Below, one piece after another: positions 1 through 64,000 of a stretch of 64,000 nt of DNA. This DNA comes from Sipunculus nudus (Eukaryota; Annelida; Sipuncula; Golfingiida; Sipunculidae), in assembly GCA_026874595.1 (NCBI GenBank), contig CM049316.1, positions 67,108,676-67,172,675 of the forward strand, given 5' to 3'. Below the pieces are notes generated by a model. It saw only the letters and a list, made by a program, of their open reading frames with translations, was not told the origin of the DNA and searched no databases. Positions within the stretch are counted from its first letter, which is position 1. The number at the start of each line of letters is the position of its first letter. The translations under genes were made by a program, and so were the position numbers.

Positions 1-3000
1 TGTGACAATAGGCTTACATCTTTAATTAAACTTCTCCATAATTTTACTCTCTTTTACATAAGACTGTAACCAAACATCACGACCATGTTCAATGCTAAAA
101 TAGTAAAGAATGCTGATAATATCATGTGGGATTTAAAAGAAAATGCCATAATGAGTTTGCATTCCTTTCGCACTGTATGGCACAAATATGCCAATATGTA
201 TCCGTGACATTTCTTGAAATTCATATTATTAACAGATTGCAGAAAAATGTACCTGTATACACTAAATTCTACACAATCACAAATCCAAGTTCTCAGGCAA
301 TTATATTTTCATTTTTTTTGTCAGAAAAAAAGGTGATTTCAGAAAAAAAATTATGTAACCTGCTATTCCTCTGACAATTTAATTCGGCTTAGTAATGACC
401 GCGTGAAAATGTTTGTAGGCATACAAAGATTAGGCGGACAAGGCGTCACTGGTACTGTGCAACATATTCCTAATTGCACAGATTCCTTGTGTACAGAATG
501 CGAATGCGTGTTGTAAGAGATCATATGCACCGGCTCGCTATCATGTGTATTTACCATGTGTTGCTCAAGGACTTCATGCAGAACTGGAAAAATCGCTATA
601 CACGTAGCAATTCATTTGACCAGATCCGCATTCTGCATGCCATATTGGCATTCCGTACATAAGGAATCTCTGCTTTACACATAGAAAACATGCTAAAATT
701 AATAACAAAAGAAACCTGAACGACAGAAATACTTGTACAGAATCAAATATATTACTTTAATACTGTTTTAATATGTAGCCATGTGTATCAGATATGAAAG
801 TCCACAGGCAGCAATCAGATGATATTTAAACAACAAATATCTCCAACCTATGAAAATATCGATAACTTGTCTTACTGTTAAAATATCAAGATGTGATAAT
901 TATTGATAGTACATGACAAGCAGTGTACACCTAGGCACGTCTTGTAGCCAATCTTATATATTAAGCAAAGCTTAAGCAAGCAGCACAAGAAACAAATTGT
1001 AGATGGGCACCGTTCTCAATTATCTGGCCAGTAAACTTTCTCCGACACAAGGAATAAGCCATTATTATATACACCCTTTGCTGTTCCATTTTTTTTTACA
1101 TGACGCCAATATTTAGTCTAGCCTTTCTTATAGTAAGAATGGTGTTGTGGTGGCTTTCTCTCGGGTGATGACCCATAATTGAGCAGGGACCAATCTACTT
1201 TTAAATACATTTTCAAACCATGATGTTGTCAATAAACAGTAGTAAAAAGACCCAATGACACAATGAAACGCAACAATTTTTCCGAACAAAGTTTGGTGGA
1301 TTATGAACCTGTTACTTTAACTATTCTTCACATTATATTTACACTTTTCAATTTCTAAAAATACTTTCATTTCAGCTCTCCAACCAGACATTCCTTTAGT
1401 AAAAATCTGAAATATCATCTGAGCAGATGTTTCTTCAAATGATTAACACATATACAATTTACTGAACATTTATCGTCAAACATTTTTTTCTTGTATTGTA
1501 TTTAATGGTTACATTAAATATTACAAAGGACAAACAATGGCAGTGGCTAATATACATTGATGCAGGACATCACACTATCAAAGACCTTTGGTTTGCACAT
1601 CAACACGCAAGTTTCATATTTTGGTTATAAACGCTTTTTTCACAGAAAATAACAATGATTTACCCTTTAAAGATATCAAGAGAAAACGATTGTTTAAGTA
1701 GCGGAGCGGGAAATACTGAATAAATAAGTCTCAGGTAATCTCTGCTGTAAACACGAAAGCAAGGTGGGGGGAGGGGGTGCGGGGAGTTAACAAATCTTTC
1801 CTTGTAACACATGACATTTCATGACGTAGACCTGCTCCCTGGATTTACCCCATATTAAAATATACTTATTTGATTCATCAAGAAGAATTTTTGCTGAAAT
1901 TATCCCTTTCTTGGAGATAACACACACCTGATTTAATAACTGCTGAAAGAATTGTCAGTGGTTACAGGTGTCCACTTTGGCGGGACTGAATTTGCAGGGG
2001 CTACACTGCGGGTACAATTCTATTACATATATCACGTTGTGGCATCACATAGCATTAACACACGAGAGACAAAAACCTATTAACTGACATAATAATACCA
2101 GCTCCAGATAAACAGAAATGTGACACAAGGTGGAACACAGAGTGACAGACATTCTGAATCAGAGTTTAAAGGTCAAGAACGTCTGTGAATTACACTGGAC
2201 GTTCATTTTAAGAGTTGACTATAACATTGTTCTTCCAAGAAATAGTTAATTTATTCACTGACAGATGTCGCCACAGCTACTGTTCAATACGCAGTTTCAA
2301 CAAAATGACAATCACGGTTCTAACTGGCATATTTGTGCAAATTAAAATTTAACAGATATACTTAATATCTCAACTACAGATACGGCCTGCCTTTCTAAAC
2401 TCTTCATTTTAATATGCGTCTCTGTTTCCACAGAATGCTGCATTCCTATCAACCTTTTTCATCTCTTATAATGCATTGTGCAAGAGCAGTACATATTAAA
2501 ACTAACCTACTAACTTGTTAACACGACTCCAACGATGTTGGTCATTTTTATGGCACTAAACTGGACAGAACATAACAACACTGAAAAGGAATTCTCATAA
2601 ATATATTGTCCGGTGGCACCACTGTTTTCAGAGGCCATGGCAATCATTATGACGTCACAGTGTGAATTGTAGATTTCAGAGTCCCAATCCCTTAAAGGTA
2701 GCATAATTTTACTGAAATTAACACACCCTTCACTATGACATAGCCCCCTACTGTACATCTAATTGTTCATAAATTCTAATGAAATGCACCCATGTTATAT
2801 ATAATATGAAATTCACACCAAAATATTTCATTCCGTAAATTAAATATCAAATACATTAAATAAAATCTGTCAAGTTATTCTAACAAAACAAAAAATATAC
2901 AATGAAAAAACAATACCATCAGATAATTATAAATGACAAAATTTGCCAATCATCAGACGCAAGCACAGAATGTAAAATTTTGTGTTCAAGGTATGTGATC

Positions 3001-3139
3001 AAATATATATTCAATTTTTAATTTACCCCACATTTTTATATGTGGTGTATTTTGTTTCAACAAATAGTCTGAATCCTGTAGTTTTTGTTCTACATGTATT
3101 GTTCAAATGAAATCAACACTGTAGTCTAAGTCTTTGCCA

Positions 3140-3163
3140 CCCCCCCCCCCCCAAAAAAAAAAA
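3140..3163 (+). repeat. poly(C)-poly(A) tract
   Basis: Thirteen C followed by eleven A, a simple-sequence junction. Confidence 0.9.
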
Positions 3164-3583
3164 CTTTACAGTATCAGTACATTTGTGGTATGGTACATCA
3201 TATGACATAAATTATTTGGGGATTGTTTAGTTTTACTATATATTTACTTCTCTTTTCCAAATGTCTCAACACACATCCCCATTCCCCAAGTGAATATGGC
3301 ACAAGCACCTTTTCATTAATTACCTTTCATTACTCACCATATCATACAGTAAAGCCTTTTAATGTTTGTGTAATCAAAAACTTCATACAGGAAAGCAGGC
3401 CATTCACATCAATTCTACTGGAACACAATGATCAAAGATGTCAATGATGGGCTTGCCACAGAATTAGCAAAAGAAGATATCTAAAAGATTGCTTCCCTAT
3501 CCCCTTTTAACGTCTTTATCTGTCATATTCAGGAAAAATAACATTTCATTGTATTTCAGAGAATAACCATACGTTATATAACC

Positions 3584-3584
<1 letters not shown>

Positions 3585-3629
<45 letters not shown>
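3585..3629. repeat. (AT)n microsatellite
   Basis: About 22 AT units. Confidence 0.95.
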
Positions 3630-3633
<4 letters not shown>

Positions 3634-4666
3634 CTATATTATGTTTTCCATTTTAAGGATCAAAATTTATATTAGTCTACAACACAATGAAACATTTCTG
3701 TGTGAAGCAGACCTACACTATTCTAGACTAGAATTATTACGACTGAAAACATTAAAAATTTCATATGTTTTTAATTTAAAAACAGACTGCATACAGGCTG
3801 AGATCCATCAAAACATTATCATGTGAACATTTCTAAGTGTCTGAAGTAGCACCTGTGGAATATGCAAAAAGTTATCATTAATGATTATCACTCATCTGGC
3901 TGTAGTTCTACCATCTGACAGAAGATCATTCTGCTACATCTAGCTTGTACTGATGCAGCTCTTAAGATTTTTAACATGATGCATGCTTCTATATACAGAA
4001 GCACAATAAAATCACTGCTAGAAACTTAAACGTTTTACAGTGAACACCCTGCATTCCTTTCACAAGTCCTATATCGGTCATTATAGAAAGCAAGCCTCAC
4101 ATGGTGCGTACATTTTTAAATTTACAATTAAATTTTAAAGATACAGAAAATCTTTGTGTGAGAGCCCCCTAAAACACAGCCCTCAGTTAAGGAAATCACA
4201 GAAATAATGAATATATAAAATGTAATTTTGATAATGTGGTGTCTTAGCCTGTCACAGAAAATCCAAGGTATTTGTAGGCCATAAGTGTGTCCATTAACCT
4301 TTTGTCAAAAGTAATTCCTGGTAACTGTAATTTTATGAATAACTTTTTCCTTGTGCGATGCATGGTGGTTGCAGATAATCATGGCAACTATACCATCTTC
4401 CGACACTACCATGTTAACAATTTCTTGCAATCCTTAGAATAGTCATGTTGCACTTGGCATGCTTGCAGGGTCTTAAACAGTAGGAAGAAACAGCACCATG
4501 CAAGGCCTGCTTCACATATTAAAATATATGATAATAGTCATGTTTTCTCCTATTGGTATAACCAATACATATCACATTCTGTGCTGTGTGGTCCCAAACA
4601 TTATGGCATGAACACAAGAAGACAGGAACACCGCAGAAGTTTTGAACTTCAAAACATGCCTATTTT

Positions 4667-4938
4667 TTAGGCAAAAAAAAAGGATGGTTCTCAGGCACTA
4701 TTATTTTTTTAAATTACCTTTTTTGTGTGTTTCGAAAAATATGTCATATGATCAGAGAAAAGCATTATAATAACAGAATTTTTGCTTAACAGGTAAGAGC
4801 ACTACATAACTGAGGAAATCTTATGAAAACTGTTTTATTTATCTTCTTGAAAGATGAAAATCAAAATAAAAAAGCTGAAAGGGGTTAAAACTGATGCAAG
4901 CAGTGCCTGAGAACCAGACCTTTTTTTTTTTTGCCTTA
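4667..4938. mobile_element. 272-bp MITE with ~30-bp inverted ends
   Basis: The left end (TTAGGC, A-run, then GGTTCTCAGGCACT ending near 4699) is the reverse complement of the right end (AGTGCCTGAGAACC from 4902, T-run, GCCTTA to 4938). The interior is AT-rich with no coding capacity. The superfamily is unknown and no clear target duplication is visible. Confidence 0.7.
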
Positions 4939-7248
4939 GTCCATTTGCATACAACAATGATACTCATAAAGTCTTGCCAATATTTACTGTTTCTATACCC
5001 ATTGATTTTTTTAATTAAATTTCTGAGTCAATATTATCCAAACTGATAATACTATCACTGTCCATTTTATAAACTACAAGTCACACAAATTCAACACAAA
5101 CCCTAAAGGATGCAAAAAATGGTATATAGTACAGTCATTGTACACAAAATTAATTACAATAAGATTTCTCAAAATACATGCTAGTACGCCTGAATCAATA
5201 TTTTACAGATTTAAGGAATATATATTAGCTCATAAGTATTCATAAGAATGGCATGCAGATTTTCCTGGGACTACATATTTACACTTAAAATGAAAAGTAA
5301 TATTATCAATATTCTGAATGCTATACTCTTATCAAATGGTCATGAGCAAGTATTTCCAAAGAAATGAAACCTAACCTTAAAAACATATTAACAGAACAAA
5401 GTTTAACAAAATCATCATTATTCATAAGAGTTCTCTTACCTCTTCAACCATTCAGGAATGTTTGGTCCTTTGGTTGACATTTTCTAGCATATACAGTAAA
5501 CCTCCTTTAGGTCACCAAAGTGGTTTTATGAATAATCATGGCACATCTTATTTTCATCAAAGGCCAACAAGGATCATGCTAAAGAAGTTTTCATGCTGAC
5601 AGGATGGTTGTCAAGTCAGAAGTTATTGTATATAGTAGAACCTTAGTTGTACGGACACTTGCAGGACTAGACATTTTGCCCACACTACAGAGGTGCCCTT
5701 GGTAGGGGGGTAACAGATATCTGGACTTTCTTTCAAGAGACTTCCTATAAGTGGCCATAAATGGGAGTTGCCCCTAGTACAGAGGCCCCCGTATGGAGAA
5801 CTTTCACTGTTTAAGGGGAACCAAGAAGAGCAGGTCTCAAAGAGCGAGCTTGCAAATGATAGAAGCACTTAGTGCATAAGGGTGAGAGAATGGGATGAAG
5901 AATCTTTTTTTCTTATCAAGTCTGTAATGGTACAATATGGGAGTAGTTTTTTATTACGTGCGTATTATTCAAATTACAAGATTTATGTGGGCAAAGGGGG
6001 ACACATGCCTCTTACATCTGCCTGAGTAGTACATTTATCCGCTTTTGAATTCTTAATCCAGAACAAGATCTCTGGATGGTATTATCTGCTGACTGAGACT
6101 GAATATAACTAGAGTATTTTGGATTTGGTCTTCTGGTTTGTTAAGGGTTTGTTAAGGTCTGTTATGTGCACAGGATTAAATATAGCATGTAAGCACGTTT
6201 AAAAATAAATAAACCAATGAAGCCAGGGTATGCCTGGTAAAAATAAACAGACTTTTAATCTGGGACCTTCCTTGTAGGATTAAATCAGATATCTAAACAA
6301 AATAACCAGTAACTATCCTTGTATGATTTAATGTCTATGCATTATGTTCAATGAACTGTCCATACTGCGTGTCAGGTTATCATTTTTGTTGGATTTTATC
6401 ATCCTACAAAATAATTGTTACATTTTCACCAGGATATAGATGCTGGTCTGAATGTCTCTCTCTTGGTTAGCTGGTGTATATGATACCTCAAGTGTTAAAA
6501 ATGGAGTTCAGTGAGGTTTTGTACATTGCATCTTCATGCCGCAAAGAGGGCTGATTAATTCTTTTTAGGTATCTCAATTAACCCTATGAGTATTCCATAT
6601 TCTTTCTGAATTGCCAAGTCATCATAAGGCATGCAGAAATTACCTCTTCAACTGTCATATATTATTCCTTAATTAGAAGTGTGGCAACTATGGCTCCAGG
6701 CTTGAATTATAAAAGATCTGTGGTTCTCAGTAGGTCATTGGTACTAGATATTCACAGCCAGGAAATAACTAAAAGATGCTCACATCACCAAATAACAACA
6801 CACAATAATCTTCTCATGAAAATCAAGAGAAAACATTGATTTCTTTCACCGCGTGTTATTTTTTACAGCAAATATCATTCAGTTGTGTTTACGGCATAAG
6901 TTTTTGTCACTTCTGTTAATCAAATTGCTGCCAGGAAAATATGAACACACGGAACATGTATATATTTCAACATCCATATCTCTATTACAAAGAAACACAG
7001 ATTTCTCCAGTAATAAACCTGTAAAGTGTATGAGCTCTGCATGCAGATACTGGTGAACACTCATAAATTCTGAAAGCCAACTGTTGCCATGACAAGGGCT
7101 GTGGTTAGTGAACACTAATGACGATTTTCAAAGGTGAAAATTTGTACAGGCTCTTGCCACATGAATATATACATCAAAGACCAAATACAGGGTGTAGACC
7201 ATAACCACTGATCATAATAAACAGTGCATGCTAAGACTGCAAACAAAA
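4939..7248. other. Non-coding DNA, no gene recognised
   Basis: Apart from the degenerate MITE at 5633-5813, I see only AT-rich sequence without coding or repeat signatures. Confidence 0.5.
5633..5813. mobile_element. Degenerate ~180-bp TA-flanked MITE
   Basis: It begins TATAGTAGAACCTTAG and ends near AACTTTCACTGTTTA, an imperfect match to the better copy at 43912-44093. The interior has the same 'GGACAC / GTGGCC' short-repeat style. A half-end, TACAGTAAACCTCC, lies just upstream at 5492. It resembles pogo/Tc1-type non-autonomous elements. Confidence 0.45.
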
Positions 7249-7973
7249 TACAGTGAAGCACTGTTTATCTGTACACAACTTTTCTAAAAAAAAACTTTTT
7301 CCAAAATTGAAAAGTGAGAACTGAAATATGACTATTTATAAAAAAAAGTCCATAAGAGTAAAACTGTTCATCTGAAATTCATGTTGATTGACAGATTAGG
7401 ACAGAGGACAATGTAGGTCATTTAATTTCACTCCATATAATTTAATGAGTTTATGTAATGGCAACTTAGCTGTGGAGCTGCAATTGTGAAAGCATCTTTG
7501 CTTTGTTACGTCTACAGGGTACAATCCAATCCACACTTTTAGAGAAAGATTACTGATAATCTTTGGCTTTTCACCCTGAAAAAAAAAACTGTCTCTGTAG
7601 ATGTAGATCAAACTCTAATGTCACAGGTGCTGATAAGGTTCATATGATCCATTCTCTGCTCTTTGAAGATACCTGCCCTTTTGATGTTCCTGACGTGTAT
7701 ACACAATATTGTTTGATTTTAGTAAGACTGCATAATAAGGCAGACTCTAAATAGACTGAATGCACTGAGTTGATAATATTAATTAGTTATATATTTGCCT
7801 TTATGTGGTGGTATGGCTGTAAACTGGTATTTATAATAGATTATTACCCCCTTATCAAGATCATGCCAGTGGGTCTGTGGTTGTATTATACACAGAACCA
7901 TTTCTCGTTACCTTTGTTTATCCATATAAAACCATTTTCACCGAGAAGTGCAGATAAACAGTGCTTCACTGTA
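7249..7973. mobile_element. 725-bp TA-flanked DNA transposon remnant with 24-bp TIRs
   Basis: The left end TA-CAGTGAAGCACTGTTTATC is matched, with one change in 24 bp, by the reverse complement of the right end at 7948-7973, which finishes CACTGTA. A TA dinucleotide on each side fits the Tc1/mariner/pogo target. Internal short frames do not resemble a transposase. It lies just downstream of the stop codon and may be part of the 3' UTR. Confidence 0.75.
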
Positions 7974-8816
7974 TGCCTTATTTTTAAAAGATAAACACCT
8001 ATTTCCAAAGTAGATCAATAAATGAAGTCTGTACAAGTTGGTGGTAATGTATTGTATTTAAAAATACATAAAATGTACAACCTACTATTTAAATGAATAA
8101 ATTTATATTCCCTTCTCACAGCTGAACCAGTCCTCCTGTTGGCCACAGATGCGGTGATAACAGGTCAATGTGAAAATGTGCAAAGGCTGTTATATGAACC
8201 GTCAAACATGACAACAATCCTTAACATTTTTTGTCCCCTGTTTTGAAGTGTGAAAGATAGGTTTGGTTCATCTGAGCAACAAAAGGGTAGTTTTCCAATC
8301 TGAACACAGAACCTTGATTCAAAGAATGATCTTTGAGAGTATTTCCTGAATTATGGAAAGAGTAAGCATAAAAATTAGACCACTCCAGATGGGGGGTCTG
8401 AGGGTGTTAGGGAGTTAAACCCCAAATACTGCAAGAAATGATCTTTCCTTGCAGTGTTTTTCCCAAACTTCAAAAGCTAAACCTTCCTCCCACCATTTAG
8501 GGAGCTGTGGACCTCTTTAAGGGCATTAGTCCCTTGGTGTAATGATGAACACTTCCCTTCCCGCAATCCAGGATCAGCCCCTGACTTTGAAGTTTGTTGT
8601 GATTCCAAAATTAACTAAGCAAATCTATATCATGCAGAATTCATTATGTTTCCTCTCACATGTGCAAAATGCATTTGTTCCCTACGAAACAGTCAAATGA
8701 TGGACTCTTAGAATCAAGGTGTCTGGCAAAAAAGCAAAGCTTCCCTTGATGTTACAAAGCAGGATTTGATGGACTGTACAAGAACGTTTGTGTGAAATTA
8801 TAAAACAGAGGGCCCA
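7974..8816 (-). other. Probable 3' UTR start, extent unknown
   Basis: The transcript continues below the TGA at 8819-8817. No clear AATAAA appears on the minus strand close by. ATTAAA-like signals appear at 7446-7441 and 7426-7421, inside a small transposon, and AATAAA at 5955-5950. A region at 8380-8575 has two C/G-run segments and ends in CAGGATCAGCCCCTG, resembling the end of repeat family K. No polyadenylation site can be assigned. Confidence 0.35.
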
Positions 8817-9017
8817 TCATGACTCATCTACTATTGTTCCGTTTTCAAAGGCCTGCGCTGAGAGATCATCATTGTCGCCATTTCCTTGGTCACCTGATTC
8901 CGTGGCCTCTTGTTCATCTTCCTCCATCTTGTCAACTTTCTTATCATCATCTTCAAGTAGTGCCTCCTCGTCCTGGAGTTCTTTGGACTTGTTCTTCTTA
9001 CTGGTTGTCCCGTTTGT
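8817..9017 (-). CDS. Coding exon 6: lysine-rich start, acidic C-terminus and stop
   Basis: Residues 314-379 and TGA at 8819-8817. The acceptor ATGCAG at 9018 follows a T-rich tract in the sense strand. The exon opens with SKKNKSK (319-325), then a strongly acidic, Asp/Glu-rich, low-complexity tail (326-379) that ends VDES. Vertebrate hnRNP C also ends in a Lys-then-acidic tail, so the C-terminus supports the family call although the middle is different. Overlapping frames here are shadows; only this one joins exon 5 in phase 0. Confidence 0.85.
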   Translation of the reverse strand, partial: TNGTTSKKNKSKELQDEEALLEDDDKKVDKMEEDEQEATESGDQGNGDNDDLSAQAFENGTIVDES

Positions 9018-12000
9018 CTGCATGAAATAAAGAAATACAGCATTTCTTCTTTTTGAAACCACACTTCCTATTAAAAATCACACAGACTATGCCAAAATCT
9101 CAACAACAGGTTATAACTTATGGGTTTTTCTTGATTTGGCACATATTAAACCTGAAATTTTAAAGGCTAAAAATAACATACCAGTATCATTCTTACATTT
9201 TGGTTACCTTCATTTTATATTCATTAGTGTCCCAAACAGGGCATCAACCTATTCTAAAAAGATGTTCATACACAAACACAACGGGCTATTGGAATAGACC
9301 ACTTAATGACTGATCCATTAACACAATCATAAAATTGTCATGTACATGGGAACAGTGCTCTTAATCTGTGCACAAAGCTGAGTGAGGTTTTGTTTTCACT
9401 CACGTCTTTGTGCATATATCTGTGCACAGGTCCACATGATGTGATACCAAAGTTTAGAGAGAGGATATCAAGTAACAATAAAACGGTGGTGTCACACCAG
9501 ACATGTATCAAGTTTTGCTTTGGCAAACTTGTTTATCAACTGTCCACCAGAGGGCAGTGCAATAGTAACATTATCTCATATCATGATTCTAGTACACATT
9601 TTGATATCTGCTATGCACAAGCATGTCATAATAATGATTATTCATTTACATATTCACAATCAAACAGTGAATGATAGAACAATGATATACAATTAATATG
9701 CAGTATAATGATGTGTGTTTTAAAACACAGCAGATCACTGCAATAACATCACACGACACTTGCTGGGTTGTGTCCCTATGAGATATATAAACAAGGGACC
9801 TATGGGTCACGGCGCTCAGCTGTTCTATATGATAAAAAAATATGATTTAGAAATGATTCACATGCTGGTTTTGTGTGGTAAAAAATATAAGCTGTATTAT
9901 AAGTTGTTGTTGTTTAGCTTATGTATGATTTTGATAGTATCTTTGGAGACAGGGAAGAGGATTGATTTCATTTATTTTATTAACAAATGGAGTACTATTG
10001 TCACACAGATTTTGACTTGGCCATTTAACTTATAAGCAGAACATATAATATAAGAGTTTAACTATTTATAAAAAAAATTACAAATATTGTCCCAAATATA
10101 ATTTTTATTAAAAATGATAAGAGAATCTTATGATTTTTTAAAATGAAATATAACTGAAATGATTATTAAAATAATATTAAAGAATATATTCATGAATGCA
10201 TTCACGAATACATTTTGAAAGTATTTGCACTGGTATTCATATACTTTCATTTTTACCTGAATTCCCATTCTTTATGCAAGAAATTTTATAATGGAGTACA
10301 TATTCATATTCGTATTTAAATACAATTGCAAATTATTCGCACCATGTCTGGTATTTACTCAGTTTTCACCAAACAATGATGTTGAGAATCCAGAATATAC
10401 AAAATTAACACATTTAAATAATGATCACAGGGATGTGCTCAGAATAATTTGAGTGCCGGGCGGGCGGGCCGTGCACATGAAAATTGGGGGGGATCACGGG
10501 ATATCTAACGTTTAACTTTCATTTTTTATAGACACGATTCGTGATATTTCAACTGCATGAATAAATCATTAGTAATACTAATAAGCGTCATTAATTTCCA
10601 ATATGCCGACGGAAATGCCGCCACTGAGAGCAAATCTGATTGTAAAAATTAAAACACCGTGGTAAACTCATCTGTCAGTTCAGATTCTGTCGGTCAGGAT
10701 TTGTTGAATACTTCCATATAATATGGGTATAATAGAGGACCGTATTCAGTTTTTCGCGCTTAAAACCTGATACCAAACATCATATTCCACTTTTCTACGG
10801 CAGTTTGGCCTCATTAGGAACTGTGACCTTATAAATGTATTCGAATATTTAGGTCGATCATCAATTATATTCAATCAAACATCGTTTGGCGCGTCATATG
10901 ATTTCATAGAAGCTGATATCAGCATTAGTCTTTTATACAGATACAAGGTGGCGCTACCATAGCAGCTACGTTCACTTCTTTCGTACCAAATTTTATTCAT
11001 CAACATTCACTTAATACGGCACATTTTGAAAGAGTACCTTCTATTAAATATTCATTTGGGCTCCACTGGATGTCATCTAGTGTGGAAGACATGCACTTAG
11101 ATATATTCAACAGGGGTCACTAATTGTAATACCGGTAAAACACCGCGAGAAAAGCATAAACGCGAGTATTTTTGTTCATGGCTTAAACAATTTAAAAATA
11201 TTACTGCCGGGCGGGCATTGACACTTCAAGTCAAGTGCCGGGCGGCAGGAAAGACTGCCGGGCGCACCAGCCCAGCGCCGCCCGGCGTGGGCACATCCCT
11301 GGATCATAAGTACCTGGTTTTATGGCTTTTATTTATATTTTTAAAAAAATAAATGTAATATATTCATTTTGGACTAATTTCACATAAATGTACACATTAG
11401 ACATAGTAGAAATCTAGATTAATATTATCAACTGCATCTTTGTCTATCATTAATTTCCTTCATATGATCCCCAATCATTAGTAATGAATAATATGATTTA
11501 CTTTTTTATCATTAAAATTGAACTGAAAAATACCATAGGTGACTGCATGGTGTTATTTGGAATATGTGACATTCTATTCATCGATACAAGATTCTTATAT
11601 CATCGGTAACTGCAAGTTAATATCCTGTTATATCAACTAACAAATTCCTTTTCTATTTTTCTTTAATTTGTGATTAAAAACCAATAAAAATTTATAAATT
11701 TATTGTTTATTGTTATGTTGTTGATTAAAACTACTAGATGAGTTGGGTTGGACACCTGGATCAACTGTGGCTGGCCATTATATAATAAGCTGCCTGGAGC
11801 CCCAGTTTATGCCTCGCCTCAAGCATGCATAATTTGCTGAAAGTTCAACAAGGTCAACATACAGGTGATTCAAGAGGTGCTACAAAGAGCCAAGGTCTGA
11901 CATGGTCTCATAAAAACATTGATAAAAGCTACAATTTTTGGCCAATTTCTTTCAGCTTTTTAAACTAAAAAGCTGAAATCTTTGTGTGCATGATATGAAA

Positions 12001-15000
12001 ATAATATCAACAGTGCTCACTGGAAACAAACATGCCATGGTCAAGTTTGGGCAAAATTTAAAGTACTAATTTTATATTTATACTAATAACTTATAAAATT
12101 TGAAAAATTCAGAACTAATTTTGGGTATTCAATTGAATCTTGATTAAATAATGTTACATCCCTGACAAAAAATCTCTAGCTTCAACAATCCTCTTGTTAA
12201 GGGAGTAAATATATTTCTTGATATTTAACAAAGTGCATAATGTTTGGGCCCACAACTTAAATTAATTACACAATACTGACATCATTTCTGGCATGTGCAT
12301 AGAGAATATATAGAAAAATATGTATATTATATATGATTAAAGTCAGATCAGTGGTTTTGATAGTAGGCAGTCTTGAAGTGTAACAATGGGTTTTTAATGG
12401 AAAAATGAAGTTTTTCATTAATATCTCGAAAGTATTAAGTACTAGTGACCAAATTCTTGGCATGGTAGGGGATTTTTGAGACATCTAATTGCATGCCAAA
12501 TTTTAGGAACTGAGAGCTGAAGCGGGGGAGCTGAGCACTTGCAAACTGCATGACACAAGCTTGATGTAAACAATATGTTACATGGTGCTTGAAAACTTGA
12601 ATAAAATCTACAGTTTTTGATCAACTGGTTTCAAATTTTGGGGTTTACAGACAAAATGCTAAAAAAAACATGCTGTGAAAATTAAATCCACAGTACTTAC
12701 AGTAAAAAAACGTGCCATGGGCAAAGTTGGGCAAAATTTAAGGTACCAATTTTTCATTTTTGTTAATATTTTAAAAAAATGTTAAAGATTTTGATCTAAT
12801 TTTGGGCATACAATTTAATTTTGATTAATTAAAGTTATATTACTGGAAAAAAAGTTTATAGCTTTAACATATTTTGTGTAAGTGATCAAATAACTTTCCT
12901 GATTTTTTACACAATGCATTATGTTTGGGCCCATAACTTTTTAAATTTACATAATACAGACATAATTTCTGGAATGTACATAGGAACTATATAGAGAAAC
13001 AATTATGGTAAATATGCAAAAACAGATGAGTGGTTTTGATATTAGGCAGTCCTGAAGTGTAAAAATAGGTTTTTAATAAAAAATTGAGGTTTTTCCTTAA
13101 TTTCTAAAAGGAACAAAGTCGCAAAGACCCAGTTTTTGGCTTGGTAGGAGATCTTGGAGACATCTAAGATTATGCCGAATTTTGGATTCCTAGGTCTTAC
13201 GGTTTCAAAACGTGCCACATCTACGGACGGACTGACGGACAGACAGACGGACGGACAACGGACAATGAACTACAACTATAGCTCAGATGACTTATAGTCA
13301 GCTGAGCTAAAAATTATTAATTTATTGTTTATTGTTATATTCATGGTTAAAACTACTAGATGAGTTTGGTTGGACACCTGGATCAACTGTGGCTGGCCAT
13401 GAGCTGCCTGGCTGCCCCAGTGTATGCCTCCCCCCAAGCATGCATAATTTGCTGAAAGTTCAACAAGGTCAACATACAGGTGACTCAAGAGGGGGTAGAG
13501 AGGGCCAAGGTCTGACATGGTCTCATAGAAACATTAACAAAAAATACAATTTTTGGCCAATTTCTTTCAGCTTTTTAAACTAAAAAGCTGAAATCCTTAT
13601 GTGTGCATGACATGAAAATTATATCAACAGTGCTCACAGGAAACAAACGTGCCATGGTCAAAGTTGAGCAAAATTTAAGGTACTAATTTTATATTTATAC
13701 TAATAACTTATAAAATTTGAAAGATTCAGAACTAATTTTGGGTATTCAATTGAATCTTGATTAAATAATGTTACATCCCTGACAAAAAAATCTCTAGCTT
13801 CAGCAACCTCCTTGTTAAGGGAGTAAATATATTTCTTGATTTTTTACAAAGTGCATTATGTTTGGGCCCATAACATTAAACAATTACGCAATACTGACAT
13901 CATTTCTAGCATGTGCATAGAGAATGTATAGAAAAATATGTATATTATATATGATTAAAGTCAGATCAGTGGTTTTGATAGTAGGCAGTCTTGAAGTGTT
14001 ACAATGGGTTTTTAATGGAAAAATGAAGTTTTTCATTAATATCTCGAAGGTATTAAGTCCTAGTGACCAAATTCTTGGCATGGTAGGGGATTTTGGAGAC
14101 ATCTAATTGTATGCCAAATTTTAGGAACTGAGAGGTGAAGCTGCGGAGCTGAGCTCTTGCAAACTGCATAACACTAGCTTGATGTAAACAATATGTTACA
14201 TGGTGTTTTAAAACTTGAATAAAATCTACAGTTTTTGATCAACTGGTTTCAAATTTTTGGTGTTAACAGACAAAATGCTAACAAAAACATGCTGTGAAAA
14301 TTGAATCCACAGTACTTACAGGAAAAAAACGTGCCATGGTCAAAGTTGGGCAAAATTTAAGGTACCAATTTTTTATTTTTGTTAATATTTTAAAAAATTT
14401 AAAAGATTTTGATCTAATTTTGGGTATACAATTTAATTTTGATTAATATAAGTTATATTATAGGAAAAAAAGTCCATAGCTTTAACATGTTTTGTGTTAA
14501 GTGATCAAATATCTTTCCTAATTTTTTACAAAATGCATTATGTTTGGGCCCATAACTTTTTTAAATTATATAATACAGACAATTTCTGGCATGTAAATAG
14601 GAACTATATAGAGGAATATTAATGGTAAATATGAGGAAAAACAGATGAGTCGTTTTGATATTAGGCAGTCCTGAAGTGTTAAAAAAGGTTTTTAATAAAA
14701 AAAATTGAGGTTTTTCCTTTATTTCTCAAAGGAACGAAGCTGCAAAGACCCAGTTTTCGGCTTGGTAGGAGATCTTGGGGACATCTAACATTATGCCGAA
14801 TTTTGGATTCCTAGGTCTTACAGTTTCAAAACGTGCCACATCTACAGACGGACGGACGGCTCAACGGACAGACGACGGACAATGGACCACAACTATAGCT
14901 CAGATGACTTATAGTCAGCTGAGCTAAAAATATTTTAATGAAAAAGATTGGAATATGATTGAATGATAACAAAAAAAAAAGGTTTCTTGACTATTAAATG

Positions 15001-18000
15001 ATACATGATTCAAACAAAAATGTGAAATCTCCGTATAAACTGTAGATGTTTGCTCTAACATTGAAACTACAGATTGTTATCACTATGGGCTGTAAATTCT
15101 AAATAATGGCCTTATTATTTCATCCGCAGGGGTTTCAAATTTCCGATATTCCAATCATTGGAAAGATCGGCCATAAATGAACAATAATTTCTTCTTGGGT
15201 CCCTGCTCACTTGGAAAGGGTTTTGCACACATATTATAAAATAAATTAATTCTTAAACTAGATGTGTCGGTAAGACACGAATGCCCCCGCCTGGGGCAAA
15301 TCTGTCATATCGTCAAAAATAGGTTAACTGGGACGAAACGCGAATTCGACCTGTAAGTGGTCATTATGCGCCCACAGACCAAACACTGGGCCAGTATCTG
15401 TAAGCATTGCATTGCGAAATTAGAATATTAGCAAAAGCTGGTAATCAGTTATAAATTTAAATTATAGAGGTATGTACCATGTTTTATAACAATCCACCAA
15501 ATGCTTCCTGAGAAATATCCCCCTAAGTTTTTTTTCCTATACTAAGCTCTGTGACCTTGAAAAGTAGGTCAAGACCACCCATCTTTGAACCTGACCAAGA
15601 TTTTGTAAATATGATGCAAAAGCACTGAAGTAATGAAGTTCCTTAGTTGAATACCTTTGGAGATAGCCTGCACAAAGGCCAAAATTGTAAAATCCGATAA
15701 AATTTCATTAAAAAATCAGAAATTGCAGGTGACACCACCAAAATTGTGCAGAACGTACAGACCATCAGTCCCAATGATCATAGTAAGTTTTGTGAAAATC
15801 CACACAATGGTTCCTGAGATATAAGCTTCTGAGTGTTTTTCTATAATCAGCTCTAAAATGTAGAAAAATGGGTCAAGGTCACCCATCTTCGAACTTGACC
15901 GAGATTTTATCGATATACATCTTCACTGATGAAATAAAATTCCAACGGTGAATCCTTTTAGAGATATCCCGCTCACAAGGTAAAAGATAGCAGACGTGGA
16001 ACGAACGGACGGACGGACGGACACCCGACAGACAGATGGACGGATAGACGGACAGCTTGGGTGACAACAATAGCCCATCAGCCTATGAGCTGAAGGCTAA
16101 AAAAGGCTGTACATGTACATTTGTCATAAAAATTTATATTTTCATGAAATTTTCTATGTTTCGGATCCGTAAAACAATCAAAAGAAGGTCAACCAGGACG
16201 AAACGTGAACTCAAACTGTAACTGGTCATTATCTGCATACACACCAAAAATCAGGCCAATATCTGCAGGCATTGCGAAAAAAAGTCCGTACATGTGTTTT
16301 GTCATGAAAATTTATATTTTTCATGAAATTTTCAAAAGTTAAGGAGCCTTAAATGGTCAAAAGTAGGTCAACCGGGAGGAAACCCGAACTCCATCTGTAA
16401 CTGGTCAATATCTGCATACACACCAAAAATCAGGCCAATATCTGCAGGCATTGCGAAAAAAGTCCGTACATGTGTATTTGTCATGAAAATTTCTATTTTT
16501 CATGAAATTTTCTAAGTTAGGGAGCAGTAAAACAATCAAAAGAAGGTCAACTGGGAGGAAACCCTAACTCGATCTGTAACTGGTCAATATCTGCATACAC
16601 ACCAAAAATCAGGCCAATATCTGAAAGCATCGCGAAAAAAAGTCTGTACATGTGTATTTGTCATGAAAATTTCTATTTTTCATGAGTTAAGGAGCCGTAA
16701 AACGTTCCAAAGTAGGTCAACCGGGACGCAAAGCGAACTCGATCTGTAACTGGTCATTATCTGCCCACACACCAAAAATCAGGCCAATATCTGCAGGCAT
16801 TGCGAAAAAAAGTCCGTACATGTGTATTTGTCATGAAAATTTCTATTTTTCATGAAATTTTCTAAGTTTAGGAGCTGTAAAACGGTCAAGAGTAGGTCAA
16901 CCAGGAGGAAACGCGAACTCGATCTGTAACTGGTCATTATCTGCCCACAAACCAAAAATCAGGCCAATATCTACAGGCATTGGGAAAAAAAGTCCGTACA
17001 ACTGTTTGATTTCGGAAGGACGGAAGGACGGAATGACGGACATGGGTAAAACTATATGCCCCGGCCACTTTGTGGCGGGGGCATAAAAATAGTTGTACTC
17101 TGTGTAGGTCTTTTTGTATGGTAAACTCGCCAACCTCAAGAAGTGCAAAATCTCTGCAGAACCATGATATCTCAGATAATGAGAGCCTTGACAGGAGCTG
17201 TTATGATTCTTTGGTTTCCCTTTGACATCACTATACCAAGTCAAATATTGTGAATGTAAAATCAGATCCCTGTATCCATAAATTTACAATTATTGATAAC
17301 CCAATGGAAAGACTGCGTGAAACTGTTTGAGCTTTGAGGAGCAACTACAGGTTGCTGTAATCTGGGATTTTAGCCCTGCGTGCTCCTTAAGCGTAATTTT
17401 GATAGAACATATAAACCAAATGCCACACAAGCCCAAGGCAGGACACAAGACTGGCACCGATCTCAGTGACAAGATCCAGACAATCCAGAGAGCAGACTTT
17501 GAGCAAATGTTAAAACAAGCAATCATAGTTTTCTTCATCAGCACCCAATGGAAAGTGACATCCGTCATTCAGAATGAGGTCTCGTAGCTTAACAGGCAGG
17601 TGCCATCAACGGTGAAAGGTCATTGGCAGGAAATAAGCTGAATGGCATATTCATTGGCTTATCATTTGTATATCAATTTGTTCTATGGTTTAGAAATGAG
17701 AGTTTGACTATGCTTATTCACATTTCAGCTCTAAATTATAATACATGTTTTGTATCAGGTACATACTGTCACTGACTTCATTTTCACGAGGTTAAATATT
17801 CACAATAATCACGTATTTAGCATGGGTTTTATTTACGTGATTTACCATAGTTTCTTACCACAGTGTTCATAACCATTTTTATATCAATTACCTAATGTGT
17901 AATCAAAATCTGAACAAGAGGCACAAGGAGCTAAGGGAACACTGAACAGTTGGAAATTCTTCATGCAATAGTACTACATATACAAAAGTATTGCTATTAT

Positions 18001-20106
18001 TTAAATTATCAATGTTTGAAGGAAGGGTAACAAAAATGTATGCTTAATATTGATCCTACCAGCACAATATACATGAGATGCCACTGAAGCTAAAGAATAA
18101 ATTACTGTCCATCTGTGCAGATGTGATGTCTAATTCATGAAGGCTCTATTTTCTATATATTTTCCGGAAACCCTTGTGAACAAAAAGACCACCACATTAT
18201 CAAATCATGAGGAAAATATTGTGATACATACAACAAAGTTAGATAATGTATCACTTGCATCAGTATGTGTCTGTGAAGCCTCACCTTAGCATTCACCTTA
18301 GCAGTCCTTTGTGTTCTAGGGTCCACATAGATGACAGCACCATGACCATTTTGACAATGACGACACAGATCCCAACAGGTGTCGAACACTGCGTTACATG
18401 TAGCACAGGTCCACTGGTCAGGTTCAGGAAAATCTGTCAAACATTTGAAATGATGTTTAAGTATAAATAAACTAAATGTTTATTCCTGTCAATCAAGGTA
18501 CATTTCTATCCGCCCCATACACAGAACAGAATTCAGCTTTTACCCTTTAATTATCCAGATTGGGATAAATTTGAAACTTTTTATTTTTACATGGTAATAT
18601 CTCATTCTGTTTACATTGTATCTTTAAAAAATTTTCTGCATTTACTAGAGGGAAGGTTTCAGTAAACAGAAATATTTAGAACTGAAAATAAATGTACACT
18701 TTTTTATTAGGAAACTTTGGCCAGATAGCAATTACAAATGGTTCAGAGTGACCCTCTCAGCAGTTAAAGGTAACTTTACTGGTCAAAGTGAACAGGAAAT
18801 AATAAACTCAAGTGAATGGTGACATCACAGTGGATTTTATTCAGCATGGAGAAGCCACCTTTTTCACAGTATTGAATGATCAAGGACTGCAACCCAGTGG
18901 TATCATTTATAAGAACTTGAACATACAATACATCTGAATATATATCACACCATGATCAAGCTATGCCCACCTGCACAATAGATAGGTGGCGCTAACAGTA
19001 CAGTCTCATGGCCTCATAACAGATGGAAGAGTTCAGGTCCCAACTGTATAGAGGCAATGTAAATGGTTCATTCTTTGGAGCTAAATAAAAGTTAACGCAT
19101 AATAGGGCAAGAATGGCTTGAGTTACCTTCAGGTACCTTTAAAACACCTTTATTCTCACCTGATTTCGGTACATGGCACTTGCATGTGAAGCGGAGAATA
19201 CACGGATGTCGCTTGTGAGCCTCCATGTGCTCCATGTCAGGGAACTGCTGTTTGCAATTTCCACATATCAAAATATCAGGTGTATCTGAAAAACATGTAA
19301 CAACTTATAATTCATCAACAGAATCTACAGACAAATAATATATATTATTTTTTTTTCTATAGGTACTAACTTTCCCCTGTGGAAACTGCACGAGTATTGT
19401 TTTGATACCGTTAATCACAATATAGATTTCCTGAAGGGGTTTTGTCACTGTAATCTTACTAGCAAGATCTTGTAATGGTAATGTCACAGGTAATTATTGT
19501 GGATGTAAAATTACTTGTAATATTTTGTAACTGTAATGTTATATATAGCTAAAGATGGTAATGATTTTAACACTGGCAATATCTCATACTCTCACACTGT
19601 AATGTTGCCAGCAATATTATTCTATATTCTAACAAGCAATGTCTTGTAACATTAAAGTTACTGGAAATCTCATGGTTGTTATGTTACTTTTGATATCTGG
19701 TGAATGTTTACAATGTTTATTGTGATATCTCATGAGTGTAATTAATGCTGCCGATATCTCATACATGTAACCTAACTGACAATATTTTGTGACTGCAGCT
19801 TTAAAGAAGTAAATTGTGACTGTAACCTTATTTACAGTATCTAGTGACTGTACCCTGTGCTGTGATACACTGAACGAGCACAACTTACGGTACTTCGTGA
19901 CTGTCACAGGTTTGGGCTGCTGGGTGGCTGCTGCTGTTGGAGCTGACCCTGCTGGGAAGCCTGATTTCCCCCTCTTCTGTGTAGAGGGGTTTTGCGGTTT
20001 CTGAGGCTGGATATTGGGGCGTGACCGCTTCATCCCCGACATCCCTCCACCCATACGGTTCATCTGTCCGATGTTCTGAGGCATTTGGAGTGAACCACCA
20101 GACCTG

Positions 20107-20191
<85 letters not shown>

Positions 20192-23100
20192 AAAATTCAA
20201 ATAAATTCTTTAATGGGTAGGTCCATAGCCAGTAGGTGGCACTGTATATTAATTAAGTATAAAAAGTATCCATACAATTAGAATGATATGTTATTGTAAA
20301 GCCATCTAGATTACAGGTTTTATATGCACAAGGTTAGGAGCCAAGCCAAAAGAAGTATACGCTCATCGAGCAGCTGCAGGTTGCTGCCGTCAAGACCTCA
20401 GCCCTGTGCGCTCCTTAAGCATGTTCTCTGAGCCAACAGTCGCAGTGCCACGCCAAGCCAAGCTGGGACCCGTAGGGGGCGCCAGCGTCTCTCCTGGGCC
20501 GTTGTCTTTGTTAGAAAGCTACAGCATCCACAGCCACAGAAGCCAGAAGCAACCCGCATTCCCTCCACCGATCCCAGCAGTGGAGACCCAGCCATGCCAT
20601 TCGAGAGCCATACTCGATCCTTGTGAACGACCTTACTTCGAGACCCAAAGCCCTTTTACTTGTGATTTAAGTCATTTGGACCGTTTAACCAGGTTTCCCG
20701 GTTATGCAAGTTTTACAAGGTAAGGTTTTACATCGGCAAGGTAAGGAATAATCGAGAAGTCGTAACCTGTCAGACAGAGAAAATCTGAGGTTTTGAGATT
20801 TCATATTATTCCACTCCAGCACAAGCAGGGATCAAACTGAGGAGCTTTAGCTCTGAAGTCCCACAGAGATTTGATATTAATTAAGGGCCTCTTGGCAATT
20901 CATTGGCCTAAGAGTATCAAAAACCAGGCATGAACTGTACCAGTCTCAAGTGTTTGTTCACACAGTCAACAAACAAACAAACAATTTTATTTTTTTGGTA
21001 GTGGAATGAGATTATAAACAAAATATTTTGAACTATAAGAGGTCATAAAGTTTAAAAACCTTTTTCAATTTCATATTTTAAATTTGTAACTTATTCAATT
21101 TCAATTTCTGCAAATTTTAAGGATTTTAAAAGCATATGACCCAGTTATTTTCTCTTTTATGTCATTAATTTCTGGGTCAATTTGTAACAAATGTGTTACA
21201 CAAGGGGAAAAGAAGCATGTGCATTAATCGTCCAGGCTAAGGTTCACTCTGAACAGAATGTTGCATGTCTTAATCAGACTAAGCCAGTTTAACGAGATTG
21301 AGATTAAGTGACATTGGTTCGTAAATCAATGCTGAATGACATAACAGTACCTCTTATGGCAACATCCCAAAGTAAATAACAAGATTTTGGCATGGGCAAG
21401 TTAAATTCAACTGCACATACCTAACTGCATTTTTTTCCTTTTGTGCATGTGAATATACAACTCCTGGATTGCACAAACATGATTGAAAACAACTTTATTA
21501 ATCAAGTATTTCATTAGGAACAGAACAATCCAATCATTTATTCAAACAATATTGTATGAAAACATGGCTGAGAAATTCACAGGTTGGTCATTAATCAGGG
21601 TAATTATATATGTAATTTTTTATTTTCATAATTAAACCCAGCCTCGGCAATTAATCACAGATTTCAGGCTGTGTAAGACAGATTGCTGACAGTATTCTGA
21701 AGCTAGTCTTTGTACTGTAATTAATTATTTGGCTTTATTTTGACTCAAATATTATATATACTGAACTGTTTGCAAAAGACATAAATCTCAAAGAAAACTC
21801 ATTAAAATAATGCGTCCTGTGTGTATTTCCCTGGGAAAACAAAAATGATGACAGCCACACAGTCACTCATTTTTATATTGACAACTATCTTGCTTTTACT
21901 GCAAAACCTGGGATACCAATTAAATTTTCAGTGGTCTATTGTAACTTGTTAACTCAGTGTGGATGATCTAATATTGAACACAAAGAATACTGAATGATGC
22001 CAGCATAAAACTACTTATAATCACATTGATGGATCATATTCTGAAATTGTTTGAAATCTGCAAAGTGAACAATGATTTATTCATTACAGTTATTCACATA
22101 GGATCTAATAACAGCACTTAATCATCCGAGGAATACTGGCTGCTCTAATCAATAGGTCAGATTAGTTGAATACCAATGCGGAAAAGAAAAGGGCTGCAGA
22201 GCATGAGTTAGAGCAGGACATTTCACAACACACCCAGTAAATTAGTACAGAGCAGTTGAGTGAGAAAATCACCTCAGAGCTCATCAAATGCTGCATCAAA
22301 ATTAGAGCAGCGCAATATAATAGAAATCAAAGCAGTACTTAGAATTGTTTGGAATTGGTCTTAATTTCATGATTGATCAGAAATAAAAATAAGTTGGCCT
22401 CTGCTGACCCATTATAAGAAATAATCAGTTGTTAAGGAGAATGAAATTTCTGGCCTTATATAGACCTAAATCATGTCTACTAATATTAAGGCATATTAAG
22501 GCTAATATAAGCAATAATTCTATAACCTACATGTGGATATAGTAAACTTAGGTATGACATTATTAATGAACACAATTTTCTGAAGTTGGCTGGCATGAAT
22601 TATATGAAAGCATACATTTCCTTACCACAAAGCCAAAGTAATGTGCATAACTCAGTAATTAATCTTGGAATATGGCAAGGTCCATTATTGGATCGTTTTG
22701 CACTAACTGACTGATCATTTATTAAAGTAAACCATCCATCGACCACTTGTTCCAAAAATCAGCTCAGAAAACAAAAATGGCGCATCAGCTCAGAAAAGCA
22801 CAAGCACAAAAGCCCCAAAGACTAGTTGAAAGAAACTGCAGTTATTTAAAACCAAGCAAACCACCAGTACCATTTGGTCAGGCTACCATTTGCACAGACT
22901 AATTTTTATTTGTTTTCATGAAGAATATGATTGTTTTGTCTACTGGCTACGAGTTAAATAATAAAATCAAGTGCTGAGGGAGAGGTTAAAATCTGGTAGG
23001 AGGAGTTAGTGGAAGACAGCCTGATGAGACATTAGAAATTTGTAACTTCAGCTGTTAAATTACACAAAAGTACAGCCCATTTACAAATAGACTGAGACAC

Positions 23101-26100
23101 AAGATATTTTCACTACAGCTGGGCTTACAAACAAGACACTCAGGATATTGCCTGGAATTATTTTTTTTCTTCAAAGGCAAGAGTCTTACACAAAAACCAC
23201 GACACTGCGGTCTGTCATGTTAGCCTCTCTACCCAGCAACACATGTCCGTTAACATTTTACAAATCCTTAAAGGGGGTCTGTGTCACTGTTTCAAACATT
23301 TTTATGTTATCTTGACCAAATACTTCATATTGTTAATGATCAGCCTTGCTATTTTATCTATCCAGGCAATGAAGTTTTTAAAAGGTCCCTGACCTTGGAG
23401 TTTCCTGGTCTACCATCCGGTTTATAAATTTGTTTGAAGATTCAAAAGAACAAAAGAAAACAATTTATAGTTAATTATGTTACAAAATGGTACCTTGAAA
23501 TTATAGTAATTTTTATAGGCTTGCTCTTATATTTCCTCAAAAAGGAGAGATCTATTTAAAATTTCATAATGCTGAACTTGAAAATTCTATTTTCTTTCTT
23601 TAACATTTCCGGAAACAAAAAATACACAATAAAGACAAAGTAACAAACTGGCAATGAATAATGTAATGCCCTGGTGAATTTAAGCAAGTACAGTCAAAGT
23701 TTTAATTTTTTTAAATATTTAGTTATTTCATTCAAATAACAGGTAATTACTGATTACCCATTTCCAAATGGGATGACATTACAGTACCCCTTACTGGTTT
23801 TTTTTTAAGTATTGACAAAAATAAATTTTAAGTACTGTTTAACCTCTAGGCTGGAAAATTCATATTTTACACTGCAAATATTTATACAGTTCAGTCAAAC
23901 ATGAGGGGAATTTCTGTAAATATAAGAGATCCTAAAGATCAAGTTGGCACATTAAACTTCATCGATGATTGATTCATGCCTTATGTGCACAGTTGACATG
24001 AACACGGGGAAGCTCACACAATGAGAAAATATCTACGGGACTTTTTTTTTGATGACCATAAAAATCTGTTCCTTGTATGAGATCTTGGTCTCATTAATGT
24101 TTCACAATGGCAGACTCAGTATCGGATACATTTTGGTAGAAGCTAATAAATATGGTCTTCATATGATGTCACGGTGCATGTTAGTATTACATTATCAGGG
24201 TCCATAGCCAATTAGTTGATCCTACTAGCCCCACTGAGCCGGAGCCAAATCTTTTTTGTAAGATTATTCTTTGGGTCATAAACAGTCATGACCTCTCAGT
24301 TCTTAGGATAATGAATAAAAATTACTGTTATATGAATATAAATGTAAGAGCAGCTCATTTACAACCAATTATGTACATTCAACTGTATTAATAAAACATG
24401 CTATGTGAAATATTGTTAAATGTGTATTGCTAATTTAATATCATGTATGTTATAAATAAAAGTCTTAAAATTTCGAACACTATCATGTTCATTCACTTCC
24501 TTGCTGTCAGTATAGGTCAAAGGTTAAAACACTGCCTAAAAATACATTAATGCAACCAGTACTAAAATTTTAATTGATGTCGGTTAAAAGCTTTCATAGT
24601 TATCTGGGTTTTTTTTCACACATGGCAACGATTATTTCTCAGAATTTGAGCCAGATGCACAAAAGACTTGTTTGTTTATAATTGTTTTTGTTAATGTTCC
24701 CTTGTCTAAATTTCATGTCAAAAATTAATTCTGAACTGATAATACCATTCATATTTGTTAAAATTTTGCAATTTCTGCTTTTTGTTCTTCTGTGAGGTTT
24801 TTATTTCCATTATCTCATCATGCAATAACCTAATCATAGTGTATCCATTATTCCATGAATTTATTACTTTAAATAATAAATGTGCAAAAAACTGTAATAA
24901 TTGGACAGGGAAACGATTAATAGCGAGCGAGTCAAAAACGACTGTTTACCACTGGTAGTTATAATTTGAAAGATATGACATCATTTAAAATAGCAATCTT
25001 TGACTGACAGATAGCATACATGATCTATTATTATTTAAATATCCATCTTTTTGCCTTGGATGATGGGGCATCTTATTTAGGGAGATTTCATTTTTCGTGA
25101 AAATTTCCCTTATGCAAACATTGCAAATATAAAACCATAGTGAACAAAGAGGCAACAATAGAATGAAGATGGACTTAAAGTTACTGCTTGGTCTCAGATC
25201 TCCCGCTCTTCATTGCTTCACTGCATAATGTTAGGACATTAATTGTAGAACATTATTATAAAATTTCACTTCAACCACAAAATAAATCATTACTTTTTCA
25301 ACATCACTGGGATTCCAAGTAGTCTTTATATACTCTCTAATATCAACAAGGACAGCCCAGGGAAGGTAAGTTTATTACCCTTAGGCATTATGGCAAAAGT
25401 TAATACCAAGTTCTACAAAACTGGTGTTCTCATCAACTGTTAATTGCTTCCTGATTCCATCCTGAACCCTATTCAGCCTGGTAATTGGCTGGATTTAAAT
25501 AATTGACACTACCCTTTAGCACTGAATAGATAATTGGATACATGCATGGGAGCCAGTTAACAAATGCCCCCTGGTGTCAGCTACCACACGCCTCTAAGTA
25601 AATGGTGGTATGATGAAGTTACATCCACTGTGGACCACACTGGATCTAGCAACATTCTTCAAGGTTTGAAGTAGTTTGAACTGCTCCATATGTTTATTAA
25701 AACTGATATTAACTGACATTCTCTGCTTGCAGATTCTTAATTAATGAATGCAGCCTTATAAAGCTATGTGTTCCTAATATATTTGATGTATAAATGTGTA
25801 TTTGTAAACAAAATACATAAATCTCTTTTAAAAAATAGGAATAATTGTTGTCATTTGATGTATTATCTTGTGATAATTACAAACTATATGTTCTGTGCAA
25901 ACAAACAAGAATAAGTGAATAAAATTTGTCTTACTGTATATTTCTTTATACAGAATTACTCATGTCATCTTTTATTAATGTACACTTCAGGGGATTCAAA
26001 TGTTAACAAGTGTACACAGGGATTTTTTTTTAAAGTTAACCCGTAGAGACAGTGACTATTCCAATGTCAACTGTTAACATGGAAATTCTGATTTCAACTA

Positions 26101-29100
26101 GTGTACCATTGGTATTCTGAAGTCATCTAGCTGAGTTCTAAACTGAACTGGATTCCTTGAACACTTTTACAGACAAATTATGCATACCACTGAATCTAAA
26201 GAATAAATAATTCAGCATGCTATTTTATCTTAAATAATATATCCTTCAGCATTCATGTGTGTGTGAGTGTGTGAACTCTCAGGTGTGTCTGAGTACACTT
26301 TATCAAATCAAAGTCCTGATAATAATTAATCAGTTCACTCAGTATTCACTGGTTTTACCTTGGTCTCCTATTCAAGACATAAACTTTTAAGGAACACAAA
26401 TATTCAGTTGCAATTCTACATATCCACATAGACATCCCTAACAGACCTATACAAATACATTATAAAACAAATCATTATTGTCTTTATGCCTGGTGACCCT
26501 GAGAATATAAAAAAAACATTTATTAAACAAGCCTTTATCCCGTGCTCCTAATCTATGACAGCAGGGGCACCTGGGATAGTAAACAATTTGCTCGTTGGTT
26601 ATTTTTATACTGATAGGGTCATGCCAGTTGCTTCTTGCATGGAAGAATTGATTATCAAGATCAGGTCACCAGGTAAAATGCAATAAAACCGGAACTCTTG
26701 GGTCTCTTGTCTGTTGAGGATCCACGAGGTCACGCGAAAGAGGAATTAGTCCCGTGTTTCTTTGTTAGTGTTTACAGCCATGTAGCCGAGCCATGAAGAA
26801 GAGAAAAAAACCTTGTATTTGCCATGCCCAGCTAATTTTCAGCTTTGATCATATGCTGAATACTAAATTGCCACAAGCAGTAAAGGCAACACACAGTCGC
26901 TCGCAAATATGCAAAGATAAAGGCAGCGGTACTTGTGTAAAATCACAAGTTATTTTTGCTAACTCATATCAGTCTTTAATATGACTGCAGATGTCTTTCC
27001 CACCCTTTTGCCGTAAATGTCCCCAGCATTCCAGTGGATATGCTTTGCCATGAGGGACAACATACTGGCCACTATGTAACAACTGGAGAATTGCAAATTG
27101 TCTATTTATACCCATGGGGACAGTGCGTCCTAATCTACAGAACTCCAGTCCTATTTTGTAATGGATGTTCACTGCCCCACTGGCGATGTCCAATAAAACA
27201 TCAATCCATCCAGTAGCCAGTGGCACTTTCCAGTGATCCCGACGTTGATCTGAATTGGTCTTTCATGATGGCAAACACTACAGCTTTTACTTGACAGAGA
27301 CCAGCTTTTCGTCAGCCCAGCCAATGCATAAATACATATTAAATTCATGATAATGAAAGCCATATTAACGTGACAGTGTGACATACACAGAAGTCTCTGC
27401 CAGTATTGATGGCTGCAAACGAGAGAGAGACAGGACCCATTGGTGCTGGCATGATCTGTTTAAAATAGAAGCTGAGGCAGATGGATAGATATGTCATTAT
27501 TAAAGAGTCTGAGAGGAATCTAACCAGGAAAAAGGTAGAATATTCATAAACATGTACACCAAGCAGGGATGGATCAAGGATTTAGGAAAGGGGGAGGTGG
27601 TCCAACCAAGGAGGACTAATGACAAAGCCTAAATAAAGGTCCCCAGATCCAGAAAAGGGGGTCCAGGCCGCAAAAATTGGTCTGAACCCCTTATAAAAAG
27701 GTTCCGGATGGCTGAAAAGGGAGGGAGTCCAAACCACGTGGACCAGCTTCTGCCAAGACAAAGGCACATGTTCAATTCAGTATATGAATGACAAACTATT
27801 GAAACTAAGAATTCACAGTGTATCCCAACTAAATGATAACTTCCTAGCACACAGTAACTGTTTTTTTTGCCACATCCTTACAAGAAACTATTGCCACTGA
27901 CCAATTATAACAACAATAAAAAACAAGTGACCCAGGGGTCATGACGCTCAGCTGACCAAGAAGACACTGACAAAAGTAATTTTATCATCTGAATGTCAAA
28001 TCTGAATGAAATACTTTTTCCAAACTTGACCTTTTGTATAAAATCATCCAATATTCATTGGGGTACTATGGAGCTCTGTAGCATGATGAAGGATATGAGT
28101 AACAGACACCTATTTTCAAGGTTTACAAGATGACTTTTCAGGGGTCTCCCAGCATGTCAAAAAATAAAATTCTAGGTCCAGTTATTATGATTTGTGCCCT
28201 GTTAACAGATGACCAAATGTTTATTCTGGGGGGTATTTCAAAGCTGCATAGGATGAAGGATATGGGTAACAGAGATGTAATTTCAGGTGCACAAGGAGAC
28301 TTTTCAGGGGCCTCCCAGCATATCAAGAAAGGAGATTCTTGGTCAAGTCACTATAATTTGTGCTCTGTTAACAGATGACCAAATCTTTATTCTGGGGAGT
28401 ACTTCGGAGCCCCATAGCATGAAGGATATGGGTAACAGAGACCTAATTTCAGATTTCCAAAGAGACTTTCCAAAGGCCTCCCTGCATGTCAAGAATGAAG
28501 ATTCTAGGTCCAGTCATTATGATTTGTGCCCTGTTAATATATGACCAGATCTTTATTCTGGGGGGTACTTCAGAGCCCCATAGCTCACAGAATATGGGTA
28601 ATAGGGACCTTATTTAGGGTTTCCATGTAGACCTTTTATGGGCTTCCCTGGAGGTGAGGACAGAAGATTCTAGGTCCAGTCATTATGATTTGTGCCCTGT
28701 TTACAGATGACCAAATGTTTAAAGATCACAAAAGTAGAGAAAAAAAATTGTAAAAAATAAAAAAAATATAGGTGGCGCCACCAATCTCCAGAAATTGATG
28801 AAACACTCCATGATCAATATCCATGCAAAGAATCATGGTGGTTAATGCATTAGTTGTTCAGATACTTGAGCTTTTGTATTAAATTTTGCATTATTCTGGG
28901 GGGTACTTTAGAACCCCATAGCTCGAAGAATGTAGGTCACAGTGACCTAATTTCAGGTTTACAAGGAGAATCTCCATAGACCGCCCAGGATGTCAAGTAA
29001 GAAGATTCCAGGTCTAGCGGTTACGATTTGTGCCCTGTTAACAGACAGACGCCTGGATGGCCGGACGGATGACGGACAAAAGGTGATCCCTATAGCTCAG

Positions 29101-32100
29101 ATGACTTTCAGTCAGCTGAGCTAAAAATTGAAAAAATACAGGTGGCGCCACCAGAATGCAGAAACTGATGAAACATTTCATGATCAATATCCATGCAAAG
29201 AATCATGGTGATCAATATAATAATTGTTCAGATACTTGAGCTTTTGTATCAAATTTTCCATTATTCTGGGGGGTACTTCGGAGCCCCATAGCTCAGAGGT
29301 TACGGGTAACAGAGACCTAATTTCAAGTTTTTAAGGAGACTTTTCATGGGCCTCTCAGCATGTCAAGAGAGAAGATTCTAGGTCCAGTTGTCACGATTTG
29401 TGCCATGTTAACAGATGACCGCATCTTATGAGGTCTCAAAAATAGAGAAAAAAATTCGTAAAAATAAAAAAAATACAGGTGGCGCCACCATACTGCAGAA
29501 ACTGATGACACATTCCATGATCAATATCCATGCAAAGAATCATGGTGATCACTGCAATAGTTGTTTAGATACTTGAGCTTTTGTATCAAATTTTCCATTA
29601 TTCTGGGGGGTATTTCGGAGCCCCATAGCTCAAAGGTTATGGGTAACAGAGACCTAATTTCAGGTTTCCATAGAGACTTTTTATGGGCCTCCCTGCATGT
29701 CAAGAGAGAAGATTCTAGGTGTAGTCGTTACCATTTGTGCCCTGTTAACAGATGGCCGCATCTTAAGAGGTTTCAAAAATAGAGAAAAATATTGGTAAAA
29801 ATCGAAAAAATACAGGTGGCGCCACCAGTCTGCAGAAACTGATGAAACACTCCATGATCAATATCCATGCAAAAAATCATGATGATCAATGCATTAGTTG
29901 TTCAGATACTTGAGCTTTTGTATCACAGTGACCTAATTTCAAGTTTACAAGGAGAATTTCCATAGACCTCCCAGGATGTCAAGTAAGAAGATTCCAGTTC
30001 TAGCAGTTACGATTTGTGCCCTGTTAACGGACAGACACCCGGACGGCCGACGGACAAAAGGTGATCCCTATAGCTCAGATGACTTACAGTCAGCTGAGCT
30101 AAAAATATGTCAAGACTACTTCAATAATATAGCTCTGAAAACTGATCAGTAACCAGTATGAATTGGGCATAATATGAAACAGTCTCATAATGTAACACTC
30201 ATAGCAATACTTCACTCACTTAAATGTATAATACAAAATATAATATACACAAGATATATTACAGATTTCATGAAAATTTTCTTCTTTGTTGTAAACATGA
30301 ATATCCCCTATTTCCTCTTAAATATTTATTTCCATATGATAAATCTATAAAAGTTATTCCTGAAAAATCAGCCAATCAAATGATGCTCACTTCATTTTAG
30401 ATTGCCATTTCACCTATTATGCCTTATATGTAGCTGAGATAATATATTATTATTAAATACTGGACTTTGCTGTTCATAAGACTAGCCATACACCCATAAT
30501 TTCAACATTCTACCTGTGACATCCAGGTTTTAGTGTGTATGCAAAATGGCAGCCCCCATGAGTAGTTTGAGCAACTGGAAGAAATAAACCTGTCAGAGTA
30601 CTGCGAGGACAGCGTCCAGGTGAGATCTGCAGAGAATGTCTGGTGGAAAGGGAACTTCTATCAGTACATTTACAATGGAACAACGCTTTTTTTTTGGACC
30701 TCACCAGTAGGATGATCAAGCATCTTCAATTTATTGATACAAATCAGTTCACCATGAAATTGTTACAGCCCTAATATAAAGTTCTTTTTCTCAATGGTGT
30801 AGCACTAGCTCACATATCTAGGAATCTAGAATCAGGGGCAAATTCCAGTGAACCAGAATGCCAAGTTCAACTGCACAAGATGTATTGATCAATGCCTAGG
30901 TCTGAAAATAGAACAAACTTCTGCATAATGGCAACCACCCATGTAAATTAACCACACTAACTGTCTTAATTAAGAATAACATATCATTAACTAAATGTAG
31001 ACAGAGTACTTTGAAGGAAGAAATTAAACCATAACTAGAATACGGGTAGTCGACAAGCGACTACGTGTATCCGCCTAAATCAGAGTGGAACGGGTGAAGT
31101 GAGGCATGGATTTAGTGGCAAGGGGAAATAGAGTGAAGTGTTGCATATTAGCAGGGATGTCTGCAGCCAAATTGTGTATGAAGGTTGCCCCCCCTACCAC
31201 AAAATCCAGAAAGCCGTCCCAGTTGTATACATATGCAAAATTTAAGGCAGATAAGTCAAACCACTACATGTATATGAGTGATTTTAGCCCGTGGCAGACA
31301 ATCAGATGGACGCTGAGCAAAAATGGTTGCAGGTGACGGCACCAGTTTTGCGTATGATAAAGAGCTATGTGAGAACTATACACATGCAAAACTTTGGCCC
31401 AATCGGTCAAACGGTTTCCAAGATATGAGTTTGGATGTCTGCTGCATAAACTAGAATGCAGGTGGCTCCAACTGTCATAAAATCAAGAGAGCTGTCGGGG
31501 ATGTATAAACCTGCAAAAATTTTAGCCAGATATGTTAAACTACTGCCGAGATATGATTGAGTTTATCGCATGGCAGACAAACAGACAGGAGCTGTGCACA
31601 AATGGCTGCAGGTGGCGCCACCAGTTTTGCATATGGTAAAAAGCTCTCCAAGGGCTACATTTGTGCAAAAAAATTTTCCTGATCGGTCAAACGGTTTCCG
31701 GGATATGAGCTTGGTTGTCTGCAGCGTGAACGTGAATGAAGGTGGCGCCACCTGTCACAAAATCAGAAAAGCTAACCAGGATGTATACGCATGCCAAATT
31801 TCAGGTGAATTAGTCAAGTCACTGCAGAGATATGAGTGATTTTAACCCAAGGCAGACAAACAGATGGACATGGTGCAAACATGGTTGCAGGTGGGGCCAC
31901 CATTTTTTGTGTATATTATAAAGCTCTCCAAGGGCTACATTTGTGCAAAAAAATTTTCCTGATCGGTCAAACGGTTCCCGAGATATGAGCTTGGATGTCT
32001 GCAGCGTAAACGTGAATGTAGGTGGCACCACCTGTCACAAAATCAGAAAAGCTAACCAGGATGCATACGCATGCCAAATTTCAGGTGAATTAGTCAAGTC

Positions 32101-35100
32101 ACTGCAGAGATATGAGTGATTTTAACCCAAGGCAGACGAACAGATGGACACTGTGCAAACATGGTTGCAGGTGGCGCCACCATTTTTTGTGTATGTTATA
32201 AAGCTCTCCAAGGGCTACATTTGTGCAAAAAAATTTTCCTGATCCGTCAAACGGTTCCCGAGAAATGTGGGATTATGTGTGGAAACAGACGCACAAACGG
32301 ACGCAGAGCGCAGAGGAAAGGTCCGAGGTCAAAACAAAATCGGGGCACAGCAGTTCACATGTGACCCGAACATAATCCCGGGTTTCGTAAAATTCCGCCC
32401 AGCGGTTACGGAGGAGTTCTCCTGAAACCTACGCGGCGGCGGCGGTGGCGGTGGCGGCGTGGAGCTGAAAACATAGTTAAAAACAAGTTACAGACCATCA
32501 GTCCCTATGATCATAGTAAGTATTGTGAAAATCCATCCAATGGTTCCTGAGAAATAAGCTTCTAAAAGTTTTTTCTATAATCAGCTCTAAAACGTAGAAA
32601 AATAGGTCAAGGTCACCCATCTTCGAACTTGCCGAGATTTTGTCAATATACATCATCACCGAAAAAATAAAATTCTTACAGTGAATCCTTTTCGAGATAT
32701 CCCGCTCAAAAGCCCAAAGTTGAAAAATCTGATAAAAATTCATTAAAAATCAGAAATTGTAGGTGGCGCCACCAAACTTGTATAGCAGGTACAGACTATC
32801 AGTCCCAATAATCATAGTAAGTTTTGTGAAAATCCACCAAATGGTTCCTGAGTAATAAGCATCTAAGTGTTTTTCTATAATCAGCTCTAAAATGTAGAAA
32901 AATAGGTCAAGGTCACCCATCTTCGAACTTGACCGAGATTTTGTCGATATACATCTTTACCGAGGAAATAAAATTCTGACGGTGAATCCTTTTCAAGATA
33001 TCCCGCTCACAAGGTATAAGTTAACGGACGCCGGACGGACAGACGGACGGACGGATGGACAGCTTGGGTGACGACAATAGCCCATCAGCCTAAGGGCTGA
33101 GGGCTAATAAAAAGTCAAAAAGGAAGCTATTGAAACAGACACTACAATGATTTCTTTTTCATTTTCTAAATGGGAGGTAATGTGCTCACCTCTGTTTACT
33201 GATTGGTTTGTATGTCTGCTTTGACATGGGACACGTCATAAAAACTTGACTTGATGTTTGCTTTTGACATTAGTAAGCTGGCTTGTTAAAAGTTGTCCCA
33301 AAAAGTTTGAAAAATACAAATTTTGAGGATATTAAAACAAATTCTGGTCAGTTCATCACAATTTAGTCACTATAATTGTAATGACTATGCATTTCATCAT
33401 AGTGAATGTATATAAAATTCATTGTACTAATGTTACACACCTCTGATTTTACTAAAATCATGGAACTCTGTGATGTTCCATTTCATCATAGTGACTGTAC
33501 TGTACAATGAGATCTATCTTGCAACATTCAGGACTTTGTTCCATACAAACTGGTGCATGTAGCTAAACTGATACATTTGGTTCTAGTCTGCATTAAACAA
33601 ACAACTGTAGTTTGAGGAAAGACTTTGAAATGCTTGAATGGAACAAATTTGACAGGGATATATGACATGATGATATTCTGTTGGTGAAACCTACTTTGAA
33701 AATTTCAGAGTTTTCCTGTTACCAGACATGTGTTGGTGGACAACTCCACAGAATAATGCAGCAACAATGTTGGCAAATTCAAGAAAATTATGAGTTTGAA
33801 CTTTTTCAAAAACTTTAGGAGATCTTCAGTACTTTGGCATACATTTCACATTTAAAATTTAATAATTTTTAAAAGTTTACCTGTTGTAAAAACCCATCAA
33901 ATACCCCACACAACCACCTGCATATCCAGATATATGTCAAGGGAAGAATGAGAATCTGGGAAGATCCAGTATCCTCCCCGGAAAAATGAGAATTCTGATT
34001 TTTCCCGGGGAAAAATGAGAATCATTTCATACTGTGATTTGATTCTGATTTTTCCCAGGAAGAATGAGAATTCTGATTTTTCCGTGGAAAAACCAGAATT
34101 CTTATTATTCCCAGCCTGCTCCTGTTTGTTAAATAGTATCCTTTTAATAGTTATGGTGGGTTAAGTTTGCATATTTTACTACAGTTTTATAACTAAACTT
34201 TAATGTTATTAACTGACCATTGCTAAAAGAACAGTACCAGGTAACATTTGGTGTCATAAAAACAAGGGACCTATGGGTCACGACGCTCAGCTGTTATATA
34301 TGATAAAAAAATATTATTTAGAAAGGAGGTACATGCTGGTTTTGTGTGGTAATAAATATAAGCTGTATTATAAGTTGTTGTTGTTTAGCTTATGTATGAT
34401 TTTGATAGTACCTTTGGAGACAGGGAAGGGGATTGATTTCATTTATTTTATTAACAAATGGAGTACTACTGTCACACAGATTTTGACTTGGCCATATAAC
34501 TTATAAGCAGAACATATTATATAAGAGTTTAACTATTTATTAAAAAAATTACAAATATTGTCCCAAATATAATTTTTATTAAAAATAATAAGAGAATCAT
34601 ATGATTTTTTAAAATGAAATATAACTGATATTATTATTAAAATAATATTAAAGAATATATTCATGAATGCATTCATGAATACATTTTGAAAGTATTTGCA
34701 CGAGTATTCATATACTTTCATTTTTACCTGAATTCCCATTCTTTATGCAAGAAATTTTATAATGGAGTACATAATCATATTCATATTTAAATACAATTAC
34801 AAAGTATTTGCACCATGTCTGGTATTTATTCAGTTTTCACCAAACAATGATGTTGAGAATCCAGAATATACAAATTTCACACATTTAAATAATGATCATA
34901 AGTACCTGGTTTTATGGCTTTTATTTATATTAAAAAATAACTGTAAAAAATTCATTTAAGACTTATTTCACATCAATGTACACACTAGACACAGTAGGAA
35001 TCTGGATTAATATTATCAACTGCATCTTTGTCTATCATTAATTTCCTTCATATAATCCTTAATGATTAGTAATGAATAATATGATTTACTTCTTTATCAT

Positions 35101-38100
35101 TAAAAATGAACTGAAAAATGCCATAGGTGACTGCATGGTGTTATTTGGAATATGTGACATTCTACCCATCGATACAAGATTCTTATATCATCAGTAACTG
35201 CAAGTTAATTTCCTGTTATTATAAACTAACAAATTCCTTTTCTATTTTTCTTTAATTTGTTATTAAAAACCAATAAAAATTTATTAATTTATTGTTTATT
35301 GTTATGTTGTTGGTTAAAACTACTAGATGAGTTGGGTTGAACACCTGGATCAACTGTGGCTGGCCATAAGCTGCCTGGATTCTCCCCTCAAGCGTGCATA
35401 ATTTGATGAAAGGTCAACAAGGTCAACATACAGGTGACTCAAGAGGGGCTGGAGAGAGCCAAAGTCTGACAGGGTCTCATAAAAAACATTAATAAAAGCT
35501 ACACTATTTGGCAAATTTCTTTCAGCTTTCTAAACTAAAAAGCTGAAATCCTTATGTGTGCATGATTTGAAAATTATATCAACAGTGCTCACGGGAAACA
35601 AACGTGCCTTGGTCACAGTTGGGCAAAATTTAAGGTACTAATTTTATATTTATACTAATAACTTATAAAATTTGAAAAATTCAGAACTAATTTTGGGTAT
35701 TCAATTGAATCTTGATTAAATGATGTTAGATCCCTGACAAAAAAAAATCTCTAGCTTCAGCAATGCCCTTGTTAAGGGAGTAAATATATTTCTTGATTTT
35801 TTACAAAGTGCATTATGTTTGGGCCCATAACTTAAAAAAAATACACAATACTGACATCATTTCTGGCATGTGCATAGTGAATGTATAGAAAAATATGTAT
35901 ATTATATATGATCAAAGTCAGATCAGTGGTTTTGATATTAGGCAGTCTTAAAGTGTAACATTGGGTTTTTAATGGAAAAATGAAGTTTTTCATTAAACTC
36001 GAAGGAATTAAGTCCTAGTGACCAAATTCTTGGCATGGTAGGGGATTTTGGAGAAATCTAACTGTATGCCAAATTTAAGGAACTTACAGCTGAAGCTCGG
36101 GAGCTGAGCTCTAGCAAACTGCATAACACTAGCAATATGTGACATGGTGCTTGAAAACTTGAATAAAATCTACAGTTTTTGATCAACTGGTTTCAAATTT
36201 TTGGTGTTAACAGTTGAAATGCTAACAAAAACATGCTGTGAAAATTAAATCCACAGCAGTTACAGCAAAAAAACGTGCCATGGTCAAAGTTGGGCAAAAT
36301 TTAAGGTACCAATTTTTTATTTTTGCTAATATTTTTAAAAATTTAAAAGATTTTGATCTAATTTTGGGTATACAATTTAATTTTGATTAATAAAAGTAAT
36401 ATTACTGGAAAAAAAGTGCTTAGCTTTAACAAGTTTTGTGTTAAGTGATAAAATTTCTTTCCTGATTATTTACAAAATGCATTATGTTTGGGCCCATAAC
36501 TTTTTTAAATTAAATAATACAGACCTAATTTCTGGCATGTACATAGGAATTATATAGAGGATTATTTATAGGAAATATGAGGAAAAACAGATGAGTGGTT
36601 TTGATATTAGGCAGTCCTAAAGTGTGAAAATAGGTTTTTAATAAAAAATTGAGGTTTTTCCTTAATTTCTCAAAGGAATGAAGTCGCAAAGACCCAGTTT
36701 TCGGCTTGGTAGGAGATCTTGGGGACTTCTAACATTATGCCGAAATTTGGATTCCTAGGTCTTACGGTTTCAAAACGTGCCACATCTACGGACGGACGGA
36801 CGGAGAGACGGACGGCAACGGACAATGGACCACGACTATAGCTCAGATGACTTATAGTCAGCTGAGCTAAAAAGTAGAAAACACATTTCTGTTAAAATCA
36901 GTTTTATTCTTACATGATAGTACTAAACCCATCACATACATGTAAGTTAAAACAAGCACACCTCATATTTACATATTAGTTCTTAGCACATATGACTCAA
37001 TTTTAAAGATTTCTAGATGTGAACATTTTTAATCTATAATTCAGTGAAGATAAACATGTATGACAGACTGACTAACACATCTGACAAGTTGTCAGTGAGC
37101 TTCTGACATTTATACATGTTATGTTCAACACTTTTTGTCAGCTTCATATTTTATTCTGATATTCACATATTTCTATTTTGTATTAGTGTACTATTTATTT
37201 CTTTTTTTAAACTTGAACAGTTCAGAAAGATGATCAAAGTTTCTTTATGAAAAAGAGAAATAAGTATGAAAAAAATTAATAGAGTTAAGTTGGCATCAAT
37301 AATTCCCATTCTTCCCGGGAAGAATGAGAATTCTCATTTTTCCCAGGTTTGAATTTCAAAACTGAATTCCAGTCTCTCCCGGGAAAAATGAGAATTCCCA
37401 ATTTCCCGGGAGAGACTGGAATTCTCATTTTTTCCGGGAAGAATAAGAATTCTCATTCTTCCGGGAAGAATGGGAATTCCTTCATACCATCTCTGGATTC
37501 TCATCTTTCCCCGGGAAAAATCAGAATTCTAATTTTTCCCGGGAGGATTCCGGATCATATGTCAAGGGAAGAATGAGAATCTGGGAAGATCCGGAATCCT
37601 CCCGGGAAAAATCAGAATTCTCATTTTTCCTCTGATAAATGAGAATTCTGATTTTTCCCGGGAATAATGGGAATTCCCATTCTTCCCGGGGAAAAATGAG
37701 AATCATTTCATACTATGATTTGATTCTGATTTTTCCCGGGAAGAATGAGAATTCTGATTTTTCCCGGGAAAAACCAGAATTCTTATTTTTCCCAGCCAGC
37801 TCCAGTTTGTTAAATGATATCCTTTTAATTGTTAAGGTGGGTTAAGTCTGCATATGTTACTACAGTATAATAATCAAACTTAAATGTTATTAACTGACCA
37901 TTGCTAAAAGGACAGTAACATTTTTGTTATGAAAAAAAGGAGAAAACACATTCCTGTTAAAATCAGTTTTATTTTCTTTTATTCATTTTGTTGAGATGAG
38001 CAGACGTGAGTTCCTAATTACTTATCCTGCCTACTGGACTACTTTCAATACAATCTTTGATCACAATTAATGCATCACAATCAATACTGACTGATGTTTA

Positions 38101-38283
38101 TTGATCAAAGGGGTCAGATCACCAAACACACAAACAGCTTCATAATACTTTATGTCAACAAGTGTAGTTATTCCTAAGCACTTAAAACATAAATTATTTT
38201 TTTTTATTCTCATGGAACCTCATCTCAGAAACCTGACCTAGCTATTATTATAATATTATAACCAAAAATTAAGGAACTTGTTT

Positions 38284-38357
<74 letters not shown>

Positions 38358-41300
38358 TTTTTGTCAGCTGCATATTTTATTCACATATTTCTATTTTGTG
38401 TGAGTGTACTATTGATCTTTTAACACCTGAACAGTTAAGAATTAATGTGAAAGAAAGATGATCAAAGTTTCTTTCTGATAAAAAGAAATAAGTTTAAAAA
38501 AAATTAAAAGATTTAAGTTTGCATCAATAATTCCCATTCTTCCCGGGAAGAATGAGAATTCTCATTTTTACCAGGTTTGAATTTCAAAACTGAATTCCAA
38601 TCTTTCCTGGGAAAAAAGAGAATTCTCAATTTTCCCAGGAGAGACTGGAATTCTCATTTGTCCCGGGAAGAATAGGAATCCCTTCACACCATCTCTGGAT
38701 TCTGATTTCTCCTGGGAAAAATCAGAATTCTCATTTTTCCCGGGAGGATTCTGGATCTTCCCGGATTCTCATTCTTCCCTCGACATATATATATGCAACA
38801 GGGTTCCTGCAAATTTTTTCATATTATTTTTTTTTTATTTTCAATAATATAATTTCATATTTTCAAACTTTGGTCATCTTTTGCACCGCCTCCTCTACAC
38901 ATCAATGCCACTGTCTGACCCTACCATATAACTCTTTTCTTATCACCTCTTTCAAAAGCATAAGCCTTAGTCGACAAAATAAAGATATCTTTATAAACAG
39001 ATGCTCTAATTCCCTTAGTATGCCTCAGTGTAAAACTGAAAGTCTGCCATTTTTTTCCATAGGAATTTTATAAAATCAGCATATTTCAAGTGCTTTGAAA
39101 AAAACATGCAATTTCAAATAGTTTTAAACATGTGGGATCTTTCAGCAGGGCCATGCATGATTTAGAACACCTCTCTCAAACCCTGGGCCAGTGGTCACTG
39201 CAGGTCCTCCTCACAACACAGGTTGGATATGATTCCCTGTACAAGAAGGTTGATACAACTGTTTTCTTTCTTTAACATGGACTTGTATGTTCAGTGTAAG
39301 AGATAATATATGCTTAATGAAAAATGCATTCTGGTGTTTAGTGGTTTAGAACATCTGCCGAGCATTCATGCTGAAGTAACGAAAATTTTTACTGGGCACA
39401 GATTTAACACATGACAAAATCAAATTCATCACTTGCATGCTTGGAAAAAAGTGGGTTTGAGTGAAAATTCATTAGTAGATCTTGGACTGAAGAACAAATC
39501 TGCATTGCTGATTGTCTGTAGGGACTGTCCAGGGTAATCAGATTGGATAAATTAGGCAATGGAGATAATTAGTTTGGCAACAAACTGAACAACAGCATCC
39601 CTTGATACTTCTGACATGCACCTGTCAGGTGCCACCTGATGAAAATACATCTCCTGTAAGGAGTAAGATGCATCAGGTAGACTTTGAACAGCTCATTACT
39701 CACGAGCTGTTTGGGAGGCAATCAGTTACGCATTGTGTATTGAGAATCAGATTCTGAATCTTTTGTGGTCTTAATTGTGTGATTTTCGTGCACAGAATTT
39801 TGTATTTGTCACCAGAATTTTTTTACTTCCGCCAAGGGGCGGAGGTCATGTTATTGCTGGCGTTGGTTTGTCTGTTACAAAAATTATTCTATATAGTTAT
39901 AAACAGATTTTAATGAAATTTTCAGGATTGCCCGGCAAATGATACAAGGAACTATTGATTAAATTTTGGGGGTGCCCTGATTTACCATCTGGATCCAGGA
40001 TTTTTTTTTTAAATGCTGCATTTTGACAATGCCATTTATGGGGGTAATGAGCTGCCTTGGTGGAGGTCTGTGCTCTCTGAGTGCTTTTCTAGTGTAATAT
40101 TTTACTTTTAAATTTAAGGATGGATAATGTGTTAAAGTTTGAAACGTATACTGGTGACAATGTTATACAGCGAGAACATGTTTAATACATAATACCAATT
40201 ACAATGAAATTCATACATAAATGCTTAATACCTGCGAGTTAATAAATATCTAATACTTAAACGGAAGCCAACTAGCTGCAATAAAACTGAATTTTCTTAA
40301 ATATGTTCATATTTTATGAAAAGGGTGCACTGGCAGATATATAAGTAAAGTACCGCCAAGTTGATTGTGCTGTGCCTGTATCAACATTAAATGCTAGAAA
40401 CAGCCGACTTCTTCTTTAATAAATAATTCATTACTTTCTCTTTTAAACACAGTTTCTATGAGTATGTATGTAATCTATGAACAAATATGAAAGGATGGAC
40501 TCTAAGATTTCTAAATTTCTTAAATTTCATATGCTCAAAGGCTCAAGTACACAGTTATGTATCTATGTATGCAGCCACACATAGTGGGCATAAAATACTT
40601 ATGTTTGTATATAACATGGCTATGGACAATTTTTAACAATTTTTAGGAGTTTAGCAAGAGGGGCAAGAGAATTTTGACAGCTGAGTCCTGACACATCATT
40701 ACAATGCAGTTACTTCAGATTACCAAAGTAAATCCTTCTTCAATCATCCACAAATGGAGAAAATTGCCACTCATATTAAACGCAATTCCTTTTCCAGATT
40801 TCCATTATATCCTGAGGTAATTGTATCCCAATATCTTTGTTACAACAGTGGTTGGATTTCAGAGAGACAGAGTCTCTTTGATCTGACAACATTAATGCGC
40901 TCCATGGTCAAGTGCTGGTTTGAATGATGTAATGTAAAAATTCTGCAGCCTGTAAATTTAGAATGATAATGATGAAAAGCCGTGTTTGAAGTGACACTGT
41001 TTGGCCAGGTCTGCAGGGATGTTGTTAACGTTCAAAGGCAGCTGGTTTCACACGTGTAAAAACGATTTTTGGTTTTTGTGACGCAATCACTGCCATGTGT
41101 ACTGTATTGGGCATTATTATGACCTCGCTTCATTCTACTCTAATTACCAAGCAAAGTAGCTCCCTCAACGGCTGTTAATTAATCCACTACAAATGATCAA
41201 TCACATTAATAATAGTTCCTGTACAAAGGCTACTTAATTACAAAAATAAAATCTCTTATCTTCTTGTTCAGGAATCCCAACAGTAAACCGGAAGCCTAAA

Positions 41301-44300
41301 AGGAACATTTTCAAGACATGAGCACGGAAACAGAGTGACCACTGAAGGGAAGCCAGCACAGGAACTGACACCAAATAAAATACTACAGAACATGTTACTT
41401 TTGTGAAACTTATGCAAATTAACATGAGTTGACATGGTGTTTTTTCTCTTTTTTATACAAATATTGAAAGTCTTAAGGAAATGTGTAAATTTCATCTATG
41501 AGAAAAATGACACCAGATGAATGGTAAAGCTGGTATTGCACTCATTTGCTTAATACAAACCCATGAATTACATAAAATCGGGAGCAATTTTCATGAGCAT
41601 GTATCTTTCACAAATCATGGTACATTTGCAAAATTTGCAAAAAATGCATGCTAGCAAAATTTTCTGGTTATACAGTAGCTGACCAATAGAGGGGTTATGT
41701 GGACGGTACAATAGTTCATTACCCCAGAATCTAACCTTTCTGCCCTTATTTCACAGTTCAGAAAACAACCTGCAGGTGGCTCTGCCTACTCTATGATGAT
41801 AAAGGTAACCGCCTGATAATGGGTTAAGATGTTTGTGTTCCAGGTTAAACATGATCTTACAATACCATATGGTTTTAAGTTTCTCCTATAAGTGTACACC
41901 ACAAATGTTGCCAATAAGTGTTTTTTTTTTTTTTTACTTTAATCTGAATCAAGAAGATTGATTTTTTGTAATTGTTTCTGATTCTTGATATTATATAGTA
42001 TAAGAAATCTCCCAAATAAGCTCAGAAATGTAAAAATTCAGTAAAAATATCAAAATAATACAAGTCATAGTCATTGGTCTGACATTACAGGATACCTTAT
42101 TTTCCACTATTTTCCCATGTGACTAATGTGTTATTGAACCTGAGAACAATATACTTCCAATACAATGGCATTCTCCCCAAGACACCGACAAGTGGCATTT
42201 TGTCAATGGCTACGGAGTCTGGTCCGGTTTAAATCAAATCAGGAAACAAAGTCTGAAGGGGTTCCACCATCATATCAATAGATTTCAAGGCTGCCGACCT
42301 GTCTTTGTTAAAATGAACCTACTGAAAGCTGAAAGCCACCAAAAGAATTTATGTGTTAAGCTTAAAAGCTAAAACATTTGTTAAGTAGTGAATATACCTG
42401 TTTTAAGGCCAAGCATCGTACTCACTGCTTGTCTGCTTACTATGCATGCACAGACTGTCGAGTTTAAACTTTTATTTATTTCACATGGATTGTACAAAAA
42501 GTTGATATAACTAATGCTAGGCCTGGATGCAGGCGTCCAGTAGAATAATATTAGAGGTAGAGGAAACCAAACGATGCAGAGATATCTACTGGCCTTGAAC
42601 TAGCCGTGAATACAAGACTCAACAGGCTTTTATGGTAAGTTTAACTTGAGAAGTGATACAAGCCATACAGAGGAATGCATTGCAGTTGTCTTCCATCATG
42701 TTGCATCAATTAATATTATGCTAAAAAGCCCATAATCTTAACATGCTATGAGATATAAATTAACACAAAAGAATAAAAATGAACTCACAACACAAACATG
42801 TGTTCAGTTAACAGTGCTCACTTTAAAATAACCCACCACTGGCCACTTTTATCATATAAACCTGATGACACAAACATGTATGGTTACTATGATAAAATGA
42901 TCTATTGAGTCTTTATGCAAGTACTGACTTAATGCCTCTGCCAGAACAGTAATTCTTATACCCTTTTATGTCTGTTTGTGTGTTTGTTCACAAGATAACT
43001 CGCACATTCCTGAATGGAATCTCATAAATTTCCAGAGCCTCTCGAGAACGGGCCACTGAAGAATTTATTAGATTTTGGTGTGAATCTGGCACATGATCAG
43101 GATTCACCAACATCATCATATATTCACAAAATGGAATATTCACAAATGTTGATATGGGAATAAGGACCAAATAATGACCTGAACATGGTGGAGGCTTGCA
43201 CTCCTTTAAATGCAGATTTAAGCATATTTTACAGAACTACAGAAGAGACATAAAATACTCTATCAATAATCAATCATCATTTTCTTTCAATCATCAAATA
43301 TGATTTTTACACCCAATCCCAACCACTTATTATTACCACGTCAAAATTTTCTGAATTCACAACAAAAATAACATTTACTGACCATTGTTCCTGCATTGGA
43401 TTCGGCCACTGTTCTCCCTGTGACAGAGTGCGCTTCCTCATCGTGCCCTGACCCATCATGCTCGGGCCCATCATGCTCGGCATGTTCATGTTCATATTCA
43501 TACTCATGTTCATATTCATGTTTGGTTTGCTGATGAGTCTATTGTGTATCTTTGGTTCAGCTGCCAGATTCACATCTGTAAAGAAGAAGTTTATTACATA
43601 ATTTTCTATTGAATAAGTACATACATAAAACTCTGTCATCTCATTTTTATCCAGGTCATACTGAAAACTGAAATTTCCTTGATTGAAGACTTGCATGAAT
43701 TGATACCTGACAGAGGTGTTAAATTCCCCTACTTGATATTGGCATCAGTAGCTGTTCTTTGATATGAGAAAGATGTACAAAAATCCTGCACCTGGATAAG
43801 TTAAAATTTCAAACCACTTTTTATGTCAAGACCTACATCCAGGGTTGGAGTGATTGTATTGTAAATGTAGTTAATTCTATTATGATTAATTTAAAACTGT
43901 TTACTTACAATTACAGTGGAACCTGTCTTAAACACCACCTGTCTTATAAGACCACCTGTCTATCAAGACCACCCTTGAGTATAACAAAAGCATTCATATT
44001 AGGTAAAACTGACCCATCGAAGAGGACCACCTGTGAATATAGACCACTTTTGGCAAGTCCCATGGGTCATCTTATTAATAAGGTTTCACTGTACCTCAAA
44101 TATTAACGTAACTGATCACAACAGCGGTTAATTCGGCATGTAATCATGATAACTTTCAAGATAACAAGTTTTATATAATTTACAAATTACACAAAAATGC
44201 ATGTTCTTCATTTACAGGTCAACAAATAAGATAAAGTCACTGCACCGCCACACTGACAGTTTGACAAAAGATTTTTTCCGCTACACTTAAAAGTATCTCA

Positions 44301-47300
44301 GCAGAAAGAAATCAATAGTTTTAAGATATCTGTGACACTTAACATGTATTAATTACCAGATTTTATGTATATCCTTAATTCAATATTACTCTGATGAAAC
44401 TGATATAACTGGTACAACTCTAATATGCTGTATAAAAAGCTAATTTTAGTTTTAATAGGCATAAAGAATCATAATCACTTTAAAACAACCAGTGAAAAGA
44501 AATAGTAATCATCTATGATTACATTCATCAAGCCTGAGAGATTACTGAAGTATGCATTCTGTAAGTGCATTTACTGTTTTTTTTTCAGATATCAGGGATA
44601 CAGAATTCCTGTGACAGTTTCCACAAAAATATAACCTTGTATTGTAACAAAATATTGCAATATGCATGTATGTGGTAATGCAAGTTTTGGGTTTGTGTCT
44701 GTAGGCATGCCTGTAATTGAGATTGCTGAGGCTATATCCTTATTTGAGATGTTTTACTCAGTACATTAAAATTAAAAAAAATGAACTTATATAAAAGTGC
44801 AACACACATAATGAGTACATATCAAACAGTAAGCACTCCCAGAGGACACAGACCTCTGCATAAATCCACCTTGTGCATAACAAGGATATACATAATCTTT
44901 TCCATGCTTCTTCATAAAATATAAGGATTCTATTTTAATATCTTTTTAATTTTGATAAACAAACTAAGGAAAATACATGACCTCCTGTCATCTTCAAAAG
45001 GTAATAAAATGAAAATGCCTGCAGAAGAAAGCAGTCCATATGACCAGTGAATTCCAATGGCGAGGGTCTTGCAGTATGCCAAATTAAACAAGTTTCCATA
45101 TCTGGCAACGAAAAAAATACCTCAGTTAAGTTACACAAACCTGATTATGGTGATCCAGTGTAACTATAATTAATTTGATTGATTAATATAATTAAACCAT
45201 TAATTATAATTGATTCTTTCTTGAGTGTAACCTTAACCCTGCACAAAATTCCATTAAAATCTGTAAATAACTTTCTGAGCATAGTTGCCGAGAGACCAAC
45301 TGAAACCAACCAACGAAGACAAGAATATGATACTTTCTGGCAGAGGTAAACATATAAGTAGAAAATATATATGCTTATATGCACAGAATCAGGGATTTTG
45401 ATTTACTACTACATGTACTCAACCCAAGTTCTGTCAAAGGACAAAAATTCTAAATGCTGTCTGAATCACAGTGTATTGTTTAACTCTGATAGTTAGTTAA
45501 GCCTGATAACTATTGTTATTGGATACAAAACATGATAGGTGAACAAGAGAAGACATTGAGCAACACAAGTGTCTTAGGAGTCAAAGATATGCATCCACTA
45601 ATATTTGTTTGAGCTTTCACCAATAAATCCCACATAAACAGGAGAGTGAATTGATGAAATGTTCAACAAGTTTGCCTCTGCACTGAGAACTGGAGAGCGG
45701 CATCCCACATGCATGACTTGATTCCCTGGAGCCTAGTCTGGCGGCCATATGGTTATGGAGCCGAGAATCAACGCTCATGAATAAATGAGCCCGGATTCTT
45801 GTATGCCTGAAATATGGAGAACAGCTTGGCAATGAAGCCCAGTCCAAAGCAGTTTGTTGTAGTAAAATACAAAGCACAGCCCTCCGTTTACAGATGCGTA
45901 AACTCTGCAACTTAAATGACAGGTACTCTCAGTAGGGCCATTTAATGACAGTAGGATAGTCCCCACAGATGTGCCTTATCACACTTTCATTCCATTAGAC
46001 TTGGGCTTATTTGCCTTTTCAACCAATCAAAAACAGGTATTTCGTCAAATGAAACAGTGTTACTACACTATTCAATGACCTCGTGTCCAACATTTCATGG
46101 TACAATATTTATCAAATGGAGAGTTATCAAGGAAATGATGTTAAAGTTTTGAATGGGAGATTTTTCACAACATGCCTAACCACACAGTCAGTTCATCAAA
46201 CAATTCCTGAGTTTATCTATTATTTTATCAAATTAAGACTCTTTTATTTCTAATAACCTTTACTTGATGAATCTGACACTTACAGCCAATAAGTAAATTT
46301 GTGCTTAATTATGCATCTCCCTTGTTCCTAACATTTTTTTTGGTTCTGATTTTGAATTACTAATTAAAAACAGCAACAGGTTAATTGAGGTACAGAAGTA
46401 TGTGCTGACATTTTTGTTTTACAAAGAAAAGGTCCATATCCCTTTGGTGGCAGCATCCAGTGGGGTATGGATAGCATTAACTATATACAAGTGATATGCT
46501 ACAGACTGTCCAATATGTCAGTGTTTTATATGCATGGGACTAGGTATAATCCTGTAAGCGTGAACCATTCATATGTAAAGCAACCTGCAGATCCCAGTCG
46601 TGCTTGCAGAAATTGAATGAATAGTTCAATGTCTACATCTGATACAGCCTCCCTCCACCTTGCAGTATTCTTTTATAAAATACATTTTAAATAACTGTTG
46701 GTTAATGAATGCGTTAATACAGTGAAGTCCAGTTAAAATATAGCATTAATTATGAATATTCCAACAGGGAAATAATTTTTGTGTTAACCTGGAGAAATGA
46801 GATTGTCCTGTGAGGGGCAGTCAAATTCTCTGACACAAGGGAAGACACCGTAAGGGAAAAAGGTTAAAAAAGCTGTATACAAAGGGAAACGCATGAGCTG
46901 TTTACGTGTCTTTTTAATATTAATGCTATGGCTCAGCATTGACTGAAACTTAGGATTAAGGTTCAATTGATTAGATCTGCCCTCAGTACCTTATTACTAC
47001 ATTTTTAATCTATTTCTACAAGCTGGAAGGATGATTTGTGTGGGAGCCAAAGTGGGAACTTCTGTGCACTGAATGAAGAGATACAGAAAGATTGCAATAT
47101 CTGAGGACAAGAATGGAAAAGATGGTAATTATAAGTGGTAGAAATTAATTGTAACACCATGTTTAATGACTAAAAGAAATAAAATAATCAAACATTGATT
47201 ACGGTAAAAACACATATACGAAAAAAAATTTTCCCTGTGTAACAAAACATCTTACGGTAAGTTGTGTGGTCGCCTTTTATGACGGTATGAGTCCAAGAGC

Positions 47301-50300
47301 CCAAACTTGTGGTCTGAATGTCACACCAACCCATCAATGCCATGAGTGGGACGAGCTATTTGGAGCCAGCATGATGATGACTCTTGACTTCAAAAGGTTT
47401 AAATGTCATTTTACTACTGTCTGCTATAACTGTTCAAGTGTTGAAAGAGTGGATTTTCAAATAACCAGTGATATTTTTGATACTCAGTAGAAAAAGTTTA
47501 CCTTATTTTCACCCTAAAACTACCGGTCTTTTATCATTGTTACATCAACTTATATGAGAGAATTTATGGCACTAAAAGATTAATTTAAGTGCCTTCTATA
47601 TTACTGTGAAGTCAGTATAGAACTAGAATACGGGTAGTCGACAAGCGACTACATGTATCCGCCTAAATCAAGAGTGGAATGGGTGAAGTGAGGCATGGAT
47701 TGAGTGGCAAGGGCAAATAGAGTGAGGTGTGTTGCATATTAGCATGGATGTCTGCAGCCGAAATGTGCGCCACCTACCACAAATCCAGAAAGCTGTCAAA
47801 GTTGTATACATATGCAAATTTTAGGCAAAAGGTCAAACAACTACATGTATATGAGTGATTTTATCCCACAGCAGACAAACAGAAGGACTTGTGCAAAAAT
47901 GGTAGCAGGTGGCCCCACCAATTTTGTGTATGATTACGAGCTATGTGAGATCTATACACAGGCAAAATTTCAGGGGGACATGTCCAACCAGTCCTTAGAT
48001 ATAAGCCTGAATGTCTGCAGCATTAACATAAATGCAGGTGGCACCACCTGCCAAAAAAAATAGAGAAAGCTATCCAAGATGTATAAACACGCAAATTTTT
48101 AGGCAGATAAGTCAAACCACTACAGAGATATGAGTGATTTTAGCCCACGGCAGACAAACAGACAGACGCTGTGCAAAAATGGCTGCAGGTGGCCCCTCCA
48201 GTTTTGTGTATGATAAAGAGTTATGTGAGATCTACACACATGCAAAATTTTGGCCCAATTGGTCAAATGGTTCCCGGGATATGAGCTTGGATGTCTGCAG
48301 TGTGAATGTGAATGTAAATGGCACCACCTGTCATAAAATCAAGAAAGCTCTCCAGGATGTATACGCATGCTGAATTTCAGGTGAATTAGTCACCCCACTG
48401 CAGAGATACGAGTGATTTTAACCCAAGGCAGATGAACAGATGGACACTGTGCAAACATGGTTTCAGGTGGTGCCATTTTTTTTGTATGTTATAAAGCTAT
48501 CCAAGGGCTACATTTGTACAAAATTTTTTTCCTGATTGATCCCGAGATATGTGGGTTTATGTATAGAAACAGATGCATAAATGGATGCTGAGCAAAGAGG
48601 AGAGGTCAGAGGTCAAAACAAAATCGGGGCGCAGTAGTTCACATGTGATCTGAATATAATCCTTGGTTTCGTAAAATTCCGCCCAGCGGTTACTGAGGAG
48701 TTCTCCGGAAACCTATGCGGCGGCGGCAGTCAGTTGAAAACATAGTATCCGCAAAACTATTAAAATATTTACTGGGTAGATTCAGTCTGACTTGTACATT
48801 ACTAAAAAATGTCCATGTAATCCCTGGGTTGTTAATATATGTTCTCTGCACAAGATTCAGTTTTAATGTTGTTTACCACCTTGTGACTGGTCTTTCTCAA
48901 TTCTCAGACAGGATAAGGTTATTTTTCTGGTTAATATGACTTCTTTTCAAGTTTAACAAACTCTCCAGCATAACATATAATTTTTTATACCAAGTTTGAC
49001 AAACTCTCCAGTATAACATAAAATTGTTTCAACCACTTTTGACAGAAGATAAAATTTCATGATTTTTCATGACATTTTGAACTGTTACCAAACCTAATGA
49101 CTTTCATCAAAAATGTGTTCAATTTTCATAACATTTTCATAACTTTTAAGGATGTGTTAACCTTGCAAATTAAGCTGAATGATCACCCAGTATATATATT
49201 TATTATTATTATTCTGCAACCCAGACCCATGGTCATTACTAAGACCTTGAGGAAAACAAGCTTCTACATCACACAGAAAGGTACCCACACTTAGAAAAAG
49301 ACAGATTTCCACAAATCAACAGGATTTCCCCAGACATAAAAGCCAATTTCCCTTAAATCCTGAGAGACTGTCTGTATGGTTACAAATTACAGAAATCTGA
49401 AGCTATACTAAGTCCATGGAGGGAATCTAAGAGGTGTTGTGTGTGTTTCTAGATGGTTAATACAACATCCTTTGATCAAGAACTGTAATTACAGATGTGA
49501 TCTTACTGAATATCTTAGCATTACAGATGTTAAGAATTTAGCAACATTGCTAGTAATAGTATTTAAATTCAAGTCATTTTAGCAAATTTAAACATACAGG
49601 CTGCCATGAATGCACTACTCAGTTGGCAAGCCTGATAACACCTAGTTTTGTTGAAAGTCATATGTAAAACTGCAATACAATGGCCATCCATTCTCTTGCA
49701 ACAAGAACACGCATGTTAACAGTTAACATTAAGTTTAATATCAACATAAGGCTGTGAGCAAACAATTGACTAATAGAAAAAGTTGACAATGTGTAAACTA
49801 AACCCTAACACCCATCTTCATGGTGACTGCCAGCATTTCCCATTTAACTGTCAGTAGATATCAACTGTGGCATGCTTGTGTACAGTCAGAGAGATTTGTC
49901 AATCCCCAGATTTATATCAAACTTTTTGGGACATGACAGATGTTGTTAGATGGAAAAGAAATACATAAACAGTTGATTTGGTTGATTCAAAATGACATAA
50001 TATTTACTAGTATGTAAATATATGTTGTAAATTTGAAGGAAGTACACATCTCCGAAAAGAATTGTCATTGCTGTTTTTGATGTAGTGCATGCTGCCACTC
50101 AGACTCCCTTAGATCAGAGCAATAAAATTGTAAATAACCATAATGCAGATCAGGAAATACCACAATCAAGGCTGACCATTAGAGCAAGGCAGAGTGAGAT
50201 CACACAGTGAGATAACACAGCACACCTTTATGGCTAAGTATTGAGACCTCAAACTCCACCTACTGACATGGAATAGCTATAGCACTACTTTATTTTAGCT

Positions 50301-53300
50301 GTGAATACACAAAGCAGTAGGCTGTGAAGTCTGTATTTGAGTCGTGACATAAAACATTTGCAGAAAAGCACTGCAAAGGGCATCATATTGCATCAGTACT
50401 GTGGTAAACAGCCAGTAATCTTAACATTAGACTATGAGTGATGAATAAATATAAAAGAATACACATGAGCTCATCTCTATGGTAACAGTGCAGTGTCTGT
50501 GTGAGATATAAGTTCACTATTGTCCAGTGAGCTGTGTGGAACATGCTTGTGCATGTGGAGGGATTCACAATATGCTGAGATAAAACCGAACTTTCTCACA
50601 CGTTGTAGCTGTTGTTAAAAAGTACACATACATATCTAACAGTAACATTGGTTCTGGTATATTTCAAGCTGTTCAAAATGATGAAATATCAGAATTCTCA
50701 TGGAGTTTAACAGAGCAGCCATTGTTATAAGATGTAAAGATGCTGGTCAGAGACACTCTTAAATGTTGGAGGGCTGAAACAGCACACACTCATTTATACA
50801 ATAAAAGATCAGAATGATTCTGATGCTGTTCAAGTAGTAACTAACCAATCAGGTTTAACATTTACTCATTCCTGGGAAACAATAATTATAAATCAAATGT
50901 AGCCTTCCATGGGATGATGACTGTGTCATTGATGAACTGATAATGCAAAAGAAATTAGACCAACTGATACAATATTTGTCTTTGTATTATGACTGATCAG
51001 TGCAAAAAGCGTCATTACATTCCAGGTAATAGTGTATTCATTTATCTTATTTTAAGCGGCCTATTAGACTTCTATTATAAACATGTGATGGGCTGATGAT
51101 CGATTATAATTGATGATTGGTTGACTGATGGACACGATTTGATCATCGATCTTGCAGAGAAATAATCGATCACAAAAATGTTCACAAAACTTATGCTTTG
51201 TGATGAAATGTATGCTTTCATGAAAGTCTCTAGAAAACTTGCAAAGTCTCTAGAAAATTTTGTGTAATTTCATAAACAAGGAACCTTATAACACACACAC
51301 ACAGGATATAAAATCAGCTATATATTAGCAATTATGAAGGTTTTATATCAGTTGAGAAGAATTATAGGTCTGTATGTGGTAACAAATTCCATACTCCTAC
51401 ACAACCAATAAATTCTGATTTCCAGTTCGTAGAGATCTACTGATTTTTACAGTGCAATCATGAAATTACAACTGATTCTCAAAACTTATATTTACTTTAG
51501 ACCTTTGGACCTTTTATAAAAACAGGCCAGAAAACTATGATCCTGTAGTAATAGGCTATTCATTTTGTTTATATTTACATGTTTATTGAGTGTGTTGGGG
51601 GGGGGGGGCAAAATACATTCATGAAGGACATCTGGTAGTGATTCAGTGATTCAGATGAACCAGAGTTTAGCAAAGGGCTATCTGCAACAAGTGATCTTTC
51701 ATCTTCTACACAACTTCAACACACCACCTCAGATTACATAATTTTTCTCTTTGTCAATAATGTTGTGTTTACAAACAGCTTGTTGATAAACAAGCTCATA
51801 CAGCCTTCACAGAGGTGTTATACTTACTTTTCTTACCAGGAATTAGCTAGAGTCCATAAGCATGAACACACAGAGAAAGCCAGATATCACATAAATTCTA
51901 TTTAAAAGGTAGGTAAATAGATCACTTTAAAAGGCAAGTATAATAAATCTGCTGCAGATATCACTTTTTATAGAAGGACTCTTTGAATAAGTATGCACTA
52001 TGTTTTTGTTAAACTTCTGATCTCTACCATCACTGTAAGAGATTTCTGTTTTTTTTTTATCATCTGCTGGCTCCAATCCCTTTGCAGTTTTTCACTGCCC
52101 CTGTATATATATATGTTTAAAGCACAGACACTGTTAACATCACTTGTTGGTTTGGCAGGAAAAGGAACCTCTTTCTCTTCTTTACTGTACATTTGGGGCA
52201 ATTTACATCAAGCATGACTGATGATTAATTTCAAATGATGAACCACCTATCATACAGAAACAACATACACAAGATGTCTGCCCATGAATTGACCCAATCT
52301 TCAAAGAGTATCCCTAAACTAGCTCAGGTGATTGACAGGTTTAATTGATAACCAATCCTTGGAGGGCTTGCTCAATCCATTTGGTGTCCATAACAGATCT
52401 GCTTTCAGTCCCTCTGCCAAACAGAATTTCTAATGCGTGATGGTGCCAGAGGGGCTATCTTCTTCCCATCTGATCAGTTGCTAGATTCATCAATATTTCC
52501 AAATGAAGGTTTGAAGGTTAAAATACTTTCTCTTGGAAGTTTGTCTGATTTCTCAAGTTTTTATGTGGCAAAACACAGTAATGTTGAAGATTCAGCCTCA
52601 AAGCATTAATCTTATATAAAATATGGAATGAGCAACAAAAATCTACATCAGCAACTTCACCAAATATATTTAGCGGGTATATACATACAACTGTATTATA
52701 TACCATTCTTCAATTTTCAAACATAAAACTGACTAAAATATTTCTTTTACACCATTTCAGTTTTTTTTGCTTCACTTGAAAAAGATGTTACAGTTGTATA
52801 AATATTCAAAATGCAAATTCAGTTTTGGTTAGTACATACTAAAACTCTTGAAAACTGTATATTAAAATTTTAATCAACTTTACCAAAATATTCAAACTCG
52901 ACTATTTAAACAGCATAAAATTAAAATGCCTCCTCTGCAAGTCAGAACTCGCAGCTGCTTTTCGCTATGGAACTGGTATCTGACAGAACTACAAATGTTA
53001 CATGTATCAACATCTGAAGCAAAAACAAAAAGTGTCATCATCCTATGTGCCCCCCTCTCAATCCAGCCCTGTTTCAACTACCTGTACACATAGAGTGAAG
53101 CTCGTTCATGCTTATAAAATAAGTTAACTAAGTAAGACTGAGTTATTCCATACTGATTGACAATCACTCCTTAGTCCTATGGGAATCACCACACCATGTT
53201 TCTTAATTTATGCAGCCTTCTGCTTGTGTACATACTAACCTATCACTTGATTGGCGTAGTTCTTCCCGTCTTCACAAGACACAGCTCGACGGGCGTCAGA

Positions 53301-53495
53301 GGGAATCTGGTACTGGACGAACGCGTACCCTTTGTGCATTGATATACCTGTGATGTTTCCATAACGAGCGAAGATCACTTCAACCTGCTCTTTGGTCAAC
53401 TGGAACGTGTTCAAATTACCAACAAACACTCGAGACTGTATTGACATTGGGTCTGTTGCATTGGTGCAACTTCCCACTCTTGGCATCATATCCAT
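8817..53495 (-). CDS. RRM plus BCL11-type zinc-finger protein, hnRNP C/RALY-like; join of six coding exons
   Basis: Complement join 53495-53240, 43575-43383, 20103-19889, 19285-19160, 18433-18285, 9017-8817. The lengths (256, 193, 215, 126, 149, 201 nt) sum to 1140 nt, that is 379 residues plus stop, with junction phases 1, 2, 1, 1, 0. Domains: one RRM (about 21-94; RNP2 VFVGNL at 23-28, RNP1 KGYAFVQY at 55-62), a Met/Asn repeat (104-117), a basic Gly/Met/Pro/Gln linker (132-221), a CCHC finger (C229, C232, H245, C250), a C2H2 finger (C273, C276, H289, H294) and an acidic tail (326-379). The RRM and the motif DVNLAAEPK after it are diagnostic of the hnRNP C/RALY family, whose members also end acidic. 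Both fingers resemble the first two fingers of BCL11A/B. Inferred role: nuclear RNA- or chromatin-associated regulator. The leucine-zipper-like segment of vertebrate hnRNP C is not evident. An unseen extra exon in the 23-kb intron is possible, but phases do not require one. Confidence 0.88.
9018..9789. other. Start of intron 6 with a short hairpin
   Basis: Intronic sequence next to the last exon. A hairpin at 9369-9414 pairs TGCACAAAG with CTTTGTGCA and has an inner GTGAG/CACTC stem. Nothing else stands out. Confidence 0.5.
9790..14930 (+). mobile_element. Family A HINE-like element A1 with duplicated body
   Basis: The 5' end AACAAGGGACC carries a small hairpin (GACC/GGGTC) and GCTCAGCTG at 9814-9822. 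That motif is inverted as CAGCTGAGC in the 29-nt 3' hairpin. The body has ~680-bp core monomers (junctions near 12031, 12711, 13648, 14330), each body closing with CAAAACGTGCCACATC, an ACGG/CAGA simple repeat and a hairpin followed by AAAAA. Two such 3' ends are present: hairpins 13280-13308 and 14897-14925. Body 2 therefore follows body 1 head-to-tail with no second 5' end. The copy contains element E at 10428-11301. A2 at 34261 is a single-body relative. There is no transposase gene. The architecture matches non-autonomous Helentron/pearl-like elements of bivalves. Confidence 0.82.
10428..11301. mobile_element. Element E: 874-bp TIR transposon nested in A1
   Basis: The ends are CAGGGATGTGC and its reverse complement GCACATCCCTG, flanked by GATCA on both sides (10423-10427 and 11302-11306). 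The related copy A2 has a single GATCA at the same place, so it is the empty site. Sub-terminal regions are rich in GCCGGGCGG repeats in opposite orientation. CAGGG ends suggest a hAT-like element, though a 5-bp duplication is shorter than the usual 8. It has no coding capacity. Confidence 0.85.
14931..15255. other. Intronic spacer
   Basis: AT-rich intron 6 sequence between two HINE-like elements; nothing recognised. Confidence 0.5.
15256..17084 (+). mobile_element. Family B HINE-like element with ~180-bp core repeats
   Basis: The 5' end AACTAGATGTGTCGGTAAGA includes a GTGTC/GACAC hairpin, then ATGCCCCCGCC at 15281-15291. Its exact inverse GGCGGGGGCAT is at 17074-17084, as the outer arm of a 29-nt terminal hairpin (17056-17084) followed by AAAAAT. 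Between them are core monomers starting with GTCYGTAC near 16105, 16284, 16462, 16642, 16812 and 16992, periods 170-180 bp. These are followed by a GGAAGGACGGAATGACGG simple repeat. A partial unit (15300-15425) is separated from the rest by family D sequence. It is a classic pearl/HINE layout. Confidence 0.85.
15426..16099 (+). mobile_element. Family D HINE-like element inside or joined to B
   Basis: Two ~300-bp core units ('accatcagtcccaatgatc', 'tggttcctgagatataagc', 'gtcaaggtcacccatcttc') are followed by a GGAC/AGAC simple repeat (16009-16054) and a 29-nt hairpin at 16071-16099, then an A-run. B core sequence resumes right after. The left limit is approximate. It is closely related to 32476-33106. 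Confidence 0.72.
17091..18284. other. Intron 6, no gene; contains a segment shared with 20.36 kb
   Basis: At 17330-17395 the sequence GAGCAACTACAGGTTGCTG through GTGCTCCTTAAGC matches a segment at about 20365-20420, probably a short dispersed element. The rest is AT-rich intron. An open frame on each strand here resembles nothing known. Confidence 0.45.
18285..18433 (-). CDS. Coding exon 5: C2H2 zinc finger of BCL11 type
   Basis: Residues 264-313. It is a classical finger C273-x2-C276-x12-H289-x4-H294, with WTC at the first Cys, a Trp (W284) in the helix, and QNGHGAVIYVD at its end. This matches the QNxHGxxIYxE ending of the first C2H2 finger of BCL11A/B rather than a generic TGEKP-linked array. 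The acceptor TTTGACAG precedes 18433. Two near-identical donors lie 12 nt apart: GCTAAG|GTGAAT (exon end 18297) and GCTAAG|GTGAGG (18285). The second is closer to consensus, and either keeps the frame. Confidence 0.9.
18434..19159. other. Intron 5, no other feature seen
   Basis: A 726-bp intron with standard ends. It contains one AGGTGGCGCTAAC motif near 18985, a short sequence common in repeats of this window. Confidence 0.6.
19160..19285 (-). CDS. Coding exon 4: CCHC zinc finger of BCL11 N-terminal type
   Basis: Residues 222-264. The finger reads C229-x2-C232-x12-H245-x4-C250, with CGNC at its first cysteine pair, FP four residues after C232, and HKR at the histidine. BCL11A/B carry an atypical CCHC finger near their N-terminus with the same CGxC, FP and EHKR hallmarks. 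A second Cys pair (C256, C258) follows. The acceptor TTTTTCAG precedes 19285 and the donor AAATCAG|GTGAGA is at 19160/19159, both phase 1. The exon is symmetric (126 nt), so skipping it would delete exactly this finger and keep the frame. Confidence 0.88.
19430..19905. repeat. Degenerate 28-bp minisatellite filling intron 4
   Basis: Copies of a unit starting TGACTGTAACC and ending CAATATCTCA recur at 19645, 19673, (19701), 19733, 19762, 19790, 19817, 19845, about 19871 and 19898, mostly 27-29 bp apart. The last copies run over the exon 3 donor (19889/19888) into the exon. Confidence 0.75.
19889..20103 (-). CDS. Coding exon 3: basic Gly/Met/Pro/Gln-rich linker
   Basis: This exon encodes residues 150-222, a low-complexity linker rich in Met, Gly, Pro, Gln and Lys, with basic clusters such as KRSRP (175-179) and QKRGKS (192-197) that could serve as a nuclear localisation signal (inference). 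The acceptor TTTACAG before 20103 is preceded by about 75 bp of pure (TA)n with no polypyrimidine tract, which is unusual. The donor TACC|GTAAGT at 19889/19888 is strong. No conserved domain is seen. Support comes from matching phases on both sides and from the compositional continuity (Met/Gly) with exon 2. Confidence 0.82.
20110..20186. repeat. (TA)n microsatellite at the exon 3 acceptor
   Basis: About 38 TA units end three bases before the acceptor's CAG on the sense strand, replacing the polypyrimidine tract. Confidence 0.97.
20340..20740. other. GC-rich segment of unknown nature in intron 3
   Basis: About 400 bp clearly richer in GC than its flanks. It is open on the plus strand from 20406 to 20723, and a GTAAGG donor-like site follows at 20720. 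A minus-strand frame also exists. The predicted peptides resemble nothing I know. Its left part is shared with 17330-17395. It could be a short interspersed element, a processed pseudogene fragment or an exon of an overlapping plus-strand transcript; I cannot decide. Confidence 0.4.
20741..27563. other. Repeat-poor block of intron 3, no gene
   Basis: Nearly 7 kb with no HINE-like element, TIR pair or microsatellite that I can recognise. It holds many ATTA/TAAT-type motifs (for example 22090-22470). It could hold conserved regulatory elements, but that cannot be judged from one sequence. Confidence 0.45.
27564..27760 (+). mobile_element. Family K fragment ('GGTCC' repeat)
   Basis: It begins CAGGGATGGATCAAGGATTT, then repeats AAAGGGGGTCC-like motifs. 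It matches, inverted, the end at 63240-63350. The right end is missing. It resembles a widespread invertebrate MITE whose end reads GGATCC-GCCCCTG. Confidence 0.5.
27922..30105 (+). mobile_element. Family A element A3 with two 3' ends
   Basis: The 5' end AACAAGTGACCC with hairpin TGACCC/GGGTCA is followed by GCTCAGCTG, as in A1. The core differs: units around ATTCTGGGGGGTACTT recur near 28220, 28388, 28554, 28891, 29261 and 29599, spaced ~168 or ~338-370 bp. GGTGGCGCCACC occurs at 28771, 29141, 29478 and 29815. Two 29-nt hairpins with AAAAAT (29094-29122 and 30072-30100), each after a GGACGGCCGGAC-type simple repeat, mark two successive 3' ends. The second body has no 5' end of its own. Confidence 0.8.
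30107..31032. other. Intronic spacer, nothing recognised
   Basis: AT-rich intron 3 sequence with short open frames only. Confidence 0.5.
31033..32475 (+). mobile_element. Family C HINE-like element C1
   Basis: The 5' end AACTAGAATACGGG carries the hairpin GTAGTCG/CGACTAC, then TATCCGCC. The core is a ~280-bp dimer (GGCAGACAA-type landmarks at 31297, 31573, 31850, 32131). A palindrome of the GGTGGCGCCACC type sits in each half, spaced alternately ~130 and ~150 bp. The 3' part has GCGGCGG repeats and ends ...GAAAACATAG. Open frames inside come from the core repeat and are not genes. It is directly followed by D sequence. Confidence 0.75.
32476..33106 (+). mobile_element. Family D element D2
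   Basis: Two core units like those at 15426-16099, GGTGGCGCCACC at 32762-32773, a GGAC/AGAC simple repeat at 33025-33060, and a 29-nt 3' hairpin at 33078-33106 followed by ATAAAAA. The 5' end is not recognisable; it may be a composite with C1. Confidence 0.72.
33108..33929. other. Intronic spacer
   Basis: AT-rich. The motif CATTTCATCATAGTGA is repeated at about 33392 and 33481. Nothing else recognised. Confidence 0.45.
33930..37556. mobile_element. Fold-back element F1 interrupted by A2
   Basis: It starts ATATATGTCAAGGGAAGAAT. The arms are arrays in which CCCGGG and GAATTC palindromes alternate about every 11 bp, separated by AAAAATGAG/CTCATTTTT. The interior is unique AT-rich sequence shared with F2. 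A2 (34261-36873) is inserted in an A-run. The right end stops at GGATTCCGGATC, where F2 begins. Confidence 0.75.
34261..36873 (+). mobile_element. Family A element A2, single body, nested in F1
   Basis: This is the simplest complete family-A copy. The 5' end AACAAGGGACC with GCTCAGCTG is followed by a ~1-kb left arm including the perfect palindrome at 34659-34680. Two ~680-bp core monomers follow, then an ACGG simple repeat (36789-36815), the 29-nt hairpin 36840-36868 and AAAAA. The neighbouring F2 copy has no insertion at the matching point, which confirms both ends and shows insertion into an A-run without a clear target duplication. Confidence 0.85.
37557..38787. mobile_element. Fold-back element F2, head-to-tail with F1
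   Basis: The left end ATATGTCAAGGGAAGAAT is inverted at the right end ATTCTTCCCTCGACATAT. Both arms hold CCCGGG/GAATTC arrays. The interior matches F1 and includes an (AT)n tract at 38284-38343. It is complete and has no coding capacity. Confidence 0.75.
38284..38343. repeat. (AT)n microsatellite
   Basis: AT-alternating tract inside F2, absent from F1. Confidence 0.93.
38788..39816. other. Intronic spacer, nothing recognised
   Basis: AT-rich intron 3 sequence, no repeats or exons seen. Confidence 0.5.
39817..40093 (-). mobile_element. Family G HINE-like fragment ('CTTCCGCCAAGG' repeat)
   Basis: The left edge is TTTTTTTACTTCCGCC with a CCGCC-AAGG-GGCGG hairpin (39829-39842). The right edge is GGTGGAGGTC...GTGCTTTTCTAGTG. 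Read on the minus strand it starts like B and C (AC-TAGA) and ends in a hairpin followed by an A-run. I recognise it as a repeat type common in many aquatic animals. This copy is short. Confidence 0.65.
40094..42970. other. Intron 3, no gene or complete repeat recognised
   Basis: Contains a T-run at 41921-41936 and ordinary AT-rich sequence. Short open frames are not gene-like. Confidence 0.5.
42971..43205 (+). mobile_element. Family J repeat copy 1
   Basis: It starts TGTGTTTGTTCACAAGATAA and ends near GGTGGAGGCTTGCACTCC, similar to copies at 53740-53985 (inverted) and 63545-63800. The end resembles family G. It lies just downstream of exon 2 in the sense direction. Confidence 0.6.
43383..43575 (-). 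CDS. Coding exon 2: end of RRM and Met/Asn repeat
   Basis: The acceptor TTCTTTACAG precedes 43575. The first codon, completed with G from exon 1, is D86 of DVNLAAEPK, the hallmark continuation of hnRNP C/RALY RRMs, so the 9.7-kb intron is placed with confidence. Next comes a run of alternating Asn-Met codons (104-117, at 43481-43522), then SMMGPSMMGQG and a basic patch RKR at 132-134. The donor that fits the next exon's phase is TG|GTCAGT at 43383/43382 (codon 150, Trp, is split). A donor 4 nt further on (TCA|GTAAAT) would shift the frame against the zinc fingers, so I did not choose it. Confidence 0.92.
43481..43522 (-). repeat. Coding hexanucleotide repeat (Asn-Met)
   Basis: Seven AAY/AGY-ATG pairs encode Asn-Met residues 104-117 of the RRM/zinc-finger protein, with one Ser interruption. 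Confidence 0.9.
43912..44093. mobile_element. 182-bp TA-flanked MITE with internal 'AAGACCACCTGTC' repeats
   Basis: The left end TACAGTGGAACCTGTC and right end AGGTTTCACTGTA are imperfect inverted repeats bounded by TA. Inside, GACCACCTGTCT-like words repeat every ~16-18 bp and occur in both orientations. It resembles pogo/Tc1-type MITEs. Confidence 0.75.
44094..47620. other. Intron 2, no gene recognised
   Basis: AT-rich. A balanced-composition stretch at 45650-45960 has no repeat signature, and open frames there match nothing known. A small AT palindrome cluster lies at 45165-45215. Confidence 0.45.
47621..48744 (+). mobile_element. Family C element C2
   Basis: Same 5' end as C1 (AACTAGAATACGGG and the GTAGTCG/CGACTAC hairpin). 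Core landmarks at 47870, 48147 and 48426 are ~278 bp apart, and the GCGGCGGCGG 3' part ends ...GAAAACATAG. The palindromes are degraded (GGTGGCACCACC near 48038). It is shorter and more diverged than C1. Confidence 0.75.
48745..53239. other. Intron 2, no gene; diverged local repeats
   Basis: A ~44-bp direct repeat (ACAAACTCTCCAG near 48956 and 49000), a G-run at 51597-51608, and loosely similar stretches at about 49690-49960 and 50395-50600. No exon-like sequence was found. Confidence 0.4.
51597..51608 (+). repeat. poly(G) tract
   Basis: Twelve G. Confidence 0.9.
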
Positions 53496-53514
53496 GGCGA
53501 CAATCGAACTTGAC
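53240..53514 (-). CDS. Coding exon 1: start codon and most of the RRM
   Basis: The acceptor TTTTTCAG precedes 53514; 19 nt of 5' UTR lead to ATG at 53495 in a favourable context (GTCGCC before ATG, G after). It encodes residues 1-85 and one base of codon 86. The short leader before the fold includes TDPMSIQSRVFVGNLNT, closely matching the hnRNP C/RALY N-terminus. RNP2 and RNP1 are intact, including the aromatic pair Y57 and F59. The donor ATAG|GTTAGT at 53240/53239 leaves phase 1. An open frame continues upstream of the acceptor but is intronic. This is the most securely identified exon in the window. Confidence 0.95.
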
Positions 53515-53739
53515 CTGAAAAACACAAAATGCAAGAGTAAACTAGAAATCTGCATACAAATGGATGCATGCCTCTGCCATATTTGCATCCACTTTGCTTA
53601 GACAACATGTTTCAAAAATGCTATGCAAACACACTGGAGACTCGAATGTGCTTGGTGCTCCACAAATGTCACCATGACCTAAACAAATCAGGTAACAATG
53701 ATGGCACATGAGGCTAGATCTACTGTGCATTCACTAATA

Positions 53740-53985
53740 TTTTGGCCCATATTCCCAGGTTCGTTCATGAATATATCATCATTAATTTGTGAATATTCCT
53801 TGATGCTCTAGAATCTGGAGAAGAGGCTCAATCTATATAAAAATCACAGCGATTCTTCTTCAGCCCATTTCCAAATTGCCCTGATAATTTCATGAGAATC
53901 TGTTCATAATTGCGTGATTTATGTTATGAACAAACACACACACACATAAACACACACAGGAATGATCTCATACTCTCCTGGCGAA
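53740..53985 (-). mobile_element. Family J repeat copy 2
   Basis: Inverse of J1/J3: it ends TTGTTCATAACATAAATCAC when read on the minus strand after a (TG)n tract, with CCTGGGAATATGGGCC at the far side, shared with 63545-63800. Confidence 0.6.
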
Positions 53986-54030
53986 GGCAATTAATGATTA
54001 AAGACTAGTGAATATGTAAACTGATATAAA

Positions 54031-54780
54031 TATCATGGGAAGAATGAGAATCTGGGAAGTTCCACAATCTTCCCAAGAAATAAGAGAATTCTCATTCTTC
54101 CAAAGTGAAATGGGAATCAAGAAACGATATGATGTGGTTCCTGTTCTTCCCAGGAAAAATGGGTATTCTAATTCTTCCCTGAGAAATGAGAATTTCAGTC
54201 TCTCCAAAAAAACTGAGAATTCTCATTTTTTCCCAGACTGGTGATGGAATTTAGTTTTGAAATTCAAACCTGGGAAAAATGAGGTTACCATTTATCTTGG
54301 AAGCATGAATCTTTAACAGGAACTTATAACTCTTTTCATTTTTTTTTACGTTTATTATACTTCTTTTTCAAAAAGAAACTCTGATAAGTTAACTAATAAA
54401 TATTCACTAACCTAAAATAGAATTAATTTTATGTGAATTAAATAAGAAGCTTATAATTGCAAGTTGAGATTAAGTGCTATAAAGGTAACAAGTTCTTCAT
54501 TTTTTGTAATATTATTATAATAACAGCTAGGACAGGTTCTATAGATGAAATTGTCAGACAATAAGAAGCTGGGAAAAATGAGAATTCCTATTCTTCCTTG
54601 GAAAAACAAGAATTCTCAATTGTCCTTTGGAAGAATGAGAATCAAGTGATAGTGTGAAATGATTCCCATTCTTCCTCGGAAAAATGAGAGCTTCATTTTT
54701 TTAGAATGAGAATTCCCATTTTTCACAGGAAGAATCTGCCAGAAATTTCCCAGATTCTCATTCTTCCCTTGACATATATA
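54031..54780. mobile_element. Fold-back element F3
   Basis: The left end ATGGGAAGAATGAGAATCTG is inverted at the right end CAGATTCTCATTCTTCCCTT. It has the same arms and an interior word (GTTTTGAAATTCAAACC) inverted relative to F1/F2. CCCGGG cores have mostly decayed to CCCAGG or lost symmetry, so it is an older copy. Confidence 0.7.
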
Positions 54781-55462
54781 CATCTATTTAAAAAGACTAG
54801 ATGCACATCAGAAGAAACTTTAGTTTATGGAGATCAAATCTGGGAAAACCTAGGTATATTCAAATGTTCATGTATAAAGCCTTCCATTTTCAGTTTCTTA
54901 CTTTTCCGTTCATCATACAGCTATTCTCAACAAAGCATGTTTCCTCATTTCTGCTGACCTTGGTTTAATAAGAAGTTCTGTTTTTCACATTTACTGTAAA
55001 ACACAATGCAATCCCAAACTTATTGAAACTTTGGTACAGAATTTTAATCTCAACAGCCTGTCACATAGGCCTTGCATTGGCAAAATATAAATGATTCATT
55101 CAAAAAATATATGAAAAACATAGTGTGGAATAAATGATATTTTGAGTACTTGAATTATAGGTACTTTTCTTTAATTTCTGCCTGAGAGTTGTAAGGTAAA
55201 AACATGACAGCTTAAGTCTATGTTAGCATATAGCAAAATATATTACATACTGTGATACAGCAATGAAAAACTGAAAAATCACATTATAATATGGCATCCA
55301 TATTGTTAAATATAGTACTTTAAATTTTATTTTACACAATTTGTTACAAATAATATAATTTTTAATCCAACTCTACCAACTGCTTCATCATTGAAATTAA
55401 AATAAAATTTTAATTTACTACAAATGTCATTTATCAAGCTTGTGATAAAATATCTAAGACTC

Positions 55463-55549
55463 AATTTACATGGGAAAAGAGTCGTATTGACAATAAATAG
55501 CACTTATACAAGACCAAGACCCTTTTCCCATGTAAATTATTGTCAATAC
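55463..55549. repeat. Two interleaved inverted repeats
   Basis: The 21-nt segment 55463-55483 (AATTTACATGGGAAAAG...) pairs with 55518-55538. The adjacent 13-nt GTATTGACAATAA (55484-55496) pairs with 55537-55549. The order X-Y-X'-Y' is pseudoknot-like rather than a simple hairpin. Confidence 0.8.
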
Positions 55550-58500
55550 TGGCAGAAAAAGAAGAGGAGAGAAAGACTGAGTCAGAGATACAAGGACATT
55601 AAATTCATACATGTAACATCCCTGTGGCTCAGCTGGACTTCTACTGGTATCATATCACATGTCCATGGTCACATCTAAACCTTGACACGAAGACCTTTCT
55701 CCAGTAACAATGTTAGGACAGACAAAAAAAGGTCAGCCTGACGTATAAAGGTTACTCAGCTTGCCAGCAAGATCTCACTAACATTTTCAAGTGTTTTACC
55801 AATTTAGTTTGTTTGACAAGGAAGATGCCTCGAGCAATACTAAAATCAATAACTGAAGTAAAGCAACCCCGAAAGTCTACAAATTCACTGATCTTCTAAA
55901 TTTAGAAGAAATTCAACACCTGGCATCTCTGACAAAATGGATATCTGAGAGAATGAAGTTAATGTAAGGTTCAGACTCTCATGTGGGATTTCATCAAGAG
56001 CATTTCTGTTACCTCACAACCTCAGGTCAATTAAGAATCTTCAGTTAAAAATAAAGAATTTTAATGAAACAAATTAAAATTCAGTTAAGAAAGTATCCAA
56101 AGGGTGATTTGGTCAGCAGATTTTTATTCAATTCCAATGCAATTGCAAACATTGTTATCTTAATTAAAGAAGACATTTCTTTCACAAGTGTGCTGACACA
56201 GTGAGTAGCAGAGATTAAGAAGAATTGCAGCTGTTAACCATGTTCTCTGTGAAAACCAGTGGCATTTTGTTTGACTTTGGTATTTCAATGCATAGCTGAT
56301 AAATAAAACTTTTATTAAAAGGAACTAATCCAAGAAAACACATTACCTAATGAGCAACATCTGAGAAAATGTGAGAGCATCCGATTTCACTTAATAATTC
56401 AATTTAATTCAAAACTAGAAATGGTCCTCAAGAGGGCCTGGCATGTCTGGTAGTGCTGGACTAGCTTACATATATGTAATATCTTTAGTTTTTAAGTTTA
56501 AAAATATGACAAACACAAACAGGTTTTTATCAATACGCATGAGGGAACAAAGTCCTTCTGGTTCAAATCATATAAAAGAAGATCTTTCTGAAATAATGTG
56601 TGTAAAACAAAATCATTGATTTTACTCTGACGGCAATATTTGATTTGAGCTAGTCTGTAATTCAAGTCCTAATAGGCACCAATCATCCACGTGAATTTGA
56701 AAAAAAAGATCAAGGGTATTCTCCTATTGTGGTCTGGCCCGCTATATTGGATTTTTGGCGGGGGTGTTATCTGACAGGGATGGAACCCTCAAAGGCCCCT
56801 GTGATCCCTGTGAATATGAGAAAGATCTAGCATGATCTTGTTAATATATCACACCTTTATTTTTACATATGGTTCATAAGGAAAGTTTCATTTTCTTCTT
56901 TTAAAAGGGTATACTTGTATGAATGGTCTCAGGCTTTCAACCCGTTTTGCATTATTTGCAGTATGTTCAGAGCATGGTTGTAGTTGATTTTCAGCACACT
57001 ATAATGCAGCAGGTCAATTCTGCAGGGATCAGGACTAATCAACCATCATCAGCCACTGACAAACAGAGCTGTTAGCAAAAGTAGGTGGGGGTATAAAGCA
57101 GAGTCAACAGGACACTCATGAAATTCCACACTGTTCCTTGCACCAATAAAGCTGACTAACAGCATGTTGGAACAATTAATCTTTAGCATACTCAGCAGTA
57201 ACAGAAGGCACTTTGGCATTTCTAAGGGAACCTTAGCTGTCATATTTCTGAAGCTGAAGAACAGCTCATCTTCCTAGCAAGTTGTTTTTAAGAGGGGCAT
57301 TGGCTCTGTGTCAATACTCTGTTACACTGAACTGGTAGAGCTCTTAGACTACCTACTATGTACATTAGTAATGACCGGTATATTATCAATACTGATTCTA
57401 AATTCTCATCTTGCATGAGCATCAGATTTTTTAATAACAAAATTACTTATACAGGAACTGACCAAAAGTGCTCTTAATTCATTCACAGTGAAACCATCAA
57501 AGCAAATGGCCTCAATTCCTCTCTTTGAGCTGTTTAACACCTTGTTATGGGTTAGCGTGTAAGTAAACACAGTAAATCTATGTTTGTAAACAATAACAAG
57601 GAGGCATGACCAGAGGTCCTATTTTTTTATTTTTCAGCCTGTGGGGACATGTATCACATTTAAGGGCCAAGTCAGCTAGGGCATCTCCTAATTGACAGGT
57701 GTTGTGGCCTCAGCAAACGCAAGTTAGATGTGCTGTGTTAATGTTGACACCTGTGATCAAGCCTGGTCAACTGTTTTTTTACACTTGTGTAAAGGAGGAA
57801 GCGAACAGAATGAGAGCAATATTTTGGCAGGTACCAATTTATTCCAAACAGAAGAGGCTATTTTTCATGTTAACTTGAACATGCTTAGAAGAGGGCTACT
57901 GGAGCTAGGCTCTGTCACATCATTTCAGGTACCAGTGACACACTATTGACTACATAAACAATTTAATGCACATCAGCAAACCCTAAGGGATGAAATATTG
58001 ACAATTCCTGAGCCTAAAAACCAATGTGCCACAAATACACATGGTCTCCTGCTTAGGAACCTAGATGACAGCACAGGCTCTAAGAGCTGGGACCGCATAA
58101 TCCCAGTCAACCGGAAATCATACATCACTTACACCTGAAAAATTCCTAGGGGTCAAGGACGGCCTTGTGACTCCATCGCCCCCGTCATAACAGTTTTCAT
58201 GAATTTCTTAGCCGTAAATTTGGACAAAAACTGATTTAAGACAAAATGCTGTTTTCAGCAGGCAGTTAGAACAAGGTTATAATTCTACTGCTTAAACCTC
58301 CTTGTCTAAAACTTGAAAACCTTGCTTGTTACATCATGTTTAGAGGCACATTGGACCACTATTATCTTTGACTAAATTGAATAAAATGACTGTCATTACT
58401 TGATATACTGATAAATGCCTGTAACAGTATTTAAGGCAGCTTTTGGTTTATAAGGATTACTATCTCTTGTTAAAATTCAATATATTTTAATAACTGTATC

Positions 58501-60749
58501 GGTCATTTCTGCCCAGCAGAATGGATTTTCTGCCTTATAATAATTTATTAAGAATATCTTTCAAAATGTGCGCTATTTCGATAATGAATAAAATTTGCTA
58601 CTGAATGCCATTGTTTGTTCCTAAGCAAGAATTCCTAGTGACTGAAACATGTGACCCTTTTCTAGTATTTCAGGTTTCATTTGAAGGGATTGTGTCAGTG
58701 CAGAAATCCAGATCACTGTGGACAGCTATTTTTTTAACGGGTTAAAATTTGTTTGAGTTTCAATTGAAGTTATTATTGTTTAGCGAGGTCCAATTTTCAC
58801 CATCCCACTATATTGTCACCTACACCAAGTACTAAACAAACATCATATGAATTAGTTGTATTTAATTACACGTACGCAAAAAAGTTGCAAATCTTAACAA
58901 TAAGACCAGGATTAATGGCAACAATGAGCAAGTAGAAACTCTTGTGATATATTTACAGTATATCATATATATCTGAATATTTAAATTGATTCACAAATCT
59001 AAACTGCATCAACATTAATACTAAATTTAGTCAGGTAAAATCACATTATGCACACAGATATATTTCTTTTTTTTTTATAAAATATATATTTTTTTAATTT
59101 GCAAAGCATTAAATATATGAAAATAACACTCCGGAATTCTAATTTTAAACTGCACCTTTATTTATCCATGATTTGTTTCATATATTATCAAATTATGCCT
59201 ACTGATGGGTAAAATTATATTTTGTTTAATTATTTAAAAGAAAATAATTTTTTAACAAGGCCTACAGGCCTAAAGCAAACCTGTGCAATGGGATTACACC
59301 AGGTATAATGCTTCAATACTGGATAATTACTTTTTAAGAACATGTGTAACATATATATGAACAATGCAAGCTTTTATTTTAAGTTTGTACTTAAAGGTCA
59401 AAATATTTACTTAGCATCACAGTTTCAAAGTGTGAATTGCCCTGAACCTTTAAAGTTTGAGATCAATAGGCATTCAATTTGAACACTTCTCTCACCCAAC
59501 CATGATGGGCTGCATTTAGCCCAGTCTGGTGGTTCTGTGTTGAAAAAACAGGTAAAGTTTGTCCTGCCTTGTGTAAGATAGCTAGGAGACTGTTGAAGAT
59601 GCCAGCCAGTTCAGCCTCCCTTGAAAGGGTATTTTCTAAATTTGAATATCTGCAATCAAAGCTACGGATCAGATTAGGCATCCAGAATGCAGCCAAGATG
59701 GTTACCTGTTACAGATTCCTTTGAGGTAGTTTTGATTTAATTCAATATGAGATATTCTTGACTTCAAAATGGGTAGCATCAGTAAAGAAAATAAGCAACT
59801 GATGTATTTTTTCACAAGTGATTACCCGATCACTAGGTGTTGTTTTTTGTGTTACCAAATTCAATATTCAATACTTACATTCAATATACATTTAAAACAT
59901 GCAGTATTATTTTTATGCATGACACAATATATGTGCTCTATGTGTTTGTCACAAATAAAAACTCTGTAACTCACCTGTTTCCATTTTTTGGGGACCGACC
60001 TTCACAATTTCATAGATTTTGCCAAAAATATCATTTCAGAGGTTTTTCCATGCTCGAAAATTCTGGAATATTCCACTGGAACATTTCAAGTGAGAAAATG
60101 CCATCCAACCCTGATTAATAGGGAACTGCGCAGGATACCAATCAATCAACGTCAGTTCATAAGAAGTTCCTAAATTGGATAGGTCTAAATAACGGCGGGC
60201 TTACAAGGATCTAAGGCGATGTTTCTTTAAAATATTAAGCTAAGAATGTGTTTATGTTGCCAGAAAGACTCATTTACTACCAAAAACTGATGTGTATATT
60301 TAGCACTTTTCAGAGTTTGTTGGTGCCTTCTACAATTTCACCTTTAAACGCCATAGTGTACATGTCAGAGCCACAAGTGGCACTACTGTGATCTTATCAC
60401 AGGTGTGGATTCCGCAACAAGGTATGGTACTGATAGTGGTTTCCTTATAATTACAGGATTATCTGACTGATTAACTGAAGGCAATATTTTAAAATGACTT
60501 GACTTTTTGCACAAATATTACCAAAAATCAATGGATGTCGCCTTGGCAGAAAGGACTGAAGTTTCCACAATGAGATGTACTTGACAATATTAATAAATGG
60601 TATAAATATCAAATAAAATGGTCAACTCCTAAATGTTTGACAACAGTGTTATTGAGTGCAATGGATTTGTTATAAAGAATTGCTCATGTAACACAAGTCG
60701 ACAGAAATAGGAAGCATTCACAATACACGATATGCAACTACACAGATAT

Positions 60750-60764
60750 CCCCCCCCCCCCCCC
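60750..60764 (+). repeat. poly(C) tract
   Basis: Fifteen C. Confidence 0.9.
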
Positions 60765-61124
60765 TTTAGCAGTTGTCACTTGCAAGTGATTTGCATGAGG
60801 TTCTCACTGCAAAATTAGTAGCACCATGATCTTAGCCATTCAATGACAGTGACCGTGATACAACTTAAATAAACAGACAACAAGCTAACAATCTGTAATG
60901 AAAACACTGCCTGACACTCAAAATATATCTAGGAATAACAGTTGCAAATCTGAGACCAACCAAACGGTAGGACGGCGGACATGTGGATGTCGCCATGTTT
61001 GCGCCTACTGGGGACCCAAAAAACCAACCAAACGTGCTTCTAAGATCGTCACATCGTAATAACATTCGTTCGGGAGCTACAAAAGGCATAATTTATAACA
61101 AAACAGATCGTCTGCTACACTTAC

Positions 61125-61255
61125 CTGATCGGTGAAGTCTGCAAGCACGGGATAAATCACGATCGATGGATCTGGGAGTTCTGCAGCAGAGTTTTGAGCT
61201 GGCTCAGTGCATGTCGAATACAGACTGGTGTTTACTCATAACGCGTACCAATTGG
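61125..61255 (-). other. Probable non-coding first exon of the RRM/zinc-finger gene
   Basis: The minus strand has a strong donor, GATCAG|GTAAGTG, at 61125/61124, the right position for a 5' UTR exon joined to the 19-nt leader at 53514. The stretch is richer in GC and CpG than its surroundings. A CCAATTGG motif lies at 61248-61255 on the upstream side. I see no TATA box, and the transcription start is a guess. Confidence 0.42.
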
Positions 61256-61730
61256 ACTGGTATCTTCCTCATTAATGTACAACCACCCTGCATTTCGCTT
61301 TTTTTCTGATTTCTCGGAGCCTCAGGAGATCGCGATTTTCATTACGGCTTTAATGAAACTTCATCATTAATCAACTTTGGCATTTTTATGGTCGGTAGTC
61401 AGTTGGTCTCGTTACGCAGGGAAAAGGATATTAATTTTCACCAGGTGTGAGCCCCGGCAGGTGAAAAAAATGTTAATTACCTTGACAGGCGAACAGCGTC
61501 ATGGTTTCTAAGTCTACGATAACATGAAGTACAAGTTGTACAGACTACAAATTTAATGCTGTCACACTTCTATATGGATTAATGTGTCCATAATGTCTTA
61601 TATTTGATGATTAAATTTTATAAATAAACATTTTGATTCAGAATTTTATTTTAAAAAATCAAAATAAATGAAGATCGCACCTGAAGTATGACTGTAGGCC
61701 TTATCACAACATTCGTGTATATATATGCAG

Positions 61731-61731
<1 letters not shown>

Positions 61732-61791
<60 letters not shown>
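61732..61791. repeat. (AT)n microsatellite
   Basis: About 30 AT units. Confidence 0.95.
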
Positions 61792-61792
<1 letters not shown>

Positions 61793-61992
61793 CGCGGTTA
61801 ATTACCAAAACGGCATTTGATTTTTTTTTTGTCAAATTTCAAAGTCAAAATGTCAATTTAATACACTGAATAAGCACTGATTTATAGGATTATATCGAGG
61901 ATGGTTCGTTTTTATGTCAATAATCAACTAAGCAGTTGCGATTGTAGTTCAATAGGTGCAAACAAACGATTATTTGTATACAATGGCGGAAC

Positions 61993-62007
61993 GGGGGGGG
62001 GGGGGGG
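61993..62007 (+). repeat. poly(G) tract
   Basis: Fifteen G. Confidence 0.9.
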
Positions 62008-62030
62008 TCCGAAGCCGCACCTCCCTTTTT

Positions 62031-62990
62031 ATTTAGCCTTTTTATTTTCTTAGATTTTATAGGGAAACAGCTAAAAAAAACTTTAAAAATTTTCTTCTCC
62101 GAAACCGCCAGCCAGATTGTCCAATATTTCACAAAACTGATTCCTGGAACATCTCTCTAAAATTTGTTCGAATGGTTCCAGTTTTGGCCGAGTTACAGGA
62201 GGTTGAACTTAATCATCTGTCCAGAAAAGCACACTAAAATTAAAATCTCAGAAACGGCTGGAGCTATCATCACCAAATGTTATGCCAATGTTTGTCACAT
62301 AAGTAATATCTGAAAATGAGGTATCGGTGGTGCCACCAACATTGAACTTTTTTTTTTTTACAAGCCAAAATGTAATTTTAGACTCTTCTAGCTTATACAT
62401 TGCTTTATGATGAAACTGTTCAGCTGATTGGTTTAAACTTTACAGGAATTATTCTATGGTAGGGTTCTGCCAGTTTTATAAGAATAGATTGGGTAAACGC
62501 AGCTTTAAAAAAGCAGTGTAGCCAATTGAAAAAGGCTTTCAGTGTTTGAAAACAGATTTTACAACATGCCAAGTTTCAACATGCCAAGTCAAGAGGTCAG
62601 TTCAACCAGGTGAGGTCCAGACATCACCATTGCAACTGACCTGGCTCTGTCTGGTGTCTAAACGATGTGTCTAGACGTCTAGAATGCCCAGATTAGAACT
62701 AGTTGAACTATGTCTTTCTTCAACTGTTTGAAAAAAACTTGGTTTGCATTTTTAGCGAATCTGTGAGCTTATGCGATGGTGTGGCGTCGTCCGTCGTTCG
62801 TCGTGCGTCATAGCTATCCCAAAAAGGACTAGAGCTAGCATCACCAATTTTTTTTTTGCAAAAAATAGTCATCTAAAAAAGCATACCGGATTTTGCTTAT
62901 TTCGTAGCTAACTGCATTTTCTTAGATTTTATAGGGAAAAGCTGAAAAACATTTTAAAATGTTCTTCTCCGAAACCATGCTGCCAAATTG
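62031..62990 (-). mobile_element. Family H HINE-like remnant
   Basis: Core words TTTTCTTAGATTTTATAGGG and CTTCTCCGAAACC occur at 62045 and again at 62919. GGTGGTGCCACC is at 62326-62337. A GTCY-type simple repeat (CGTCGTCCGTCGTTCGTCG) at 62788-62806 is preceded by a decayed TTTTTAGC...GAGCTTATG hairpin. The simple repeat is in the complementary orientation to A-D, so the element lies on the minus strand. Confidence 0.6.
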
Positions 62991-63239
62991 TCCGTTCATC
63001 TGTCCAAGTATAACCTCCCTGCAAAAAGAACATATCAGAAATATCCTAGTTTTAAATGTCCTAGTCCAAAACGTGCAGGTCCAAAACGTCCATTTTGCTG
63101 AAATCATAATGACTAAGGTAGATATGCAGGACATAAGAGGATCAATATTAAATTTTAAAAATAAACCTCCATTCATGTATACAGCCATTGGGTTCTCATT
63201 AGACCTGCATGTAGGCCTTGTTTAGGGTTTCAAACCAAA

Positions 63240-63350
63240 TTTATCGACCTGGATCCCCTCCTTTCCCGGACCAGAGGACCTATATTAAGGGTTTCTTTTA
63301 GTCTTCCTGGGTTGGACTCACCCCTTTCAAAAATCCTGGATCTGATCCTG
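63240..63350 (-). mobile_element. Family K fragment, second copy
   Basis: GGGTTGGACTCACCCCTTTC and AATCCTGGATCTGATCCTG are the reverse complement of the start of the fragment at 27564. Confidence 0.5.
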
Positions 63351-63544
63351 ATAAATAAATACCAACATGGAAAAATCATCTTTTCTGGAGAAAACATATT
63401 ATTCATTTTCAGATGATGTATAAGAAATCACATGACTTTTCGAGTAATTACCGGTCATTGATCAGTTTGTTAATTACAGTAATCATAAAACTACATCATA
63501 ACACGACCAATTCTGTTTCATATGCTGTAAAAATGAGGCATAAG

Positions 63545-63800
63545 ATATATATATTTGTGTGAATGTGTGTGTTTGTTCACAAAATAACTCGCGCAATCAT
63601 GTAATCGTGTAAATTTTAGTGTGGACCTGGAACATGATGCGGATTCAGAAACGTCGTCAACGAATATTAAAATAATAAAGTCACTAATGTACAAATTAAC
63701 CTGGGAATATGGGCCGAATAAGTGCATGAGTACCAACGCGGGTTTGGGAGCAACCCACATTAAGGATCCCCACATGGCGAAGGCTGCATGGCGTTTCTTA
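63545..63800 (+). mobile_element. Family J repeat copy 3
   Basis: GTGTGTTTGTTCACAAAATA, ACTCGCGCAATCATG and CTGGGAATATGGGCC match J1 and J2. The end GGCGAAGGCTGCATGGCGTT is a decayed form of the J/G 3' end. Confidence 0.55.
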
Positions 63801-64000
63801 GACTGTAGAATTATAGTTTTGCAATGAGAATATTATCCGTAAATAAGTGTATACGGATTGCCGTATGAATTTATCCGCAAGTCCATTGATTCTGTCACTG
63901 ATTTGTCCTAATGCGGCATACCTGTAGAGGGGCCATATCGGGAAGAAACACAGATTTTTAAATAAAGTGCCAAAGATTAAATCTAGTTAACCGTCTCATT

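What the first reader, a model, noticed from the sequence alone, without database searches (positions are those of the whole stretch)
8817..53495. One gene joins an hnRNP C/RALY RRM to BCL11-type zinc fingers
Six exons with matching phases give a 379-residue protein in which the hnRNP C-family RRM and an acidic tail flank a CCHC and a C2H2 finger. Both fingers have the hallmarks of the first two BCL11A/B fingers. In vertebrates these are separate gene families: RNA packaging versus transcription repression. I do not know of the fusion being described. If real, it is a lineage-specific domain shuffle, or the ancestral form of one family, linking RNA binding with a BCL11-like DNA or protein contact.
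Basis: partly seen in the sequence, partly recalled or inferred. Interest (0 to 1): 0.8.

Follow-up and report, generated by a model that had tools for sequence, protein, structure and literature searches.

The report
hnRNP C-like gene carrying zinc fingers
In an unnamed animal genome, the predicted gene for an RNA-packaging protein of the hnRNP C/RALY type carries two zinc fingers related to those of the BCL11 gene regulators, where human hnRNP C has a coiled coil that it uses to assemble.

Summary
Six minus-strand exons with GT-AG introns and matching phases give an open 379-residue protein. Its RRM is hnRNP C/RALY-type (51 of 89 residues identical to hnRNP C), with no second strong match among 13 candidates scored in the genome. 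The C2H2 finger is BCL11-type: of 12 genome matches the best non-self one is the separate, canonical BCL11 gene. The CCHC finger is less clear: 12, not 14, residues between second Cys and His, most BCL11B contact residues missing, below the Pfam cut-off, nearest to a ZFP64-like exon. Yet two BCL11-type gene models share the window's plan: CCHC exon 1-1, C2H2 exon entered in phase 1. I read a diverged BCL11-type module inside a single hnRNP C/RALY-type gene, serving as a protein-contact surface where vertebrates have a coiled coil, which was not found in the window. No transcript and no second animal genome could be examined, so the joining of exon 2 to exon 3, the spread and the age of the architecture stay open.

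The parts
53240..53514 (-). exon 1: end of 5'UTR, ATG at 53495, most of the hnRNP C/RALY-type RRM
43383..43575 (-). exon 2: end of the RRM match ('DVNLAAEPK') and a Met/Asn-rich linker
19889..20103 (-). exon 3: basic linker with KRSR and KRGKSGF stretches (NLS-like by eye); holds in-frame Met codons at residues 157, 164, 167, 171, 174
   Evidence: resemblance to recalled hnRNP C weak (70 of 2000 shuffles as good; tblastn E=0.56)
19160..19285 (-). exon 4: CCHC finger C-x2-C-x12-H-x4-C, phase 1-1 exon
18285..18433 (-). exon 5: BCL11-type C2H2 finger (W.L..H.QN.HG..IY), entered in phase 1, left in phase 0
8817..9017 (-). exon 6: acidic C-terminal tail (66 codons) and stop codon
   Evidence: tblastn to recalled hnRNP C tail E=0.004, filter off
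61001..62250 (.). CpG-rich stretch (o/e 0.97-1.28 in four overlapping 500-base steps, window median 0.30) with a minus-strand CAG|GTAAGT donor after base 61125: probable promoter and 5'UTR exon
   Evidence: inferred

Best explanation
This is the hnRNP C/RALY-type gene of an unnamed animal. Its product should be a nuclear, U-tract-binding RNA packaging protein (RRM and its flanks conserved: shown by sequence; nuclear location and RNA binding inferred) with a basic linker and an acidic tail. Where vertebrate hnRNP C has its coiled-coil oligomerisation segment, this protein carries a CCHC plus C2H2 pair that most likely descends from the BCL11-type two-exon finger module. The fingers are separated by about 20 residues and not by a TGEKP-type linker, so I expect a protein-contact surface (partner recruitment or self-association) rather than sequence-specific DNA reading; that step is inferred. 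If the pair self-associates, it is not through the exact BCL11B interface, most of which is missing.
For: RRM: PDB phmmer hnRNP C 1.6e-29, RALY 3.6e-26, next PUF60 2.2e-9; identities 51 of 89 and 47 of 90. Second copy not seen: 7 matches from 13 scored candidates, 2 of them window exons, next E=0.0016. C2H2: 41% identical to the finger of the canonical BCL11 gene; C C F W L H Q H I Y shared with both other BCL11-type fingers; 12 genome matches, 2 self, best other BCL11 at E=0.00115; 0 of 2000 shuffles reach its scores; recalled BCL11A finds it in the window at E=1.6e-7 and the CCHC at 0.018. Module: CCHC exon 1-1 and phase-1 entry of the C2H2 exon in BCL11 (C3), the C11:5.4 Mb gene and the window. 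Exons 3-5 span 1.8 kb and exon 5 is needed to reach the acidic frame. Within the window the recalled hnRNP C middle-and-tail piece best finds exon 6 (E=0.004, filter off) and, third of six hits, exon 3 (E=0.56), in the right strand and order. AlphaFold2 gives the CCHC exon two short bridges and a helix (17-24), mean pLDDT 67.
Against: No transcript data. Exon 2 to exon 3 is a 23.3-kb intron joined on frame alone, and exon 3 has in-frame Met codons from which a separate gene could start. Shuffles that do as well against recalled C-terminal parts: hnRNP C, exon 2 1942, exon 3 70, exon 6 379 of 2000; RALY, 480, 129 and 179 of 2000. The CCHC finger scores 83 to the ZFP64-like exon, 69 to recalled ZFP64, 59 to recalled BCL11A, and identity is 48% to the ZFP64-like against 34 and 35% to the two BCL11-type CCHC exons; Pfam CCHC_BCL-11A E 0.15 (whole), 0.032 (pair), 0.019 (exon frame), all under the cut-off. 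The CCHC exon of canonical BCL11 and both fingers of the C11:5.4 Mb gene are not among the 12 matches. BCL11B contacts L67, I70, I74 (PMC8036541, passages) align here to a gap, Met and Glu. Intron 3 holds one AATAAA. The reverse genome search did not complete.
Confidence: 0.66

Rival explanations
1. Two genes: exons 1-2 (RRM) belong to an hnRNP C-like gene with another 3' part, and exons 3-6 are a separate small zinc-finger gene on the same strand, starting at a Met in exon 3.
For: 23.3 kb between exons 2 and 3; five in-frame Met codons in exon 3; one AATAAA in intron 3; exon 3 and tail only weakly like hnRNP C.
Against: Exon 4 cannot be a first exon with its finger whole: its frame runs back to a stop without Met and its own Met codons lie inside the finger. 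No recognisable coiled coil offers another 3' part in the window (best CLZ hit E=0.37). The promoter-like CpG stretch lies at 61-62 kb; a CpG-rich spot at 32 kb, in intron 2, is a repeat with copies near 15.5-16 and 47.8-48.7 kb. Exon 3 opens with a good acceptor that fits exon 2.
Confidence: 0.18
2. One gene, but the CCHC finger came from a ZFP64-like source or arose on its own; only the C2H2 finger is BCL11-type.
For: Scores 83, 69 and 59 to ZFP64-like exon, recalled ZFP64 and recalled BCL11A; 12-residue spacing shared with the ZFP64-like exon.
Against: Order and the 1-1, then 1 phase plan are those of the BCL11-type gene models; the ZFP64-like exon reads 1-0 with the donor I chose. Loss of two residues would convert the spacing; fingers this short carry little signal.
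Confidence: 0.25
3. An old animal architecture: many invertebrates have hnRNP C/RALY genes with these fingers and vertebrates lost them (compatible with the best explanation; it concerns age).
For: No second RRM gene of this type was seen, and the fingers are well diverged from BCL11, which suggests age rather than a recent join (inference).
Against: Untested: no second animal genome. In viral contigs the finger query matched no pattern, the RRM query 4 stretches of which none was confirmed; in genome contigs 7 stretches, none confirmed.
Confidence: 0.45

Closest known systems
Vertebrate hnRNP C and RALY
   Same: RRM with its N- and C-terminal flanks; basic linker; acidic tail as in hnRNP C
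   Different: No coiled-coil CLZ recognised in the window; two zinc fingers stand between basic linker and acidic tail
BCL11A/BCL11B/ZNF296 (ZFAM2) transcription factors
   Same: C2H2 finger signature W.L..H.QN.HG..IY; CCHC then C2H2; exon phases 1-1 and 1 as in the own-genome BCL11
   Different: CCHC two residues shorter and without most of the BCL11B contacts; none of the later paired fingers; an RRM is present
ZFP64-like CCHC exon of this genome (name recalled)
   Same: CCHC spacing and sequence (56%, 48%)
   Different: exon read as 1-0; followed about 9 kb on by TGEKP-type fingers; no BCL11-type C2H2 seen in the 19.8 kb looked at

Membership tests
hnRNP C/RALY | hnRNP C/RALY-type RRM with the flanks TDP.S..SRVF and (in hnRNP C) NLAAEPK | tested here: met
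hnRNP C/RALY | CLZ coiled-coil oligomerisation segment behind the basic region (hnRNP C: PMC8994388, passages) | tested here: not met
   tblastn of recalled hnRNP C and RALY coils against the window: best E 0.37 and 1.4; two six-frame patterns gave no match; a strongly diverged coil is not excluded
hnRNP C/RALY | acidic C-terminal domain (hnRNP C) | tested here: inconclusive
   acidic tail present; tblastn E=0.004 with the filter off, but 379 of 2000 shuffles align as well
BCL11 | C2H2 finger with W.L..H.QN.HG..IY | tested here: met
BCL11 | CCHC finger with 14 residues between second Cys and His and hydrophobic multimer contacts (PMC8036541, passages) | tested here: not met
   12 residues; contacts gap/Met/Glu (my reading); Pfam E 0.019-0.15, below cut-off
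BCL11 | phase 1-1 CCHC exon and phase-1 entry into the C2H2 exon, as in the own-genome BCL11 | tested here: met
   (splice sites of the other genes read by eye)
BCL11 | later paired C2H2 fingers | tested here: not met
   the product ends in an acidic tail; the own-genome BCL11 has them
ZFP64-like | CCHC exon 1-0 | tested here: not met
   window exon 4 is 1-1; the donor of the ZFP64-like exon is less certain

The most novel reading that the evidence does not exclude
An hnRNP C protein that has exchanged its coiled-coil oligomeriser for a transcription-factor finger module, so that RNA packaging is assembled or targeted through BCL11-type contacts, coupling nascent RNA to chromatin repressor partners.
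Probability: 0.2. Interest if true: 0.75.

Novelty: new variant of a known kind. Interest (0 to 1): 0.55.

Why it matters
hnRNP C oligomerisation is described as needed for measuring transcript length and for strong RNA binding (PMC8994388, passages). A family member with fingers where the coil should be would let one test whether that assembly can be replaced by another module, and would link an RNA packaging protein with a finger pair otherwise seen in BCL11-type genes. By my reading the BCL11-type CCHC+C2H2 module occurs in three gene models of this genome.

Tried and rejected
Coiled coil in the window: not recognised. The printed list was cut at 60 lines and did not show the hnRNP C middle-and-tail query; one search repeated it. 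Relatives in viral contigs and genome contigs: none confirmed, as expected for an animal gene. Pfam for the C2H2 exon: no family at E<=1. PDB for the finger pair: best E 0.11. The bacterial promoter scan and the Rfam look at the 32-kb CpG spot (no match) were not used. The 32-kb spot was weighed as a promoter for exons 3-6 and rejected as a repeat. Drosophila CG42458 was followed as a recalled candidate relative; the passages seen in three papers name no zinc finger, so it was dropped, untested.

Literature: no description of the fusion in the listings (9 of 9 papers shown; 10 of 10; 10 of 14; 10 of 10; 10 of 93; 8 of 30). Seven papers were opened: PMC12127727 by abstract and outline; PMC8036541, PMC8994388, PMC2889900, PMC10632452, PMC6125337 and PMC6890465 by passages.

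On checking the draft I mended some counts (donor sites, exon-3 Met codons, shuffles left out). Because exon 3 holds Met codons, I lowered the best explanation from 0.68 to 0.66, the single gene from 0.85 to 0.82, and raised the two-gene rival from 0.15 to 0.18.

Full report
What is there. A CpG-rich stretch at 61.0-62.25 kb with the only CAG|GTAAGT on that strand (after base 61125) is a likely promoter and 5'UTR exon (inferred).

RRM. Residues 9-97 match hnRNP C (2mxy, 1.6e-29; 51 of 89 identical); residues 6-95 match RALY (1wf1, 3.6e-26; 47 of 90), far ahead of PUF60 (2.2e-9). The match includes the flanks on both sides and runs across the exon 1-2 junction. In the genome no second such gene was seen: 7 matches from 13 scored candidates, two of them the window's exons, the next at E=0.0016 (the tool scores only its best candidates).

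C2H2 finger. The finger pair gave 12 genome matches: two self, then C3:22.96 Mb at E=0.00115, which I identify as the canonical BCL11 gene (large exon with this finger and later paired fingers). The two C2H2 fingers are 41% identical. Against recalled human BCL11A the score is 98, against own BCL11 90, none of 2000 shuffles reaching either. The reverse search did not complete, so this relation is one-way within the genome.

CCHC finger. Pfam CCHC_BCL-11A finds it only at E 0.019-0.15. In the genome that model gives 16 matches, two over its cut-off: one 31 kb upstream of the BCL11 finger exon on the same strand, taken as the CCHC exon of that gene (50.9 bits), and one in a second BCL11-type gene model at C11:5.4 Mb (48.1 bits); the window exon is not listed, the ZFP64-like one has 17.8 bits. 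The window finger has 12 residues between second Cys and His, BCL11B 14 (PMC8036541, passages). Of the BCL11B contact residues L67, I70 and I74, own-genome BCL11 keeps L, I, I and the C11:5.4 Mb gene L, F, V; the window has a gap, M and E (my reading). Its best relative is a CCHC exon at C11:46.68 Mb (score 83; 56%), about 9 kb before ZFP64-like fingers (name recalled).

Module. Exon phases speak for BCL11 all the same. In canonical BCL11, in the C11:5.4 Mb gene and in the window the CCHC exon reads 1-1 and the C2H2 exon starts in phase 1, its first Cys being the 6th, 7th and 9th full codon; the ZFP64-like exon reads 1-0, with a less certain donor. In the two other genes CCHC and C2H2 exons are 31 and 9 kb apart and I did not look for exons between. 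The same order and phases in three gene models make a shared two-exon module the simplest reading, with a diverged CCHC in the window. Against this, one search did not bring up either finger of the C11:5.4 Mb gene or the BCL11 CCHC.

One gene or two. Exon 4 cannot start a protein with its finger whole, but exon 3 could, having five in-frame Met codons. Exon 3 lies 603 bases above exon 4 in phase, and exon 5 is needed to reach the acidic frame; exon 4 alone could be skipped in frame. Codon composition favours five of six exons over open intron stretches (0 of 300 each), exon 5 less (19 of 300), and does not single out the frame of exon 2. The recalled hnRNP C middle and tail best finds exon 6 in the window (E=0.004, filter off) and also exon 3 (E=0.56), though shuffles show composition explains much of it. 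Against: 23.3 kb between exons 2 and 3, an AATAAA in intron 3, and no transcript. A CpG-rich spot at 32 kb in intron 2 is a repeat. I put a single gene at about 0.82.

How it may work. Human hnRNP C assembles through the CLZ coil behind its basic region (PMC8994388, passages); none was recognised in the window. BCL11B multimerises through its CCHC finger (PMC12127727, abstract). It is tempting to see one oligomeriser replaced by another, but the contact residues are mostly missing, so I favour a protein-contact role in general and keep the swap as the bold case. The CCHC exon was modelled with two short bridges and a helix at mean pLDDT 67 (two-row alignment); the C2H2 exon could not be modelled.

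Novelty. No description of the fusion turned up in the listings in an open-access library; some searches showed only part of their papers. Annotated invertebrate proteins could not be searched, so the protein may already sit in databases under a RALY-like name.

Noticed in passing
L028, L035, L036 (own genome C11:5.401-5.416 Mb): A second BCL11-type gene model, minus strand: PF25491 CCHC (48.1 bits), a C2H2 finger W.L..HAQ..H..IY, then four further C2H2 fingers seen; distinct from canonical BCL11 on C3.
   Followed up: partly
L013 with L024, L025 (own genome C11:46.68 Mb): CCHC exon, read as 1-0, closest to the window's CCHC, followed about 9 kb on by TGEKP-type fingers; ZFP64-like (name recalled).
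   Followed up: partly
L012 (own genome C2:53924530-53924715): Stretch 41% identical to the finger pair over query 27-89 (E=0.028) but without the C2H2 cysteine pair; possibly decayed or chance.
   Followed up: no
window 32001-32750, with copies near 15.5-16, 31.2-33.0 and 47.8-48.7 kb: CpG-rich repeat (o/e about 1.0-1.2) with matches of 73-96% identity within the window.
   Followed up: partly
window 61001-62250: CpG-rich stretch (o/e about 1.0-1.3, window median 0.30) with a minus-strand CAG|GTAAGT donor after base 61125.
   Followed up: partly
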